Positions 1 through 64,000 of a stretch of DNA of 64,000 nucleotides are shown piece after piece. Position 1 is the first letter of the stretch. The number at the start of each line of letters is the position of its first letter. A program made the translations under genes and the position numbers. The notes beneath the pieces were generated by a model. It ran no database searches. It was not told the DNA's origin and saw nothing but the letters and a program-made list of their open reading frames with translations. Source of the stretch: Tannerella serpentiformis. GTDB taxonomy: Bacteria > Bacteroidota > Bacteroidia > Bacteroidales > Tannerellaceae. The DNA lies in the NCBI RefSeq assembly GCF_003033925.1, contig NZ_CP028365.1, positions 1,116,001-1,180,000 of the forward strand. Reading direction: 5' to 3'.

Positions 1-1487
1 TCATGCGCGATGTGATGTGCGAAGACTTCTACATCTACAGCTCCGACTATGACTACTTCTCCACGTACGGCCTTTGCACCAGCCTCGGTGTGAACAACAC
101 AATGAGCTACGTGCTCTACGGCTACTACTTCAAGCTCCTCAAGCGAGCCAACGACCTCGTCGGCTTGATCGACAAAGAGACCACCGACCCGCTCCTGAAG
201 CAGTACGCAGGCGTGGCTCACACCTGTCGCGCGCTGGCTTACCTCGATATGGCACGCCTCTACGAATACAAGAAGACGGGCATCGCCAAACTCGACAACG
301 AAGCGGCCGCCAACAAGGTCTATGGCCTCACCACGCAGCTCGTCACCGAGAAGACCTCCGAGACCGATGCGCGCAATAATCCACGCGTCCCCTTCCAGAC
401 GATGTACAAATACATCCTCGACGAACTGGAGACGGCCGGTAACCTCCTCAACGGCTTCACCCGGTCAGCCAAAAACCTGCCCAACTCCGCCGTTGTCGCC
501 GGTTTGAAGGCCCGCACTTGGTTGGAGCTAGGCACACGCTTCGAGAAGTATCCCGCCGATCTGGCCGCCTTCACCGCCGTACGTTCGGACATCACCTCCG
601 CGAAAGACTGCTACGCCAAGGCCGCACAGTTCGCCCGCGAAGCCATCACCGCCAGCGGTGCCCAGCCGTTGACGGAGAGCGATTGGTTCGGTGGCAAGAG
701 CTACACCACGGGCTTCAACTCCATCCTCGCCTCCTCTTGGATGTGGGGTATCATAACCAAAGAGGCCAACGTCTACAGCGCCTACATCAACTTCGCTTCT
801 AACATGTGCCCCGAACAGACCTTCGGCGTGGCTAACGCAACCTATGGAGCCACACGCACCATCAGCAAGGCTCTTTTCGATCAGATCCCCGACGCTGACT
901 GGCGCAAAGCCTCCTGGATCGCACCCGGCGACGCAGGCAAGGCCCCGGGCTCGAAGTATCGCACCCTCCTCACCGACGACGACTTCAAAACGCTGGCTCC
1001 CTACGCTGGACTCAAGTTTAAGCCCAACGAAGGCAACATGATCGACTATAAGGTGGGCGCCGCCATGGACTATCCGCTGATGCGCGTCGAGGAGATGTAC
1101 TTCATCGAGGCCGAAGCACTGGCTGCCAGCCAGGGCGTTGCGGCGGGCGTCTCTGCCTTGGAGAGCTTCATGAAGACGTATCGCTACGACTCCTATAAGT
1201 GCTCAGCCACGACCCTGGCCGACTTCCGCAAGGAATTAATGCTCCAAAAACGCATTGAATTCTGGGGCGAAGGCATCATCTTCTGGGATTACAAACGCCT
1301 CGAGCTGAAGGTTACCCGCGGATACAAGGACACGAACTGCCCCGTAGGTTACCGCATGAACTCGATCGAGGGATACTGTGCGCCGTGGTTCAACATCTAC
1401 TTCAATAAGTACGAAACGGACCAGAACAAGGCCATCATCCTCAACCCCGATCCATCGGGCGTAATCTCCGACTGGACGGGCCAATAA
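1..1487 (+). CDS. RagB/SusD-family outer-membrane nutrient-binding lipoprotein, 5' end outside the window
   Basis: SusD-like proteins are surface lipoproteins that cap a TonB-dependent SusC porin and bind glycans or peptides. About 494 residues are visible. The N-terminal half has the TPR-like helices of the family (the stretch around LKRANDLVGLID and AHTCRALAYLDMARLYEY), and the C-terminal part has the usual segment around MRVEEMYFIEAEALA followed by an EFWGEG...WDYKR stretch. The frame is open at the window edge and no signal peptide or lipobox Cys is present, so the true start and probably a susC gene lie upstream. The substrate cannot be told from sequence. A strong hairpin terminator follows the stop codon. 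Confidence 0.9.
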   Translation, partial: MRDVMCEDFYIYSSDYDYFSTYGLCTSLGVNNTMSYVLYGYYFKLLKRANDLVGLIDKETTDPLLKQYAGVAHTCRALAYLDMARLYEYKKTGIAKLDNEAAANKVYGLTTQLVTEKTSETDARNNPRVPFQTMYKYILDELETAGNLLNGFTRSAKNLPNSAVVAGLKARTWLELGTRFEKYPADLAAFTAVRSDITSAKDCYAKAAQFAREAITASGAQPLTESDWFGGKSYTTGFNSILASSWMWGIITKEANVYSAYINFASNMCPEQTFGVANATYGATRTISKALFDQIPDADWRKASWIAPGDAGKAPGSKYRTLLTDDDFKTLAPYAGLKFKPNEGNMIDYKVGAAMDYPLMRVEEMYFIEAEALAASQGVAAGVSALESFMKTYRYDSYKCSATTLADFRKELMLQKRIEFWGEGIIFWDYKRLELKVTRGYKDTNCPVGYRMNSIEGYCAPWFNIYFNKYETDQNKAIILNPDPSGVISDWTGQ

Positions 1488-1513
1488 CCGCCCCAGCCGT
1501 CGAATCTAGACTG

Positions 1514-1555
1514 AAAGAGGCGTCCCGCACCGCAGTGTGTGGGACGCCTCTTTGC
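1514..1555 (+). terminator. Rho-independent terminator after the susD-like gene
   Basis: An inverted repeat of about 15 bp (AGAGGCGTCCCGCAC paired with GTGTGGGACGCCTCT) is followed by a short T-rich run, 26 bp after the SusD stop codon. Confidence 0.75.
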
Positions 1556-1616
1556 TTTGCTCTACCCGTAAATGATCGGGCAGACACCTCCTGTCAGCCC
1601 CTCCCCCACTATACCA

Positions 1617-2474
1617 TCAGCCGTAAACGATCTTCCCCGACTCGTCCTTGAACTCCTCGAAGCTCTTGCTATACTGATTCATGGCGCGGAGGCTCATGCC
1701 CATGCTCGAGAAGCCACCGTCGTGGAAGAGGTTCTGCATCGTCACTTTACGCGTCAAATCCGAGAACAGGGTCACGCAATAGTCGGCGCAGTCATCCGCC
1801 GTAGCGTTGCCTAAGGGACTCATCTTGTCGGCGAAGTCCATCAGGTGATCCATCCCCTTAATGCCGCTTCCGGCCGTAGTGAGCGTCGGCGACTGCGAAA
1901 TCGTGTTGATGCGTACACCTTTCTCGCGGCCGTAGATGTAACCGAAGCTGCGTGCGATGGACTCCAGGAGACTCTTCGCGTCTGCCATGTCGTTATAGCC
2001 AAAGAATGTGCGCTGCGAGGCCACATAGGTCAGGGCGACGATCGATCCGCCCTCCGCTATGGCGTCCTGCTTCTTGGCCACTTGCAGCATCTTGTGGAAG
2101 GAGACGGCCGAGATGTCGAGCGTCTTCGAGAGCAGGTCGTAATCCAAATCGTCGTACGTGCGCTTCTTGCGCACATTGGGGCTCATGCCGATGGAGTGGA
2201 GCACGAAGTCAATCTTTCCGCCCAAGGCTTGCGTCGACTCCGTGAAGACCGTTTCAAGGTCCGCCACGCTCGTCGCGTCGGCGGGGATCATCGGCGCTTG
2301 GAGACGCTCCGCCAGCGCCCGGACTTCGCCCATCCGTATTGCGATCGGTGTATTTGTCAGCGCGATTTGTGCGCCTTCCTCTGCAGCCCGTTCGGCCACT
2401 TTCCAAGCGATAGATAAATCGTTGAGGGCGCCAAAAATGATGCCTCTTTTCCCTTTCAATAAATTGTAACTCAT
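1617..2474 (-). CDS. fabI: Enoyl-[acyl-carrier-protein] reductase (NADH), FabI type
   Basis: It reduces enoyl-ACP in the last step of each fatty-acid elongation cycle, in the cytosol. The 285-residue protein is an SDR-fold enzyme. The N-terminal nucleotide-binding segment reads GALNDLSIAW, the FabI version of the glycine motif. The catalytic Tyr and Lys lie in YNDMADAK, matching the FabI Y-x6-K spacing. It is about 20 residues longer than E. coli FabI because of a C-terminal tail. The ATG start is preceded at a short distance by a TATCTTTG promoter box. It appears to be a single-gene unit between the SusD terminator and a 3 kb repeat block. Confidence 0.95.
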   Translation of the reverse strand: MSYNLLKGKRGIIFGALNDLSIAWKVAERAAEEGAQIALTNTPIAIRMGEVRALAERLQAPMIPADATSVADLETVFTESTQALGGKIDFVLHSIGMSPNVRKKRTYDDLDYDLLSKTLDISAVSFHKMLQVAKKQDAIAEGGSIVALTYVASQRTFFGYNDMADAKSLLESIARSFGYIYGREKGVRINTISQSPTLTTAGSGIKGMDHLMDFADKMSPLGNATADDCADYCVTLFSDLTRKVTMQNLFHDGGFSSMGMSLRAMNQYSKSFEEFKDESGKIVYG

Positions 2475-2502
2475 TGTTCTTTCCGTGTTTAATTAGAGGC
2501 GG

Positions 2503-2510
2503 CAAAGATA
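2503..2510 (-). promoter_or_regulatory. Bacteroidetes -7 box (TATCTTTG) for fabI
   Basis: On the minus strand the sequence reads TATCTTTG, a match to the Bacteroidetes consensus TAnnTTTG, about 30 bp before the fabI ATG. No clear -33 TTTG was seen. Confidence 0.5.
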
Positions 2511-2589
2511 GGTCTGATTTGAGAAGCGTTTTGCCTGTCGCCATTAGTGGAGGTAAGAACGCCCGACCCGCCACGTCTTCCGAAACACG

Positions 2590-5305
2590 TACCCCCCGAA
2601 AACGCACCTCATTTCACCCATCCCAATAAGGATACACCCAAAACCCGCCCGATTTTAGACCCAAACCATCGTCGAGGGGCATTTCGGGGCGTATGCTTTT
2701 GCGCCCTACACGGGTACGTGCAAAACCCGCCCGGTCTCATATTTCCGCACACGGATACGCCAAAAACCCGCCCGATTTTAGGTGCAAATCCCCGTCGAGG
2801 GGTTTTTCGGGGCGCATGCTTTTGCGCCCCTACACGGATACATGAAAAACCCGGCGGGTTTTAGGCCTAAACCTTCGGCGAGGCTATTTGAGGGGCGTAT
2901 GCAATACGCCCCTACACGGGTACATGAAAAATTTGGCGGGTTTCACATTCCCGTATCCGTACCCGCCAAAAACGCACCCGATTTCATCCATCCCAATAAG
3001 GATACGCCCAAAACCAGCCCTGTTTTATACCCAAATCCTTGACGCAGGACATTTTCGGGGCGTATGCTTTTGCGCCCTACACGGGTACGCGCAAAATTTG
3101 GCGGGTTTCATATTTTCGCACACGGATACACCAAAAACGCACCCCGTTTCACCCTCCCCAATAAGGGTACACCCAAAACCCGCCCGGTTTTACACCCAAA
3201 CCGTCGGCGTGGGACATTTCGGGGCGTATGCTTTTGCGCCCCTACACGGATACATGAAAAACCCGCCCGGTTCCACATTTCCCCATCCGGATACGTCAAA
3301 AACGCACCCGATTTCACCCTTCCCAATAGGGATACACCCAAAACCCGTCCGGTTTTAGGCCTAAACCGTCGTCGAGGGGCATTTCGGGGCGTATGCAATA
3401 CGCCCCGAAATGGGTACGTGAAAAACTTGGCGAGTTCCATACTTCCCGCACGCGTACCCACCAAAAACGCACCCGGTTTTACCTTCTCCAATAAGGATAC
3501 GCCCAAAACCCGCCCGGTTTTAGGCCCAAATCCTTGGCGAGGGACATTTCGGGGCGTATGCTTTTGCGCCCCTACACGGGTACGTGCAAAATTTGGCGGG
3601 TTTCACATTTCCTCATACGGATACACCGAAAACGCACCCCGTTTCACCCTTCCCAATAAGGACAGCCTCAAAACCCACCCTGTTTTAGACCCAGATCCTT
3701 GTCGCAGGATATTTGGGGGCGTATGCAATACGCCCCTACACGGGTACGTGAAAAATTTGTCCGGTTTCATATTTCCACACCCGGATGCACCCAAAAACGC
3801 ACCCGATTTCACCCATTCCAATAAGGATGCACCCAAAACCTGCTCGATTTTAGACCCGAACCTTTGGCGAGGAACATTTCGGGGCGTATGCTTTTGCGCC
3901 CCTACACGGGTACGTGCAAAATTTGGCGGGTTTCACATTTCCGCATCTGGATACGCCCAAAACCCACCCGATTTCACCTTTCCCAATAAAGATGCGCCCA
4001 AAACCCGCCAGATTTTAGACCCAAAACCTTGTCGCAGGACATTTTCAGGGCGTATGCAATACGCCCCTACACGGATACGTGCAAAATTTGTCCGGTTTCA
4101 TATTTCCGCATACGGATACGTCAAAAACGCACCCGATTTCACCTTTCCCAATAAGGATACGCCCAAGACCCGCCCGGTTTTACATCCAAACCGTCGGCGA
4201 GGAACATTTGGGGGCGTATGCTTTTGCGCCCCTACACGGGTACGTGCAAAATTTAACGGGTTCCACATTTCCCCATCCGGATACACCAAAAACGCACCCG
4301 ATTTCACCCTCCCCGATAAGGATACACCCAAAACCTGCCCGATTTTAGACCCAAACCTTTGGCGAGGAACATTTGGGGGCGTATGCTTTTGCGCCCCTAC
4401 ACGGGTACGTGCAAAATTTGGCGGGTTTCATATTTCCGCACACGGGTACACCAAAAACGCACCTTTTTTCACCCTTCCCAATAGGGATAGACCCAAAACC
4501 TGCCCGATTTTAGGCGCAAACCCCTGTCGCAAGACATTTGGGGGCGTATGCTTTTGCGCCCTACACGGGTACACACAAAATTTGGCGGGTTTCATACCTC
4601 CTTACACGGATAAGCCCAAAACGCACCCGGTTTTAGACGCAAACCTTCGGCGCAGGACATTTGGGGGCGTATGCTTTTGCGCCCCTACACGGGTACGTGA
4701 AAAACCCGGCGGGTTTCATATTTCCCCACCCGGATACGCCAAAGACCCACCCGATTTCACCTTTCCCAATAGGGATACACCCAAAACCCGCCTGGTTTTA
4801 GGCGCAAACCCCTGTCGCAGGACATTTCGGGGCGTATGCAATACGCCCCTACACGGGTACATGAAAAATTTGGCGGGTTTCATATTTCCGCACACGAATA
4901 CGCCAAAAACGCACCCAGTTTCATACTTCCCAATAGGGATACACCAAAAACGCACCCGGTTTCATATTTCCGCACACGGATACGCCAAAAACGCGCCCGG
5001 TTTTAGACCCAAACCTTTGGCGAGGAACATTTGGGAGGCGTATGCTTTTGCGCCCCTACACGGGTATATGAAAAATTTGGCGGGTTTCACATTTTCCCAA
5101 TAGGGATACGCCAAAAACCTACCCGATTTTACCTTCTCCAATAGGGATACACCAAAAACGTACCCGATTTTACCCTTCCCAATAGGGATACACCCAAAAA
5201 CCGCCCGATTTTAGACCCAAACCTTTGGCGAGGAACATTTCGGGGCGTATGCTTTTGCGCCCTACACGGGTACGTGCAAAATTTGACGGGTTTCATATTC
5301 CCGCA
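2590..5305. repeat. Higher-order tandem array of ~41-bp monomers, mostly organised in 165-bp units
   Basis: About 2.7 kb without a credible gene. The anchor GGGGCGTATGC (once GGGGCGCATGC) recurs 17 times with spacings of 123, 83, 165, 164, 165, 165, 165, 165, 166, 164, 165, 165, 123, 165, 206 and 207 bp. All are close to multiples of 41. Within a 165-bp unit four monomers are visible. Three share the core GGATAC...AAAACSSSCCGGTTT. The fourth carries a hairpin, either GGGGCGTAT-GCA-ATACGCCCC or the GTATGCTTTTGCGCCCC variant. Open frames run through the block because 165 is a multiple of three; I do not call them genes. Confidence 0.95.
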
Positions 5306-5620
5306 CACGACATAGCCTGAAACCCGACGGGTTTTGGACTTTGCCACACGACATAGCGCGAAACCCGGCGAGTTTTGGACTTTGCCACACGACATAGCGC
5401 GAAACCCGGCGGGTTTTGGACTTTGTCACACGACATAGCCTGAAACCCGGCGGGTTTTGGACTTTGCCACTCGACATGACGCGAAACCCGGCGGGTTTTG
5501 GACTTTGCCACTCGACATGGCGTGAAACCCGGCGGGTTTTTAACTTTGCCACACGACATAGCCCAAAACCCGGCGGGTTTTTCACATTGCCACACGTTTG
5601 AGTGAAACCCGGCGGGTTTT
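5305..5620. repeat. 41-bp tandem repeat, about 7.5 copies, core AAACCCGGCGGGTTT
   Basis: It directly continues the preceding block. Each unit is 41 bp (CACACGACATAGCGCG followed by AAACCCGGCGGGTTTTGGACTTTGC, with few changes). The centre AAACCCGGCGGGTTT is nearly palindromic, and the same AAAACCCGSCGGGTTTT core occurs in monomers of the upstream array, so the two probably share an origin. From the end of the array to the yfhO-like start (about 300 bp) I see only a candidate promoter. Confidence 0.95.
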
Positions 5621-5794
5621 ACTCACCCCAAAATCAAAATCGACTCTACGCGGAGGCGGGAATCGCGCACAGCACAGGATCGAAAGGCGGCCGAGGGTAC
5701 TTTTTTCGCCCCCTCACAGCGCCGACCCGAAAAACGCTCCGCCGAATAGACCCCGACAGGCGTTGGCGGGCGAAAAGGGTCGCGGTTTTTTACC

Positions 5795-5802
5795 TACGTT
5801 TG
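5795..5802 (+). promoter_or_regulatory. Candidate -7 box (TACGTTTG) for the yfhO-like gene
   Basis: TACGTTTG fits TAnnTTTG and lies about 115 bp before the ATG. No well-spaced -33 element is visible, so support is modest. Confidence 0.35.
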
Positions 5803-5918
5803 CGCCCCAAAACCAAACAAATAGGCCGGGGAATCCGCCTCTGAATCGCGCCCACAGCGGGCCGCTTTTCTGACCGAATCCGACGACATTTATACGACAT
5901 CAAATTAGTTTTTCAAAT

Positions 5919-8351
5919 ATGAATGAGGCAATCAAGAAGGGATGGCCGCACGTGGTGGTGGTGATCCTGTTTTTCGCGCTCGCAGCGATCTATTTCGCAC
6001 CTGAACTGTTCGACGGTAAGGGGCTGGTGCAAGGCGACGTAAACAGCGCTCAGGGCTGGGGAAAAGACATCGCGGATCACTATCTGAAAACCGGCGAGCA
6101 CGCCTACTGGTCGGCGCGCATGTTCGGCGGCATGCCGCATAACTACACGAATAGCGCGCCGATAGTAAACATCTTTGACTATCTGAGCCGCTTCCTGGCG
6201 TACACCTTGCCGGGCAACGCGCTGCTTGTGCTGCTCTATTTGGTAGGGTTCTACGTGTTTATGATCGCGCTGGGGTGTCGCCCGGGCCTGGCCGCGGTGG
6301 GAGCTGTGGCCTACGCCTTCGCGTCGTACAATCTGATCATCATTGAGGCCGGCCACGTCAATAAGTGCCTCGTCATGTCGACGATGGCGCCGATCCTGGG
6401 CGGCGTGATCCTCTGCTATCGCGGGCGGCTGCTCTGGGGCAGCTTGGTGACCCTGTTTTTCACCGGGCTCAACGTCCTGTGGAGTCATCAGCAGATCAGC
6501 TATTACCTATTGATTATGATGTTCGTTTTGGCCCTCACCTACCTGATCTTTGCGATTCGCAACCACACGTTGGGCGCCTACCTCAAGTCGTCCGCCGTGC
6601 TCCTCGTGGTAGGCCTGCTGGCCGTGGCACCAGCCGCCGGACAGCTCATCAGCTCAGCCGACTATGTGAAGGAATCCATGCGCGGGGGGGCGGTGCTGAA
6701 GAACAATGCGGAGGGTCAAAAAGAAAGCTCGGGGCTCGAGATCGACTATGCCTACATGTGGAGCTACGGCCGGGGCGAGACCATGACGCTGCTCATCCCC
6801 AACTTCTACGGCTCGGATTCGCATCATAACATCGGCACCGACTCGCACACGTACCGCTTCTTTTCCGATCATGGGCAGGCGGATCAGGGGCGCCAGTTTA
6901 CGCGCTTCGCCCCGATGTACTGGGGCGATCAACCCTTCACGAGCGGGCCGGTGTATGTCGGGGCCATCATCTGCTTCCTTTTCGTGCTCGGACTCTTGAT
7001 CGTGAAGGGGCCTGAGCGCTGGTGGCTGCTGGCCGTGACGCTCATTTCGATTCTCCTCTCGTGGGGCAAAAATGCAGGCATCAACGAGTTCTTCTTCTAT
7101 CATTTGCCGCTCTACAACAAGTTCCGAACGCCTTCCATGGCGCTTGTGGTGGCCGAAGTTTCGATGGCGGCCCTGGCCATCCTGGCCGTCAAGCGCATCC
7201 TCGAGGCGGACGACAAACGTGCCCTGTTGCGCCCGCTCTACATCGCCGCTGGCCTCTCCGGGGGCCTTTGCCTACTCTACGCCCTGCTTGGGGGCGGACT
7301 GATGAGCTTTTCGGGCCCAGCCGACGAGCAGTTTAAGCAATACCCCGACTTGCTGATGGCGCTCGTGGCCGATCGGCAAGGCATGCTCTCGGCCGATGCC
7401 TGGCGTTCGTTTGGGTTCATCGCTGCGGTGGCTGCGCTGCTATTCATTTATCTGAAGAAGCCTTTTAACGCGAATTACGTGGTGGCCGTGATCGGGCTGC
7501 TCGTTTTTGCTGATCTCTGGGCCGTGGATAAGCGCTTTTTGAATTACGAGGACTTTGTGCCGCAGCGCCAAGCACGCGAAATCGTAGCCACGGAGGCGGA
7601 CAAGCAAATCCTGCAGGACAAGGATCCGAACTATCGGGTTTTGAACCTGACCAAGAGTACGTTTAACGAATCCGAGACGTCGTACTTTCATAAGTCCGTC
7701 GGAGGTTATAGCCCCGCCAAGTTGCGCCGCTATCAGGATATTATCGACTATCATTTTGCGGCTAAGGGGATCAATCCGAACGTTTTGAACATGCTCAACA
7801 CGCGTTACGTGATCGTCCCCACGGATCAAGGGCCGCAGGTGCAGCGTAACCCCGGCGCCCCCGGATGCGTTTGGTTCGTCAACGAGATTCGCTGGGTCAA
7901 CTCGCCCGACGAGGAAATCGTGGCCCTGAACGACTTCAACCCCGTGCGCACGGCCGTCATCGATAAGGCGTGGCAGGCCGACCTGCCATCGTGGCAGCAA
8001 CTGGCCTCGAGCGACAGCGCCGCCACGATTCGCCTGACGGATTACCCGGCGCCCGACCGCCTGCTCTACGAGAGCCAGAGCGCCTCGCCGCGTTTGGCAG
8101 TCTTCTCGGAGGTGTTCTACAAAACGTGGCACGCCTACATCGACGGCCGTGAGGTGAAGCCCATCCGTGTGGATTACATCCTGCGTGGGCTGGAGATCCC
8201 CGCGGGCACGCACAAGATTGAGTTCCGCTGCGTGGACGATGTCTATCTGCGCAGCGCACGGATCTCGCTCATCGCATCGATTGTAGTCGGCGTCGTCTTT
8301 CTGGCCCTGCTCGGGATGGCCGTCCGCAACGCGGTGGTTCGGAAAGCCTGA
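5919..8351 (+). CDS. YfhO-family polytopic membrane protein
   Basis: An 810-residue integral membrane protein. The N-terminal segment (about residues 11-27) is hydrophobic and many further transmembrane stretches follow to about residue 530. A soluble region (about 540-780) comes next, then a last membrane helix near the C-terminus. The pattern matches YfhO proteins, which in Firmicutes act in glycosylation of cell-envelope polymers and have a GT-C-like architecture. Function in Bacteroidetes is inferred only. Early acidic residues in GLVQGDVNSAQGWGKDI resemble the periplasmic loop of GT-C enzymes. The last codons (Arg-Lys-Ala-stop) lie inside the first unit of the following 82-bp array, so the array has replaced or overlaps the 3' end of the gene. 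Confidence 0.85.
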   Translation: MNEAIKKGWPHVVVVILFFALAAIYFAPELFDGKGLVQGDVNSAQGWGKDIADHYLKTGEHAYWSARMFGGMPHNYTNSAPIVNIFDYLSRFLAYTLPGNALLVLLYLVGFYVFMIALGCRPGLAAVGAVAYAFASYNLIIIEAGHVNKCLVMSTMAPILGGVILCYRGRLLWGSLVTLFFTGLNVLWSHQQISYYLLIMMFVLALTYLIFAIRNHTLGAYLKSSAVLLVVGLLAVAPAAGQLISSADYVKESMRGGAVLKNNAEGQKESSGLEIDYAYMWSYGRGETMTLLIPNFYGSDSHHNIGTDSHTYRFFSDHGQADQGRQFTRFAPMYWGDQPFTSGPVYVGAIICFLFVLGLLIVKGPERWWLLAVTLISILLSWGKNAGINEFFFYHLPLYNKFRTPSMALVVAEVSMAALAILAVKRILEADDKRALLRPLYIAAGLSGGLCLLYALLGGGLMSFSGPADEQFKQYPDLLMALVADRQGMLSADAWRSFGFIAAVAALLFIYLKKPFNANYVVAVIGLLVFADLWAVDKRFLNYEDFVPQRQAREIVATEADKQILQDKDPNYRVLNLTKSTFNESETSYFHKSVGGYSPAKLRRYQDIIDYHFAAKGINPNVLNMLNTRYVIVPTDQGPQVQRNPGAPGCVWFVNEIRWVNSPDEEIVALNDFNPVRTAVIDKAWQADLPSWQQLASSDSAATIRLTDYPAPDRLLYESQSASPRLAVFSEVFYKTWHAYIDGREVKPIRVDYILRGLEIPAGTHKIEFRCVDDVYLRSARISLIASIVVGVVFLALLGMAVRNAVVRKA

Positions 8352-9340
8352 CGAAAAATCAGGTCACCCAATCGGTGAGCGTCGGAGCGCAACAGCCCAC
8401 GCCCCCAGCACCCCGCCGAGGTGAAAAGCCTGACGGAAAATCAGGTCGCCCAATCGGTGGGCGTCGGAGCGCAACGGCCGACGCTCCCAGCACCTCGCCG
8501 AGGCGGAAGGCCTGACGGAAAATCAGGTCGCCCAATCGGTGAGAATCGGGGCGCAACGACCGACGCCCCCAGCAACCCGCCGAGGCGGAAAGCCTGACAG
8601 AAAATCAGGTCGCCCAATCGGTGGGCGTCGGAGCGCAACGGCCGACGCTCCCAGCACCTCGCCGAGGCGAAAGGCCTGACGGAAAATCAGGTCGCCCAAT
8701 TGGTGGGCGTCGGAGCGCAACGGTCGACACCCCCAGCACCCCGCCAAGCCGGAAGGCCTGACGAAAAATCAGGTCGCCCAATCGGTGGGCGTCGGAGCGC
8801 AACGGCCGACGCCCCCAACACCTCGCCGAGGCGAAAGGCCTGACGGAAAATCAGGTCGCCCAATCGGTGGGCGTCGGGGCGCAACAGCCGACGCCCCCAG
8901 CACCTCGCCGAGGCGGAAAGCCTGACGGAAAATCAGGTCGCCCAATCGGTGGGCGTCGGAGCGCAACGGCCCACGCACCCAACACCTCGCCGAGGCGGAA
9001 AGCCTGACGAAAAATCAGGTCGCCCAATCGGTGAGCGTCGGAGCGCAACGGTCGACGCCCCCAGCACCCCGCCAAGGCGGAAAGCCTGACGAAAAATCAG
9101 GTCGCCCAATCGGTGGGCGTCGGGGCGCAACGGTCGACGCCCCCAACACCCCGCCGAGGCGGAAGGCCTGACGGAAAATCAGGTCGCCCAATCGGTGGGC
9201 GTCGGGGCGCAACGTCCGACGCTCCCAGCACCTCGCCAAGACGGAAAGCCTGACGAAAAATCAGGTCGCCCAATCGATGGGCGTCGGGGCGCAACGGCCG
9301 ACGCTCCCAACACCTCGCCGAGGCAGGAGGCCTGACGGGC
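8341..9340. repeat. 82-bp tandem repeat, 12 copies (2 x 41 bp)
   Basis: Twelve copies at an exact 82-bp spacing, with few substitutions. Each copy can form CCTGACGGAAAATCAGG, CCCAATCGGTGGG and GCGTCGG...CCGACGC hairpins, so a transcript would be a string of stems. Because 82 is not a multiple of three, frames shift from unit to unit. The set of ~65-residue minus-strand frames at 82-bp offsets is an artefact. The first unit overlaps the stop codon of the yfhO-like gene. Confidence 0.97.
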
Positions 9341-9390
9341 AGCACGATTCGGAAAATCATCACGAAAACCACCCGACACGACGGGTGGCA

Positions 9391-9452
9391 TACAAAAAAG
9401 TCCTGCCGGATGAAGGGGAACGGATTCCCTTTCGTCCGGCAGGACTCTTTTT
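9391..9452. terminator. Strong bidirectional terminator between the 82-bp array and the HIT gene
   Basis: An A6 run, then AGTCCTGCCGGA(T)GAAGGG pairing with CCCTTTCGTCCGGCAGGACT around a short loop, then a T6 run. It can end transcripts from both strands, mainly the greA-HIT unit on the minus strand. Confidence 0.85.
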
Positions 9453-9490
9453 TGAGGCCACACCGCGTGCAGCCTGCTTGGCGCGACCGG

Positions 9491-9886
9491 TTAGGCCAGC
9501 TTTTCGCGAATCGCAGCCGCGGTGGCGGCCAGTTCGTCATTCGTCGGTGTGCCCTTGGGCCGATCGAAGTACATATCGGACTCGTGCGTGATGGGCACCA
9601 GGTGAATGTGCGCATGCGGCACCTCAAGCCCAATGACGGTCAGGCCAATGCGCCGGCAGGGGATGGCCTGCTCTTGCGCCCGTGCGATCCGTTTGGCGAA
9701 AGCCATCATGCGGCCGAGCTTCGCGTCGTCGATGGCGAAGAGGTAGTCCACCTCCTCTTTCGGAATGACCAACGTGTGCCCCGTAGCTACGGGATGAATG
9801 TCGAGAAAGGCGAAGAACTCGCTGTCCTCCGCGATCTTGTGGCAGGGTATCTCGCCCGCCACGATTTTGCTGAATACAGTTGCCAT
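9491..9886 (-). CDS. HIT (histidine triad) family nucleotide-binding protein
   Basis: HIT/HINT proteins hydrolyse nucleoside phosphoramidates or related adenylated compounds in the cytosol. The 131-residue length is normal. The triad lies in HAHIHL (residues 91-96), with His91, His93 and His95. Upstream, SKIVAGEIPCHKI and HTLVIPKEEV are typical HINT segments. The gene starts 26 bp after the greA stop codon on the same strand, so it is probably cotranscribed with greA, and the bidirectional terminator lies just downstream. Confidence 0.93.
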   Translation of the reverse strand: MATVFSKIVAGEIPCHKIAEDSEFFAFLDIHPVATGHTLVIPKEEVDYLFAIDDAKLGRMMAFAKRIARAQEQAIPCRRIGLTVIGLEVPHAHIHLVPITHESDMYFDRPKGTPTNDELAATAAAIREKLA

Positions 9887-9912
9887 GATGCGTAAATGGG
9901 TGAGTTAGGGGT

Positions 9913-10383
9913 TCAGATCGAAATCTCCATGATCTCGAATTTGAGGATGCCAGAGGGCACCTTGATTTCAGCCACATCGCCGACCTTTTTTCCCATCAAG
10001 CCTTGGGCGATGGGGGTACTGATGGCGAGTTTGTTTTCCTTGAGGTTGGCCTCCGAGTCCGACACGAGGGTGTAGGTCATCACGGCGCCGTTGGCTACGT
10101 TTTTGAGCTTCACTTTGTTCATGATCTGCACTACGTCTGTCTTGATTTGCTTCTCATCGATCAGACGCGCGTTGGCGATAAGCCCTTTGAGCTGGGCGAT
10201 CTTTCCTTCGAGTATTCCTTGCGCCTCCTTGGCGGCGTCATACTCTGCATTCTCGGAGAGGTCTCCTTTGTCCCGAGCCTCGGCTATCTGCGCTGAGATC
10301 TCCGGACGTTTTACGCTCTCCAGGTAGTTGATTTCGGCCAAAATCTTATTGTAGCCTTCTTCTGTCATGTACGTAACAGCCAT
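9913..10383 (-). CDS. greA: Transcription elongation factor GreA
   Basis: GreA enters the RNA polymerase secondary channel and rescues backtracked complexes by stimulating transcript cleavage. The 156-residue protein has the N-terminal coiled coil with the acidic tip in GDLSENAEYDAAKE (residues 40-53, key Asp41 and Glu44) and the C-terminal FKBP-like domain. The ATG is preceded by AAGAAGGAG, unusually SD-like for a Bacteroidetes gene. Between its putative promoter and the ATG lies an intrinsic-terminator hairpin, suggesting leader attenuation. Confidence 0.95.
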   Translation of the reverse strand: MAVTYMTEEGYNKILAEINYLESVKRPEISAQIAEARDKGDLSENAEYDAAKEAQGILEGKIAQLKGLIANARLIDEKQIKTDVVQIMNKVKLKNVANGAVMTYTLVSDSEANLKENKLAISTPIAQGLMGKKVGDVAEIKVPSGILKFEIMEISI

Positions 10384-10425
10384 GTCTTACAGTCTCCTTC
10401 TTTTTGGGTTGATGATTTGTTCAGT

Positions 10426-10472
10426 AAAAAAAAGAATCCCGGCCGAGGCGTTGTTCAACCAGCCGGAATCCC
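10426..10472 (-). terminator. Hairpin with U8 tract in the greA leader (yeiH terminator and/or greA attenuator)
   Basis: The minus strand reads GGGATTCCGGCTGG, a loop, CCTCGGCCGGGATTC, then eight T. The stem pairs with a few G-U pairs. It lies about 90 bp downstream of the YeiH-like stop codon, but also between a TATCTTTG box and the greA ATG. Confidence 0.75.
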
Positions 10473-10499
10473 TTGTTGTCAGTCAAAATGTTTCGGGGG

Positions 10500-10507
10500 C
10501 AAAGATA
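10500..10507 (-). promoter_or_regulatory. -7 box (TATCTTTG) upstream of greA
   Basis: TATCTTTG on the minus strand, about 117 bp before the greA ATG and just upstream of the terminator hairpin. It implies a leader of about 110 nt. No convincing -33 TTTG. Confidence 0.45.
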
Positions 10508-10565
10508 GATCGATAATCGAGGCGCTACGGGAGGGTGGTGCAAGTGGCGTCACACCGTACGCCAA

Positions 10566-11510
10566 TCAATAATAGAGACATACGAACGTCAGGCTAATGG
10601 CGCCGATGAAGAACCAGAGTGCGATGCCCTGCATGAAGGGACGGACGCCCACGGTCCGCAGTGTGGCGCGTGAGAGGCCGGCGCCAATGAAGAAAAGCGT
10701 CAGTGTGAGGCACTGTCGGGCTACACGCACGATGGTCGAGCCCACCTCCGCCGGGATACCGAGGTAAGTATTGGCCGTCATGGCCAGTACGAAGCAGAGG
10801 ATGAACCACGGAATCGAGATGCGTTCGTTGCGGGCATGGAAATGAAAGGCGGTGTAGAGTGAAAGGGGGATGATCCACAGGGCGCGAGTGAGCTTCACAG
10901 TGGTTGCGATACGCAGGGCCTCGTCGCCATAGGCCGCCCCGGCACCGACTACGGAGCTGGTGTCGTGGATGGCGATGGCGGCCCAGGTGCCGAACTGCTG
11001 CTGGGTGAGCCCAAGCAAATGGCCCAGCGGAGGGAAGAGGAAAAGTGCCACAGCGTTCAGCACGAAGATGGTGGCTAAGGAGACGGACATCTGGGCCTCG
11101 TTCGCCTTGGCGATCGGACCCGTGGCGGCGATGGCGCTGCCGCCGCAGATGGCTGTACCGCTGGAGATGAGGTAAGCCGTCTGACGATCGACCCGGAAAA
11201 GGCGCCCGAAGAGGATGCCAACGGCCATCACGCCCACGACAGAGAAGATGGTGAAGACGATACCGTCTGCCCCGGCCCGGAGCGACTCGCTCAGGTTCAT
11301 GCCAAAGCCAAGCCCCACGACGGAGACTTGCAGCAGATAGCGAGATGCTCGACGGTTAAAGGCGGGGAAGGGTGAGCCGAGGAAGAAGGCAAAAACAAGC
11401 CCGGCAAAGAGCGCTACCGGTGGCGTAACCCACGGCGTGAGGCAAAGGAAAGCGACCAAGATGTAGACATACCCGGCGTAACGGGAGGCTTGAGGTGCAT
11501 TTGTTTTCAT
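10566..11510 (-). CDS. YeiH/UPF0324-family membrane protein (putative sulfate exporter family)
   Basis: A polytopic inner-membrane protein of 314 residues with about ten hydrophobic helices. Family hallmarks are LGFGMNLSES, AICGGSAIAATGPI and HDTSSVVGAGAAYG. The family is annotated as putative sulfate or related anion exporters; the substrate in this organism is not known. I chose the internal ATG (MKTNAPQ...) because the longer start lies upstream of the TACTTTTG promoter box. It is divergent from asnA, and a U8 hairpin lies downstream. Confidence 0.85.
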   Translation of the reverse strand: MKTNAPQASRYAGYVYILVAFLCLTPWVTPPVALFAGLVFAFFLGSPFPAFNRRASRYLLQVSVVGLGFGMNLSESLRAGADGIVFTIFSVVGVMAVGILFGRLFRVDRQTAYLISSGTAICGGSAIAATGPIAKANEAQMSVSLATIFVLNAVALFLFPPLGHLLGLTQQQFGTWAAIAIHDTSSVVGAGAAYGDEALRIATTVKLTRALWIIPLSLYTAFHFHARNERISIPWFILCFVLAMTANTYLGIPAEVGSTIVRVARQCLTLTLFFIGAGLSRATLRTVGVRPFMQGIALWFFIGAISLTFVCLYY

Positions 11511-11547
11511 GCGTAAATCGTATTGTTTGCGTAAAAAATGATGGGGC

Positions 11548-11577
11548 CAAAAGTAGCCCATCCCCCTTTTACCTTTG
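11548..11577. promoter_or_regulatory. Divergent promoter pair between the yeiH-like gene and asnA
   Basis: TACTTTTG on the minus strand (11548-11555) and TACCTTTG on the plus strand (11570-11577), both matching TAnnTTTG, lie 14 bp apart. The two polymerases could hardly occupy both sites at once. The asnA leader would be about 80 nt. Confidence 0.5.
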
Positions 11578-11664
11578 CGCGCGAATAGCGGGCAGCGCTT
11601 GATGCTGCCTCTACTCCTAACTCCTCATCCCTAATTATAACTACCCTCAAACTACTTGTAGACA

Positions 11665-12699
11665 ATGAACCTCTACCTCCCCCCCGACTATCGCCCCATG
11701 CTGCCTACGGAAGGCATGGAGGACGCCATCAAGCTGCTCAAGCAAACCTTCCAAGCCGAACTCGCCGAGGCCCTCAGCCTCCGACGCGTCACGGCGCCCC
11801 TCTTCGTCTTTGCCGATTCGGGTCTGAACGACAACCTCAACGGCGTGGAGCGCCCCGTATCGTTCCCCATCAAAGACATGGGCGACCGACGTGCCGAGGT
11901 GGTGCACTCACTGGCCAAGTGGAAGCGCATGAAGCTGGCCGCCTATCGCATCCCTCCCGGCCAAGGGCTCTACACGGATATGAACGCTATCCGCGCCGAC
12001 GAGGAGCTGGATAACATCCACTCGCTCTACGTCGATCAATGGGACTGGGAGCGCACTATCCGCCCGGAGGATCGCACGGTGGAGTTCCTCTCTGACATCG
12101 TCCGCCGCATCTACGGCGCCCTGCTGGCCACCGAGGCCGTGACGCACCGCACCTTCCCACACATCCCGCCCACGCTGCCCCGAGAGATCACGTTCGTGCA
12201 CGCCGAAGAGCTCCGCGCTGAATTCCCCGACCTAAGCCCCAAGGAGCGCGAGCGTGAGGCCGCCCGACGCTACGGTGCCGTCTTCATTCGCGGCATCGGC
12301 GGCCCCCTGGCCGACGGCTCGCGTCACGACGGCCGCGCCCCTGACTACGACGATTGGTCTGCCCCCACGCCCGACGGTCTCCATGGCCTCAATGGCGACA
12401 TTCTGGTTTGGAACGCTGTGCTCGACGCACCGCTGGAGCTCTCCTCAATGGGCATCCGTGTCGATCCCGCGGCACTGCTCCGTCAGTTGGAGATGACCGG
12501 CTGCATGGATCGCCTTGCGTTGCCCTTCCACCGCGCCCTGGCAGCCGGCGAAATGCCCCCCGCAGTGGGCGGTGGCATCGGTCAGTCGCGGCTCTGCATG
12601 TACCTCCTTCGCTGCGCCCACATCGGTGAGGTACAGGCTGCGCTGTGGCCTGAAGTGATGGTGGCCCGTTGCGCCGAAGCTGGCGTCACGCTGCGGTAA
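11665..12699 (+). CDS. asnA: Aspartate--ammonia ligase (asparagine synthetase A)
   Basis: It makes asparagine from aspartate, ATP and free ammonia in the cytosol, unlike glutamine-using AsnB. The 344-residue protein has the AsnA class-II aminoacyl-tRNA-synthetase-like fold. Visible family segments are the N-terminal RVTAPLFVFADSGLNDNLNGVERPV, the central YVDQWDWERTI with neighbouring acidic residues, and the C-terminal GGGIGQSRLCMYLL. The start follows a TACCTTTG promoter. Its reliance on ammonia fits with NrfA and with the glutaminase-dead NadE in this window. Confidence 0.95.
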   Translation: MNLYLPPDYRPMLPTEGMEDAIKLLKQTFQAELAEALSLRRVTAPLFVFADSGLNDNLNGVERPVSFPIKDMGDRRAEVVHSLAKWKRMKLAAYRIPPGQGLYTDMNAIRADEELDNIHSLYVDQWDWERTIRPEDRTVEFLSDIVRRIYGALLATEAVTHRTFPHIPPTLPREITFVHAEELRAEFPDLSPKEREREAARRYGAVFIRGIGGPLADGSRHDGRAPDYDDWSAPTPDGLHGLNGDILVWNAVLDAPLELSSMGIRVDPAALLRQLEMTGCMDRLALPFHRALAAGEMPPAVGGGIGQSRLCMYLLRCAHIGEVQAALWPEVMVARCAEAGVTLR

Positions 12700-12737
12700 C
12701 TCATGACTGGGCTTTCATCCGTGGCAAGGGTGGCATC

Positions 12738-12745
12738 TATCTTTG
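12738..12745 (+). promoter_or_regulatory. -7 box (TATCTTTG) for the CCA-adding-type gene
   Basis: TATCTTTG lies 25 bp before the ATG chosen for the next gene. It overlaps a possible TTG start at 12743, which argues against that longer start. Confidence 0.55.
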
Positions 12746-12769
12746 CCGCCCTTTGAAAATGACAGACAG

Positions 12770-14205
<1,436 letters not shown>

Positions 14206-14212
<7 letters not shown>

Positions 14213-14700
14213 GGGGTTGAATTGTTGAGGCTCGCTGGCGTTCGCCGGTTGAATTGTTGAATTGTTGAGTTGCTGAGGCTCGCTGCGCGAGCTTGTTTAG
14301 TTGTGTAAGGGTAAACAGGCGCCTGTTTAGAGTCCTGCATTTTGTGTAATGCCAAACAGGCGCCTGTTTGGGGCCATGCAATTTGCGCGAAGCTAAACAG
14401 GCGCCTGTTTGGGTTACTCCAGCCTGCGCGAAGCTAAACAGGCGCCTGTTTGGGGCTACGCAATCTGCGCGAGAGTAAACAGGCGCCTGTTTGGGGGCGG
14501 CTGCGGCCGCCAGCGAAGTTTGGCCGGGTACTGGATAAATCGCCGCCATTTCTTGTACCAGGCAAACTTCCCTGCCTCGGCAGAGGCCTGCGCGAAGACA
14601 AACGACTACTCAAGCTCTCAACAATCCAACATCTCAACGGATAAACGACCCAAACGACTCAACGACTCAACAGGCAAACGACTCAACAGGCAAGCGCAGC
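14206..14700. repeat. Five 41-bp repeats with the perfect palindrome AAACAGGCGCCTGTTT, flanked by inverted low-complexity arms
   Basis: AAACAGGCGCCTGTTT starts at 14313, 14354, 14395, 14436 and 14477, exactly 41 bp apart. The 25-bp linkers are less conserved. GTTGAATTGTTGAG-type words precede the array and their complements (CTCAAC, GACTCAACGACTC) follow, so the whole gap between convergent cca and relA is roughly an inverted repeat. A dispersed CAGGCAAACTTCCCTGCCTCGG element, also found near 24.25 and 25.93 kb, sits at about 14560-14590. No gene is seen. Confidence 0.92.
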
Positions 14701-14704
14701 CGAA

Positions 14705-16918
14705 TCATGTGTTTAGTCGCTCGATATTCTTCACGCCCCGGACGGCCTGGAGCTTCTTCGTCAGGACGCTGAGCGAGGCCGTGTCCTTGACCGTGACGGT
14801 GAAGTTGCCTTGGAAAAGCCCATCCACGGAATCGATATTGATGGAGCGGAGCATGACGCCCGACTCTTTGCTGATCACGGACGTGATGTTGGTGACGATG
14901 CCGAGATCATCGTTGCCGACGATGTGGAGCGTGACGGCGTAACCGTCCGTGCCCTTGCCGCTCCAGCGCGCCTGGATGGTGCGATAGCCGAAGCGGCTGA
15001 GCATGTCTTGCGCGTTGGGGCAGTTCGTGCGGTGGATCTTGATGCCGCGTGTGGAGACGAAGCCGAAGATGGGGTCGCCGAAGATGGGGTTGCAGCATTT
15101 GGCCAGGTGATACTCCACGCCCGTCAGGTTCTTGTCGATCACGAGCACATCGCTGCGCGACTCGACCGGTTCCGACGGCGCCACAAACTCCTCGGCGCTG
15201 CGGATCTCCGCGTGTTCCGACGTCTCGCCGTGCTCGCGGCGCTCCAGCTCGAGGTACTCCTCGATCACCGTGTTCGCGTCGCGACGGCCCTCGGCCATGT
15301 CGACATAGAAATCCGTCACCGTCTTGTAGCCACACTTTTTGATGTATCGCATCAGCAGCGCTTCCTCGACCTCGATCTTACGGTTCTTGAAGCGTCGTTG
15401 CAGCAGCTCCTTGGCGTACTCGGCCGCCTTGGCCGACTCCTCGCGCAGCGCTTGCTTGATCTTCGATCGCGCCTTGGAGGTCTTGACGAACGTCAGCCAG
15501 TCGCGCTTGGGCGATTGCGTGGGCGAGGTGACGACCTCCACCGAGTCGCCGTTTTGGAGCGTGTGTCGGATGGGCACATTCTTGCCGTTCACTTTACCCG
15601 AAATGCACCCACAGCCGATCTTGGAGTGGATGGCGAAGGCAAAGTCGAGCACGGTGGCGCCCTTGCCCAGCTTGATCACCTCGCCGGTGGGCGTGAAGAC
15701 GTAGATCTCGTCCTGATAGAGGTCCGTGCGGAACTCCTTCATCAAGTCCATCGGGTCGGCCGACTGGGTCTCGAGCATAGCGCGGACGTCGCTCAGGAAC
15801 TCGTCCAGCCCACGCTCCTCCTTCACCCCTTTATACTTCCAATGCGCAGCCAGACCGCGTTCGGCGATCTCGTCCATGCGCCGCGTGCGGATCTGCACCT
15901 CTACCCAACGTTTGTCCGGCCCCAGCACGGTGATGTGGAGGCTCTCGTAACCGTTACTCTTCGGCACCGAGAGCCAGTCGCGCATCCGCTTCGGGTTGGG
16001 CTGATACATGTCCGTAACGATCGAATACGCCCGCCAGCACTCCGAGCGCTCGGCCTCGGGCGGCGTATCGAGGATGATGCGGATGGCGAAGAGGTCGTAG
16101 ATGCCCTCGAACTCCACGTGCTGCTTCTTGAGCTTATTGTTGATCGAATGGATCGACTTCGTGCGCCCCTTGATGTCGAAATGCAGGCCCGCTTGCTCGA
16201 GTTTTTCGCGCACGGGGCGGATGAACTCGGCGATGTAGCGGTCGCGCGAGCGCTTCGTCTCGTTGAGCTTCTGCTTGATGTACTGATAGCGGTCGGGGTC
16301 GATGTATTTCAGCGACAAATCTTCCAGCTCGCTCTTGATCGTGTAGAGGCCGAGGCGATGCGCCAGCGGGGCGTAGAGGTAGGAGACCTCGGTGGCCAGG
16401 CGAATGCGGTCGTTGTCGTCGCGGATCTGCTTGCCCATGCGCATCATGCAGAGGCGGTCGGCAATCATGACGAGGATCACGCGCACATCTTCGGCAAAAG
16501 AGAAGAGGAGGTGGTGGAAGTTCTCCGAGTTGACCGCCGTGTTGCGGGCGTAGAGGTCGGAGGTCTTCAGCAGGCGGCGGATCATGAGGGCCACGTCGGC
16601 ATCGAACGTCTGCTCCACCTCGTCGAGCGTGATGGCCTCCTTCATCACCGGACGATAGAGCAAGAGGGCGATGACGGGGGTGCGTTTCAGGCCAATGTCG
16701 TGCGTAGCGATGACGGCCGTGTTGATGTTGCGCAGGAGGCCGTTGATGCCGTTGCGATCGCGGCCGTAACAATCGAGTGCGACCACGCGACGGATCAGCG
16801 CTTTCATCTTGGGCGCATCCTCCGGCTTGAGGCAGGACGAAAGGCCCGAGAGCAGTCGGCGGTAAGCGGAGAAGAACTCGCGTTTCTCCTCAGGTGTGAA
16901 GAAGGGGGATGTATTCAT
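14705..16918 (-). CDS. relA: RelA/SpoT-family (p)ppGpp synthetase with degenerate hydrolase domain
   Basis: It makes the alarmone (p)ppGpp during the stringent response, probably ribosome-associated. The 737-residue protein has a degenerate HD hydrolase domain (about 40-170), a synthetase domain with RTKSIHSINNKLKK, YDLFAIRII and SVPKSNGYESLH (about 220-370), a TGS domain (EIYVFTPTGEVIKL, about 405-465), a zinc-finger-like CC segment and a C-terminal ACT domain (about 660-737). The catalytic HD pair of hydrolases is replaced by Tyr-Arg in LLLYRP near residue 88, so it is probably synthetase-only. The internal ATG (MNTSPFFTPEEK) matches the family N-terminus. It overlaps the preceding HAD gene by ATGA, suggesting translational coupling. 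Confidence 0.92.
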   Translation of the reverse strand: MNTSPFFTPEEKREFFSAYRRLLSGLSSCLKPEDAPKMKALIRRVVALDCYGRDRNGINGLLRNINTAVIATHDIGLKRTPVIALLLYRPVMKEAITLDEVEQTFDADVALMIRRLLKTSDLYARNTAVNSENFHHLLFSFAEDVRVILVMIADRLCMMRMGKQIRDDNDRIRLATEVSYLYAPLAHRLGLYTIKSELEDLSLKYIDPDRYQYIKQKLNETKRSRDRYIAEFIRPVREKLEQAGLHFDIKGRTKSIHSINNKLKKQHVEFEGIYDLFAIRIILDTPPEAERSECWRAYSIVTDMYQPNPKRMRDWLSVPKSNGYESLHITVLGPDKRWVEVQIRTRRMDEIAERGLAAHWKYKGVKEERGLDEFLSDVRAMLETQSADPMDLMKEFRTDLYQDEIYVFTPTGEVIKLGKGATVLDFAFAIHSKIGCGCISGKVNGKNVPIRHTLQNGDSVEVVTSPTQSPKRDWLTFVKTSKARSKIKQALREESAKAAEYAKELLQRRFKNRKIEVEEALLMRYIKKCGYKTVTDFYVDMAEGRRDANTVIEEYLELERREHGETSEHAEIRSAEEFVAPSEPVESRSDVLVIDKNLTGVEYHLAKCCNPIFGDPIFGFVSTRGIKIHRTNCPNAQDMLSRFGYRTIQARWSGKGTDGYAVTLHIVGNDDLGIVTNITSVISKESGVMLRSINIDSVDGLFQGNFTVTVKDTASLSVLTKKLQAVRGVKNIERLNT

Positions 16919-17580
16919 CGTCTGTTTATCATTTGAATCAGTGACACCATATCGCCGACGGTGAAGGTGCGGAAGTCGTCGATCACCCGATCGCAGCGAT
17001 CGGCGATCGCCTCGGCCGGGTTCGTTGTTGCCAAACCCACCACGGCCCCTCCAGCCCGTCGGCCAGCCTCCAATCCGGTGAACGAATCCTCGAACACCAC
17101 GCAACGCGTGGGCGCTACACCGAGACGCTCGGCCGCCCGCAGATAGCCGTCGGGATGGGGCTTAGACCGACCCAGATCTTCGGCCACGAGGATGGCATCG
17201 AAGTGCGTCGTCAGCTCCGGCCGTGCTCGGTAGACGCAGGCCATCTTGGCGCGGTTCGAGCTGGTGACGACGGCTCGCGGCACACCGTGCCGACGCAGCT
17301 CGTCGAGAAACGCTTCCACGCCGGGGAGGTAGTCGTAGTGCATACGGGATTCAAAATCGACGAGCCCACGGCTGATTTCGGCCTGCGCCTCCATCTGTCC
17401 GTCGAAATACGCCTGAAAGATCTCCACGAGCGTGCGCCCTTTGATGCGCTGCGCAAAGTCCGTGAGGGTGGGGTGATAGCGCAGCCCGACCTGCTGCCAG
17501 TAGACGGTGTATTGCCGCTCGGTGTCGAAGACCACGCCGTCCAAATCGAAGAGCGCGGCCATGGGTTGGTTCGTTGTCAT
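16915..17580 (-). CDS. HAD-superfamily phosphatase/phosphomutase (beta-phosphoglucomutase-like)
   Basis: A 221-residue cytosolic HAD hydrolase with a four-helix cap (subclass I). Motif I is FDLDGVVFDTE, with nucleophile Asp12 and acid/base Asp14. Motif II is VVTSSNRAK. The motif III Lys lies in LGRSKPHPD and motif IV in VVFEDSFTGLEAG. Resemblance to beta-phosphoglucomutases and to sugar-phosphate or pyrimidine-nucleotide phosphatases does not fix the substrate. It is the first gene of a two-gene unit with relA (4-bp overlap), behind a TACTTTTG promoter box. Confidence 0.88.
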   Translation of the reverse strand: MTTNQPMAALFDLDGVVFDTERQYTVYWQQVGLRYHPTLTDFAQRIKGRTLVEIFQAYFDGQMEAQAEISRGLVDFESRMHYDYLPGVEAFLDELRRHGVPRAVVTSSNRAKMACVYRARPELTTHFDAILVAEDLGRSKPHPDGYLRAAERLGVAPTRCVVFEDSFTGLEAGRRAGGAVVGLATTNPAEAIADRCDRVIDDFRTFTVGDMVSLIQMINRR

Positions 17581-17620
17581 AAGTCTAATGAGGGGTTTAG
17601 GTTGTGATTCTTTCTGCGCG

Positions 17621-17628
17621 CAAAAGTA
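17621..17628 (-). promoter_or_regulatory. -7 box (TACTTTTG) for the HAD-relA unit
   Basis: TACTTTTG on the minus strand, about 40 bp before the HAD ATG, consistent with TAnnTTTG. Confidence 0.45.
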
Positions 17629-17631
17629 GCG

Positions 17632-18399
17632 TCACGCCCCGCTATCGGCGGGGGCGGATATGGGATCGGCCTCGAGCGGGGCCTCCTTTTTCTTGCGCGG
17701 CGGGATCACCTCGCGGCGGTAATGGGCCACCTCGGTGTTGACGTAATCGATGAACGCGGCGTAATCCTCCGCACGGCCGACGACGGCCAGGGCGTTGACC
17801 TTACGGACGAGCGCGCTGTAAGCCCGATCGGCCTCCTTTCGCGCCTTTTTCAACCGACCCACCACGTAGGCCGACCGCTCGTCAGATCGTCTCTCGGTGG
17901 TGCTACGTAGCTGCTCGTTGACCTCCTTGAGGGCCTCGACGAGCGGCCCGAGGCGAAGAGTGGCCACATCGGCGGCACACCGTCCGGCCAGGTCGTCCAG
18001 GAGGTGCACCATGAGCCCCGTCTCTGCATCGCGCTGCATGCGGGGGTTGATGGCGTAATCCTTGAGCAGTTGCACGAGCCGCCGCGCCGCCGCAGCCTCG
18101 GACTCGACGGGGTAGTTGCGATAGGCTTTGGCAATGTTGCGGAGCGTGATGTAGAGCTGTTCCCGACGCTTGTCGGCCTCGCGGATCGTGTCCGAGAGGA
18201 GGCTTTTTCGCGACAGCGCCAGCGCGGCGTCCTCCTCATCGCGCGTCGCACGCAGCGTCTCGAGCTCCGTCTTAGCGCCGACCTTGACCTTGGCGTCGGC
18301 CTCGGCCCGTTCGCACACATTGTTGACGAACAGGAAGTGCGCCCCGCCCGGTATGCGGGCCATGTAGATGCTTTCGATCTGTTTCATTTTCTGTATCAT
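17632..18399 (-). CDS. DUF6261-family protein of unknown function
   Basis: A 255-residue soluble, helix-rich protein with no signal peptide. I recognise the overall pattern of the Bacteroidetes DUF6261 family: start MKQIESIYMARI, a long charged helical middle with LRNIAKAYRNYPVESEAAAARRLVQLLKDY, and a C-terminal AYSALVRKVNALAVVGRAEDYAAFIDYVNTEVAHY. No function is known to me. Two in-frame ATGs (18399 and 18387) are possible and the second fits the family start better. A TAAATTTG box lies about 45 bp upstream. The stop codon lies only a few bases from the promoter of the next unit. The C-terminus is Lys-rich and then acidic. Confidence 0.75.
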   Translation of the reverse strand: MIQKMKQIESIYMARIPGGAHFLFVNNVCERAEADAKVKVGAKTELETLRATRDEEDAALALSRKSLLSDTIREADKRREQLYITLRNIAKAYRNYPVESEAAAARRLVQLLKDYAINPRMQRDAETGLMVHLLDDLAGRCAADVATLRLGPLVEALKEVNEQLRSTTERRSDERSAYVVGRLKKARKEADRAYSALVRKVNALAVVGRAEDYAAFIDYVNTEVAHYRREVIPPRKKKEAPLEADPISAPADSGA

Positions 18400-18442
18400 A
18401 AGAATGGTTACACATAGCGGTATATCTCCGCTTTGTTTCCGG

Positions 18443-18450
18443 CAAATTTA
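18443..18450 (-). promoter_or_regulatory. -7 box (TAAATTTG) for the DUF6261 gene
   Basis: The minus strand reads TAAATTTG, matching TAnnTTTG, about 45 bp before the start codon. Confidence 0.4.
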
Positions 18451-18499
18451 CATAGAATATGTATTGGCGCTTTTTTGTATCCTATCAAATGGCATGCAA

Positions 18500-18730
18500 T
18501 CCAATCCGAAACAATTTTGTATCACACAAGATTGCACACGATCCGATCTGAAACAGTTTTGTATTGCATCAGATTGCATGCAATCCAATCTGAAACAATC
18601 TTGTATTACATCAGATTGCACACGATCCGATCCGAAACAGTTTTGTATTCTATCAGATTGTACGCTATTCAATCCGAAACAGCTCTGTATTGCATCAGAT
18701 TTCACACCATCCAATCCAAAACAATTTTGA
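18500..18730. repeat. 42-bp tandem repeat, 6 copies, AT-rich
   Basis: The word CCAATCCGAAAC and its variants start at 18501, 18543, 18585, 18627, 18669 and 18711, exactly 42 bp apart. A unit carries an interrupted dyad (CAATCTGA ... TCAGATTG). The AT content contrasts with the surrounding 58-60% GC. It lies directly upstream of the DUF6261 promoter. Confidence 0.93.
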
Positions 18731-18732
18731 CT

Positions 18733-18798
18733 CAAAAAAGAATCCCGAGACACTGGCCTGAAACCAAATGGTAACAAACCAGCATCTCGGGATTCCGC
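18733..18798 (-). terminator. Terminator hairpin downstream of nadE
   Basis: On the minus strand GAATCCCGAGATGCTGG pairs almost perfectly with CCAGTGTCTCGGGATTC across a loop of about 22 nt and is followed by TTTTTT. It uses the same GGGATTCTTTTTT end as the hairpins at 10426 and 55048. It is about 300 bp from the nadE stop codon, so the assignment is tentative. Confidence 0.6.
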
Positions 18799-18889
18799 TC
18801 AAAAACCATTTTCGCCCTACCGAGATCGAGGGATCAGGGAACTGAAAACGGGCGGTATTCGGTGCATGATCGGAAACGAATGCGTGTAA

Positions 18890-19045
18890 CGCGGTAGGGG
18901 CGTATCGCATACGCCCTCCAGACGGCCCTGCAAGGGACGTTTGATCAGAAGGCGGGTACACACAGGGGCAAATCCCCCTCGCTCCCAACCTCCTTTTCTT
19001 GTCTTGATGCGGGGAAAAGGAGGCAAAAGGAAATCAAGGCGTCGC
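18890..19045. repeat. Dispersed palindromic elements between the terminator and nadE
   Basis: TAGGGGCGTATCGCATACGCCC resembles the hairpin monomer of the 2.6-5.3 kb array. It is followed by CCTCCTTTTC ... GAAAAGGAGG with GCAAAAGGAAATCAAGGCGTC, a diverged copy of the element after ruvB (24150). Such elements look REP-like. No gene is visible in 18400-19103. Confidence 0.7.
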
Positions 19046-19103
19046 CGGGGCGGAGAATTTGGGCCGATACATGGTATGGCGCCCATCATTCACCGCTCTC
19101 GCT

Positions 19104-21020
19104 TCATTTTTCACCCTCCTTTATCGCTTTCTCCATCTCCTCCACCGCGCGCAGCCAGAGGGCGGAGGAGGCATCGGAGGGCATCTGCCAGGCGCCGCGC
19201 GGAGAGAGGCTGATGGAGCCAATGGCGGGGCCGTCGGGCATGCAGTTGCGCTTGAATTGCTGGGCGAAGAAGCGGCGGAGGAAGGTGCGGAGCACACCGA
19301 GTAACTCCACGCGGGTGTAGCGACCGCCGAAGGCCTGTTCGGCCAGGAAGAGCATCCGCCGGGGGGCGTCGCCAAAGCGCATGAAGCGATAGAGGAAGAA
19401 GTCGTGCAACTCGTAAGGGCCCAGCGTGCGCTCCGTCTGCTGCGTGTGCGCGCCGTCGGGGGAGGGCGGGAGCAGCTCGGGGCTGATGGGCGTCTCGGCG
19501 ATGTCCAGGAGGGCACGGCGCGTCTCGGGGCGCTTGGTGCGACGGGCCAGCCACTGCACGACGGCGCCGACGAGCGTCTTGGGCACGCCCGCGTTGACGC
19601 TGTACATCGACATGTGGTCGCCGTTGAAGGTGCACCAGCCGAGGGCCAGCTCCGAGAGGTCGCCCGTGCCGACCACCAAGGCGCCCTCCATGTTGGCCAG
19701 GTCCATGAGGATCTGCGTCCGTTCGCGCGCCTGAGCATTCTCGTAAGTCGTGTCGGGCGATCCGTCGTGGCCGATGTCGCGGAAGTGTTGCTCGCAGGCG
19801 GCACGGATGGAGATCTCGCGCAGGGTGATGCCCTCGGACGCCATCAGGGCCAGGGCGTTGTCGTGCGTGCGATCGGAGGTACCAAAGCCGGGCATGGTGA
19901 CGCCGATGATGCCTTCGCGGGGCAGCTTCAAGAGGTCGAAGGCAGCGATGGCAACCATGAGCGCCAGCGTCGAATCGAGTCCGCCAGAGATGCCGATCAC
20001 GGCGCGCCGCAGGCCGATGTGGCGGAGTCGCTCGGCCAGTGCGTGCGACTGGATGCGGAACGTTTCGCGGCAACGCCGATCGCGTGCGGTGGCATCTTCG
20101 GGCACGAAGGGATGCGGGGGAATGGTGCGCCTGAGCGGACTGTCGTCCGTGTGCACCTCGAAGGGGAGGGTGTCCTGCAAGCTGCGCTGGGCCTGCGGTG
20201 CGAAGGGGTTACGCCCCGTAAAGTAGGGGCTGCGGAAGCGGTCATGGCTCAAGGCGGCGAGATCCACCTCGCTGATGAGGAGTTGCTCGTCGGCGGAGAA
20301 AGGCACCGACTCGGCAACGATCTGTCCGCGGTCAGCGATGAAGGCCTCGCCGTCGAAGAAGTGATCCGTAGACGATTCGCCATGCCCGGCCGATACGTAG
20401 ACAAGGCCGGCTATGCAGCGGCGGGCGTGCTCCCGTACGACGTCGCGCAACGCATCGTGTCGGCCGACCTGCGTAGGCATAGCGTCGAGGTGAAAGAGCA
20501 CGCTGGCCCCCTCCGTAGCACACTGGGCACTGGTGGACACCGGACGGAAGAGGTCGTCGCCCAGCGTGACGGCAAACGTGAAGGTCTCGCAACGAAAACG
20601 CAGCTCGGAACCGACGTTGAAAGAGACGCCAGCGATCTGCACATTCGTGGTGGGGAAGCGCTCGCCCGGCCCACCGTTAACCACCGCACCGAGGATCCGC
20701 CCGGACTGGAAGACGACGGCCGCCTCACGGATGCAATCGCCGACGCGGAGCGGTGCGCCGACAATACCGACGATGGGGAGGGAGCCCGTGAGCCCTAAGA
20801 CGCCGAGCAGTCCAAACGTCACTCCCTCGTTGTAGCGCTGATCAAAACGCAAATCGCCGCAGGTGCTACCCATGATGGCCATGTGGGGGAAGGCGATGAT
20901 GTCGACGCCCCGTTTCGATGCTTTGCGCATCATCGTAATGATCTGGTCGGCGTTGTACGTGTCATCGGCCGGCTTCAGTCGCGGCACACCGGCCGCAACG
21001 CGTAGGAAATCATGTGTCAT
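19104..21020 (-). CDS. nadE: NAD+ synthetase with a catalytically degenerate N-terminal glutaminase (nitrilase) domain
   Basis: NadE amidates nicotinate adenine dinucleotide to NAD+. The 638-residue protein has the usual two-domain layout: a nitrilase-like glutaminase (1-270) and an ATP-pyrophosphatase synthetase with SGGLDST at 346-352. In homologous glutamine-dependent enzymes the glutaminase triad is Glu in FPEL, Lys in AVPKTYLPNY and Cys in CEDLW. Here these read FPHM (His46), AVVN (Asn115) and LGDDLF (Gly154), and the segment after the Lys site is shortened. The synthetase half appears intact, so the enzyme probably uses free ammonia. The internal ATG (MTHDFLRVAAGVP) was chosen because the family begins there. 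Confidence 0.9.
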   Translation of the reverse strand: MTHDFLRVAAGVPRLKPADDTYNADQIITMMRKASKRGVDIIAFPHMAIMGSTCGDLRFDQRYNEGVTFGLLGVLGLTGSLPIVGIVGAPLRVGDCIREAAVVFQSGRILGAVVNGGPGERFPTTNVQIAGVSFNVGSELRFRCETFTFAVTLGDDLFRPVSTSAQCATEGASVLFHLDAMPTQVGRHDALRDVVREHARRCIAGLVYVSAGHGESSTDHFFDGEAFIADRGQIVAESVPFSADEQLLISEVDLAALSHDRFRSPYFTGRNPFAPQAQRSLQDTLPFEVHTDDSPLRRTIPPHPFVPEDATARDRRCRETFRIQSHALAERLRHIGLRRAVIGISGGLDSTLALMVAIAAFDLLKLPREGIIGVTMPGFGTSDRTHDNALALMASEGITLREISIRAACEQHFRDIGHDGSPDTTYENAQARERTQILMDLANMEGALVVGTGDLSELALGWCTFNGDHMSMYSVNAGVPKTLVGAVVQWLARRTKRPETRRALLDIAETPISPELLPPSPDGAHTQQTERTLGPYELHDFFLYRFMRFGDAPRRMLFLAEQAFGGRYTRVELLGVLRTFLRRFFAQQFKRNCMPDGPAIGSISLSPRGAWQMPSDASSALWLRAVEEMEKAIKEGEK

Positions 21021-21046
21021 GTTTGTGTGGGGATTGAAAACGGGTG

Positions 21047-21136
21047 CAAGTGTAGGGCCATTCGCACGGAATAGCGCCCTCGGCGGTGCGCCCTGGGGCT
21101 CCATCCTTCCCTTATTACTCCCGATCCATATCTTTG
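21047..21136. promoter_or_regulatory. Divergent promoter boxes between nadE and the CoA-transferase gene
   Basis: TATCTTTG on the plus strand (21129-21136), 39 bp before the CoA-transferase ATG, is a full match to TAnnTTTG. TACACTTG on the minus strand (21047-21054), about 27 bp before the nadE ATG, is a weaker match. Confidence 0.45.
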
Positions 21137-21174
21137 CCCGCAAATACACATCTACTTAAATAAGAAACAGAATC

Positions 21175-22656
21175 ATGTCACTGAAATTCATCACGGCGGA
21201 AGAAGCCGCCACTTATGTGAAACACGACGACAACGTCGGATTTAGCGGATTTACGCCTGCGGGCTGTCCGAAGGTCATCCCCGAAGCCATCGCGCGACGG
21301 GCGGAACAAGAACACAAGGAGGGACGGCCCTTCAAAATCGGAATGTTCACCGGCGCCTCTACTGGCGACCACCTGGACGGTGCATTGGCACGCGCCGAGG
21401 CTGTGAAATTTCGCACCCCCTACCAATCGAACAAGGACATGCGCACGCTGCTCAACGCTCACGGCGCAGAGTATTTCGACATGCACCTCTCGGAGCTGGC
21501 GCAGTCGCTGCGTTACGGATTCCTCGGCCGCGTGGACGTAGCCATCGTTGAGGCCGTCGACGTGACGGAAGACGGCGAGATCGTACCTGCCGAGGGCGTG
21601 GGCATCCTGCCGACCATCTGCCGTCTGGCGGACAAGATCCTCATCGAGCTGAACCGCTTCCACCCGAAGGAGCTGCGCGGCATCCACGACATCTACGAGC
21701 CCGAAGATCCGCCCATGCGCCGCGAGATCCCCGTCTACAAACCGTCAGACCGCATCGGCCAACCCTTCGTCAAGGTCGACCCGAAGAAGATCGTCGGCGT
21801 GGTGGAGACGAACCGCGAGCCGGACGGCAGCAAGTTCGCCCCGCTGGACGACGTCACGCTGGCCATTGGCCGCAACGTGTCGGACTTCCTCGTGGGCGAG
21901 ATGAAGGCGGGCCGTCTGCCGAAGTCGTTCTTGCCACTCCAGAGCGGTGTGGGCAACGTAGCCAACGCCGTGCTCGGTTGCATGGGTGAAAACGAGGCTA
22001 TCCCGCCCTTCACGGTCTACACCGAGGTGATTCAGGACGCCGTGATCAAGCTCATGGACCAAGGTCGCGTGACGTTCGCCAGCGGTTGCTCGCTGAGCGT
22101 AAGTCATGAGGCACTGCGCGAGATTTACTCCCGTCTGGACTTCTTCAAGGACAAGCTGCTTCTGCGTCCGCAGGAGATCTCGAACAACCCCGAGGTGGTG
22201 CGCCGACTCGGAGTGATCACGATCAACACCGCACTGGAAGCCGACATCTTCGGCAACGTCAACTCGACGCACGTGCTGGGCACGAAGATGATGAACGGCA
22301 TCGGCGGATCGGGCGACTTTACGCGCTCGGGCTACGTCTCGATCTTCACCACGCCTTCGACGGCGAAGGATGGCAAGATCAGCTCGTTCGTACCGATGGT
22401 GTCGCACATGGATCACAGCGAGCACTCGGTGAAGGTGATCATCTCGGAATACGGTGTGGCCGACCTGCGCGGCAAGTCGCCTGTGCAGCGTGCCCGCGAG
22501 ATCATCGAGCGTTGCGCACATCCCGAATATCGTCCGCTGCTGCACGCCTACCTCGACCGCGGCGTCAAGGGTCACACACCGCAGAGCCTCGACGCGTGCT
22601 TCGCCTTCCATCGGGCGTTCATCGAAACGGGTGACATGCGGAACGTGAAGTTCTAA
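21175..22656 (+). CDS. Acetyl-CoA hydrolase/transferase family (probable succinate/acetate CoA-transferase)
   Basis: Family members move CoA between acetate, succinate, propionate or butyrate in fermentation. The 493-residue length is typical. The active-site Glu is expected in YTEVIQDA (Glu284). Other family segments are [17 protein letters not shown] near the N-terminus, the oxyanion/CoA loop [11 protein letters not shown], and [13 protein letters not shown] near the C-terminus. In an amino-acid- and peptide-fermenting Bacteroidete it would release acetate or succinate. It has its own TATCTTTG promoter and a hairpin terminator, so it is probably monocistronic. The acyl-group preference cannot be deduced. 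Confidence 0.9.
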
Positions 22657-22709
22657 TAGAGGGTAGAGGATGGAGGGTAGAGGGTAGACATCCGACGATT
22701 TGGGAGAAG

Positions 22710-22753
22710 AGAGAGGGAGCAGCTCTTTGCGGGCTTGTTCCCCCTCTTTTTTC
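22710..22753 (+). terminator. Terminator after the CoA-transferase gene
   Basis: AGAGGGAGCA pairs with TGTTCCCCCTCT around a 14-nt loop and is followed by TTTTTT. It lies about 55 bp after the stop codon. Confidence 0.7.
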
Positions 22754-22759
22754 TGTTAA

Positions 22760-23035
22760 TGCCGCGAGACCCGGCGCAGGCTGCGCAAACGTCCCGGCAA
22801 ACACCGCAAGACTTGCGCAAGCTGCGCAAACGTCCCGGAAAACGCCGCAAGACTTGCGCGGGCTGCGCAAACGTCCCGGCAAACGCCGCAAGACTTGCGC
22901 AGGCTGCGCAAACGCCCCGGCAAACGCCACGAAACTTGCGCAAGCTGCGCAAACGCCTCGGCAAACGCTGCAAGACTTGCGCGGACTGCGCAAACGTCTC
23001 GGCAAACGCCGCGAGACTCGCAGGTACGCTCGCGG
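22760..23035. repeat. 41-bp tandem repeat, 7 copies, core TTGCGCAGGCTGCGCAA
   Basis: The CGCAAGAC/CGCGAGAC word starts at 22764, 22805, 22846, 22887, 22928, 22969 and 23010, exactly 41 bp apart. Each unit contains the near-palindrome TTGCGCAAGCTGCGCAA. The array ends about 60 bp before ruvB. An open frame runs from it into ruvB but has no plausible start. Confidence 0.95.
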
Positions 23036-23096
23036 CTCTTACGGGAACCCCGCCCCACTCGTAACTTGTAACTCATCACTCGTAACTCACACACCT

Positions 23097-24122
23097 ATGG
23101 CTGAATTCGACATACGCAAGGCTGCCGGCACAACGCCGGAGACGGAGCGCGACTATGAGAACGCCCTGCGCCCCCTCTCGTTCGACAGCTTCAGCGGCCA
23201 ACGCGAGGTGGTGGAGAACCTGAAGGTGTTCGTCATGGCCGCTCGCATGCGTCAGGAGGCGCTCGACCATGTGCTGCTGCACGGCCCACCGGGCTTAGGC
23301 AAGACGACGCTCTCGAACATCATCGCCAACGAGCTGAGCGTGGGCTTCAAGGTGACGTCTGGGCCGGTGCTCGACAAGCCGGGCGACCTGGCCGGACTGC
23401 TGACGTCGCTGGAGAAAAACGACGTGCTCTTCATCGACGAGATCCACCGCCTCAGCCCCATCGTGGAGGAGTACCTCTACTCGGCGATGGAGGATTACCG
23501 CATCGACATCTTGATCGACAAGGGGCCCAGCGCACGCTCGATACAGATCGACCTCGCACCCTTCACGCTCGTTGGCGCCACGACGCGCAGCGGATTGCTG
23601 ACAGGGCCGCTCCGGGCACGCTTCGGCATCAACATGCACTTGGAGTATTACGACACGGCGACGCTCACGCGCATCATCCATCGCAGTGCGGACATCCTCG
23701 GCGTGGGCTGCGATACGGATGCGGCGAAGGAGATAGCCGGACGCAGTCGGGGCACGCCCCGCATCGCCAACGCGCTACTGCGCCGGGTGCGCGACTTTGC
23801 GCAGGTGAAGGGATCGGGCCGCGTAGATCGCGAGATCGCCTGCTATGCACTCGAAGCGCTCCACATCGACCGCTATGGCCTCGACTTGATCGATAACAAG
23901 ATCCTGAATCTGCTCATTGACAAGTTTAACGGCGGACCGGTGGGGTTGACAACGATCGCCACGGCGCTCGGCGAGGATCCGGGCACACTGGAGGAGGTCT
24001 ATGAGCCGTTCCTGATTCAAGAGGGTTTCCTGAAGCGTACGCCGCGCGGACGGGAGGTGACGCAACTGGCGTATGAGCATCTGGGTAAGGTGCCGACGCC
24101 GTCGCAAGGCTCGCTGTTTTGA
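23097..24122 (+). CDS. ruvB: Holliday junction branch migration DNA helicase RuvB
   Basis: RuvB is the AAA+ motor that, with RuvA, drives branch migration at Holliday junctions. The 341-residue protein has Walker [10 protein letters not shown] (63-71), Walker B with FIDEIHRL, sensor I in LVGATTRSG, the arginine finger region GPLRARFG, and a C-terminal winged helix ([16 protein letters not shown]). The ATG ([15 protein letters not shown]) was chosen because homology begins there; upstream is only the 41-bp array. ruvA and ruvC are not adjacent. A flippase gene follows after a repeat element. Confidence 0.96.
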
Positions 24123-24149
24123 TCAGGTGCGTTGCTCCTGAACCCCTAT

Positions 24150-24307
24150 CTCCTTTTCTTGTCTTGACACAAGAAAAGGAGCAAAAGAAAGTCAAGGCGT
24201 CAGGGACGCCAGCCAAGTTGGCTTGGTACACGATCATCTCTATCACGTACCCGGCAAACTTCCCTGCCTCGGTAGAGGCTGCCGGCCAAGTTGGCCTGGC
24301 ACTTGAT
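24150..24307. repeat. Palindromic intergenic elements after ruvB
   Basis: A perfect 13-bp inverted repeat CTCCTTTTCTTGT / ACAAGAAAAGGAG with loop CTTGAC is followed by CAAAAGAAAGTCAAGGCGTC. The diverged copy lies at 18989-19040. Then GCCAAGTTGGC occurs twice, 73 bp apart, enclosing the CGGCAAACTTCCCTGCCTCGG word shared with 14.56 kb and 25.93 kb. Confidence 0.8.
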
Positions 24308-24335
24308 TGATTTTAGTTGTTAGTTGAATGAGATT

Positions 24336-25838
24336 ATGGCCGGAGGAATGAAACGGTTAGCGAAGGAGACGGCGATCTACGGGCTGAGCAGCATCGTGGG
24401 GCGTTTCCTGAATTGGATGCTGGTGCCGATGTACACGCGGGTGCTGGCGAACACGAATGAGTTTGGCGTGGTGACGAACCTCTACGGATGGACGGCACTG
24501 CTGCTCGTCATCCTGACGTATGGCATGGAGACGGGCTTCTTCCGCTTCGTCAATAAGCAGGAGGAGCGCGAACCGATGCGCGTCTATGCCACGGCGCTTT
24601 ACAGCGTGGGCTTCACGTCGGCCCTCTTCATGGTGGCGGCGTGGCTGTTGCTCGGGCCGATCAGTGGAGCGTTGGGCTACGCAGCGCACCCGGAATACGT
24701 GGGCATGATGGCCGGCATTGTGGCCGTCGACGCCTTCTGCTGCCTGCCCTTCGCCTACCTCAGATACCGCAACAAAGCCGTACGATTTGCCGCCATCAAA
24801 CTGGCCAACATCTTCCTCAACATTGTGCTGAACATCTTCTTCCTTGTCGTCTGTCCGCAGCTGAACGAGTCGCACCCCGAGTGGATCGCGTGGTTCTACC
24901 GCCCGGGCTACGGCATCGGATACATCTTCCTGACCAACGTCTTTACCACCGCCACCACGCTGCTCATGCTGCTGCCCGACATGATGCCCGGCCTCCGCGC
25001 CCGACCCGACGCGGCGCGCCTCCGACAGATGCTGGCCTACTCCTTCCCGATCCTGATCCTGAGCATCGCCGGCATCTTCAACCAGACGGCCGACAAGATC
25101 CTCTTCCCCTTCCTCTTTGCCGACAAGGCCGAGGCCGACGCGCAACTGGGCATCTACGGCGCCTGCTTCAAGATCGCCGTCGTGATGGTCATGTTCATCC
25201 AAGCCTTCCGCTACGCTTACGAGCCCTTCGTCTTCGCCAAGACCCGCGACGCCGACAACCGCCGCTCGTACGTCGAGGCGATGCGTTACTTCATCATCTT
25301 TTCGTGGGTCATCTTCCTCGGCGTCACCTTCTACCTCGACCTGCTCAAGCACTACGTCGACGCCCGCTACTACGCCGGCCTCAGCGTCGTGCCTATCGTC
25401 ATGCTCGGGGAACTGTTTTTCGGCATCTACTTCAACCTCTCGGTGTGGTACAAGCTGACCGACCGCACCCAGTGGGGCGCCTACTTCTCCACCGCCGGAT
25501 GCGTAATGACCGTAGCCGTCATCGTGCTCTTTGTGCCTCACTACGGCTTCATGGCCTGCGCCTGGGCCTCGTTTGCCAGCAATCTGCTGATGATGGTGCT
25601 CTCTTACCTCGTCGGGCGGCGCTATTACCCCGTGCCTTACGACCTCCGTTCGGCTGCCTTCTACACCCTACTCGCCGCGGCCTTCTTCGCCGCAGGCATG
25701 TGGCCAGAGATCGACAACACGGTCTGGCGCATGGCCTACCGCACCGCGCTCCTGCTTGTTTTCGTCGGCATTATCATCAAACGCGACCTGCCGCTCTCCG
25801 AGCTGCCGTTGATTCATGGAAGGAGGAAGGCGGCATGA
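24336..25838 (+). CDS. Polysaccharide/lipid-linked oligosaccharide flippase (Wzx-like, MOP superfamily)
   Basis: A 500-residue integral membrane protein with about 12-14 predicted helices and small soluble loops, starting MAGGMKRLAKETAIYGLSSIVGRFLNWMLVPMYTRVL. This N-terminal pattern is that of MOP-superfamily exporters (Wzx, MurJ, MATE-like). It would flip an undecaprenyl-linked saccharide for surface polysaccharide or S-layer glycan assembly. No glycosyltransferase cluster is adjacent. The first in-frame ATG after the repeats was taken as the start; a TTG four codons upstream is possible. Confidence 0.85.
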   Translation: MAGGMKRLAKETAIYGLSSIVGRFLNWMLVPMYTRVLANTNEFGVVTNLYGWTALLLVILTYGMETGFFRFVNKQEEREPMRVYATALYSVGFTSALFMVAAWLLLGPISGALGYAAHPEYVGMMAGIVAVDAFCCLPFAYLRYRNKAVRFAAIKLANIFLNIVLNIFFLVVCPQLNESHPEWIAWFYRPGYGIGYIFLTNVFTTATTLLMLLPDMMPGLRARPDAARLRQMLAYSFPILILSIAGIFNQTADKILFPFLFADKAEADAQLGIYGACFKIAVVMVMFIQAFRYAYEPFVFAKTRDADNRRSYVEAMRYFIIFSWVIFLGVTFYLDLLKHYVDARYYAGLSVVPIVMLGELFFGIYFNLSVWYKLTDRTQWGAYFSTAGCVMTVAVIVLFVPHYGFMACAWASFASNLLMMVLSYLVGRRYYPVPYDLRSAAFYTLLAAAFFAAGMWPEIDNTVWRMAYRTALLLVFVGIIIKRDLPLSELPLIHGRRKAA

Positions 25839-25894
25839 AGCCCCATCACGGCGACCCCGATCAAGCGCTCGATTGCTTCGCGCAGTGTGCGCAG

Positions 25895-26040
25895 GGCGTC
25901 AGGGACGCCAGCCAAGTATGCCGGGTACCAGGCAGACTTCCCCGGCCTCGGCAGAGGCCTGCGCGGGGCGTCAGGGACGCCAGCCAAGTATGCCGAGTAC
26001 CAGGCAGACTTCCTCGGCCTCGGCAGAGGCCTGCGCAGCC
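25895..26040. repeat. Two direct copies of a 72-bp intergenic element
   Basis: GGCGTCAGGGACGCC, CAAGTATGCC, GTACCAGGCAGACTTCC and CCTCGGCAGAGGCCTGCGC appear twice with a 72-bp offset. GGCGTC...GACGCC and CCTCGGCAGAGG are dyads. Related single copies are at 14.56 and 24.2 kb, so this is a dispersed family. Confidence 0.85.
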
Positions 26041-26123
26041 TCAAACAAGTACTCGATTGGCCATCATTCACAGAGATAGAATTCATCACTACATAGTATT
26101 ATCACACGTAATTAAGTTCAACA

Positions 26124-27482
26124 ATGGAAACTCCCTTATTGCAACAAATCAAATTCTTCCTGAGCCGCCACTTTGATCTGCGACAAGAGAAAGAAGACGA
26201 AGAAGAGACGATCGAATCACTGAAGAAAGGCGTCGAGTTTCGCGGAACCAACCTCTGGGTGCTCATCTTCGCCATCTTCCTGGCTTCACTCGGGCTGAAC
26301 ACCAACTCCACGGCCGTCATCATCGGCGCCATGCTTATCTCCCCGCTCATGGGCCCCATCATGGGCTTCGGGCTGGGCCTCGGCATCACGGACTTCGACC
26401 TGGTTAAGCGCTCCCTGCGCAGCTACCTTACGGCAACGCTCTTCAGCGTCGTCACGGCCACCATTTACTTCCTCATCTCGCCCATCAGCGAGGCGCAGAG
26501 CGAGCTGCTGGCACGCACCTCTCCGACCATCTACGACGTGCTCATCGCCTTCTTCGGCGGCTTGGCCGGCATCGTGGCCGGCTCCACCAAGTCGAAGGGT
26601 AACGTCATCCCCGGCGTGGCCATCGCCACCGCCCTCATGCCGCCCCTCTGCACGGCCGGCTTCGGCTTGGCGACGGGCAACCTGAGCTACTTCCTCGGCG
26701 CCTTCTACCTCTATTTCATCAATACGGTCTTCATCAGCCTCTCCACCTACATCGTGGTGCGGGTGCTGAAGTATCCGAACAAGGAGTTCCTCGACAAGAA
26801 GCGCGCCCTGGTCGTTCGGCGCTACATGATGATCATCGTCACCTGCACCATCATCCCCAGCCTTTACCTCACCTATCGCGTCCTCCGCAACACCGTCTTT
26901 GACGAGCAGGTAAGGTCGTTCGTCAACAAAGAGCTGGATTTCCCCAACACGCAAGTCCTCAGCCGAACCGTCGCTGTCGACACCGCAGGACGCAAAGCGC
27001 TCAACGTCGTCTTGCTCGGTGACGAAGTGCCCGACATGATGATCGAAACCGCCCGCGCCCGCATGAGGGACTATGGCCTCGGTGGCATCGGCCTGAACAT
27101 ACAGCAAGGCTTTGGCAGCGACGTAGACATCAACGAGCTAAAGAGCGTGCTGATGAAGGATCTCTACAAGAACAACGAGGAGCTCATCCAAGCACAAGCT
27201 GCACAGATCGATTCGCTCAAGCACACCGTGGATCGCTATCGTCGAGCCTCTCACCTGGCCCTCTCGCTGACGCCCGAGCTGCGTGTGCTCTATCCGCAAG
27301 TGGAGCGCTTAGCCTGCACGCCGACCATCATCGCCAACACCGTCCAAGACAAGCCGGACACCGTGCTTTTGGTTTACGTCAAAGTCAAAAACGCACTCAC
27401 CCCCGACGAGCAGCGCAAGCTCTCGCAATGGATGGGCGCGCGCACCGAAGAGAAGAACATCAAACTGATTATCGACCGGTAG
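26124..27482 (+). CDS. DUF389-family membrane protein
   Basis: A 452-residue protein with an N-terminal charged cytoplasmic segment, then about six transmembrane helices (roughly 45-265) carrying the conserved AVIIGAMLISPLMGPIMG, GSTKSKGNVIPGVAIATALMPPLC and GAFYLYFINTVFI, then a soluble C-terminal region (about 280-452) with a predicted coiled stretch. The membrane part matches the DUF389/TIGR00341 family, found in bacteria and archaea with no settled function. No neighbour suggests a role. The C-terminal domain is longer than in minimal members. Confidence 0.85.
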   Translation: METPLLQQIKFFLSRHFDLRQEKEDEEETIESLKKGVEFRGTNLWVLIFAIFLASLGLNTNSTAVIIGAMLISPLMGPIMGFGLGLGITDFDLVKRSLRSYLTATLFSVVTATIYFLISPISEAQSELLARTSPTIYDVLIAFFGGLAGIVAGSTKSKGNVIPGVAIATALMPPLCTAGFGLATGNLSYFLGAFYLYFINTVFISLSTYIVVRVLKYPNKEFLDKKRALVVRRYMMIIVTCTIIPSLYLTYRVLRNTVFDEQVRSFVNKELDFPNTQVLSRTVAVDTAGRKALNVVLLGDEVPDMMIETARARMRDYGLGGIGLNIQQGFGSDVDINELKSVLMKDLYKNNEELIQAQAAQIDSLKHTVDRYRRASHLALSLTPELRVLYPQVERLACTPTIIANTVQDKPDTVLLVYVKVKNALTPDEQRKLSQWMGARTEEKNIKLIIDR

Positions 27483-27650
27483 GGGCGCACTGCGGTGCGC
27501 TCAGTAGTCAGAAGTAGTCAATGGAAGACCTTCTAACTACCTCAACTACCCGGCCGCAGGCCGATAACTACTTCGAACTACCGGGGCGAAGCCCCTAACT
27601 ACCGCGCCGAAGGCGCATAACTACTTGGTCGCAGACCGATAACTACTTAT
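27481..27650. repeat. Cluster of small hairpins with GNA triloops linked by TAACTAC
   Basis: Four hairpins follow each other: CGGCC-GCA-GGCCG (27551), GGGGC-GAA-GCCCC (27583), GCGCC-GAA-GGCGC (27604) and GGTC-GCA-GACC (27627). The stems differ in sequence but all are closed by C-G around a GCA or GAA loop, and most are separated by TAACTACC or ATAACTACTT. A GCGCAC...GTGCGC hairpin precedes them (about 27486). This is the whole leader between the DUF389 gene and the S46 peptidase gene. Confidence 0.85.
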
Positions 27651-27666
27651 AATAACTCATATAAAC

Positions 27667-29817
27667 ATGAACAGAACAAACAAGATCATGGCTGCAGTAG
27701 CCGCGTGCATGCTGCTCGCCACGGGCGCCCGGGCCGACGAAGGCATGTGGGTGCTGAAAGAACTGAACAAACAAAACATCGCACGCATGCAGGAACTGGG
27801 CCTTAACGTGCCCTTCGAAACCCTCTACAGCGAGACGAACCCTTGCGTAGCCAACGCCGTCGTCATCTTCGGCGGCGGATGCTCCGGCATCACCGTCTCC
27901 GACGAGGGGCTCATCTTCACCAACCACCATTGCGGCTACGGCTCCATCCAGAAGCTCAGCAGCGTGAAGCACGACTATCTGAAGAACGGCTTCGTGTCGC
28001 AGAGCTTCAAGGACGAGTTGCCCGTCGAAGGTCTCAAAGTGCAGTACCTGCGCGAGACGGTCGACCTCACCGACCGCATCATGCCGCAGCTCGAAGGCAT
28101 CACCGACGAGTATGAGCGCATCAGCACAGCCGACTCCATCGCCCGCGCCATCGCCGACTCTGTATCCAAGGGCGACAAGTTCACCAACGCCGAGGTGCTG
28201 CCCTTCTATAACAACAACAAGTACTTCCTCGTCGTCTACGACGTCTTCCGCGACGTCCGACTCGTCTTCGCTCCGCCCACGTCGCTCGGCAAGTTCGGCG
28301 GCGATACGGACAACTGGATGTGGACACGCCACACGTGCGACTTCTCCGTCTTCCGCGTCTACGCCGGTGCCGACAATAAGCCGGCCGACTACAGCGCCGA
28401 CAACAAACCCTATCGCCCGCGCTACGTGGCCGAAGTCTCCCTCCAGGGTTACGGCGAGAAGGATTACGCGATGACCATCGGCTTCCCCGGTAGCACTGAC
28501 CGCTACCTCTCCTCCTGGGGCGTCAACCAACGCATCGAGAACTCCAACAAGCCGCGCATCGAAGTACGAGGCCTCAAGCAGGACATCTGGCGCAAAGCCA
28601 TGCAAGCCAGCGACGCCGTACGCATCAAGTACGCCTCGAAGTATGCCGGCAGCTCCAACTATTGGAAGAACTCCATCGGTATGAACCGCGGCCTAGCCAA
28701 CCTCGACGTCATTGCCCGCAAACGGGCCGAAGAGGCTGCCTTTGCGGCATGGGTGGCCCAGTCGCCCGAACGTCAGGCGCGCTACGGCGACGTGCTGAAG
28801 CTGCTCGAGAAGGGCTACACGCAGTCGGATAAGTACACCAACATGGCGACCTACCTCTTGGAGGCCTTCATGAGCGGCACGGAGATCGTCCGCCTGGCAC
28901 GCATGATCAACAGCGTCGACGTGGAGAAGAGCACGCCCGAGGAGATCGACGACTGGATCAATGGCAGCCTGCACGACTTCTACAAGGACTATGAGCCGGA
29001 GCTCGACCGTCAGGTGTTGCCCGTCATGCTGCGCGTAGTCAAGGAGCGTGTGCCCGCCGAATTCCTGCCGGACATCTACAAGACGATCGACAAGAAGTAC
29101 AAGGGCGACTATGAGCGCTACGCCAACGACCTCTTCAAGCGCACCCTCTTCACCTCGCCCGAGAAAGTGGCCGCCCTGCTCAAGGACAAGAAGCACTACA
29201 AGACGGTGATGAAGAAGGATCCCGCCGCCGAGCTCTCCCATTCCACCATCCTGTCGCTGATGAGCGTGCGGCAGCTCCTCTCCACCTCTCTGGAGGATGT
29301 TGAGCGCGGCGAACGCCTCTACTTCGAAGGCCTACAGAAGATGCACCCGGAGCGCACCTTCTACTCCGACGCCAACTTCACCATGCGTGCCAGCTACGGC
29401 TCCATCGGCGGCTATCAGCCCCGCGACGCCGTGTGGTATAACTACTTCACCACCCAACGCGGCATCTTAGAGAAGCAAGACCCGACGAGCTCGGAGTTCT
29501 ACGTGCAACCCGAGATTCTCTCCCTCGTTCGCAACCGCGACTTCGGCTCGTACGCTAACCCGCAGGGCGATCTGCAACTCTGCTTCCTCTCGAACAACGA
29601 CATCACGGGCGGCAACTCCGGCAGCCCCGTCTTCGACCGTAACGCACGCGTCATCGGGCTCGCCTTCGACGGCAACTGGGAGGCCATGAGCGGCGACATC
29701 GCTTTCGAACCCGACCTGCAACGCACCATCAGCGTCGACATCCGCTACGTCCTTTGGGTGATCGACCGCTGGGGGAAATGCCCGCGCCTGATCCAAGAAC
29801 TCAAGCTGGTAAAATGA
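27667..29817 (+). CDS. S46-family dipeptidyl-peptidase, DPP7-like
   Basis: S46 enzymes are periplasmic or surface serine exopeptidases that release dipeptides from the N-terminus of oligopeptides, feeding asaccharolytic Bacteroidetes. The 716-residue protein has a signal peptide (cleavage expected after about Ala23, before DEGMWVLKEL). The catalytic His is in TNHHCG and the catalytic Ser651 in GGNSGSP. Position Ser+18 is Gly669 (FDGNWE). In P. gingivalis this position is Gly in DPP7, which prefers hydrophobic P1, and Arg in DPP11, which prefers acidic P1, so a DPP7-like specificity is inferred. The stop codon overlaps the start of the next gene (ATGA). Confidence 0.92.
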   Translation: MNRTNKIMAAVAACMLLATGARADEGMWVLKELNKQNIARMQELGLNVPFETLYSETNPCVANAVVIFGGGCSGITVSDEGLIFTNHHCGYGSIQKLSSVKHDYLKNGFVSQSFKDELPVEGLKVQYLRETVDLTDRIMPQLEGITDEYERISTADSIARAIADSVSKGDKFTNAEVLPFYNNNKYFLVVYDVFRDVRLVFAPPTSLGKFGGDTDNWMWTRHTCDFSVFRVYAGADNKPADYSADNKPYRPRYVAEVSLQGYGEKDYAMTIGFPGSTDRYLSSWGVNQRIENSNKPRIEVRGLKQDIWRKAMQASDAVRIKYASKYAGSSNYWKNSIGMNRGLANLDVIARKRAEEAAFAAWVAQSPERQARYGDVLKLLEKGYTQSDKYTNMATYLLEAFMSGTEIVRLARMINSVDVEKSTPEEIDDWINGSLHDFYKDYEPELDRQVLPVMLRVVKERVPAEFLPDIYKTIDKKYKGDYERYANDLFKRTLFTSPEKVAALLKDKKHYKTVMKKDPAAELSHSTILSLMSVRQLLSTSLEDVERGERLYFEGLQKMHPERTFYSDANFTMRASYGSIGGYQPRDAVWYNYFTTQRGILEKQDPTSSEFYVQPEILSLVRNRDFGSYANPQGDLQLCFLSNNDITGGNSGSPVFDRNARVIGLAFDGNWEAMSGDIAFEPDLQRTISVDIRYVLWVIDRWGKCPRLIQELKLVK

Positions 29818-30818
29818 ACCCGACGCCCTTCTTCTCCATCATCGTCCCCATCTACAACCGCCCGGACGAAGCCCGCGAGTTGCTCGAAAGCCTCGCCGCG
29901 CAGACCGACGGGGACTTTGAGCTGGTGCTCGTCGAGGATGGCTCCACCCGACCCTGTACGGCCGAGGTGGAAGCCTTCCGCTCTCGCCTCACGATCCACT
30001 ACATCGTCAAGCCCAACACCGGCCGCAGCGACTCGCGCAACGTCGGGATGCGTGCCTCTCACGGTGCCTATCTCATCTTCTTCGACTCCGACTGCATCAT
30101 CCCGCCGGACTACTTCGCCACCGTCCGCCGCTACCTCGCCACCGAGCCGGCCGACTGCTTCGGCGGCCCCGACCGCGAGCACCCCAGCTTCACCCCCACG
30201 CAAAAGGCCATCAGCTACGCCATGACCTCCTTCTGGACCACGGGCGGCATACGCGGCGGCCGCACCAACCTGGAGAAGTTCAAGCCCCGCACCTTCAACA
30301 TGGGTTTTTCGCGTGAGGTGTACGAGCGCGTGGGCGGTTTCAAAGACATGTATGGCGAGGACATCGACCTCAGCATCCGCATCCATCAAGCCGGCTTCAC
30401 CACCCGCCTCTACCGCGACGCCTACGTCTACCACAAGCGCCGCGGCAACCTCCGCAAGTTCTATCGTCAGGTGCACATCTTCGGTCAAGCCCGCATCAAC
30501 CTCTTCAAGCTCTACCCCGACTCGCTGAAGGCCGTCCACACGCTCCCCGCCGTGTTTGTCCTCGGCAGCGTCGGCGTCCTCGTGTGCGCCGTCGTGCTGT
30601 CGCCGTGGTGGTTGCTCCTGCCCGCCTTTTACTTAGTGCTGCTCCTCGTCGACGCCCTCGTCAAGACCCGCAGCCTCAGCATCGCCCTTCGCGCCGTCGC
30701 CGCCTCGCTGATCCAGATCTACGGCTACGGGCTCGGCTTCCTCCGCTCGTTTGTCGACAAGATCATCCTCCGCCACGGCCTCGAAGACCTCGAGACGCTC
30801 AAACGGGTGTACAAGTAA
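29814..30818 (+). CDS. Family 2 glycosyltransferase with C-terminal membrane helices
   Basis: A 334-residue GT-A fold transferase. It starts with FFSIIVPIYNRPDEARELLESLAAQ; the nucleotide-sugar-binding DSD motif is in FFDSDC near residue 90, and the acceptor-side ED motif lies in YGEDIDLSIRI. Two hydrophobic helices lie near residues 245-285, so it probably sits on the inner membrane. It would transfer a sugar in surface-glycan or glycoprotein synthesis; donor and acceptor are unknown. It overlaps the DPP7-like gene by four bases, so the two are translationally coupled, an odd functional pair. It is the last host gene before the mobile element. Confidence 0.88.
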   Translation: MNPTPFFSIIVPIYNRPDEARELLESLAAQTDGDFELVLVEDGSTRPCTAEVEAFRSRLTIHYIVKPNTGRSDSRNVGMRASHGAYLIFFDSDCIIPPDYFATVRRYLATEPADCFGGPDREHPSFTPTQKAISYAMTSFWTTGGIRGGRTNLEKFKPRTFNMGFSREVYERVGGFKDMYGEDIDLSIRIHQAGFTTRLYRDAYVYHKRRGNLRKFYRQVHIFGQARINLFKLYPDSLKAVHTLPAVFVLGSVGVLVCAVVLSPWWLLLPAFYLVLLLVDALVKTRSLSIALRAVAASLIQIYGYGLGFLRSFVDKIILRHGLEDLETLKRVYK

Positions 30819-30837
30819 GGGTTGGCGCATGCATGCT

Positions 30838-30882
30838 TAATACGTCCCGAGGGGGTATTTAATACCGTCCTGAGAAAATCAT
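30838..30882. repeat. Two copies of the 22-bp TATTTAATACC repeat at the left end of the mobile element
   Basis: CTTAATACGTCCCGAGG and GGGTATTTAATACCGTCC match the 22-bp array at 46116-46415, on the other side of the element, and nothing else in the window. They mark the probable left junction. Downstream to 31120 I see only one GGTAACG word (30936) and no gene. Confidence 0.8.
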
Positions 30883-31120
30883 TTGGAAATATCATCCTGA
30901 AAAAGAAGAAGTTGCTCGACCGTAGGCGTTGGATAGGTAACGAGGTGGAAACGAGCGAAGCGCTTGAGGTTGCTGGAATCTGCACAAACAAAGGGCACTT
31001 GTCATTTGAGGGTGCAATGTTACTATGACCATTTGGATTGCAGGTGCTTTGGATGCGATTCTCTCGATTCTGCTTTTCGACTTGGGAGTGTGTGAACGTA
31101 GAGCGGATGGGGGCTAAGGC

Positions 31121-32116
31121 TCATATTCCCCGACCCCGCTTCTTCTTTTTCATGCCTTGGTTCCTTAATCGACGTTGCCATGAGATCTCGGCGTAGTCGA
31201 CTCCATGTGTCTGTAGGAGTGTGCCCTCTCCGGTCTTTGAAAGAAAGCTTCCCGCAGCGTCTAAAGCGGTGTCCACAGCGGAGCCTGTGACTTGCGCGAT
31301 AGGAGGACCGTCTTTCGTATGGATCATGAAGGAATGGCCGGAGGGGGTGATGGGCTTCTGCGCATTGCCGGTCTCGAACTGTTTCGGCAGGGTGCGAAAA
31401 CCGAACTCACGACTGATCTCGGAGGCCTTGAAACTGTGGCCGCCGTAGGTGAACTTCAGCCCGTAGACTTTCCCCTGCTTGTTCTTCATGCGCTCGATCG
31501 TGACGCCACTTCGGTGGAGTTCGTAGAGAAACATGGAGTGACCCGACAGGCCTTTTCCTTTGTGCTTCTCGAGCAGGGCATAGCAGATGTTCCGAACCTG
31601 CTGCTTCGTTTGTTCCCTTGCGGGATCGGCTTGGGCTTTCCGATGTAGTCGCGCGGATCGGACTTCGTTGGCGATGGTCAGCCCGTACTTGCGACTGAGT
31701 TTTTCGGCTACTCTGGCGGCTCGGTTACTGACGAAGGTGGTATCGTAGACCTGTCCACCGAGGCTGATTCGATTGGCAATGATGTGGATGTGAAGATTGT
31801 CGGTGTCTTTATGCGTGACAGCCACCCACTGGTGATCGTCTAACCCCATCTGTTTGGCAAAGAGGAGGACGAGGCGGTTCAGGGTCTTGAACGTCATCTG
31901 CGGCTCGTCCTGCGGGGCGATGCCGATCTCGATGCGCAGGAACTTGTTTTTGCAGCGACTGTTGTAGTCGCCGACGAGCTTCATCTCCTCGTGGATCTCC
32001 TTTGGCGTTTCGCCACAGAGGTTGTGGAGGGCGAGGACGCGGCCGAGCTTTCCCTCTCGAAAAACGTACTCCAGCGCGTTGCCTCCGTGCGCGATGGCCT
32101 TACACTTTGCGATCAT
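31121..32116 (-). CDS. mobA: MobA-type relaxase
   Basis: It nicks DNA at oriT and pilots the strand during mobilization. The protein is about 331 residues. The metal-binding relaxase motif is HKDTDNLHIHIIANR near residue 95-110 (H-x-D-x4-H-x-H-x3-N). The N-terminal Tyr expected as nucleophile is probably the one in GGNALEYVF. The C-terminus is Lys/Arg-rich. The ATG at 32116 (MIAKCKAIAHGGNALEYV) is preferred over an upstream TTG. Its start overlaps the end of the mobC-like gene by 17 bp, the usual order in Bacteroides mobilizable transposons. Confidence 0.9.
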   Translation of the reverse strand: MIAKCKAIAHGGNALEYVFREGKLGRVLALHNLCGETPKEIHEEMKLVGDYNSRCKNKFLRIEIGIAPQDEPQMTFKTLNRLVLLFAKQMGLDDHQWVAVTHKDTDNLHIHIIANRISLGGQVYDTTFVSNRAARVAEKLSRKYGLTIANEVRSARLHRKAQADPAREQTKQQVRNICYALLEKHKGKGLSGHSMFLYELHRSGVTIERMKNKQGKVYGLKFTYGGHSFKASEISREFGFRTLPKQFETGNAQKPITPSGHSFMIHTKDGPPIAQVTGSAVDTALDAAGSFLSKTGEGTLLQTHGVDYAEISWQRRLRNQGMKKKKRGRGI

Positions 32117-32504
32117 GGTCTTCAATATTTAAGCGCTTAAACACCTCATCGGGGACCCGATAGCGAGGGCTGAAGAACCGCTTAAAAGCGATCTTGGCGT
32201 AGGTGGCGAGGGCCTTCGTCGCGTCTACCCAGGAGACGTCTTTGACCTTAATCAGGTTAGAAATGTGCGCGTAGAATAGTGCCGTCTGACGGAGGATGGC
32301 AAGCGCCTCCTTCTCGTTGTCGCCTATCGGAGGGACGGCGGTGACGGATCCTCCCAGCAACATTTCGCGACAGTAGTCGGAGTACTTCCGCCCTGCGTTC
32401 GTGGCTCTCGAGCGGATCCGTTCCTTCTCTTCGGCCGTACATCTGACCTTGATAAAGGCGGTCTTGTTCGGTTTCTTGTCTTCCTTCTTGTTGTACTTTT
32501 TCAT
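32100..32504 (-). CDS. mobC: MobC-like plasmid mobilization relaxosome protein
   Basis: A 134-residue basic protein with KPNKTAFIKVRCTAEEKERIRSRATNAG near the N-terminus, a ribbon-helix-helix-like DNA-binding region, and a C-terminal helix (DATKALATYAKIAFKRFFSP). This is the usual MobC/BmgB layout; such proteins open the oriT region for the relaxase. It sits directly upstream of mobA and directly downstream of a nested inverted repeat that may be oriT. Confidence 0.85.
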   Translation of the reverse strand: MKKYNKKEDKKPNKTAFIKVRCTAEEKERIRSRATNAGRKYSDYCREMLLGGSVTAVPPIGDNEKEALAILRQTALFYAHISNLIKVKDVSWVDATKALATYAKIAFKRFFSPRYRVPDEVFKRLNIEDHDRKV

Positions 32505-32600
32505 GTGGATAGGTCTTTTCTGTGGTGCTTATACTATGGTTGGGGCCGATGAGAACGGATGTGATTACGGCCCTCTCACACGTCCGGACAGGGCGAGGGA

Positions 32601-32636
32601 GCAAGCGCAGTTTGTGGGAACAAACTGACGTCTTGC
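32601..32636. other. Candidate origin of transfer (oriT) inverted repeat
   Basis: GCAAG-CG-CAGTTTGT-GGGA-ACAAACTG-ACGT-CTTGC is a nested inverted repeat of 8 bp and 5 bp, about 100 bp upstream of the mobC-like start. The position and structure fit an oriT. The rest of the 265-bp gap up to the DUF3408-like gene shows no gene. Confidence 0.6.
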
Positions 32637-32769
32637 ATTACCGTCGTCACGCTCCGTTACATACCCTATAATGTTTCTTACAATCACAGCTTGCTGTGCA
32701 TTCAAAAGCTTGCTGCATGCTTAGCACGTAATTCGATCGTGGACTCTTCGATGGATCTGTGTACTTGGA

Positions 32770-33135
32770 TTACAGCTTCCGCCATTCCTCGATCTCCCCG
32801 GCGTAGTCCTCCAAATGGGCGCGCACGATGTGCTCCACGAAGCTCGAGAGGTTGGCGCCCCTGTCTCCCAATCGACGGACAACGAAGTCGGCGCGCTCCT
32901 GTGTCGCCCGACTCAAATAGACAGCCCGGCGATCTGTCAGCTTGGCAGGGACAAGGAAGGCTTGCTTGTAAGCCTCCAGCGTCCCTCGCCTCATTTTCGT
33001 GCTGATGCGTTTCGGTGTGAGTGCACTCTCGGCATGCACGGCCTGCTCGGATGGCTCTGCTTCCTGTGGATGCGTTTCTCCCAAATAGACGTCGAGAAAC
33101 TCCCGGTCAGTTTTGTTGGTGTTTTTCTCTTTCAT
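32770..33135 (-). CDS. DUF3408-like protein of Bacteroidales mobile elements
   Basis: A 121-residue hydrophilic protein. The N-terminal half is charged and probably disordered. The C-terminal half (LTDRRAVYLSRATQERADFVVRRLGDRGANLSSFVEHIVRAHLEDY) looks like a ribbon-helix-helix or short helical DNA-binding domain and matches the general pattern of DUF3408 proteins, found next to mob and tra genes of Bacteroides conjugative elements. The function is unproved; a DNA-binding role in mobilization or replication is inferred. It follows the primase gene with a 5-bp gap. Confidence 0.65.
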   Translation of the reverse strand: MKEKNTNKTDREFLDVYLGETHPQEAEPSEQAVHAESALTPKRISTKMRRGTLEAYKQAFLVPAKLTDRRAVYLSRATQERADFVVRRLGDRGANLSSFVEHIVRAHLEDYAGEIEEWRKL

Positions 33136-33140
33136 GGTTG

Positions 33141-34091
33141 CTATCTCCTTTTCTGTTTGATTGTGTGGGTTGGTTTGGTTGTGATAGGAGCTTGTCCTTG
33201 TTGTCCTCGTAGGCGACAGACGCGGCTAACATGAAACTCGTTGAGATCCTTGCATCCGCGGTAGTGCACGGACATGTCTTCCACCTGGAACCCGGCGTCG
33301 ATGAATGCGCTCAGGGTTCGTCTTCCAGCTTCGTCGTTATCGAGGAAGGCGCGGAGTGCCGTGATATGTCGCTCGCGCAGGTAACGAATGCACCGCCCGA
33401 CGTTCGCCACGGAGTTCATCACGAGGCAATGGCTGTCGACCTTTTCTTTCATTGAAAGGAAGGAGAGGAAGTCCATAAAGCCTTCGAAGAGGCAGACTGG
33501 CTGCCGCCCGTCGGAAAAGATTGGTGTAATGTCCTTCGGAGCCAGCGTTCCTTTGAATAACCCGGCGCCCCTGAGCTCGTAGCCGCCCGAGACATTGGTA
33601 AAGCCGATGACTTCGTACTCCCGTCCCCTCACTTCGTAGCGGACGCATCTGAGGAAGGGCCAGGCCCGACCGAGGTCGATGCTCCGCTCTTTTGTCAGGT
33701 AGTCTTGTAAATGTGGCGGAAGGTCATCCGATATGCCGATCAATTTTCTTCCTCCGTCTGTTCTCTCTGGAGTATGACGGTGGGATTCCGTCCGCGGGTA
33801 ATCGCTTGTCCTGCAACCGAAAATCATCTGCCCCAAACAGCGGATGGCCTCCGGAAAGGTGCACCTCTCGAGCCGCATATAGAGGTCGATGATGCTTCCT
33901 CCGCGGCCTTCGGCGTAATCAATCCACAGGTTCCTCTCGGTATCCACCTTGAAGCTCGGGTGGCGTTCATCCCGCAGCGGCGAGCGATACATCGTGTAGG
34001 TCGCCAGCCGTCGGACGGGCGTGATGCCTTTACTTTCCAAGTACGCCGTGATGGGATACCGCTTGATGGTCGATAGGTTTTCTTCTTTCAC
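33141..34091 (-). CDS. Toprim-domain DNA primase of the mobile element
   Basis: A 316-residue DnaG-like primase. The N-terminal part (about 30-75) matches the CHC2 zinc-binding domain in pattern (RSPLRDERHPSFKVD ... DYAEGRGGSIIDLYM), but every Cys/His ligand is missing. The toprim domain shows the catalytic Glu in VCLFEGFMDFLSF and the DxD pair in AFLDNDEAG. It would prime replacement-strand synthesis or element replication. The start codon is GTG; no ATG lies near the family start. A DUF3408-like gene follows closely. Confidence 0.85.
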   Translation of the reverse strand: MKEENLSTIKRYPITAYLESKGITPVRRLATYTMYRSPLRDERHPSFKVDTERNLWIDYAEGRGGSIIDLYMRLERCTFPEAIRCLGQMIFGCRTSDYPRTESHRHTPERTDGGRKLIGISDDLPPHLQDYLTKERSIDLGRAWPFLRCVRYEVRGREYEVIGFTNVSGGYELRGAGLFKGTLAPKDITPIFSDGRQPVCLFEGFMDFLSFLSMKEKVDSHCLVMNSVANVGRCIRYLRERHITALRAFLDNDEAGRRTLSAFIDAGFQVEDMSVHYRGCKDLNEFHVSRVCRLRGQQGQAPITTKPTHTIKQKRR

Positions 34092-34262
34092 GGTGATTAA
34101 ACATTGAGATGGGTAATGAAATGGTGTGGTGTTTTATTGGAATGCAAGTGATTTAAGATCAAACGCCCGTACTTTTTGGCTTCTTCTTACTACAAACTAC
34201 AATCGCCATAATCGATTGTTTTCCAATAGCATTCATGCAAATAGAAGTCACTACGCGGCTGA

Positions 34263-35516
34263 CTACATGTTGCTACTACAGATTTGAAGGAGGGGACAGG
34301 GGAGGATCTTTCGTATTTTGTAGACATACAGTGGACTACCGCCGTTTCGCCGTCGGCTGACCTTGAGGTATCCGGCCTTTTTCAACGCCTCTCCCATACG
34401 TTTGGCCGTGAGCGGCTGGCGCGTGTAGGTGCCGAGGTAAGTCAAGATTTCGGTCGTTGTCAGGTAGGAGTAATCACTGTCTGTGGTCGGCAGCTCGAAG
34501 CAGCGCAACAGGAGCTCCATCTCCGCAGTCTGCACTTGGAACGCCTCACTTTCGCGGTACAACTCCGCGATCTCCTCGTCGTTGAACCAATACCGATAGC
34601 CCGATTCCAACAGCGATTTTGCCTCCGCATAGACGGCGTCCATCGAGACGCTCCTTGCCCGATCGATGTCGATGGAGAGCACCTCGAAGGGCAGGAAGCG
34701 CCTGCTGCCGGTGGGGTCGGTGAGGAAGTCGTTGCCGTTCACCGAGGCCACGAAGCTCGCCATGTGGGGGTGCTCCTCCACGTGCTTGTCGTAGGGCATG
34801 CGGTACTTGACCATCGGACAGGTGATCAGGTTTTTCAGTTCGTTTTCATCCCGTTTGTTGAGCGCCTTGAGCTGGTCGTCGATGTTGATAATGAGGTTCT
34901 GCCCGACGTAGGTCAGCGTGTCTTTTTCCTGCGGATAGATTTTGCCGGTATAGCTGTAATCGTGCAGCTTAGGCGGGCAAAGCAGGTCGAGAAACGTCGT
35001 CTTGAATCGCCCTTGTTCACCGGTTAAGACCAGGCAGGTGTGGTTGCGACACTCGCGGTCATCCATTGCGTTGGCAACTACAGCTACAAGCCATTTTGTT
35101 AGATACAGCAGCCATTTCTCCTGGTTACGGACAACGACGCAGTCGGCTAATTCACGGATGGCATGCGCCGCTGATTTATCCGGAACAGCGGCGGGCAAGG
35201 CTTTGAAATACGCCTGTATGGGATTAACACGGGGCGAAAAGCTGCTTTCAATGATCGAGTACAGGTTGTCCGGAGAGGTTGTGATCCCGGCCTCATTGTC
35301 GAGTTCACGGCGCAGCGTGTTGATCTCATAGCGACCGACTTTTACGAATTGGGTGTCCTCTCGGCCGCGATATTCCGCCCGTCCCCAAACGGTGTTGTAC
35401 CGGAACATGTAATGCCGGGCGAGGTAGGCCTCGATCTCCCCGTTCTTTGATGAACGTCCGCCGTTGTCCGGTGTTTTATCGACGTTTATGTTGCTTCTAT
35501 CTGCCTGTTTCTTCAT
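34263..35516 (-). CDS. VapE/VirE-family P-loop ATPase (replicative helicase-like)
   Basis: A protein of about 417 residues. The P-loop is GEQGRFKTTFL, followed by a Walker B-like LIINIDDQLKALNKRDENELKNLIT and an arginine segment DPTGSRRFLPFEVL, the signature of virulence-associated E proteins that act as SF3-like helicases on phage satellites and mobile elements. A C-terminal winged-helix-like region follows (TTEILTYLGTYTRQPLTAKRMGEALKKAGY). The start MKKQADRSNIN is preferred; an upstream in-frame extension to 35705 is possible but looks noncoding. It probably works with the primase in element replication. Confidence 0.82.
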   Translation of the reverse strand: MKKQADRSNINVDKTPDNGGRSSKNGEIEAYLARHYMFRYNTVWGRAEYRGREDTQFVKVGRYEINTLRRELDNEAGITTSPDNLYSIIESSFSPRVNPIQAYFKALPAAVPDKSAAHAIRELADCVVVRNQEKWLLYLTKWLVAVVANAMDDRECRNHTCLVLTGEQGRFKTTFLDLLCPPKLHDYSYTGKIYPQEKDTLTYVGQNLIINIDDQLKALNKRDENELKNLITCPMVKYRMPYDKHVEEHPHMASFVASVNGNDFLTDPTGSRRFLPFEVLSIDIDRARSVSMDAVYAEAKSLLESGYRYWFNDEEIAELYRESEAFQVQTAEMELLLRCFELPTTDSDYSYLTTTEILTYLGTYTRQPLTAKRMGEALKKAGYLKVSRRRNGGSPLYVYKIRKILPCPLLQICSSNM

Positions 35517-35906
35517 GGCTGGCTGGGATGAGTTTTCGGGGGTGAAAGTGTGATGAGCATCCCCGGCATCCAAGCATGCAGTGTATTCCGGCATAATGTT
35601 GCATCTGTTTGCGGCCGATTTCTTCGGAAAATAGGTCTTGTATGAGAACCACTTACTCCTTTGATAAGACAAAGTGGTTGTGAAAGGGAGGGAGATCGGG
35701 AACAATTAGCAGGCTATTACCTGCTTTCACTTGCGGCTGTTTTCCGAATAAGCGAAAGCCGCCCCTTTCTGCGACGGTTGTATCCCTGCTGTTCCATTTG
35801 CATCCCTCCTGTTCCCAATTGCATAGGCAGCGTTTTTTGTACGACTACGTTTGCCGCCGAAAACAGTAAAACCTAAATACCAACCAGAAAACTAATACGT
35901 GAGATC

Positions 35907-36200
35907 ATGAAGTACTTAATTATTACAGAGGCCGATTGGCTAAGCCTGCGGAACGAGATACTGAGCCTTGCAGAATGTTGCCTGAAGGCTTTCGGAGAAC
36001 CATCTAAACACACGGATTGGTTGCATAACGGAGACGTTTGCCGACTGCTCGGCATCAGCGAACGCACTCTGCAACATTACCGGGATACGAACGTGCTACC
36101 TTTTGCGCAGATCGGGCATAAGTGCTATTACAAGCGGGAGGACGTGGAGCGACTACTCTGCGTAAAGTCTGACAAAACGACAAACACGACGAAGCGATGA
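35907..36200 (+). CDS. Helix-turn-helix protein (excisionase/HTH_17 type)
   Basis: A 97-residue protein with an N-terminal helical tail and a MerR-like winged HTH: LHNGDVCRLLGISERTLQHYRDTNVLPFAQIGHKCYYKREDVERLL. Such proteins in Bacteroidales elements act as excisionases or regulators. Its stop codon overlaps the ATG of the next, related HTH gene (ATGA). The gap of about 390 bp upstream, to the VapE-like start, holds no recognised gene or element. Confidence 0.8.
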   Translation: MKYLIITEADWLSLRNEILSLAECCLKAFGEPSKHTDWLHNGDVCRLLGISERTLQHYRDTNVLPFAQIGHKCYYKREDVERLLCVKSDKTTNTTKR

Positions 36201-36502
36201 TGGAAGCGATTCAAGACTTGAGTATGGAGACGGGCGAGATGCAGGTGGTCATCTCAGCCTTGCAACGAGTAAGAGAAAGGATTCGGGAAGTGTCGGAGAC
36301 GCACCGGCCTCTCTTCAGCGGCGAACACTTCCTCACGGGCAAGGAAGTTTGCGAGCGGCTCTACATCAGCCCCCGCACCTTGCAGGACTATCGCGATCGG
36401 AGGATCATCCCCTACACGCAGTTTGCCGGCAAGATCCTTTACAAGGCCTCAGATCTCGAAAGGATACTGGAGGAGAATTACAAGGGAGGCGGAAAACGGT
36501 AA
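36197..36502 (+). CDS. Second helix-turn-helix protein (excisionase/HTH_17 type)
   Basis: A 101-residue paralogue of the preceding protein: FLTGKEVCERLYISPRTLQDYRDRRIIPYTQFAGKILYKASDLERILEE. The N-terminal helix (about 10-35) could mediate dimerisation. Translational coupling with its neighbour suggests the two act together, perhaps as a heteromeric recombination directionality factor for the two integrases at the right end. That is inference. Confidence 0.8.
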   Translation: MMEAIQDLSMETGEMQVVISALQRVRERIREVSETHRPLFSGEHFLTGKEVCERLYISPRTLQDYRDRRIIPYTQFAGKILYKASDLERILEENYKGGGKR

Positions 36503-36591
36503 GACAATCACACATTTGTCCAGTACTGAAAAAGTTGACAGCTGGGGACGGTGAAAAGAACTTCATTATGAGCAAACAGCTCACCGACTCA

Positions 36592-36685
36592 GGGTTCAGC
36601 GCTGTTTTTTGAAAAGTGAAGCCGCACCCTGGAGGTTCAGTGCTGCTTTTTGAAAAGTGAGGCTGAACCTTCCAGGGTTTAGCGT
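36592..36685. repeat. Two direct copies with hairpins between convergent HTH and dynamin genes
   Basis: GTTCAGYGCTG-TTTTTTGAAAAGTGA occurs twice about 51 bp apart. The second copy forms GGTTCAG ... CTGAACC. It could act as a terminator for either side. No long T-run follows, so that role is uncertain. Confidence 0.6.
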
Positions 36686-36687
36686 CG

Positions 36688-38742
36688 TTACAGCGCCATA
36701 GCGGCGACCTTCGCTTCGTACTCCTGCTTCTGCTTTTGCAGGGAGTCGAGCTTGGCTGCGGCATCGGCGCGCTGCTTCTCACGACCTTCCCGATTCTCGA
36801 TGATTTGCTTGAGATCCTTATCGATCGGATCGATGAAATCATCAAACATCAATTTCTTGACGCGGTCTTCGATTGGACCGATGTCAGTCAGGCGCTGAAT
36901 TAACTCATCAACCTTCTTATCGGTGTCAAAGTGGTTCTTGAAGTCTTTGACCTCTGATTGGAATCTCGATTTGATCCCATCGTTACCCAAAAGCCAAACT
37001 CCCGCATCAATGAGCGGTCCAAACATTCCATCAAGGAATTCGAAAGATGCAGAAAGCAGGGCGTCGATAAAACCTTCCTTTTGGGAAGGTTGCTTAGTCG
37101 TTAATACTTCCTCTATAAAGGAGTCGACCTTGCCCTCCTCACACAGCTCTCGCAGCTTCGGAATTAGATGCTCCGTCTCGACGTCCATGTACTTCTCAAT
37201 CGTCCGCTTGAACTTCTCGACGTGCTCTTCTGAAATATGGGCGATGCAGCGCTTTTTCTCCTCTTTGAGCTTTTCCATTTGCCGAGGAATGATTCGGGTC
37301 TTTATCCGTCCGAGATCCTGTCTGACTTTATCCTTTATGGTCGCCTCGCTAGTGGTACGTCCAAAGGCATCAATATCACTAATGATCTGACCGCAATGCG
37401 CCGCCACTTCCTTTTCGATGGCGTCTTTCTGCCTGCGGCGCACCTCGCTCATACCCTCTTTTAGCTCAATCATGTACGTATCAAATTGCTTCTCGAGTCG
37501 TCTCTTGGCGCGTTCCAAGTTGCTCTGCTTCTCTTCTAAGGCATCGTCCGGCAGGTCCAAGTTCTCCTTCAGCTCCTTGGTGCGGATGATCGCTTGATCC
37601 AAGTCTGAACCGATCTTTGAGATGGCTGCCTTGATGGCGTTGCGCGACTTGTTGAAGAGGATCTCGCCTTTCTCTTTCATCACAATCTCTTGCACGCGCT
37701 TAGCGAGGTTCTCGAAACGGCTTTCCTTCCTTAGATCCGCTTGCGACTCGAGGTCGAAGGTTCTGCCATACCTGTCCCACGAGAACTTGTAGTTTTCGTT
37801 GCTGAGGATAGTGCTCATCGGTAGATAGGAGAGCAGCGCCATCTCGGCTGAGAGCGGTATCGGCTCCTCGTTCTTTAGCATGTCCTTCAGATCCTCGTCG
37901 TTCGATGCCCGACAGGCTTCCTTGATTTCTTTCGCTACGTAGTCCTTGATCATTTCTTCCGTATCGCCGTCTTGGAGGGGAATGTCGTACTTATTGATCC
38001 CAATAACCACTTTGCCGATGCCGCACTGCGAAAGATGCTTGAAGACGATTTCGCGGTCGGTGGCATTGAAGGGCATGCCGGCGTAAAGCATCAGCAGCAC
38101 GGCGTCGGCTCGGCGCAGAAAGTCCTTCGTGCGCTCCTCGCGCGATACGATCGGGTCGTTGAATCCCGGCGTGTCCACGATCTCGACGCCCTTGAGGTAC
38201 TCCTTGGGGCAATAGATCTTGACGGCCTTGGTGATGGAGACGAACTGCCCGTCGACACCGACGTATTCGATCAGCTTGTCCAACGTGTCAGTGTGCTTCG
38301 TGCCGAGCAGTTCCGGCAGGCAGCTGCTTATGCGGGCGGCCTTCTCAACAAGTTCTTGGGCGGCTTGCACCTTCGACTTTTCGGCCTCGCTGCTGTCCGG
38401 GGGTAACTCCCGCTGCGCCGTGAGGCGCTGCTCGTCCCACTCCTCACGGGTATAGAACTCTACTTCGATTTTTTCTTCCGGGCCATACGTGATGACGGTC
38501 AGTGCAGCCGTCATCGGCGTCGTGGCGGCGGGAAGCACGTCGCGCTCAAACACAAACGCGTTGAGGAAGGTAGATTTACCAGCCTTCATCTGCCCGATTA
38601 CACCAATGGTCAGCACATCGTTATCGAGTTTCTGCTCGAACTCTCGCCGCTGCTCGTCGGTGATAAATCTGTTGTCGGCGGCCTGCTTAATCAGCGCCCG
38701 CTGCGCCTCTTTCTTTTGATTGAATTGCTCAAATACGTTCAT
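36688..38742 (-). CDS. Dynamin-family GTPase (684 aa), last gene of the cargo operon
   Basis: Bacterial dynamin-like proteins bind GTP, self-assemble and remodel membranes. G1 is GQMKAGKST (50-58), G3 DTPG (190-193) and G4 NKYD (250-253). Long helical regions follow (about 340-480) with a charged coiled coil, and a hydrophobic stretch near SFEFLDGMFGPLIDAGVWLLG (about 570-590) could be the membrane paddle. The C-terminus is a coiled coil. Its G1 differs from the GEFSSGKTS of the two sister GTPases, so it is not a recent duplicate. It lies 6 bp behind the 573-aa GTPase gene. Overall the set recalls the LeoABC/Eleos dynamins, but I cannot confirm orthology. Confidence 0.88.
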   Translation of the reverse strand: MNVFEQFNQKKEAQRALIKQAADNRFITDEQRREFEQKLDNDVLTIGVIGQMKAGKSTFLNAFVFERDVLPAATTPMTAALTVITYGPEEKIEVEFYTREEWDEQRLTAQRELPPDSSEAEKSKVQAAQELVEKAARISSCLPELLGTKHTDTLDKLIEYVGVDGQFVSITKAVKIYCPKEYLKGVEIVDTPGFNDPIVSREERTKDFLRRADAVLLMLYAGMPFNATDREIVFKHLSQCGIGKVVIGINKYDIPLQDGDTEEMIKDYVAKEIKEACRASNDEDLKDMLKNEEPIPLSAEMALLSYLPMSTILSNENYKFSWDRYGRTFDLESQADLRKESRFENLAKRVQEIVMKEKGEILFNKSRNAIKAAISKIGSDLDQAIIRTKELKENLDLPDDALEEKQSNLERAKRRLEKQFDTYMIELKEGMSEVRRRQKDAIEKEVAAHCGQIISDIDAFGRTTSEATIKDKVRQDLGRIKTRIIPRQMEKLKEEKKRCIAHISEEHVEKFKRTIEKYMDVETEHLIPKLRELCEEGKVDSFIEEVLTTKQPSQKEGFIDALLSASFEFLDGMFGPLIDAGVWLLGNDGIKSRFQSEVKDFKNHFDTDKKVDELIQRLTDIGPIEDRVKKLMFDDFIDPIDKDLKQIIENREGREKQRADAAAKLDSLQKQKQEYEAKVAAMAL

Positions 38743-38748
38743 TTCTGT

Positions 38749-40470
38749 CTAACCATTATATAGGTTCTGATAATCTCTCAGTCTCCTCTCATATTCTATT
38801 TCTTCCTGAGATTTCCTGGAGTCCTGATAGCTTGTTTGCCTTGTTTGCCCACCATTCGCCAAGCCTTTAAGGAGTTTCTTGAATTGCTCTTGGTGCTCCG
38901 AGACCCTCGTGTATTTTTCTGCTATTTCATTCAGTTTATGAGCGGCTTCTTTTGACGCCCCACCAAAATCCATAGCATGCTCTTGGAGAGATTCGATTTT
39001 TTCGATCAGTTGCTTGAGTTGAGCATTAGCCATGTCATCAAGGAGTCTGACAAAAGCCTGTCGCTCCTGTTTTGTCATTACATATTCATTTTCACCAAAG
39101 CCCAACCAAGTTGTTCTCCTGTTAGGCAGATCAATAATCTTTCTTCTATAATCGCGGATTCTGGTTACAATAGCATTGAGAACATTAATATCTCCCCTCA
39201 TGGCCAAGCTAAGTCTCTGTATCTGCGTATTTGCGTTCTCGCGTGTTGTTTCATCTTCCCTTCGGAGATTTCCCTCCAGTATGTTCAGCTGACCTTGTAC
39301 ACGTCTGAAGTAGTCTTCGGCCTGCCCCGTCTTTCTGATGGAGCGGATCACGGTCATCAGCTGATCGATGTCTTCCAGCTTAGAGAAAGGGATAATCTGT
39401 TTGTATTCGACCCCTTTTGACCTCAGGGTGCTAGAGATCACGTTGATCACCTGATCTACCTCATTCGAGGACTTGGTGTCCACCTTATTGACGATGATAT
39501 ACAGCGGCTTTTCCAGCTTCTCTTGGATCACGGCAAGGGAGCTTTGGTTGATCGTACCGTTGTTGACGTCGATCACCCAAAACAGGGCGTCGCATTCGTT
39601 GACCACTTCCAAGGTGCGCTCCTTGTCCTTGGCGTCATTGGAGCTGAATCCCGGCGTATCTAATATGCTAATGTCATTCAGGAAAGAATTGGCCTCCTCT
39701 CTTACCACATAATTGATCAGCTGATCCATGCCGCGCACCTCGTCCAGCGTCTCCTTGCTCATCTCTTCCACCATTTTGCCTTCAAGCACCTTTCGGCTCT
39801 CATCCTTGGCGATGAAGGAATAAGTGGCATAGGCATTTTCCCCAATGCTGCTGATGTAGGTAGGGATGGCCGTAGAGGCTTTGGTACTTACCTTCATCAG
39901 GGTAGCGTTCGGATTACCGGCCGTCAGCAGACGATTCACGATGGAGGTCTTACCGGAGGAGAACTCACCGATAAAGGCTACGGCCGTTTTGCCAGTGATC
40001 CATGTCTTCTTTTGGTTGGCCATGAATCGCTCAAAGTCGGCTCGGTCGAGATTGGCCGTGATATTGTTTTCTCGCAGCAGCGGCACGAAGTCTTCCTTGA
40101 TAAAGGCCGCCATCTGATCGACCAAGGTTAGCTGGCGCGACGAGCGCTCCGTGCGGTCAGCCGCCGGCGCACTCAAAATGTAGCTTACGAACTCGATGGC
40201 CTTCTTTCGTTGCTCGCTGAGCGTTTTGAGATGGGCGTTTTCTTCCTCTATTTTTTTGCGCTCTACCTGCGCGTGCTGCATGTCAGCAAAGAGCTTATTG
40301 TAGTCATCATTCCGTGCCTTTAGCTTTTTCTCTAACGACTCTTTGTCTTCCTCTGCCATGTCCTTGTCATCCTCCAACTCTTTGACCTGTCGCTTCAGCA
40401 CCTTCAGTTCCTTCTCGCTTTGGGCCAACTTGTCTCTTAGATTTTGGAGTTCTTTCTCGAGTGCTTCCAT
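38749..40470 (-). CDS. Dynamin-family GTPase (573 aa) with N-terminal coiled coil
   Basis: The first 95 residues form a strongly charged coiled coil (MEALEKELQNLRDKLAQSEKELK...). The GTPase domain follows: G1 GEFSSGKTS (168-176), G3 DTPG (271-274) and G4 NKVD (328-331). A helical stalk region completes the protein. No clear transmembrane segment is seen. The N-terminal coiled coil resembles that of the small protein encoded just upstream and may pair with it, bringing the GTPase to the membrane. It is separated from its neighbours by 1 bp and 6 bp. Confidence 0.88.
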   Translation of the reverse strand: MEALEKELQNLRDKLAQSEKELKVLKRQVKELEDDKDMAEEDKESLEKKLKARNDDYNKLFADMQHAQVERKKIEEENAHLKTLSEQRKKAIEFVSYILSAPAADRTERSSRQLTLVDQMAAFIKEDFVPLLRENNITANLDRADFERFMANQKKTWITGKTAVAFIGEFSSGKTSIVNRLLTAGNPNATLMKVSTKASTAIPTYISSIGENAYATYSFIAKDESRKVLEGKMVEEMSKETLDEVRGMDQLINYVVREEANSFLNDISILDTPGFSSNDAKDKERTLEVVNECDALFWVIDVNNGTINQSSLAVIQEKLEKPLYIIVNKVDTKSSNEVDQVINVISSTLRSKGVEYKQIIPFSKLEDIDQLMTVIRSIRKTGQAEDYFRRVQGQLNILEGNLRREDETTRENANTQIQRLSLAMRGDINVLNAIVTRIRDYRRKIIDLPNRRTTWLGFGENEYVMTKQERQAFVRLLDDMANAQLKQLIEKIESLQEHAMDFGGASKEAAHKLNEIAEKYTRVSEHQEQFKKLLKGLANGGQTRQTSYQDSRKSQEEIEYERRLRDYQNLYNG

Positions 40471-40471
40471 C

Positions 40472-40867
40472 TTAGTCCTCCTTTTTCTTTAATGCTTCCA
40501 GCTCGAGTTTGCAGGACTGAAGTGCACCCTTGTATTCATCCAAAGTGCGTTTCAGTTGCTCTATCTCCCGGTCACGTTTAGCAACCTTACGCTTTTCGTC
40601 TTCCAAATCATCCTCGAGATCCATCGTTTCGTCGCCCGTCCTCGAAGCCTTCCGCTTCAGGTCTACGATTTCCTGCCGGAGTCGGTCGTTCTCTTTCTCC
40701 AAAGCCTCACGCTTCTGCTGCTGACTCTCTAACTCACTCTCCAAACGGCTCACCTCGTGATTGGAGGCGCCCTGATCCTTCGTCTTCGACGCGTTCTTTG
40801 CGTACATCGCTCCGGCGCCTGCTGCGGCGCCCACTGCGGCTGCAATAATCCATTCCATCTTGTCCAT
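40472..40867 (-). CDS. Small membrane-anchored coiled-coil protein
   Basis: A 131-residue protein: an N-terminal hydrophobic helix (about residues 5-24, WIIAAAVGAAAGAGAMYA) with no cleavage site, followed by a continuous Glu/Lys/Arg-rich coiled coil (about 40-125). Probably a bitopic inner-membrane protein with the coil in the cytosol. It lies between two dynamin genes with gaps of 1 and 3 bp, so its role must be tied to them. A membrane tether or scaffold is likely. I do not recognise a named family. Confidence 0.8.
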   Translation of the reverse strand: MDKMEWIIAAAVGAAAGAGAMYAKNASKTKDQGASNHEVSRLESELESQQQKREALEKENDRLRQEIVDLKRKASRTGDETMDLEDDLEDEKRKVAKRDREIEQLKRTLDEYKGALQSCKLELEALKKKED

Positions 40868-40870
40868 TAT

Positions 40871-42679
40871 TTATGAATTAAGTATCGTGTTGTATGCTTT
40901 CAATCTGTCCATCTTCTGTTGATACTCGCCATTCTTCGAATCAATGTCGTTCGTCAAGTCGGCGATTCGCGCCTTTCGTTCGGCACTGACTCCTTTGGCC
41001 TCTTCCGCGATCTCCGCCTGCAAGAGGCCCAGTATGATACGGCCGTTTTGCTGCATTTGCTCGGCAAAGACCGGCGCCAGCTGCAGCTCGATAAAGTCGT
41101 GTGTGGCTCTGAGCCGTTTGGGCTTGGCCATGCGATCGGTGAAGGTGCTTACAATACCCTCCACAAAGCCCTTCACCTTGGGCGTCATTTGGCTGTCGAT
41201 GATCCCGGTGCTTGTAGCAACCTGAGCTCCCTTTTGCACGAACTCTATCACTCGGCCCGACTTACTCAACTTGTTTGCCGTACCAGCGGCTTTACCTATA
41301 GTGTCAGCGGCTTCACCTACAGTGCCTGCGGCCTCACCTACAGTGCCTGCGGCCTCACCTACAGTGCCAGCGGCTTTACCTACAGCGCCTAAAGCACGGA
41401 AAGCAGCTAACGTAGCTGCCGCGGCCGCAAGCTGCAATCCTCCGGCGATCATCTTATCGTGCTCATGCCCTATACTGTCGAGGTCAATATTCATTGATTG
41501 TTCGGGTGCCTCTAACCCGGAGAGGTCAAGACGGTTGACAGCCGATTGAATAAAGGACGAAGCCTTCGCCGTCTGCTTTGAGACTTCTTGCACAATCTTC
41601 CTCCGATAGTCCGTCATCACTTTCAATGAGGCAGATTGAATGATTGTATTCGCTTCGGCAGTCATGTTGTCGGCGCGCTGATTGATCAGGGCGTCCAAAC
41701 GACGGAAAAGCAAGTCTTGATAGCTCCGGACGACCTCGTCCGACACGTCATCGATGGAGGATCTCACGGACGAAATCAGGTGTTTGATTTCCCGCTCTAT
41801 CTCTTCCTCTTGGCGTTCGAGTTCAGCGCGTTTTTCCTTGAGCTCTTCGGCCGTGTTGGGCAGCTTGAGCGTTTCGTTAACCTCCTTTTTGAGTTCCTCC
41901 TTCAGGCTTTCCAACCGCCCACGGATGGCGGCGGCGAGGATCTCCCGCTTGCTTTGGGAGAGCTGCTTGATCAGGGCATAGAACTCCGCGAGGTCGTCCT
42001 GCTGGGCCGAGACGCAGACGATGTGCTCCATAGGCAGCTTGCTGTTATCGACGATATACCTCTTGATACTCTTTCGATCCGACGCCGGCTTGGTGTCGCA
42101 CTTGGTGACGATCAGGTAGACCTTGCGGCCGGCCAAGTTGCTCTCCTCGATAAAGCGCAGCAGGGATTTCGTGATCTGCTGGTTGCAGTCCACCGTCATA
42201 AGTATGGCATCGGCCTCCGGCAGGAAGCGGATCAGCGCGTCCTTGTGCCGCGCGTCCGGCGATGACAGTCCCGGGGTGTCCACCAAGATCAAGTCACGCG
42301 GCACACGGGTGGAAGTGTCGTAGATGTCGACGAGCGGCACATCGGCCAGCTCGCTGTTTTTCAAGCTGCCGATCGCTTCCACGGTTTCCTCGCTGCCATC
42401 GGCGCGGTGGATCGTGGCGTACTGCCGGTCTTGCCCGAAGTGCAACAAGTAGATGGTTGCCGTGGTGGGCTTGGTGGCGATCTCCAACTGCTTGGAGTCG
42501 GTCAGGGCGTTGATTAGGCTGGTCTTGCCCGAGCTAAACTCGCCCACGAGGGGGAGGGTCAGTGTAACGTTGTCGTCTTGCAGGCGCCGTTCCAGCGCCT
42601 TGAGTTCGTCGGCCACTTTGTCCGACTTGAGATACTCGGCGATCTCAATGAGTGTCTTCGTGTCCATGTTTATTTCCAT
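40871..42679 (-). CDS. Dynamin-family GTPase (602 aa) with a heptad-like AAGTVGE repeat
   Basis: G1 GEFSSGKTS (46-54), switch Thr in KPTTAT (about 70-75), G3 DTPG (134-137), G4 TKCD (192-195). Helical stalk segments lie at about 245-390. A five-fold repeat of seven residues (AAGTVGE and variants, 21 bp in DNA) occupies about 431-467, in an Ala/Gly-rich region that may be the membrane-interacting part. The repeat is exact enough to change copy number by slippage. The gene comes after the zinc-finger gene (52-bp gap) and 3 bp before the membrane coiled-coil gene. Confidence 0.88.
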   Translation of the reverse strand: MEINMDTKTLIEIAEYLKSDKVADELKALERRLQDDNVTLTLPLVGEFSSGKTSLINALTDSKQLEIATKPTTATIYLLHFGQDRQYATIHRADGSEETVEAIGSLKNSELADVPLVDIYDTSTRVPRDLILVDTPGLSSPDARHKDALIRFLPEADAILMTVDCNQQITKSLLRFIEESNLAGRKVYLIVTKCDTKPASDRKSIKRYIVDNSKLPMEHIVCVSAQQDDLAEFYALIKQLSQSKREILAAAIRGRLESLKEELKKEVNETLKLPNTAEELKEKRAELERQEEEIEREIKHLISSVRSSIDDVSDEVVRSYQDLLFRRLDALINQRADNMTAEANTIIQSASLKVMTDYRRKIVQEVSKQTAKASSFIQSAVNRLDLSGLEAPEQSMNIDLDSIGHEHDKMIAGGLQLAAAAATLAAFRALGAVGKAAGTVGEAAGTVGEAAGTVGEAADTIGKAAGTANKLSKSGRVIEFVQKGAQVATSTGIIDSQMTPKVKGFVEGIVSTFTDRMAKPKRLRATHDFIELQLAPVFAEQMQQNGRIILGLLQAEIAEEAKGVSAERKARIADLTNDIDSKNGEYQQKMDRLKAYNTILNS

Positions 42680-42731
42680 AAGTCATTTGGGGGGATGATG
42701 ATGTTTGATGTACTTCTCTTCGGCGCTCTTT

Positions 42732-43028
42732 CTACAGCGCCGGCGCGTGTCGGCCGCGATTGTGACCCTTGGGGTGATGCACACAGAAGGAGGCCGTCAG
42801 GCGGTCGATGGTGCGTGCCTCCGCGCCGCAGTATTTGCATAGGTAGACCGACTTCTCGCTGCCCTCGTAGAGCTTGTGTCCGCCGCGGACGGGTCCGTCG
42901 GGGTGGCGCGCACACAGCCCCGCGCGCGTCAGCTCACTGACGCTCTTAAACGGTCGGCCGCAATAGGCGCAATAGCATGGGGGGATGCTCATCTTTTGTG
43001 TATGGTTTGTTTCGGATAGGTGATTCAT
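42732..43028 (-). CDS. Small protein with two tandem CxxC-CxxH zinc-finger modules
   Basis: About 98 residues. Two similar modules are visible: CAYCGRPFKSVSELTRAGLCARHP and CKYCGAEARTIDRLTASFCVHHP, each giving CxxC ... CxxH and each followed by a Gly/Arg-rich segment. They probably bind zinc and perhaps nucleic acid or a protein. I do not recognise a named family. An alternative start at 42992 (MSIPPCYC) is possible. It is the first gene of the dynamin operon, behind a good promoter, so it may be a sensor or regulator of the system; that is inference. Confidence 0.7.
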   Translation of the reverse strand: MNHLSETNHTQKMSIPPCYCAYCGRPFKSVSELTRAGLCARHPDGPVRGGHKLYEGSEKSVYLCKYCGAEARTIDRLTASFCVHHPKGHNRGRHAPAL

Positions 43029-43065
43029 TCTGGGGGCAATCGAACAGTTGTCTGTTTCGTGGCGG

Positions 43066-43095
43066 CAAAGATAGACGGGAGGCAGAGATGCCAAA
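43066..43095 (-). promoter_or_regulatory. Promoter of the dynamin operon (TTTG-N18-TATCTTTG)
   Basis: On the minus strand TTTG (43095-43092) is followed after 18 nt by TATCTTTG (43073-43066). This is a near-ideal Bacteroidetes promoter, about 40 bp before the zinc-finger ATG. From here to the integrase stop at 43382 I see no other feature. Confidence 0.65.
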
Positions 43096-43381
43096 CGGAC
43101 GATTACCCTAGGTTTGTTAGTCAACAAGGCGCAATTCTTTTCTTGTTTTTATACCACCAGGCTCTTTTTGATTTTCTGCGAGATTATGCTTGATTGCAAA
43201 TCCTTTTCGGGTAAAAATACAGTACAACATGAGACGTTATGTAGTGGGGAGGCATGATTTCCTGACTACATCCAACTACGCCTTGCTCCTTTCTTTTTCA
43301 CCGTATTATCTCTGCTGTAGTCATGTAGTAAGATAGAATCAGTGAAAGGGAAAAAGACCTGTTAGGGCGGCCGTCAGGGGA

Positions 43382-44590
43382 TCACGCTGACGCCGTTTGT
43401 TGCTTTCGGATCAGCTTGTCCATGTCTTCCGAGATCTTTTTGTCCGTCACCTGCGCATAGATCTGCGTGCTGGATATGGACGCGTGCCCCATCATCTTGG
43501 CGATGCTCTCTATCGGGATGCCTGCGCTGAGCGACAGGGTTCCGAACGTGTGGCGCGCCATATGAAAAGAGAGGCGTTGCCTGATACCACATGCCAGTCC
43601 CACAGTATTCAGTTTGTTATTCATCACACTGCGGCCGCAACCGCGTGGGAAGACAAGGGCGTCGCCTTTTCCTTTCACCGCCTGATCTTCTCGGCATCTG
43701 CTAAGGATCTCCTCCGCGATCGGATGTAACGGCACAACTGACTCCACTTTCGTCTTCTGCCGTTCCTTTCGGATATACCTCCGGCCGTCGGCTGACGTTT
43801 GGATATGCGAAAACTTCAATCGCTCCATATCCGCAATGGCCAGTCCGGTGAAGCAGGAGAAGAGGAACATCTGCCGGGCCTGCTCTGCTTCCTTGTCGTT
43901 TACTTTCAGCGCCATGAGCTTGGCCACATCGCTCTTTTGCAAGAAGCGAACCTTCCGTACCTCCTTTTCATAGGCAACATCCTCAAAGGGATGGCAGCGG
44001 ATGACGTTCAAGTTTACCGCGCGATACATCAACCGACTCAATCGGCAGAGAAGGTGGTTCATGGTCGATGCCGCCAAACCACGTTTTTTGAGAAAGAAGC
44101 GGAAGCCCTCAAACAGATCTTCCGTAATGCCTGCGAGGGGGATGTCTCGCCCTCCGTTTTCCTTCACGAACGCCCGAAGTAGCTTGTCCGAATAGATCAG
44201 GTTTTGGTAGGTGCTTTCAGCCTTTGACTTGCCCACGCATGTCTTCACAGATTGCAGTTCCGCCTCGCTCATGGTTAAAAGAGTGGTTGGTGCGGCAACG
44301 GTGCCCTGCAAGCGGTTCTTGAGGAGTTCTGCACTGACCACGCCGTCCTTCGTGAGCATTTCCGAGTAAGTCTTTTCCACAAGCTCTCTAAACGCTGCGA
44401 GGCGTTGGTTGATTTTCTTTTCGCCGGTTATACCCTGTTTGCTGTTCCATTCATCTGGCAGACATTCCTCGCCGGTTGTCATCACCGCACTCCTACCATC
44501 GATGGTGACGCGGCAAAAGATGGCCGTCTTGCCGTCTGCTTTTGTCTTCTGTCTGTTGATGTAGAACAGGGTCTTGAACGTACTTCTCAT
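43382..44590 (-). CDS. Tyrosine recombinase/integrase, IntDOT-like (402 aa)
   Basis: It integrates and excises the element. The N-terminal arm-binding part carries an Arm-DNA-bind-like segment (residues 1-90) and an SAM-like core-binding domain (about 110-205). The catalytic domain shows HMARHTFGTLSLSAGIPIESIAKMMGH and the nucleophile Tyr in STQIYAQV. The first catalytic Arg, usually in TGLR, is replaced (TGLAIAD). This replacement is known from Bacteroides IntDOT. The gene lies 12 bp downstream of the second integrase gene, on the same strand. Confidence 0.9.
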   Translation of the reverse strand: MRSTFKTLFYINRQKTKADGKTAIFCRVTIDGRSAVMTTGEECLPDEWNSKQGITGEKKINQRLAAFRELVEKTYSEMLTKDGVVSAELLKNRLQGTVAAPTTLLTMSEAELQSVKTCVGKSKAESTYQNLIYSDKLLRAFVKENGGRDIPLAGITEDLFEGFRFFLKKRGLAASTMNHLLCRLSRLMYRAVNLNVIRCHPFEDVAYEKEVRKVRFLQKSDVAKLMALKVNDKEAEQARQMFLFSCFTGLAIADMERLKFSHIQTSADGRRYIRKERQKTKVESVVPLHPIAEEILSRCREDQAVKGKGDALVFPRGCGRSVMNNKLNTVGLACGIRQRLSFHMARHTFGTLSLSAGIPIESIAKMMGHASISSTQIYAQVTDKKISEDMDKLIRKQQTASA

Positions 44591-44602
44591 AGTGCTTTGT
44601 GG

Positions 44603-45832
44603 TTAAATGGTCAGGTGTAAGTCTTCGGTGAAGGCGATCAAGCGATCGAACTCCTCGAATAGTTTCTGAGGGGTAACCTTCGCATATCGCTCGGTCATGC
44701 GCACCGTGCTATGTCCAAGCATCTTGCTGACGGTTTCGATGGGCACGCCCTGTTCCAAAGTGATGAGCGTAGCGAAGGTATGCCGGGCGGTGTGCGTGGT
44801 GATGGGCAAAGACAGTCCGGCCCTTAGCGAGATCGCCTTCAGACAAGACAAATAGGTGGCATAGTTCATATAAGGAAGCAGTGTTTCTCTGGCATCGCTG
44901 TGTAGTTGCTCCAACAATCGGAGCGCCTCGGGCAACAGCTTTATGCGGCAAAGGACACTCGTCTTCTGCCTGCTGAACTTCAGCCAAAGGGCGCCCTCAT
45001 CGTCGCGGACAAGATGCTCAGGGCGCAGCGCCATCAGATCGCAATAGGCGGCGCCGGTGTAACAGGCAAAAAGAAACACATCGCGGGAAGTCTCCATATC
45101 CCCGTCCAAACCGTCAAAACAGAGCGCCTTCAACTTGTCTAACGCAGCCTTGTCGAGCGCTTTCGGCGTTTTCTTGTCCCCTCGCTCTACGCGTACCTTA
45201 TTAAACAGTAAGACATCCGTCAGCCCTTCGCGGTAAGCCAGTTTGCATACCGTTTTCAGCAGAGAGGCCGTTCCGAAGAAGGTGCTTTCTTGAAGGCCGC
45301 ATCGACCAAGACAGAACGTCTGAAACTCATAGATAAAGCCCTCTGTAAGTTGCGAGAAAGCCAGATCCGTAGCGTTGTATTGCTGTCGGATGAACTCCTG
45401 CAACCGGTTTCGAACAGAGCGATAGTTGTACATAGATCTCGCCTTGAGATCGATACCTACATGCTTCTCCCGCTCTTTGACAAGGAGATCTAAGCGTTCA
45501 ATCAGCATACATCGAGCCTGCCTATTGCCTTGGAAATGCTCCTTGATGTCGGTTGCGTCAAACGGAGCCCCTTTGGCAAGCAGGGACTGATAGGAGGCTT
45601 GAACGGCGAGAAGCAGGTTGTCCAACTTGGCATTGACTTCGACCGCCTCGCGACTCTTCCCGTCCACCCGACTTTCGCGCGAATTCCACAAGTCGGGATT
45701 GCAAGACAGCTTGCAACTGAACTGTGCGACGGAACGTCCCAGCGTGATGCGTCCCATGATCGGCGCCTTGCCCGACCTGTCGCGACTGCTCTTTTTGAGG
45801 TAGAGCAACACCTTCATTTTCATGTCATCCAT
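44603..45832 (-). CDS. Tyrosine recombinase/integrase, IntDOT-like (409 aa)
   Basis: A 409-residue paralogue of the downstream integrase. The catalytic domain has THTARHTFATLITLEQGVPIETVSKMLGH and the Tyr in MTERYAKV; again the first Arg is replaced (YTGAAYCDL). Two adjacent integrases of this type are common in Bacteroidales elements and may act together. It begins just inside the right end of the element and is preceded by a cluster of GTTACC words that look like arm-type binding sites. Confidence 0.9.
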   Translation of the reverse strand: MDDMKMKVLLYLKKSSRDRSGKAPIMGRITLGRSVAQFSCKLSCNPDLWNSRESRVDGKSREAVEVNAKLDNLLLAVQASYQSLLAKGAPFDATDIKEHFQGNRQARCMLIERLDLLVKEREKHVGIDLKARSMYNYRSVRNRLQEFIRQQYNATDLAFSQLTEGFIYEFQTFCLGRCGLQESTFFGTASLLKTVCKLAYREGLTDVLLFNKVRVERGDKKTPKALDKAALDKLKALCFDGLDGDMETSRDVFLFACYTGAAYCDLMALRPEHLVRDDEGALWLKFSRQKTSVLCRIKLLPEALRLLEQLHSDARETLLPYMNYATYLSCLKAISLRAGLSLPITTHTARHTFATLITLEQGVPIETVSKMLGHSTVRMTERYAKVTPQKLFEEFDRLIAFTEDLHLTI

Positions 45833-45851
45833 ACGCTTTGAAAACTGTGGG

Positions 45852-45996
45852 CAAAATTACCCAGTCCAAAGCGCCCGTTACCTGTGCAGATTCCTGTATA
45901 TCAATGCAAAAGAACCATGTACAAGAAAGGTTCAGTTACCTGCTTTTGCACCATCGTTACCTACCACCAGACAGGGTAACGGTTTGGTAACTGAAC
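45852..45996. promoter_or_regulatory. Integrase control/attachment region with five GTTACC words
   Basis: GTTACC in either orientation occurs at about 45877, 45935, 45956, 45975 (inverted) and 45986 (inverted). GTTCAGTTACC (45930) and GGTAACTGAAC (45986) form a perfect 11-bp inverted repeat, with CGTTACC/GGTAACG nested inside. A TAATTTTG box on the minus strand (45852-45859) could serve the integrases. One GGTAACG also lies at the left end (30936). Probable arm-type integrase or excisionase sites. Confidence 0.5.
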
Positions 45997-46115
45997 TCTT
46001 GCTCGGATCCGCACTTTTCTGCCTTTTCCGCTCGACGCAACCGGAAGCATATCGACCCCTTTCCACCTAATAATCAGTCCACTTGCTTCGACATCGGGGC
46101 TTCTGCTTTTGAGAG

Positions 46116-46415
46116 GATTAATACCGTTCCGAGGGGTATTTATATACGTTCCGGGGAATATTTAATACCGTTCCGAGGGGTATTTAACCACGTTCCGAGG
46201 GGTATTTAATACCGTCCTGATGGGTATTTAATTACGTCCTGAAGGGTATTTAATTACGTCCCGAGGGGTATTTATGACGTCCCGAGAGGTATTTCATACC
46301 ACCCCGAAGGGTATTCCACTGTGCTCGAAGCGGTATTTAATGAGGTTCCGAACGTATCGATGACCACCTCGGAACGGTATTTCACCACGTTCTGAAGGGT
46401 ATTTCACGTGAGTGC
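46116..46415. repeat. 22-bp tandem repeat, about 13 copies, core GGTATTTAATACC
   Basis: TATTTA-type words fall at 46137, 46159, 46181, 46203, 46225, 46247, 46269, 46290, 46312, 46334, 46355, 46378 and 46400: a 22-bp period with rare shifts of one. The core GGTATTTAATACC is palindromic. Divergence increases toward the right end. Two further copies lie on the other side of the mobile element. Confidence 0.93.
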
Positions 46416-46477
46416 TTACGTCGGACTCACGTATGTTTAGGCGTTGATCGGCGAGTTTGCCGGATTCACAGAAGGCG

Positions 46478-46510
46478 AAAAGCCCCAATGATTCAGTCAT
46501 TGGGGCTTTT
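46478..46510. terminator. Perfect bidirectional terminator downstream of the nrf/ccs genes
   Basis: AAAAGCCCCAATGA - TTCAG - TCATTGGGGCTTTT, a 14-bp perfect stem. It ends minus-strand transcripts from ccsA and shields the locus from the mobile element. Confidence 0.85.
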
Positions 46511-46635
46511 CTTTTTCGCGGGGAGACCAAAGGCCATTCATTTCAGGGCTTGCTTGGGTAGACTTCGGAGGATTTCCCCAAGTAGAAGCTCGGCTTTCCA
46601 GCGCACATCCCCCGGGTGGACAGCCTTCCTCCCGA

Positions 46636-47424
46636 TCAACTACTGTAAACATGGATACTGCCTTGCGCCGCCGGCAAATAATTGACGCCGATCCATGTGA
46701 TCATCAGCAGGATGAAGGAGATGGGGAGCGTCCAGAGCACGACACGCTCGGGGGCGTGGCGCAGACGGAGGTGGATGTAGACGAGATAGGCGGCGGCGGT
46801 GACAAAGGCCCACGTCTCTTTCGGGTCCCACGACCAGTAGTGGCCCCACGCCTCCTTGGCCCAGACGGCGCCCATGAGCATGCCGCACATGAGGAAGCCA
46901 AAACCGGTGTAGACCAGGTTGTCCATCAGCCGATAGAGCGCCTCGTCCTCGGGGAGATCAGGGTCATTGCGCAGGGCGTGCATACGGATGAAGGCGCCGA
47001 CGGTGGCTGCGCCAAGCATGGCGTAAGAGAGGATGTAGACCGTCACGTGCGGCACAAACCAGTAGCTCTGGAGCGCAGGCATGAGGTGTTTGGAGTGGAT
47101 CTCGGGCTTGAAGAGGTTGATACATGTGAAGACGCATGCCACGAGCGCTGCAAAGGAGAGCAGCCAGGGATAGCGGTGACGGCGGAAGGTGGCGTAGCCT
47201 ACGGCGGCGAGGAAGAAGGCGTACCAGAGACGCGTCTCGCCGACGGTGCGCATGGGCGGTCGCTCCAGGCCGACCCACAGGCCGCCGATAAAGACGGCGT
47301 AGATGAGGGTGCCGAGGAGCATCAGCACATGGCTTATGCCTCTGTATTTATATACGGTGATACCGGCGGCCACCCAGCACAGCATGGCGGGCAGGGCGAA
47401 CCAGGGGAAGTCGTTCCAAGTCAT
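46636..47424 (-). CDS. ccsA: Cytochrome c biogenesis protein CcsA/CcsB-type (heme lyase subunit)
   Basis: System II cytochrome c assembly: with ResB it exports heme and attaches it to CxxCH motifs. The 262-residue protein has about eight transmembrane helices and the heme-handling WWD signature WGHYWSWDPKETWA near residue 191, with conserved external histidines (in FVPHVTVYI and the last loop). The start MTWNDFPW was chosen because the upstream extension runs through a TAGAGGG microsatellite. It lies 98 bp after resB on the same strand as nrfHA, clearly serving NrfA/NrfH maturation. Confidence 0.9.
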   Translation of the reverse strand: MTWNDFPWFALPAMLCWVAAGITVYKYRGISHVLMLLGTLIYAVFIGGLWVGLERPPMRTVGETRLWYAFFLAAVGYATFRRHRYPWLLSFAALVACVFTCINLFKPEIHSKHLMPALQSYWFVPHVTVYILSYAMLGAATVGAFIRMHALRNDPDLPEDEALYRLMDNLVYTGFGFLMCGMLMGAVWAKEAWGHYWSWDPKETWAFVTAAAYLVYIHLRLRHAPERVVLWTLPISFILLMITWIGVNYLPAAQGSIHVYSS

Positions 47425-47426
47425 TT

Positions 47427-47513
47427 TATAGAGGGTAGAGGGTAGAGGGTAGAGGGTGGAGGATAGAGAGTAGAGGGTGGAGGGTGGAGGGTGGAGGGTA
47501 GACGGTAGAGGGC
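47427..47513. repeat. 7-bp microsatellite (TAGAGGG/TGGAGGG)n between resB and ccsA
   Basis: About eleven copies of TAGAGGG, TGGAGGG and close variants lie directly upstream of the ccsA start. A shorter tract of the same motif occurs after the CoA-transferase gene at about 22656-22690. Slippage would change the resB-ccsA spacing. Confidence 0.85.
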
Positions 47514-47522
47514 TATTTGCTC

Positions 47523-48779
47523 CTACGCTGTTCGGCGACGTCCGCCCCACAGCATGCAGACGGAGCCGGCGGCCAGAAGGATGATGCCGATGTAAACAAG
47601 CGTGAGCCAGGGGTCGTAGACCAACTCGACGACGGTGTATTCGGAGAGCTTACCGGCTTCGCTGTCGTAGCCATGCTGGTAGATGGTCCAGGGGCCCGTG
47701 CGGAAAGGGCGGTTCACCTCAAGGCGCGCACGGGAACCGACGTCTTGGTCTTTGCGATAGACTTCGATGTCGGAGACAAAGCGACGCGGTTCGGGCATGG
47801 TCGCAGCCACGCAGAGGTTGGTGTCGAGATTGAGCACCATATACAGCTGAGAGATGTTGCCCGCGCAAACCCATCCCGTGCGTTCAACACCGGTCACGGG
47901 GTTGCGAGCCTTGATGCGTGCAGCGGGTGAGGCGCCGGGCATATGGATCTCGCGGTAGGTGCTGTCGCTATTACGGACGGCATCGTGGATGTATTCCAGC
48001 AGCTGGATGTCCCAGCCGGCCAGTTTGCCCCGCGGTATCTTCGGATCAATGGGGAAGAACTCGGGCTTCTCTACCGGCTGACTGGCACCCGTCTTCCGAT
48101 CGATGATAGTCAGCGATGGCGGATATTCCTCCATGCTGAAGTCATATAGCTCGATGGCGATAGGCAGCTGCATGACGCGCCCGTGACTATCCGTGCCACG
48201 CCACTCCACCTCGCCTTCTGGCACACGCATCAGGAAGCGCTCCATGTCCGCCGCACCGAGGCCCGCAGCGAAGAGCAGCAGCCAGAGTCCGGCATGGTTG
48301 AGGTAGAAGGCATAGTCCGACCGTTGGAAGTGGAGCAACCGACGAATGAAGAGTGCACCGAGCGAAAGCAGCGTGAGGAAATAGAGGAGGACAAAAGGCC
48401 AAGCGCGCGTCATCCGGTCGAGACCGAGGCGGGAGGTAAAGTGCATCGTTCCCTCGGCAGGCCGAGCAGTCGACTGCGGCGTGAGCCCCATGATGATACC
48501 CGTCACCACGAAGGCGACGATGAGCGTCACAGCCAGCGGCACACCCGTATACCAACGGCAGATAGCGCTGCGCTTCGTTCCCCAGGCGATGGCGGCGGCT
48601 AAGAGGACGATCACGGCACCCACGACGGTGTTCACCGGATAACGCAGCAGTTCGAAGTCGAACTCGCCGACCGTGAGCTGCAATAGCAGCCCGGTCAGAA
48701 GAATCCCTGACACGAAAGCGATACTCTCTTTCCAGTGCCAGGGATGTTGCCACATGGGGCGGCGGTGTTGTTGCTCCAT
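47523..48779 (-). CDS. resB: Cytochrome c biogenesis protein ResB
   Basis: A 418-residue membrane protein with four main helices (about 20-40, 50-70, 80-100 and a last one near 385-410) and a large periplasmic domain between the third and the last, the ResB/Ccs1 layout. With CcsA it forms the system II heme export and ligation complex. It begins directly after the nrfA stop codon, with no gap, so the two are cotranscribed and probably translationally coupled. Confidence 0.88.
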   Translation of the reverse strand: MEQQHRRPMWQHPWHWKESIAFVSGILLTGLLLQLTVGEFDFELLRYPVNTVVGAVIVLLAAAIAWGTKRSAICRWYTGVPLAVTLIVAFVVTGIIMGLTPQSTARPAEGTMHFTSRLGLDRMTRAWPFVLLYFLTLLSLGALFIRRLLHFQRSDYAFYLNHAGLWLLLFAAGLGAADMERFLMRVPEGEVEWRGTDSHGRVMQLPIAIELYDFSMEEYPPSLTIIDRKTGASQPVEKPEFFPIDPKIPRGKLAGWDIQLLEYIHDAVRNSDSTYREIHMPGASPAARIKARNPVTGVERTGWVCAGNISQLYMVLNLDTNLCVAATMPEPRRFVSDIEVYRKDQDVGSRARLEVNRPFRTGPWTIYQHGYDSEAGKLSEYTVVELVYDPWLTLVYIGIILLAAGSVCMLWGGRRRTA

Positions 48780-50297
48780 TTAGCTCCTTGATGCGTCAGC
48801 CGTCATGATGCGGTTCTTCTTCCGCGCCTCTTCGATCCATTTCGGAACGACGGTCTTGAGGAACTCGCCCTTCTTGCGGTGCAGCTCTTCGGGGTTCAGG
48901 CCGATGTAGCGCTGCGCCTTCTCCTTGGTGGAGATGTCAGGCATGGGCACCTCGTCGGTGTATCCGTGCTTGGCTAAGATGCGGGAGAGGGCAAGGCGAG
49001 CCTTCATGGCGCGTTCGAGGCCTGCGCTGAGGATGCGCGTCACCTCTTGCGGTGCGTGGAAGGATGCTCCGTGTGATGCCACACCATAGTCCCAACGCCA
49101 TTGCGACTGGCGAATGAACTTCAGCACGGGTGCCATCTCGGCTTCGGTAGCGCCCTTCTTCCAAGCAAACTCAGCCTCGATGTGGGCATGCACAAGCTCA
49201 TCCTCGAGCTTGTTGCGCACCTCGTTGACCTTGCGCTGGCGTTCATAGACGTTCTGCCGGAGCGTCTCCTCGCTTTCGCGGTGGCACACTTGGCAGGTGC
49301 GGTCGATGTATTGCAGCGGGCTGGTGATGTGGTGATCGGAGTACTTGATGCCACCTTCCGACTTGTACGGCATGTGGCAGTCGGCGCAAGCTACGCCGCG
49401 CTGCGCGTGGATGCCTTGTTGAGCAATCTCATACTCAGGGTGCTGCGCCTTGAGAATAGGTGCACGGCTGAGGGCATGGATGTAGTCGTAGTAGTCCGTC
49501 TCGTCATAGTAGGCCTCGGCGTCCTCCATCGTCATGCCCTTGTCCCACGGGAAGGTGAGGTATTGGCCTTCACCCTTGAAGTAATACTCCACGTGGCACT
49601 GTGCGCAGACGAGCGAGCGCATCTCCTGCGGGGTGGCCTTGGTGATGTCCTTGCCTTGACGTTGGAAAGCCTCGATCAACGCGGGACGGGTGATCTTCAG
49701 ATCCATCGTCTTCGGGTCGTGGCAGTCGCCGCAACCTATCGGGTTCATGATCTCGGCACCCATCGAGCTCCACGGTGCTTTGTAGAAGTTGGCGATGCCC
49801 ACCTCGTGCATCATGCGGGGCACGTCGGGGCCTTTACATGTCCAGCACGTAGCCGGCTGAATGTCGCCCTCGCCATCTATACCGGGGTTACCCGTGCGGA
49901 GGATGGCGCGCATGTCTTCGATGGCATGCTTATGGCCGCGGGGCGAATTGTATTCGCGAGAAAAGGAGTAGCCGGCCCAAAAGATGACCATCTGTGGCCG
50001 TGCAGCCAGCACATCGACGGCGTGGCTACCATTGAACTCGGACGTGAAGGAGGTGTCCTCCGTCTGTGCCCAAGTCTCGTATTCGCGCGGATAGTTGAGG
50101 CCCCAGATCTCGTTGCGCGTCTCGAACTCGGGGATGTCGGTCTTCTTGTTGTTGTAAATCGTTGCGATCTCGGCGCGCCGCTCCGTGATGGATGCGGCTA
50201 ATAAACCCAGCAGAAACACGCCCGCCATGACGGCGAAGAACAGGATCCACCCGACGATGGGTCGGCGCCTAATGGTGTCAGTTAATCTCTTGAACAT
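48780..50297 (-). CDS. nrfA: Ammonia-forming cytochrome c nitrite reductase, catalytic subunit
   Basis: NrfA reduces nitrite to ammonia with six electrons in the periplasm. The 505-residue protein has an N-terminal signal/anchor helix (about 14-36). It has five heme sites: the special CWTCK (151-155, Lys-ligated catalytic heme) and CGDCH (189), CAQCH (231), CADCH (304) and CQVCH (335). Catalytic-site residues Tyr and His are expected around CAQCHVEYYF and HHITSPLQYIDRTC. It lies downstream of nrfH and upstream of resB-ccsA, the complete set for assembly. Confidence 0.96.
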   Translation of the reverse strand: MFKRLTDTIRRRPIVGWILFFAVMAGVFLLGLLAASITERRAEIATIYNNKKTDIPEFETRNEIWGLNYPREYETWAQTEDTSFTSEFNGSHAVDVLAARPQMVIFWAGYSFSREYNSPRGHKHAIEDMRAILRTGNPGIDGEGDIQPATCWTCKGPDVPRMMHEVGIANFYKAPWSSMGAEIMNPIGCGDCHDPKTMDLKITRPALIEAFQRQGKDITKATPQEMRSLVCAQCHVEYYFKGEGQYLTFPWDKGMTMEDAEAYYDETDYYDYIHALSRAPILKAQHPEYEIAQQGIHAQRGVACADCHMPYKSEGGIKYSDHHITSPLQYIDRTCQVCHRESEETLRQNVYERQRKVNEVRNKLEDELVHAHIEAEFAWKKGATEAEMAPVLKFIRQSQWRWDYGVASHGASFHAPQEVTRILSAGLERAMKARLALSRILAKHGYTDEVPMPDISTKEKAQRYIGLNPEELHRKKGEFLKTVVPKWIEEARKKNRIMTADASRS

Positions 50298-50391
50298 AGT
50301 AGTAAGGAGTAGTTAGAGGGTAGTCAAAGGGTTGTAAGAAGTAGTGAGAGGGTGGTGGAAAGGAGTGACGAGAGTGCTCAGCGCTTCGTCT

Positions 50392-50985
50392 TTAGATTTT
50401 CGATTTCCCGCTTCCCATCATCTTCTTCAGCCAGTCAGGGACGGGCGACTTGGGCAGCGGTACAACGGCGTCTGGCGTACCATTCAGGTTGCTACGCTTG
50501 CCGTGGGGCACACTTGTGTGACAATCCCAGCAGGCTTTGCCTTTGCCATTCACAGCATCCACGTAGGAGATCATACCGGTGTTGACGAACTCCTGATTCA
50601 GCTGCGTGTGACAGCGGATGCAGTTGTTCATGATCACCTCATAGCTCTCCTCGCGCGGACGCAGCGCCATAGGTTCACTTCGCAGCGTGAAGACGGAGGC
50701 GTGGAGCAGTCCGTCTTTGGCCTTGAAGGCATACTTGAGGAATACGTTGTCATGCGGCACATGGCAGTCGTTACACGTTGCCCGTCGCCCGTGCGAACTA
50801 TGATCCCACGAGTTGTAGTAGGGCGCCATGATGTGACAGTTGATGCACACCGATGGGTCGTCGCCGAGATACGTGTGTATCCTCGCCATGTAAGCCGCAT
50901 AAGCGCCAAGCCCGGCCAAGATTCCCCCGAAAACGAAGAGGGGAAGGACAAGCTGACGCGGTAGGGAGGTCAATAATTTCTTCAT
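50392..50985 (-). CDS. nrfH: Cytochrome c nitrite reductase small subunit (quinol dehydrogenase)
   Basis: A 197-residue NapC/NirT-family tetraheme protein that takes electrons from menaquinol and feeds NrfA. One N-terminal membrane helix (about 11-33) anchors it. Heme motifs are CINCH (47-51), CNDCH (71-75), CIRCH (122-126) and CWDCH (152-156). It is followed by nrfA after 94 bp. Upstream lie a TACCTTTG box and a GTAAT-N4-ATTAC palindrome identical in pattern to the one before the porin gene. Confidence 0.95.
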   Translation of the reverse strand: MKKLLTSLPRQLVLPLFVFGGILAGLGAYAAYMARIHTYLGDDPSVCINCHIMAPYYNSWDHSSHGRRATCNDCHVPHDNVFLKYAFKAKDGLLHASVFTLRSEPMALRPREESYEVIMNNCIRCHTQLNQEFVNTGMISYVDAVNGKGKACWDCHTSVPHGKRSNLNGTPDAVVPLPKSPVPDWLKKMMGSGKSKI

Positions 50986-51013
50986 AACGGATCGGGGCTA
51001 CAATCAACGGGGG

Positions 51014-51057
51014 CAAAGGTAGCCCCGAAGTGTAAACAAGAGTGTAATAAGAATTAC
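51014..51057 (-). promoter_or_regulatory. nrfH promoter with GTAAT-N4-ATTAC operator
   Basis: -7 box TACCTTTG at 51021-51014 (minus strand). The dyad GTAATAAGAATTAC lies at 51044-51057, its centre 36.5 bp from the G that ends the -7 box. This puts it near -41 relative to the expected start, the class II position of Crp/Fnr activators. Confidence 0.7.
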
Positions 51058-51086
51058 AGATGCAATCAGCACATAGGCAGCCATCT

Positions 51087-52358
51087 TCACCACATGGCTT
51101 GGAAGACGCGCGTCTGAATGTTCACCGAGAGCCACGCCCAATCCTGCCAGCGCGTGTGATCGCCGCCCTTCACATAGTCCATCGTCTCCGTACCGGACAT
51201 AAAGGAATAGCCGGCCATGAGGTTGACGTCTTTCATGAGCTTCCAGCTAAGCTGCAAATCGACCTCCGTGCCTAAGCCCTTCGAACGCTGACCAGTGGCT
51301 GACTGAAGGTTGCTCGTGGTGCTGAAGTAGTGACCCGTAGCGCCGAGGCTCAAGCTGGGGGTGACAGCCACGTTCAGTCCGGCGTAGTTATCCCACAGTC
51401 CAGGGTTCAGACCGTTGGCGAAGGGAGAGGCGTAGAAGTAATCCATCGCCCCGTAGAACTTGTGGTGCGTACCGTAGAGCGGATTGAAGGCTTCAAAGCG
51501 GGTGCTCTCGCGCTTATCGCCCGAGAGGTAGTCCGAGCCGAGCTGGAACGAGAGACCTTCGGTGGCGTGAATGTTGGCGCGCAGGGCTGCCATCCAAGCT
51601 GAGATGGAGACATCGGCCGCGGTACGTCCCATTTGATAGTAAAACGCACCGGAGAGATCCAAGGCACGATCCGGACGTACCCCGAGGTTCACCCCGAAAG
51701 TCTGCTGGTAGCGCGTCTCAGCACGATCCGCGGTGCCGCCTTCTAACCCTAAGTTCATCGCCAAGGCCGAAACGCGGAAATGCTCGTCGGAGTGGGCGTA
51801 CCAGAGCGTCTGCATCGACTTGTAGGGCTGTGCACCGGGGTGATAATACGTGCCCCCGATCACCCGCTCATCGTTTTGATTGAAGGCCAGGATCAGGTGC
51901 AGGAGATCCCGTCGAGACTCATAGCCGAGCTTCAAGGCGTCGTGGTAACGCCCGGCCATGTTCCAATCCAGTGCGCCGAGGATGCGTTCATCGTCGTACG
52001 ATAATGGCTGGCGCCCCAGCTTGGCAAACAGGCCGTGGCCGAAGCGGAGCTTAGCCCAAGCCTCGTTGAGGATGAAGCGCCCGTTGCGGTCGATCTGCGG
52101 ATCCTGCCCCCAAACGCCTACATGCTGCGCGGAGAAGCGCATCTCAAGTTGGCTGCGCTCATAGCCCAACGAGAGGCGCGCTCGATTGGCAATGAACCGA
52201 GCCGGCAGTTCTCCTCGATCACGCGGAAAGAGTGCCCCGTTACGATATTCGGCTCGCGGCCGAACCTGCACGTCTACCGTCGTTTGATTGTCGCCCGGTT
52301 GCGCCATCATTCCGCCTACGAACAGCGAAAAGATCATACAAAACATAGTTCGTCTCAT
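51087..52358 (-). CDS. Outer-membrane beta-barrel porin (alginate-export-domain type)
   Basis: A 423-residue protein with a signal peptide (about 1-19) and a long series of alternating amphipathic strands ending in an aromatic residue (Trp). Segments such as ARLSLGYERSQLEMRFSAQHVGVWGQD and EAWAKLRFGHGLFAKLGRQPLSYDDERILG fit the alginate_exp family of porins. Placed between the Crp/Fnr gene and nrfH, and sharing the same operator spacing, it may admit nitrite or nitrate, or export a product; this is inference. Its own promoter lies just upstream. Confidence 0.82.
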   Translation of the reverse strand: MRRTMFCMIFSLFVGGMMAQPGDNQTTVDVQVRPRAEYRNGALFPRDRGELPARFIANRARLSLGYERSQLEMRFSAQHVGVWGQDPQIDRNGRFILNEAWAKLRFGHGLFAKLGRQPLSYDDERILGALDWNMAGRYHDALKLGYESRRDLLHLILAFNQNDERVIGGTYYHPGAQPYKSMQTLWYAHSDEHFRVSALAMNLGLEGGTADRAETRYQQTFGVNLGVRPDRALDLSGAFYYQMGRTAADVSISAWMAALRANIHATEGLSFQLGSDYLSGDKRESTRFEAFNPLYGTHHKFYGAMDYFYASPFANGLNPGLWDNYAGLNVAVTPSLSLGATGHYFSTTSNLQSATGQRSKGLGTEVDLQLSWKLMKDVNLMAGYSFMSGTETMDYVKGGDHTRWQDWAWLSVNIQTRVFQAMW

Positions 52359-52390
52359 TGTTTAGTCCTCCATTGTTTGATTAATGGATG

Positions 52391-52434
52391 CAAAGGACGA
52401 GGTTATTCGGTTCATTGGCCGTAATACTTATTAC
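52391..52434 (-). promoter_or_regulatory. Porin promoter with GTAAT-N4-ATTAC operator
   Basis: GTAATACTTATTAC at 52421-52434; its centre is 36.5 bp from the end of a weak -7 box (GTCCTTTG, 52398-52391), the same distance as at nrfH. The missing TA of the box suggests a promoter that depends on an activator. It also lies about 64 bp upstream of the start expected for the divergent regulator gene. Confidence 0.7.
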
Positions 52435-52477
52435 GCCGCCGCGCACGCACACTCCCCTGACGACTCTATATAAGGGC

Positions 52478-52485
52478 TACCTTTG
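52478..52485 (+). promoter_or_regulatory. -7 box (TACCTTTG) for the Crp/Fnr regulator gene
   Basis: TACCTTTG, 38 bp before the ATG, with the GTAAT-N4-ATTAC site upstream at a distance suited to autoregulation. Confidence 0.5.
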
Positions 52486-52522
52486 CCTTTGAGAATAAAA
52501 GTAGAAGTACTGAACACGCACC

Positions 52523-53215
52523 ATGAATGAGATCTCACTCACTGAGTCACTACAACAGACCTTATTCCGGATCCCACTTTTCGAAGGGGCCCCGGAGAGT
52601 CTCCGCGCGTCGCTTACGGAGCGGCTCGACGCCCGACTCTATACGCTGGAAAAGAACGAAATCGTCGCTCATCAAGGCACCGTCTGCCGCGCACTTTACG
52701 TGCTACTCGAAGGGCGTGTGCGAACCGACCTCATCGACGAATGGGGTAATCGGGTGATGATTGAAACGATCGTAGCACCGGGTTCCTTCGCCACGCCCCA
52801 CCTCTTCAGCCGCGACCAAACGCTGCCGGCCACTTTCACAGCCACCATGCCCTCCACACTGCTTATGGCCCCGCGCGAATCCGTCTTTCGACTCATCAGC
52901 GAGGAGCCTTACCTGCTGAAGAACTTCCTGCATGTCTCGGGCAACTGCAACCATTGCACTTCCGTCCGCCTACGCATCCTCACGCAGCGGACCGTCCGCA
53001 ACCGCTTCGTCGCCTACCTGCTGGATCGCCCGACCAGCCCCGACGGATGGTTCACGGCCGAGCACAACACCTCGCAACTGGCGCACTACCTCTGCGTCAC
53101 TCGCCCCGCACTCTCGAAAGAGATCAGTAAAATGGTACGCGAGGGACTCATCGCCGTCGAAGGTCGCCGCTACCGCCTTCTGGCCGAACAGCAGCTCCGA
53201 CAGGAGATGGGGTGA
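52523..53215 (+). CDS. Crp/Fnr-family transcriptional regulator, probable controller of nrf and porin
   Basis: A 230-residue regulator: cyclic-nucleotide-binding-like beta barrel (about 15-125), long dimer helix (about 130-160), winged HTH (about 165-220, with HYLCVTRPALSKEISKMVREGLI as recognition region). No N-terminal four-Cys cluster typical of FNR is seen; Cys occurs only in GNCNHCTS near the dimer helix and at two other places. It is divergent from the porin-nrf genes. Two GTAAT-N4-ATTAC palindromes near the porin and nrfH promoters are its likely sites. The signal (NO, nitrite or redox) is unknown. Confidence 0.9.
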   Translation: MNEISLTESLQQTLFRIPLFEGAPESLRASLTERLDARLYTLEKNEIVAHQGTVCRALYVLLEGRVRTDLIDEWGNRVMIETIVAPGSFATPHLFSRDQTLPATFTATMPSTLLMAPRESVFRLISEEPYLLKNFLHVSGNCNHCTSVRLRILTQRTVRNRFVAYLLDRPTSPDGWFTAEHNTSQLAHYLCVTRPALSKEISKMVREGLIAVEGRRYRLLAEQQLRQEMG

Positions 53216-53284
53216 GGGCTATCTTTCTAGAAAAACATTTCCGACATCCGTCCTGTCAAGCAAAGAATCCCCGCAAAGCCCTGT

Positions 53285-53875
53285 AAACCTCATCCGGCAA
53301 GGCCTTCTTTTTTTTCGGGAAGGGCTGCCCCGCACCACCGTCTATGTCTTCTTTTTTCGGGTAGGACTGCCCCGCACCACCGTCCATGCCGTTTTTTTCG
53401 GAGAAGACCGCCCGCACGGCTCTTTCAGAGATATATTTCAAAATGCACAACTATTCAAGGCCTTATCTCATTCCATATCTCAAAATACATAGCTATCCAA
53501 AGCTTATCCTAGTATCATTCCTCAAAATATACAGCGACCCGAGTCTCATCTCGCACTATCCCTTGAAATATATAGCTATCCGAAGCTTACTTTAGTACCA
53601 TTTCTCGAGATATGTAGTTATCCGAAGCTCATTTTAGTATCATTCCTCGAAATATATATATACCTGTGGATTGTTTTGTGCCATATCTCGAAATATATAG
53701 CTATCCGAAGCTAATTTCAGTACTATTTCTCGGAATATATAGCTATCCAAACCTCATTTCATTCCATTTCTCGAAATATGTAGCTATCTGAATACCATTT
53801 CAGTTCCATTTCTCGAGATATATGGCTATATGAACCTCATTTCTGTAGTTTTTCTCGAAATAAAGAGCCTATCGA
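53285..53875. repeat. 41/42-bp tandem array, about 14 units, changing from GC-rich to AT-rich
   Basis: Three GC-rich units around CTGCCCCGCACCACCGTC (53325, 53367, 53408; spacing 42 and 41) are followed in phase by about eleven AT-rich units with CTCGAAATATATAGCTATCCGAAGCT. The anchor falls at 53437, 53479, 53521, 53562, 53604, 53646, 53687, 53729, 53770, 53812 and 53854: spacing alternates 42 and 41. TAGCT...AGCTA is a dyad within a unit. No gene is visible between the regulator and pncA. Confidence 0.93.
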
Positions 53876-54107
53876 GGTCCGTGACAGTGCTTCTCCCCTC
53901 AAAAATGTATAGCTGCGGGGAAGTGTCGGCTCCTCCGAAACAAAAGAGGGGGTAGATAACTTCGGTGAGCAACCCTTTTGGACAGAAAATCGGGTGCCCC
54001 AGCCACGCGGTGTAACGTCACGCGCTCCAGAGCTTGGAAAAACGGCTTGGACAGCTACTTTCGCCCCCAATTTTTCATTTACCCCAACCTCACACACACG
54101 CATAAAT

Positions 54108-54704
54108 ATGAAAACAGCCCTCCTTTTAGTCGACATCCAAAACGACTTCATCACCGGCAGCCTCCCCGTCCCCGACGGCGCCGCCATCATCGACCCCGTA
54201 AACCGTTGCATGACGGATTACGAGTACGTCATCGCCACCCAAGACTGGCACCCCGCCACGCATTTCAGCTTCCACACCTCTCACCCCGGCCGAAAGCCCT
54301 TCGAGACCATCGAGCGCGACGGCGAATCGCAGACTCTCTGGCCGCCCCATTGCGTACAGGCCAGCGACGGCGCCGCCCTCCACCCCCGACTCGACACGGC
54401 ACCCATCGCCGCTATCTTCCGCAAAGGCATCCACCCCGACATCGACAGCTACAGCGCCTTCTTCGACAACCTCCGCCGACGTCAGACCGGCCTCGATGGC
54501 TACCTCCGTGGCCTCGGCATCGGCCGCCTCACGGTTGCTGGTCTGGCCGCTGACTATTGCGTCTATTACACCATCAAGGACGCCCTCTCCTTAGGCTACG
54601 AAGTCACCCTCTCCGAACGCCTCACCCGCCCCATCTCCCCCGAGGAGTTCGAGCGCCAAAAGCGAGAGCTCACCGCTCACCCTGCCTTCACCCTCACGGA
54701 CTAA
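54108..54704 (+). CDS. pncA: Nicotinamidase/pyrazinamidase
   Basis: It hydrolyses nicotinamide to nicotinate and ammonia for NAD salvage, in the cytosol. The 198-residue isochorismatase-fold protein has the catalytic Asp near the N-terminus (LLVDIQNDF, Asp9), metal ligands in TQDWHP and FSFH, Lys in FRKGIHPDIDSYSAF near residue 107, and the nucleophilic Cys in LAADYCVYYT near residue 150. The ATG (MKTALLLVD) matches the family start. It complements NadE in NAD metabolism. A terminator follows. Confidence 0.94.
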   Translation: MKTALLLVDIQNDFITGSLPVPDGAAIIDPVNRCMTDYEYVIATQDWHPATHFSFHTSHPGRKPFETIERDGESQTLWPPHCVQASDGAALHPRLDTAPIAAIFRKGIHPDIDSYSAFFDNLRRRQTGLDGYLRGLGIGRLTVAGLAADYCVYYTIKDALSLGYEVTLSERLTRPISPEEFERQKRELTAHPAFTLTD

Positions 54705-54726
54705 AGCCTCCGTCTCCTCCCTAAAA

Positions 54727-54770
54727 ACAACGCCCCACTGCCATCGTAGGTGGTGGGGCGTTTCCTATTT
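54727..54770 (+). terminator. Terminator after pncA
   Basis: AACGCCCCAC and GTGGGGCGTT form a 10-bp stem followed by TTTCCTATTT. The region between it and the 5S gene (54770-55047) holds a GAGGCGTATTGCAATACG hairpin related to the 2.6-5.3 kb array and no gene. Confidence 0.75.
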
Positions 54771-55047
54771 CATATCAAATCGGTCATAAGAGAGAGTACC
54801 AGGGCAAGAGTGCGTATCACATTCACCTCTTATGGGGCTTGTAAAGGGGCCTGTGATCAGGGGCCGGGTACACATGAGGCGTATTGCAATACGTTCCTCC
54901 TCCACCGACAGAGGCAGCTATCTTCTTAGCCCACCTCAATCCGAAGCATTCCCTCAAAGTCCCCTGTTCCGCTCCCAGAGGAGATCTTGATGCCCCCTTT
55001 GCCCTCTTCTCTTTCTTCCTTTAAGGGAAAGCACATGGGATAACAGC

Positions 55048-55092
55048 AAAAAAGAATCCCTCCGCCGATCTTAATCGATCAACAGAGGGACT
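55048..55092 (-). terminator. Terminator of the rRNA operon
   Basis: On the minus strand GTCCCTC pairs with GAGGGATTC (partly G-U) across a loop and is followed by TTTTTT, just downstream of 5S. The 3' arm GGGATTCTTTTTT is shared with two other terminators in the window. Confidence 0.75.
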
Positions 55093-55106
55093 TCCCTTTC
55101 AAAAAA

Positions 55107-55217
<111 letters not shown>

Positions 55218-55344
55218 AATATCTTTCTTCTTCTGACATCTTCAGGACAAAACAAAGAGTTAAGACTCCGCTTTACATCGGATATCTACTACTCTTCTTT
55301 AAGGGATCATCTGGCCGTAGCGATAAAACGTCTTGTAAACTCTT

Positions 55345-58235
<2,891 letters not shown>

Positions 58236-58476
58236 TTTATCTTTAATTGATCGTTCATCACTGGACGCACAATCCGTTTTATCTATAGGCTCTTCTTTTC
58301 GATTTTTACCTTAATTTCTCTTAGTCTCCTTTGTATCGAACCAATTCCGAGTAAAATTCCCTCTTGAGGATACTTCTTCTCATATTGCTTCAACACGAAG
58401 TCTTTACTTTGTTTTGTCCATCAATGTCAAAGATCTTATTCTTATCAATCCCCAAATCTAGGTTCTGATAATTATG

Positions 58477-58550
58477 TGGAGAATAACGGATTCGAACCGT
58501 TGACCCCCTGCTTGCAAAGCAGGTGCTCTAGCCAGCTGAGCTAATCCCCC
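58477..58550 (-). tRNA. tRNA-Ala (anticodon TGC)
   Basis: A 74-nt cloverleaf in the 16S-23S spacer: acceptor GGGGGAT/ATTCTCC with discriminator A, D-arm TTAGCTCAGCTGG, anticodon loop around CTTTGCAAG (TGC), T-arm GGTTCGAATCC. CCA is not encoded. Confidence 0.97.
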
Positions 58551-58565
58551 ATATTGTCTCTTAAG

Positions 58566-58639
58566 TAGTCCCAGGCAGAGTTGAACTGCCGACCTCTACA
58601 TTATCAGTGTAGCGCTCTAACCAACTGAGCTATAGGACT
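58566..58639 (-). tRNA. tRNA-Ile (anticodon GAT)
   Basis: A 74-nt cloverleaf: acceptor AGTCCTA/TGGGACT with discriminator A, D-arm TAGCTCAGTTGG, anticodon loop CTGATAAT (GAT), T-arm AGTTCAACTCT. It lies 5' of tRNA-Ala in transcription order, the usual Ile-Ala spacer pair. CCA is not encoded. Confidence 0.97.
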
Positions 58640-58835
58640 CTCTTTCAACTTCCGCCGGGAATATGGAAAACTTCTTCTTTAGCCTCATCATGATGATTGT
58701 TTACGAACATCTAAGAATCAACTACCCAGCTTCTTTTATTCTTCTATTTATAACATGTAAACAAGAAAGTAGTACATACTAAAACGAAGTACTTGACTAT
58801 AATACAGAAAATCGGACATCTTCTGAGCTTGCTCC

Positions 58836-60368
<1,533 letters not shown>

Positions 60369-60576
60369 TATTGTTTATATCCTTTGCTTCGCTCATAGAT
60401 GCCCTTTTCTTATTGTATCATTGACGGTACTTTCTATTCTTTCTGTACTACATCTTGTATACATGTAAATCTTACAAAGATCGCTCTTTCGCTGATAGAG
60501 GAATCTATTATTGACTTTCCTCATTCTAGCATTTTTTCTTTCTTCCGACCTGCTCTCTCTTGCAGGTTTCGGGGCG

Positions 60577-60584
60577 CAAAGATA
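60577..60584 (-). promoter_or_regulatory. Proximal rRNA promoter (TATCTTTG)
   Basis: TATCTTTG on the minus strand about 210 bp upstream of 16S, with a TTTG 21 nt further upstream. Confidence 0.6.
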
Positions 60585-60851
60585 AAACCCTTTATTTCAT
60601 TCCACCAAATTTTTCGAGAAAAAAATTTTCGAGTGGACTCTCTTGTTGAACGGTGCTTGCTTCTTTACTCACATTTGAGTGGATAACTCTTATCAAGCTT
60701 CCCGTCGCTGAATCTTACACTTAAATATATCGACTTCTTCCTATTAACTAAGAAGAAGACTGCTTTCCAAGTTCTTTTTCTTTAACGACTCTTACCGTTC
60801 GCTCTTCCAGCATTTCATCTTTATCGTCGCTCCCTCTCTCGAAAGCGGGTG

Positions 60852-60882
60852 CAAAAGTACATGGACTTTCTTCTCTTCCAAA
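60852..60882 (-). promoter_or_regulatory. Distal rRNA promoter (TTTG-N19-TACTTTTG)
   Basis: TTTG, 19 nt, TACTTTTG on the minus strand: an ideal Bacteroidetes sigma-ABfr promoter about 485 bp upstream of 16S. The two promoters make a tandem pair. The remaining AT-rich leader (60369-61171) holds no gene. Confidence 0.65.
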
Positions 60883-61171
60883 TCTTACCACTACATCTGC
60901 TGTGTTAAATTATGCTTGATTGCTGATTTACAGTCTCTACACGAAAACGAGGACCGCTGTTTTTTTTATCAAGACAGCCAATCCAAGAGGCTAAGAAACA
61001 CTTGCCCGAGCATCATAGCAGTCGTAAGCAACTATGCTGATCTCTATGCCTAACTGAGACTTTTATTAGGGAGGGAGTAGGAAATATATCATAGCTTTGC
61101 ACTTCCGAAATACGATTACGATAGAGCGGAATCCAATCAACATACACACTTACTTATTATATGAGTAGCAC

Positions 61172-61735
61172 ATGAGGGAGGGCCAAAACAATGTGGAGAA
61201 GATAAAACTGAACACGGCTGTAGTTCTGCGACTGTTAACTCCTCTGGATGCACCGGATATTTTCAACGCGATCGACACACAACGCCGTTACTTAGCTCAA
61301 TGGCTACCTTTCGTGAGTGGAACGCGGACTATTGAAGATACTCTCCGCTATGTGCGAACCTCAATGCTTGATTTTGAACGAGGAGATTACGTATTTGTGA
61401 TTGCTTGCGAGGAGCAATTTGCAGGATTGATCGGGTTTAAGGATACAGATCGAGAAAACCGCAGAACGGAGCTGGGATACTGGCTGCGTGAGGAGTATCA
61501 GGGCCGAGGACTCATGACAGAATCGGTAAAGGCATTATGTCGCTGGGCATTTCGGAAACAGCGGATGTTCAGGGTACAGATCAAATGTGCGACGGAAAAT
61601 ATCCGTAGCCGGGCCATACCGGAGCGACTAGGATTCGTACACGAGGGGACGGAGCGTGGAGGGGCACGATTAGCTAACGGTCGACATACGAACTTAGAGG
61701 TGTATAGCCGTTTGCGGACAGATAAGGTGAAATAG
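61172..61735 (+). CDS. GNAT-family N-acetyltransferase (RimJ/RimL-like)
   Basis: A 187-residue cytosolic protein. RimJ/RimL-type acetyltransferases modify ribosomal-protein N-termini or other amines with acetyl-CoA. The acetyl-CoA-binding loop is in YWLREEYQGRGLMTESVKAL (Q/R-x-x-G-x-G/A pattern), and CATENIRSRAIPERLGFVHEG is the typical C-terminal motif B. The substrate is unknown. A TAGCTTTG box lies about 75 bp upstream. It is the first of a rightward run with DUF4494, YggS-like and DHOD-like genes. Confidence 0.88.
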   Translation: MREGQNNVEKIKLNTAVVLRLLTPLDAPDIFNAIDTQRRYLAQWLPFVSGTRTIEDTLRYVRTSMLDFERGDYVFVIACEEQFAGLIGFKDTDRENRRTELGYWLREEYQGRGLMTESVKALCRWAFRKQRMFRVQIKCATENIRSRAIPERLGFVHEGTERGGARLANGRHTNLEVYSRLRTDKVK

Positions 61736-61773
61736 ATATATATGAAGTACAGCAAGCAGAAAAGACAGATGTT

Positions 61774-62256
61774 ATGAATTGGTTTGAATGCAAGGTATCA
61801 TACGAAAAGATGATCGAAGGTGGGATGCAGAAGAAGGTTACAGAGCCTTATCTGGTGGATGCGATGTCGTTCACCGAGGCTGAGGCACGGATCATCGAGG
61901 AGCTGCAACCCTATATCACAGGTGAATTCTTAGTAGCCGACATCAAGCGGGTACGACTCTCTGAGCTATTTTACAACGAACAGGGCGACCGATACTATAA
62001 GGCGAAGGTCTGCTACATCTCGCTCGACGAGAAGAGCGGGATGGAGAAACGCACCACCGTCCAGATGCTGGCCCAAGCCTCATCGGTAAGGGAAGCGTTA
62101 GACACGATCGATGAGGGCATGAAGGGCTCTATGGCTGACTATGAAGTAGCCTCCATCACGGAGAGTCCGCTGATAGACGTCTTCCCATTCTCTGAAGGCG
62201 CAAAGGCGCGGCAAGGTGAAGCACCGAAAAAAAGCTCTGCGGAGGACGAGGCATGA
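61774..62256 (+). CDS. DUF4494-family protein
   Basis: A 160-residue soluble protein. The pattern MNWFECKVSYEKMIEGGMQKKVTEPYLVDAMSFTEAEARI is that of DUF4494, a Bacteroidetes family with no known function. The C-terminal tail is charged and low in complexity. Its stop codon overlaps the ATG of the YggS-like gene (ATGA), a coupling that suggests a shared role, perhaps in amino-acid or vitamin B6 balance; that is inference. Confidence 0.8.
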   Translation: MNWFECKVSYEKMIEGGMQKKVTEPYLVDAMSFTEAEARIIEELQPYITGEFLVADIKRVRLSELFYNEQGDRYYKAKVCYISLDEKSGMEKRTTVQMLAQASSVREALDTIDEGMKGSMADYEVASITESPLIDVFPFSEGAKARQGEAPKKSSAEDEA

Positions 62257-62927
62257 GCACGGTAGCAGAACGTCTGGAAGCCATCCGGAGAACGTTGCCC
62301 AAAGACGTGGAGTTGGTGGCAGTATCGAAGTTCCACCCTGCCGAAGTGGTGCGCGAGGCCTACGATGCCGGGCAACGCTTATTCGGTGAGAGCCGTGTAC
62401 AGGAGCTTGTAGCCAAGCAGCCTCTACTTCCCAACGATATCGAGTGGCACTTCATCGGATCGCTACAGACCAACAAAGTGAAATACCTCGCTCCCTTCAT
62501 CCACACCATTCAAAGCATTGACTCGCTAAAGTTGCTGACCGAGGTGGATCGGGCAGCAGAGCGCGTGGGGCGACAGATCCGCGTACTGATCGAGGTGCAT
62601 ATCGCCGAAGAAGACTCGAAGCACGGATTCAGCGTGGACAAGTGTCGCAAACTGTTTGCTGACGGTGCACTCTCGGCCTACAAACACGTCAAGATCGCAG
62701 GCCTAATGGGCATGGCTACATTCACGGACGATACCGAGCATGTGCGTCGTGAATTTGATCGGCTCCGCACACTCTTCGACGAGGTGCGGGCGATGCCCGG
62801 AGCCGTCGACTCATGCTTCACGGAGCTGTCGATGGGTATGAGCGACGATTATCCGACGGCCATCGAGGCCGGTAGCACGATGGTCCGCGTGGGCACGAAG
62901 ATCTTCGGGCCGCGACAGTACAGCTAA
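62253..62927 (+). CDS. YggS/PLPBP-family pyridoxal-phosphate-binding protein
   Basis: A 224-residue TIM-barrel protein of the alanine-racemase N-terminal fold. PLP binds Lys26 in LVAVSKFHP. Other family motifs: FGESRVQE, WHFIGSLQTNK, GLMGMATFTDD, LSMGMSDDYPTAIEAGSTMVRVG. Family members keep vitamin B6 and amino-acid pools in balance and lack strong enzymatic activity. Translationally coupled with the DUF4494 gene. Confidence 0.93.
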   Translation: MSTVAERLEAIRRTLPKDVELVAVSKFHPAEVVREAYDAGQRLFGESRVQELVAKQPLLPNDIEWHFIGSLQTNKVKYLAPFIHTIQSIDSLKLLTEVDRAAERVGRQIRVLIEVHIAEEDSKHGFSVDKCRKLFADGALSAYKHVKIAGLMGMATFTDDTEHVRREFDRLRTLFDEVRAMPGAVDSCFTELSMGMSDDYPTAIEAGSTMVRVGTKIFGPRQYS

Positions 62928-62973
62928 GGGTCGGACATAGAAATTTGAATAGTAAACGAAAACAGCATAACCA

Positions 62974-63963
62974 ATGAGAAATTTAGAGACAAAATATGCC
63001 GGCTTGACGCTGCGTAACCCGTTGATCGTCGGCAGTTCGGGACTTACGAGCAAGGCTGATAAAAACGGCAAATGGGAAGAAGCAGGTGCGGGGGCCGTGG
63101 TCCTCAAATCGCTCTTCGAAGAGCAGATCGAGGCGCAAGGTGACCTATTAATGGCCGGCGCAAGCGACTACCCGGAGGCCGAAGATTATGTCCGCGCCTA
63201 CGTCCGCGCAAATGGACGCGAAGAGTATCTCCAGTTGATCCGCGATAGCAAAGCCGCCTGCCACGTGATCCCCGTGATCGCCAGCGTAAACTGCTACCGC
63301 GCGGACACCTGGGCCGACTTCGCCGCCGAGATCGAACGTGCGGGCGCCGACGCCCTCGAGCTCAACGTGTTCTACTTAGACACCGACATCCATTCCGACA
63401 GCCGCGAAGTGCTCCGGCACTACAGCTCGATTCTAAAAGACGTGCGCAGCCGCATCTCCATCCCCATCATCATGAAGATCGGCAAGGGCTTCAGCACTAT
63501 CCCCGCCTTCGTCAACCGTCTGCAAGGCTTCGGTGCCAATGCCGTGGTGCTCTTCAATCGCTACTACCGGCCGGACATCGACATCGAGCGCTGCCGCATC
63601 GTCGCTGCGCCGCCCTTCAGCGACCCGTCCGAGCTGGGCGACACGCTCCGCTGGACGGCCATCGTCTCGGGCGCGCTGCCGGACATGCCCATCGCCGCAT
63701 CCACCGGGGTGCATACGTGGCAGGACGCCATCAAATGTATCTTGGCCGGAGCCTCAGCCGTGCAGCTTTGCAGCACACTTTACAAGCACGGCGCGAAGGT
63801 GATACCTGAGATGATCACGCAGATCGCCGACTGGATGGAGCGCACGAAGTACGAATCTGTCGAGGAGTTCCGCGGCCGCCTCAGCCTCTCGAATGCCGCC
63901 GACGCATCGATGTACGAGCGGACGCAATTCATGAAATATATCTCCAGCCGCGAGACCATCTGA
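62974..63963 (+). CDS. Dihydroorotate-dehydrogenase-like FMN protein
   Basis: A 329-residue protein with the class 1 DHOD TIM-barrel pattern: LETKYAGLTLRNPLIVGSSGLTSKAD at the start, VIASVNC, ALELNVFYLDTD, IPIIMKIGKGFS and a phosphate-binding ASTGVHTWQDAIKCILAGASAVQLCS near the C-terminus. The usual active-site Cys of class 1 enzymes is not obvious; the protein is commonly annotated as DHOD-like in Bacteroidetes, and its true substrate is uncertain. No pyr genes are near. The last 37 bases after it hold nothing recognisable. Confidence 0.85.
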   Translation: MRNLETKYAGLTLRNPLIVGSSGLTSKADKNGKWEEAGAGAVVLKSLFEEQIEAQGDLLMAGASDYPEAEDYVRAYVRANGREEYLQLIRDSKAACHVIPVIASVNCYRADTWADFAAEIERAGADALELNVFYLDTDIHSDSREVLRHYSSILKDVRSRISIPIIMKIGKGFSTIPAFVNRLQGFGANAVVLFNRYYRPDIDIERCRIVAAPPFSDPSELGDTLRWTAIVSGALPDMPIAASTGVHTWQDAIKCILAGASAVQLCSTLYKHGAKVIPEMITQIADWMERTKYESVEEFRGRLSLSNAADASMYERTQFMKYISSRETI

Positions 63964-64000
63964 CCGGCCTCCGCGCTACATGTCATCAGAAAAAAGGGGA

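Follow-up and report, generated by a model that had tools for sequence, protein, structure and literature searches.

The window, the whole stretch of 64 kb of the Tannerella serpentiformis genome that we analysed (GCF_003033925.1, NZ_CP028365.1:1,116,001-1,180,000), contains the following tandem arrays:

2590..5299, no strand, composite array with units of 123, 165 and 206-208 bp (3, 4 and 5 x 41) (TRF, autocorrelation)
5304..5620, no strand, 41-bp array of 7.8 copies with the dyad AAACCCGGCGGGTTT (TRF)
8340..9338, no strand, 82-bp array of 12.2 copies with several weak dyads (TRF)
14301..14496, no strand, 41-bp array (TRF, 79% self-identity)
18473..18729, no strand, AT-rich array of 42/84 bp (TRF; autocorrelation at 84 and 42 over 18497-18729)
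22774..23018, no strand, 41-bp array with the dyad TTGCGCAGGCTGCGCAA (TRF, 89% self-identity)
53306..53417, no strand, GC-rich 42-bp array of 2.7 copies (TRF)
53471..53862, no strand, AT-rich diverged array with mixed 41- and 42-bp steps (TRF; autocorrelation at 125, 83 and 42)

Through TRF and autocorrelation, the seven arrays named in an earlier sequence-only reading were all found at their places, and their GC content spreads widely as had been noted, from 0.34 to 0.67. The composite array includes the TRF rows 2630-2853, 2846-4633 and 4714-5299, contains the palindrome GGGGCG...CGCCCCTAC, and shows autocorrelation peaks (about 2590-5300) at 165, 164, 41, 206, 166 and 123. The array at 5304..5620 has 86% self-identity and a mean dyad score of 6.2/8; its unit matched 7 other places in its own genome and had no match in 12 congeners. 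In the array at 8340..9338 (90% self-identity, dyad peaks of 5.0-5.5) no 41-bp subrepeat was visible, and autocorrelation was found at 82/164 only. The array at 14301..14496, whose family also occurs at L146:17655, has a regular part (14354-14496) with a perfect 16-bp dyad, AAACAGGCGCCTGTTT, of score 8/8, and the dyad of 22774..23018 scored 7.0/8.

Our count of tandem arrays covered 864 kb, composed of 40 stretches of 20 kb and the window, out of a genome of 3.01 Mb. With a period of at least 15, 245 arrays were found, and 81 of them have a period of 41 bp (n=39) or 42 bp (n=42), with two arrays at 40 bp and six at 43 bp. The period histogram, which had been proposed as the check, is not flat; it peaks at 41/42 and the multiples also recur. 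A census of noncoding arrays (period 15-130, at least 2 copies) gave 169 arrays in 82 families, and in the range of 25-60 bp the period is 41/42 in 34 of 44 unrelated families, indicating one monomer length across families. The quantum of 41-42 bp among unrelated intergenic arrays, first seen in the window, is thus genome-wide. Of the 40 stretches, 39 contain one or more arrays whose period is 41/42 or a multiple of it. The median copy number is 5.3, and 126 of 131 arrays are not mostly inside called genes, with an orientation of neighbouring genes like that at other long intergenic regions. Bacterial minisatellites are generally seen as slippage products with scattered periods, and there was no earlier report of such a whole-genome period quantum among the literature matches listed (open-licence papers).

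The claim that nearly all monomers carry a dyad stood in part. Among 79 of the 81 41/42 arrays, those whose consensus equals the period length, 63 units have at least 6/8 dyad pairs, but only 41 have a palindrome of 15-17 bp with at least 7/8 pairs (3.5% in shuffles). In the window, the dyads are clear at 14354, 22774 and 5304 but weak at 8340, 18473 (score 5.3) and 53478 (5.5), and at 53306 (53306..53417) no dyad peak was found, so that the phase proposed to be kept across the GC-to-AT switch at 53.4 kb is conjectural. The spacing between dyads peaks at 21, 41, 42, 63, 82, 84, 105, 123 and 126, where pairs within an array are not independent, and off-quantum spacings are rare (1 pair at 31 and 3 pairs at 52). 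All four families that possess a second strong dyad have it at the half-unit. Variability was analysed in 60 arrays (at least 3 copies, 82% column agreement) and then in 33 of them with a dyad of at least 7/8; the least variable positions are the dyad arms 5-7 bp from the axis (0.010-0.026 vs 0.080-0.122 at 10-13 bp). For axis phase we used noncoding rows with no copy limit (38 families). The dyad axis is occupied by G/C in 20 of 27 families, with none of 2000 random-axis draws as extreme, and A/T lies half a turn from the axis in most families. Aligned on the axis, GC content forms a broad peak with its maximum at 9 bp, not a sharp one at 10.4.

A length of 41-42 bp had been equated with four helical turns. 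To this point we analysed 33 families, obtained by joining 70 units (2.5 copies or more) at a lower score and also used for the congener, sub-repeat and tag tests. AA/TT in the units peaks at the 4th harmonic, corresponding to 10.25 bp in 41-bp units (11 families, z 4.1) and 10.5 bp in 42-bp units (22 families, z 5.4). Over all 33 families, the z value is 6.5 against mononucleotide shuffles and 4.2 against swap-based dinucleotide shuffles, the next-strongest harmonic being the 5th (z 2.9). None of 2000 samples, each of 33 intergenic windows outside arrays, matched this signal; samples as strong made up 0.2% for A/T alone and 0.45% for GC dinucleotides. Identity was not clearly raised at lags of 10, 11, 20 and 21 (z 1.3, 0.2, -0.5 and 1.6), and therefore the phasing does not come from internal sub-repeats. 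Arrays of 18-24 and 25-40 bp did not have this AA/TT signal. The equation thus has support in both unit lengths separately, but the signal is partly shared by arrays of 43-79 bp (ratio to shuffles 1.45 vs 1.68 for 41/42; z about 2 in 10 families), and in ten congener units the 4th harmonic was not raised (AA/TT z 1.3, A/T z 0.8); raised there were the 2nd harmonic (AA/TT 2.8, A/T 3.6) and the A/T 6th (4.6). The strict form of the claim, that all dyads lie on the same face, is ruled out by the presence of 41 together with 42 in long arrays. Since both lengths occur, there is no fixed face over many units, and phasing would hold between neighbours only.

In the same genus, 41/42 arrays were detected in 3 of 12 sampled genomes, making 14 of 72 congener arrays, eight of them outside called genes and six within. 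None was found in the other nine congeners, which were sampled at 7-76 kb each; arrays are lost in fragmented assemblies. In other Bacteroidales, 41/42 arrays are nearly absent (4 of 91 and 0 of 10 arrays). Arrays of 21 bp also occur in congeners; 21-/22-bp arrays are common in control loci too (31/91).

Considering these features, we tentatively favour, as the best explanation, satellite-like arrays kept in register by a putative DNA-bending protein scaffold. The arrays would form a dispersed, satellite-like intergenic class, with a length fixed at four turns and perhaps built in two-turn steps; a base step of two helical turns is possible, given the 21-bp congener arrays and the half-unit dyads. 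A two-fold symmetric DNA-binding protein might bind, bend or wrap the arrays as a regular assembly, and it would probably be a nucleoid or chromosome-organising factor and not a gene-specific regulator. Arrays of other lengths may have been lost or never fixed, and the role of the arrays would be architectural. No recognised binding sequence is common to the units, and therefore one sequence-specific protein is insufficient for all of them. Rather unlikely, in our estimate, is a chromatin-like ruler, in which a protein particle of 21- or 42-bp repeat would coat or wrap intergenic DNA and so select which unrelated two- or four-turn repeats, phased in dyad and A/T, persist. No candidate protein emerged: HU was found in all 13 genomes searched and HU-HIG in the own genome, and an archaeal-type histone in none of the 13. 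HU was rejected as a notable candidate, being unremarkable; its long frames look like an ordinary HU preceded by open frame. The four internal A/T cycles and the common quantum suggest that DNA physics may set the repeat length. If a protein particle is responsible, the arrays would trace how bacterial chromatin is organised, in a lineage for which sequence is the only source here.

The period might instead be inherited: all arrays would go back to one ancient mobile minisatellite, or a few, that multiplied by duplication or transposition and then diverged until kinship could no longer be recognised, copy-number change preserving the length with no selection on phase. We regard this as possible, on balance doubtful. 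The arrays do disperse. One 41-bp family gave at least 62 matches at 34 genome places after merging (40 of 48 candidates scored), the 73 units of at least 2.5 copies group into 42 families, and in one congener (G012) the palindrome of the dispersed family and an AAAAA-TTTTT half-unit recur at 41 bp. We compared ten pairs of neighbouring 41/42 arrays, with a shuffle maximum of unit similarity of 25. In five abutting pairs the dyad gaps are 41 (L085), 42 (L093), 41 (L098), 43 (L149) and 41 (L150); the units are related in L085 (37) and in L093 and L150 (29), and only L098 (19) and L149 (16) are within the shuffle range. Further pairs have gaps of 105 (2.5 x 42) and 231 (5.5 x 42; same family), overlapping-row pairs have gaps of -0.5 and 22, and the tenth pair, from one family and with poor dyads, is out of register at 306. 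The register is maintained while the spacer or half-unit gradually changes in L085, L098 and L221, but the palindromes flanking the change are related in L085 and L221. An indel-free register of the L221 type may be homologous descent, and is therefore no proof of selection. Suppression of indels was not clear, the aligner-sensitive ratio of indels per substitution being 0.119 in 41/42, 0.131 in 43-79 and 0.473 in 15-39; from TRF percentages, which are aligner-sensitive too, it was 0.037, 0.062 and 0.178 (15-40). Representatives of different families are slightly more alike than shuffles, as common descent predicts, but this excess is small (12.7 vs 12.0). Inheritance of one period also has to account for both 41 and 42, and it predicts neither four-cycle A/T phasing in families of no visible kinship nor the fixed dyad phase.

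A generator of fixed step, in which replication, repair or hairpin-templated copying proceeds in about two- or four-turn steps and the phasing reflects enzyme geometry on the helix, seems improbable. It would fit the many unrelated families of one length and their mostly palindromic units, and would be a new source of bacterial repeats. At palindrome positions 2-4 there are 55 symmetric double changes vs 39 single changes, as hairpin-templated correction predicts, but three loci of one family supply 39 of the 55, and two pair types occur at positions 2, 3 and 4 in only 7, 3 and 5 of 52 arrays. Complementary linkers, expected of a fold-back or dumbbell origin, were not evident, with pairing at 10-12 bp of 0.25 in the four two-dyad families and 0.09-0.36 in 33 arrays. 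Such a generator alone predicts no fixed A/T phase to the dyad, and we know of no enzyme with such a two-/four-turn copying step.

Transcribed RNA hairpins, acting as terminators, stabilisers or sponges, are very unlikely. The palindromes are stem-like and some changes are compensated, but there is no sense-strand G-U bias (22 G-T vs 27 A-C mismatch types between co-directional genes), convergent or downstream positions are not preferred, and neither 41/42 nor the AA/TT helical phase is predicted. We give equally little credence to a REP/BIME origin with a RAYT transposase as the agent of spread. REP palindromes are intergenic and often evenly spaced, also within BIMEs, according to the available parts of the sources (PMC2817692, PMC3733652). 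The genome has one Y1_Tnp gene, and by eye a GTAG-tagged palindrome pair was seen in the 168-bp modules of L097. However, GTAG stands next to the dyad in one family of 24, as does CGTC, their whole-unit occurrence (6/33 and 12/33) is near that of shuffles (8.9 and 9.9), and Y1_Tnp was not found in a congener genome (G004, 93% complete) that has five 41/42 arrays, of which three lie outside called genes. A fixed 41/42 quantum in many unrelated sequences further separates the arrays from REP/BIME. A CRISPR array was rejected because the genome gave no Cas1 match, where 9 of 14 controls were positive, and spacers are not unique, whole 41/42-bp units being repeated, spacer included, in the arrays printed.

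Among known systems, the Borg elements also carry many unrelated, independently arisen arrays per genome, but in the available part of the source (PMC9879509) their repeats are perfect, A-rich and about half in ORFs, and no fixed period is stated. BrickBuilt of P. gingivalis is likewise a minisatellite of a Bacteroidales genome and expands or contracts by whole units, but, as described in the accessible text (PMC4596501), its 23-nt units belong to one MITE family. In the present arrays, 146 masked flanks of 150 bp gave 63 matches, either between members of a family or to a single dispersed element that neighbours several families, and no leader, tail or terminal repeat common to all. Many eukaryotic satellites share a monomer length equal to the chromatin unit, according to the part of the source available (PMC8122249). 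The arrays resemble them in one length across unrelated families and in helically phased A/T in the own genome (not in the ten congener units), but are bacterial, short and of about 42 bp, in a genome with no archaeal-type histone found. The unit anatomy is nearly identical to that of sopC/parS_F, the F-plasmid centromere, which in the portion of the source at hand has twelve 43-bp tandem repeats and ten 16-bp inverted repeats (PMC6238139). However, sopC is one locus and one sequence with one dedicated ParB, whereas here the unrelated sequences number in the dozens and are spread over many loci, and therefore a single ParB is unlikely. A 21-bp parS-like array in a congener (G010) was discarded as a centromere, several of its dyads being CATATG or CACATG and not CACGTG. 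The single perfect copy of what we take to be the chromosomal parS sequence is located at G000:C1:1418558.

The common 41-42-bp period that the sequence-only reading had claimed for unrelated intergenic tandem arrays was found again. All arrays that it listed were present, each with the period given there, and the genome-wide period histogram named there as the refuting test, run by Tandem Repeats Finder (TRF), gave a peak at 41/42 bp. The genome assembly is a single contig of 3,013,500 bases (99.84% complete), and the histogram was built from 864 kb of it, consisting of 40 stretches of 20 kb spread along the contig and the window, contig positions 1116001-1180000. After removal of overlapping rows, 245 arrays with a period of at least 15 bp were counted. 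Thirty-nine had a period of 41 bp and 42 a period of 42 bp, and neighbouring periods were rare (40 bp in two arrays, 43 bp in six). Multiples of this quantum were located at 81-86 bp (26 arrays), 121-129 bp (16) and 163-172 bp (eight), the longest being 208 (one), 252 (two), 294 (two) and 462 bp (one); long periods off the quantum were 88, 89, 93, 101, 135, 215 and 431 bp. The 137 arrays of 41/42 bp or multiples made up 4.5% of the sampled sequence, and at least one was found in 39 of the 40 stretches. At the sampled density, the whole genome should contain about 280 of the 41/42-bp arrays.

Judged by their sequences, the 41/42 arrays are not one repeat multiplied, though copying does occur. 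When 73 units were compared in every rotation and on both strands, with the joining score set above that of all 3000 shuffles, 42 families were obtained; one of them had 62 matches at 34 genome places (places merged by us). Counting families rather than arrays, 41 or 42 bp was the period of 34 of the 44 noncoding families of period 25-60 bp. The period might have been inherited, and this rival has to face the slight visible common ancestry between families, since their representatives scored 12.7 on average against 12.0 in shuffles.

AsnA of this genome shares 66% identity with the first two of the 80 named assemblies retained, whose labels are Prevotellaceae and Tannerella sp. For nine congeners the DNA surrounding asnA gave its best alignments, at 78-91%, to loci with the label Tannerella sp., and for the own locus the best match was 175 bases of a Parabacteroides record at 84%. 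In 661 kb from 12 genomes of the same genus, 72 arrays were detected, 14 with a period of 41/42 bp and 14 with 21 bp; periods of 63 and 83-85 bp were also present, and none of the 72 had a period of 31 or 52 bp. The 41/42 arrays were confined to three of the 12 genomes (G004, G010 and G012). These counts are lower bounds, because the assemblies are fragmented, with some arrays placed at the ends of contigs. Eight of the 14 arrays of 41/42 bp and ten of the 14 of 21 bp were outside called genes, by a simple gene finder that stop-free arrays can mislead, 21 and 42 being multiples of three. Two families of T. serpentiformis were sought in all 12 congeners; one was found weakly in G012 only and the other in none, so for these two the sequence turns over between species while 41/42 recurs. 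As a control we used 80 asnA loci of other Bacteroidales (1.33 Mb), an imperfect one as these neighbourhoods are gene-rich, where 41/42 bp was the period of four of 91 arrays, with 1.9-3.5 copies. Thirty-one of the 91 had 21 or 22 bp, and this period is therefore common in Bacteroidales. Other families of the order, sampled with 307 kb, yielded ten arrays, none of 41/42 bp.

Most units contain a dyad, scored here as pairs out of eight. At least 7/8 pairs were reached in 41 of 79 units and at least 6/8 in 63, and shuffles reached seven in 3.5%; among the congener 41/42 units, six of 14 reached 7/8 where 0.43 were expected. In the 33 arrays with strong dyads, pairing extends from the axis over 7-8 bp before it falls (0.42 at 9 bp, 0.09 at 10 bp). 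It rises again, less strongly, at 13-19 bp, where a second dyad at half-unit distance has its zone. A strong second dyad was revealed in four of 24 families, which is no excess over the 3.48 expected by chance anywhere in the unit; all four lay no more than 0.5 bp from the half-unit, against an expectation of 0.48. The spacing spectrum of 726 noncoding dyads showed 21, 41, 42, 63, 82, 84, 105, 123 and 126 bp. Examples with the shorter spacing are:

L086:1374-1590, array with dyad axes every 20-21 bp
L098:5211-5513, array with dyad axes every 20-21 bp
L097:1999-2195, array with dyad axes every 20-21 bp

The least variable positions within arrays lie 5-7 bp from the axis (0.010-0.026), and among the most variable are positions 10-13 (0.080-0.122) and position 2 (0.122). 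At positions 2-4, both partners had changed with pairing kept in 55 copies versus 39 copies with a single change, and 39 of these 55 belong to one family at three loci. Per array, two pair types were found at positions 2, 3 and 4 in 7/52, 3/52 and 5/52 arrays. With moderate strength, the palindrome thus seems to be retained while its centre changes; pairing at position 1 is partly a product of selecting strong dyads. In one 42-bp family, two palindrome-centre alleles, differing by three adjacent symmetric pairs, coexist at all three of its loci L098:10470, L134:180 and L143:9158. In raw frequencies from the representatives of 24 families, T was nearly missing 5′ of the axis, at 0.04 of half-sites for position 1 and 0.02 for position 2, and purines prevailed at positions 2-3.

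If a physical cause sets 41/42 bp to four helical turns, as the sequence-only reading supposed, four A/T cycles per unit are predicted. With one unit per family (33 families), the fourth-harmonic power of AA/TT was 0.113. Mononucleotide shuffles gave 0.058 (z 6.5) and swap-based dinucleotide shuffles 0.068 (z 4.2), and the fifth harmonic came next, with z 2.9 and 1.2 against these two controls. The signal existed in each length class, 41 bp (11 families, z 4.1) and 42 bp (22 families, z 5.4). Non-array intergenic windows, drawn 2000 times in sets of 33, never reached this strength with AA/TT, and did so in 0.2% of draws with A/T and in 0.45% with GC dinucleotides. Within units, identity showed no clear increase at lags of 10, 11, 20 or 21 bp, so the signal does not come from smaller repeats. 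Arrays of period 18-24 and 25-40 bp had no signal at 10.25-10.5 bp; those of 43-79 bp gave z about 2 in ten families (ratio to shuffles 1.45 versus 1.68 for 41/42 arrays), and the A/T phase is therefore not exclusive to 41/42. Longer units (81-86, 121-129 and at least 163 bp) also peak at 10.25 bp; their other peaks fall on fractions of about 41.5 bp, which is what higher-order arrays would give. In 20 of 27 families the dyad axis coincides with the G/C phase, with 0 of 2000 random axis choices as extreme, and the axis-aligned GC profile has a broad peak with its maximum at 9 bp. Four A/T cycles per unit are thus seen in the own genome, but not in the congeners, where a small sample of ten units does not reproduce the result (AA/TT fourth harmonic z 1.3). 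Their second harmonic was z 2.8 for AA/TT, and for A/T the second was 3.6 and the sixth 4.6, the pattern that several doubled 21-bp units among them would produce.

We observed the quantum and the dyads, and in the own genome the A/T phase; most likely, the arrays are held by a two-fold symmetric protein assembly that bends or wraps DNA, the protein and the selection being what we infer. Such an assembly would repeat every two or four turns and bend or wrap stretches of array, and repeats out of register with it would not be kept. DNA twist is about 10.4-10.5 bp per turn, so 41 and 42 cannot both keep one face over ten units. The proposed phasing of dyads on the same face could thus matter only from one neighbour to the next, unless the twist adapts. 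Against the protein assembly count the search for a candidate protein, which found none, the lack of a common binding sequence across units, indel suppression in arrays that is not clear, and the missing AA/TT peak in congeners. The other rival is a copying mechanism with a fixed step. Linkers lying between evenly spaced dyads show no complementarity, as seen in the four families with two strong dyads, which makes a fold-back or dumbbell origin unlikely.

Of the arrays at 41/42 or multiples, 131 were set against the calls of a simple codon-usage gene finder, and 126 were not mostly inside genes. The 119 arrays with both neighbours had 70 co-directional, 25 divergent and 24 convergent pairs, similar to other intergenic regions of at least 300 bp (105, 40 and 33), many of which contain the arrays. 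Palindrome mismatches comprised 22 G-T and 27 A-C types, hence no sense-strand bias towards G-U. Both results weigh against terminators and RNA hairpins and favour a role of the DNA itself.

The unit anatomy is like that of sopC of the F plasmid, described in the relevant passage of PMC6238139 as twelve 43-bp repeats with 16-bp inverted repeats, and the arrays recall the shared monomer length of nucleosome-length satellites, as outlined in the abstract of PMC8122249. REP/BIME, BrickBuilt and Borg repeats each differ from them. Phased A-tracts at 10-11 bp are known from prokaryotic genomes, according to the abstract of PMC3940949; among the open-licence papers listed by our searches, we found no link of these to tandem-repeat length.

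Several minor observations were made at single loci. By eye, L097:2190-2694 contains 168-bp (4 x 42) modules with an inverted pair of GTAG-tagged palindromes, REPIN-like, which sit within a 42-bp array with the 42-bp frame preserved. In G010, L118:11844-12157 holds an array of 21-bp units, about 14 in number, with dyads similar to chromosomal parS (up to 15/16), and CATATG or CACATG replaces CACGTG in several copies. Short 21-22-bp arrays with palindromic units occur at the asnA control loci L040, L057, L065, L074, L075 and L078, and 19% of the control arrays of 18-24 bp (n=52) reach 6/7 pairs versus 7% of shuffles. Two 84-bp arrays (L077:8374-8598 and 17317-17536) belong to a MAG labelled Prevotellaceae (Hm464_bin154), and a wider occurrence is possible. 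The window itself has a 22-bp array off the quantum at 46118-46404 (TTAATACGTTCCGAGGGGTAT), and TTCCGAGGTGGT-like words were seen by eye in 43- and 64-bp units at loci L082, L086 and L100. Repeats of the heptamer TAGAGGG stand in two separate places of the window, 22657-22688 (4.6 copies) and 47429-47512 (12 copies). Two adjacent large GTPase-like proteins are encoded at window 36688-40470 (-); their weak matches to models of bacterial dynamin and of Era type stay below the curated cut-offs.
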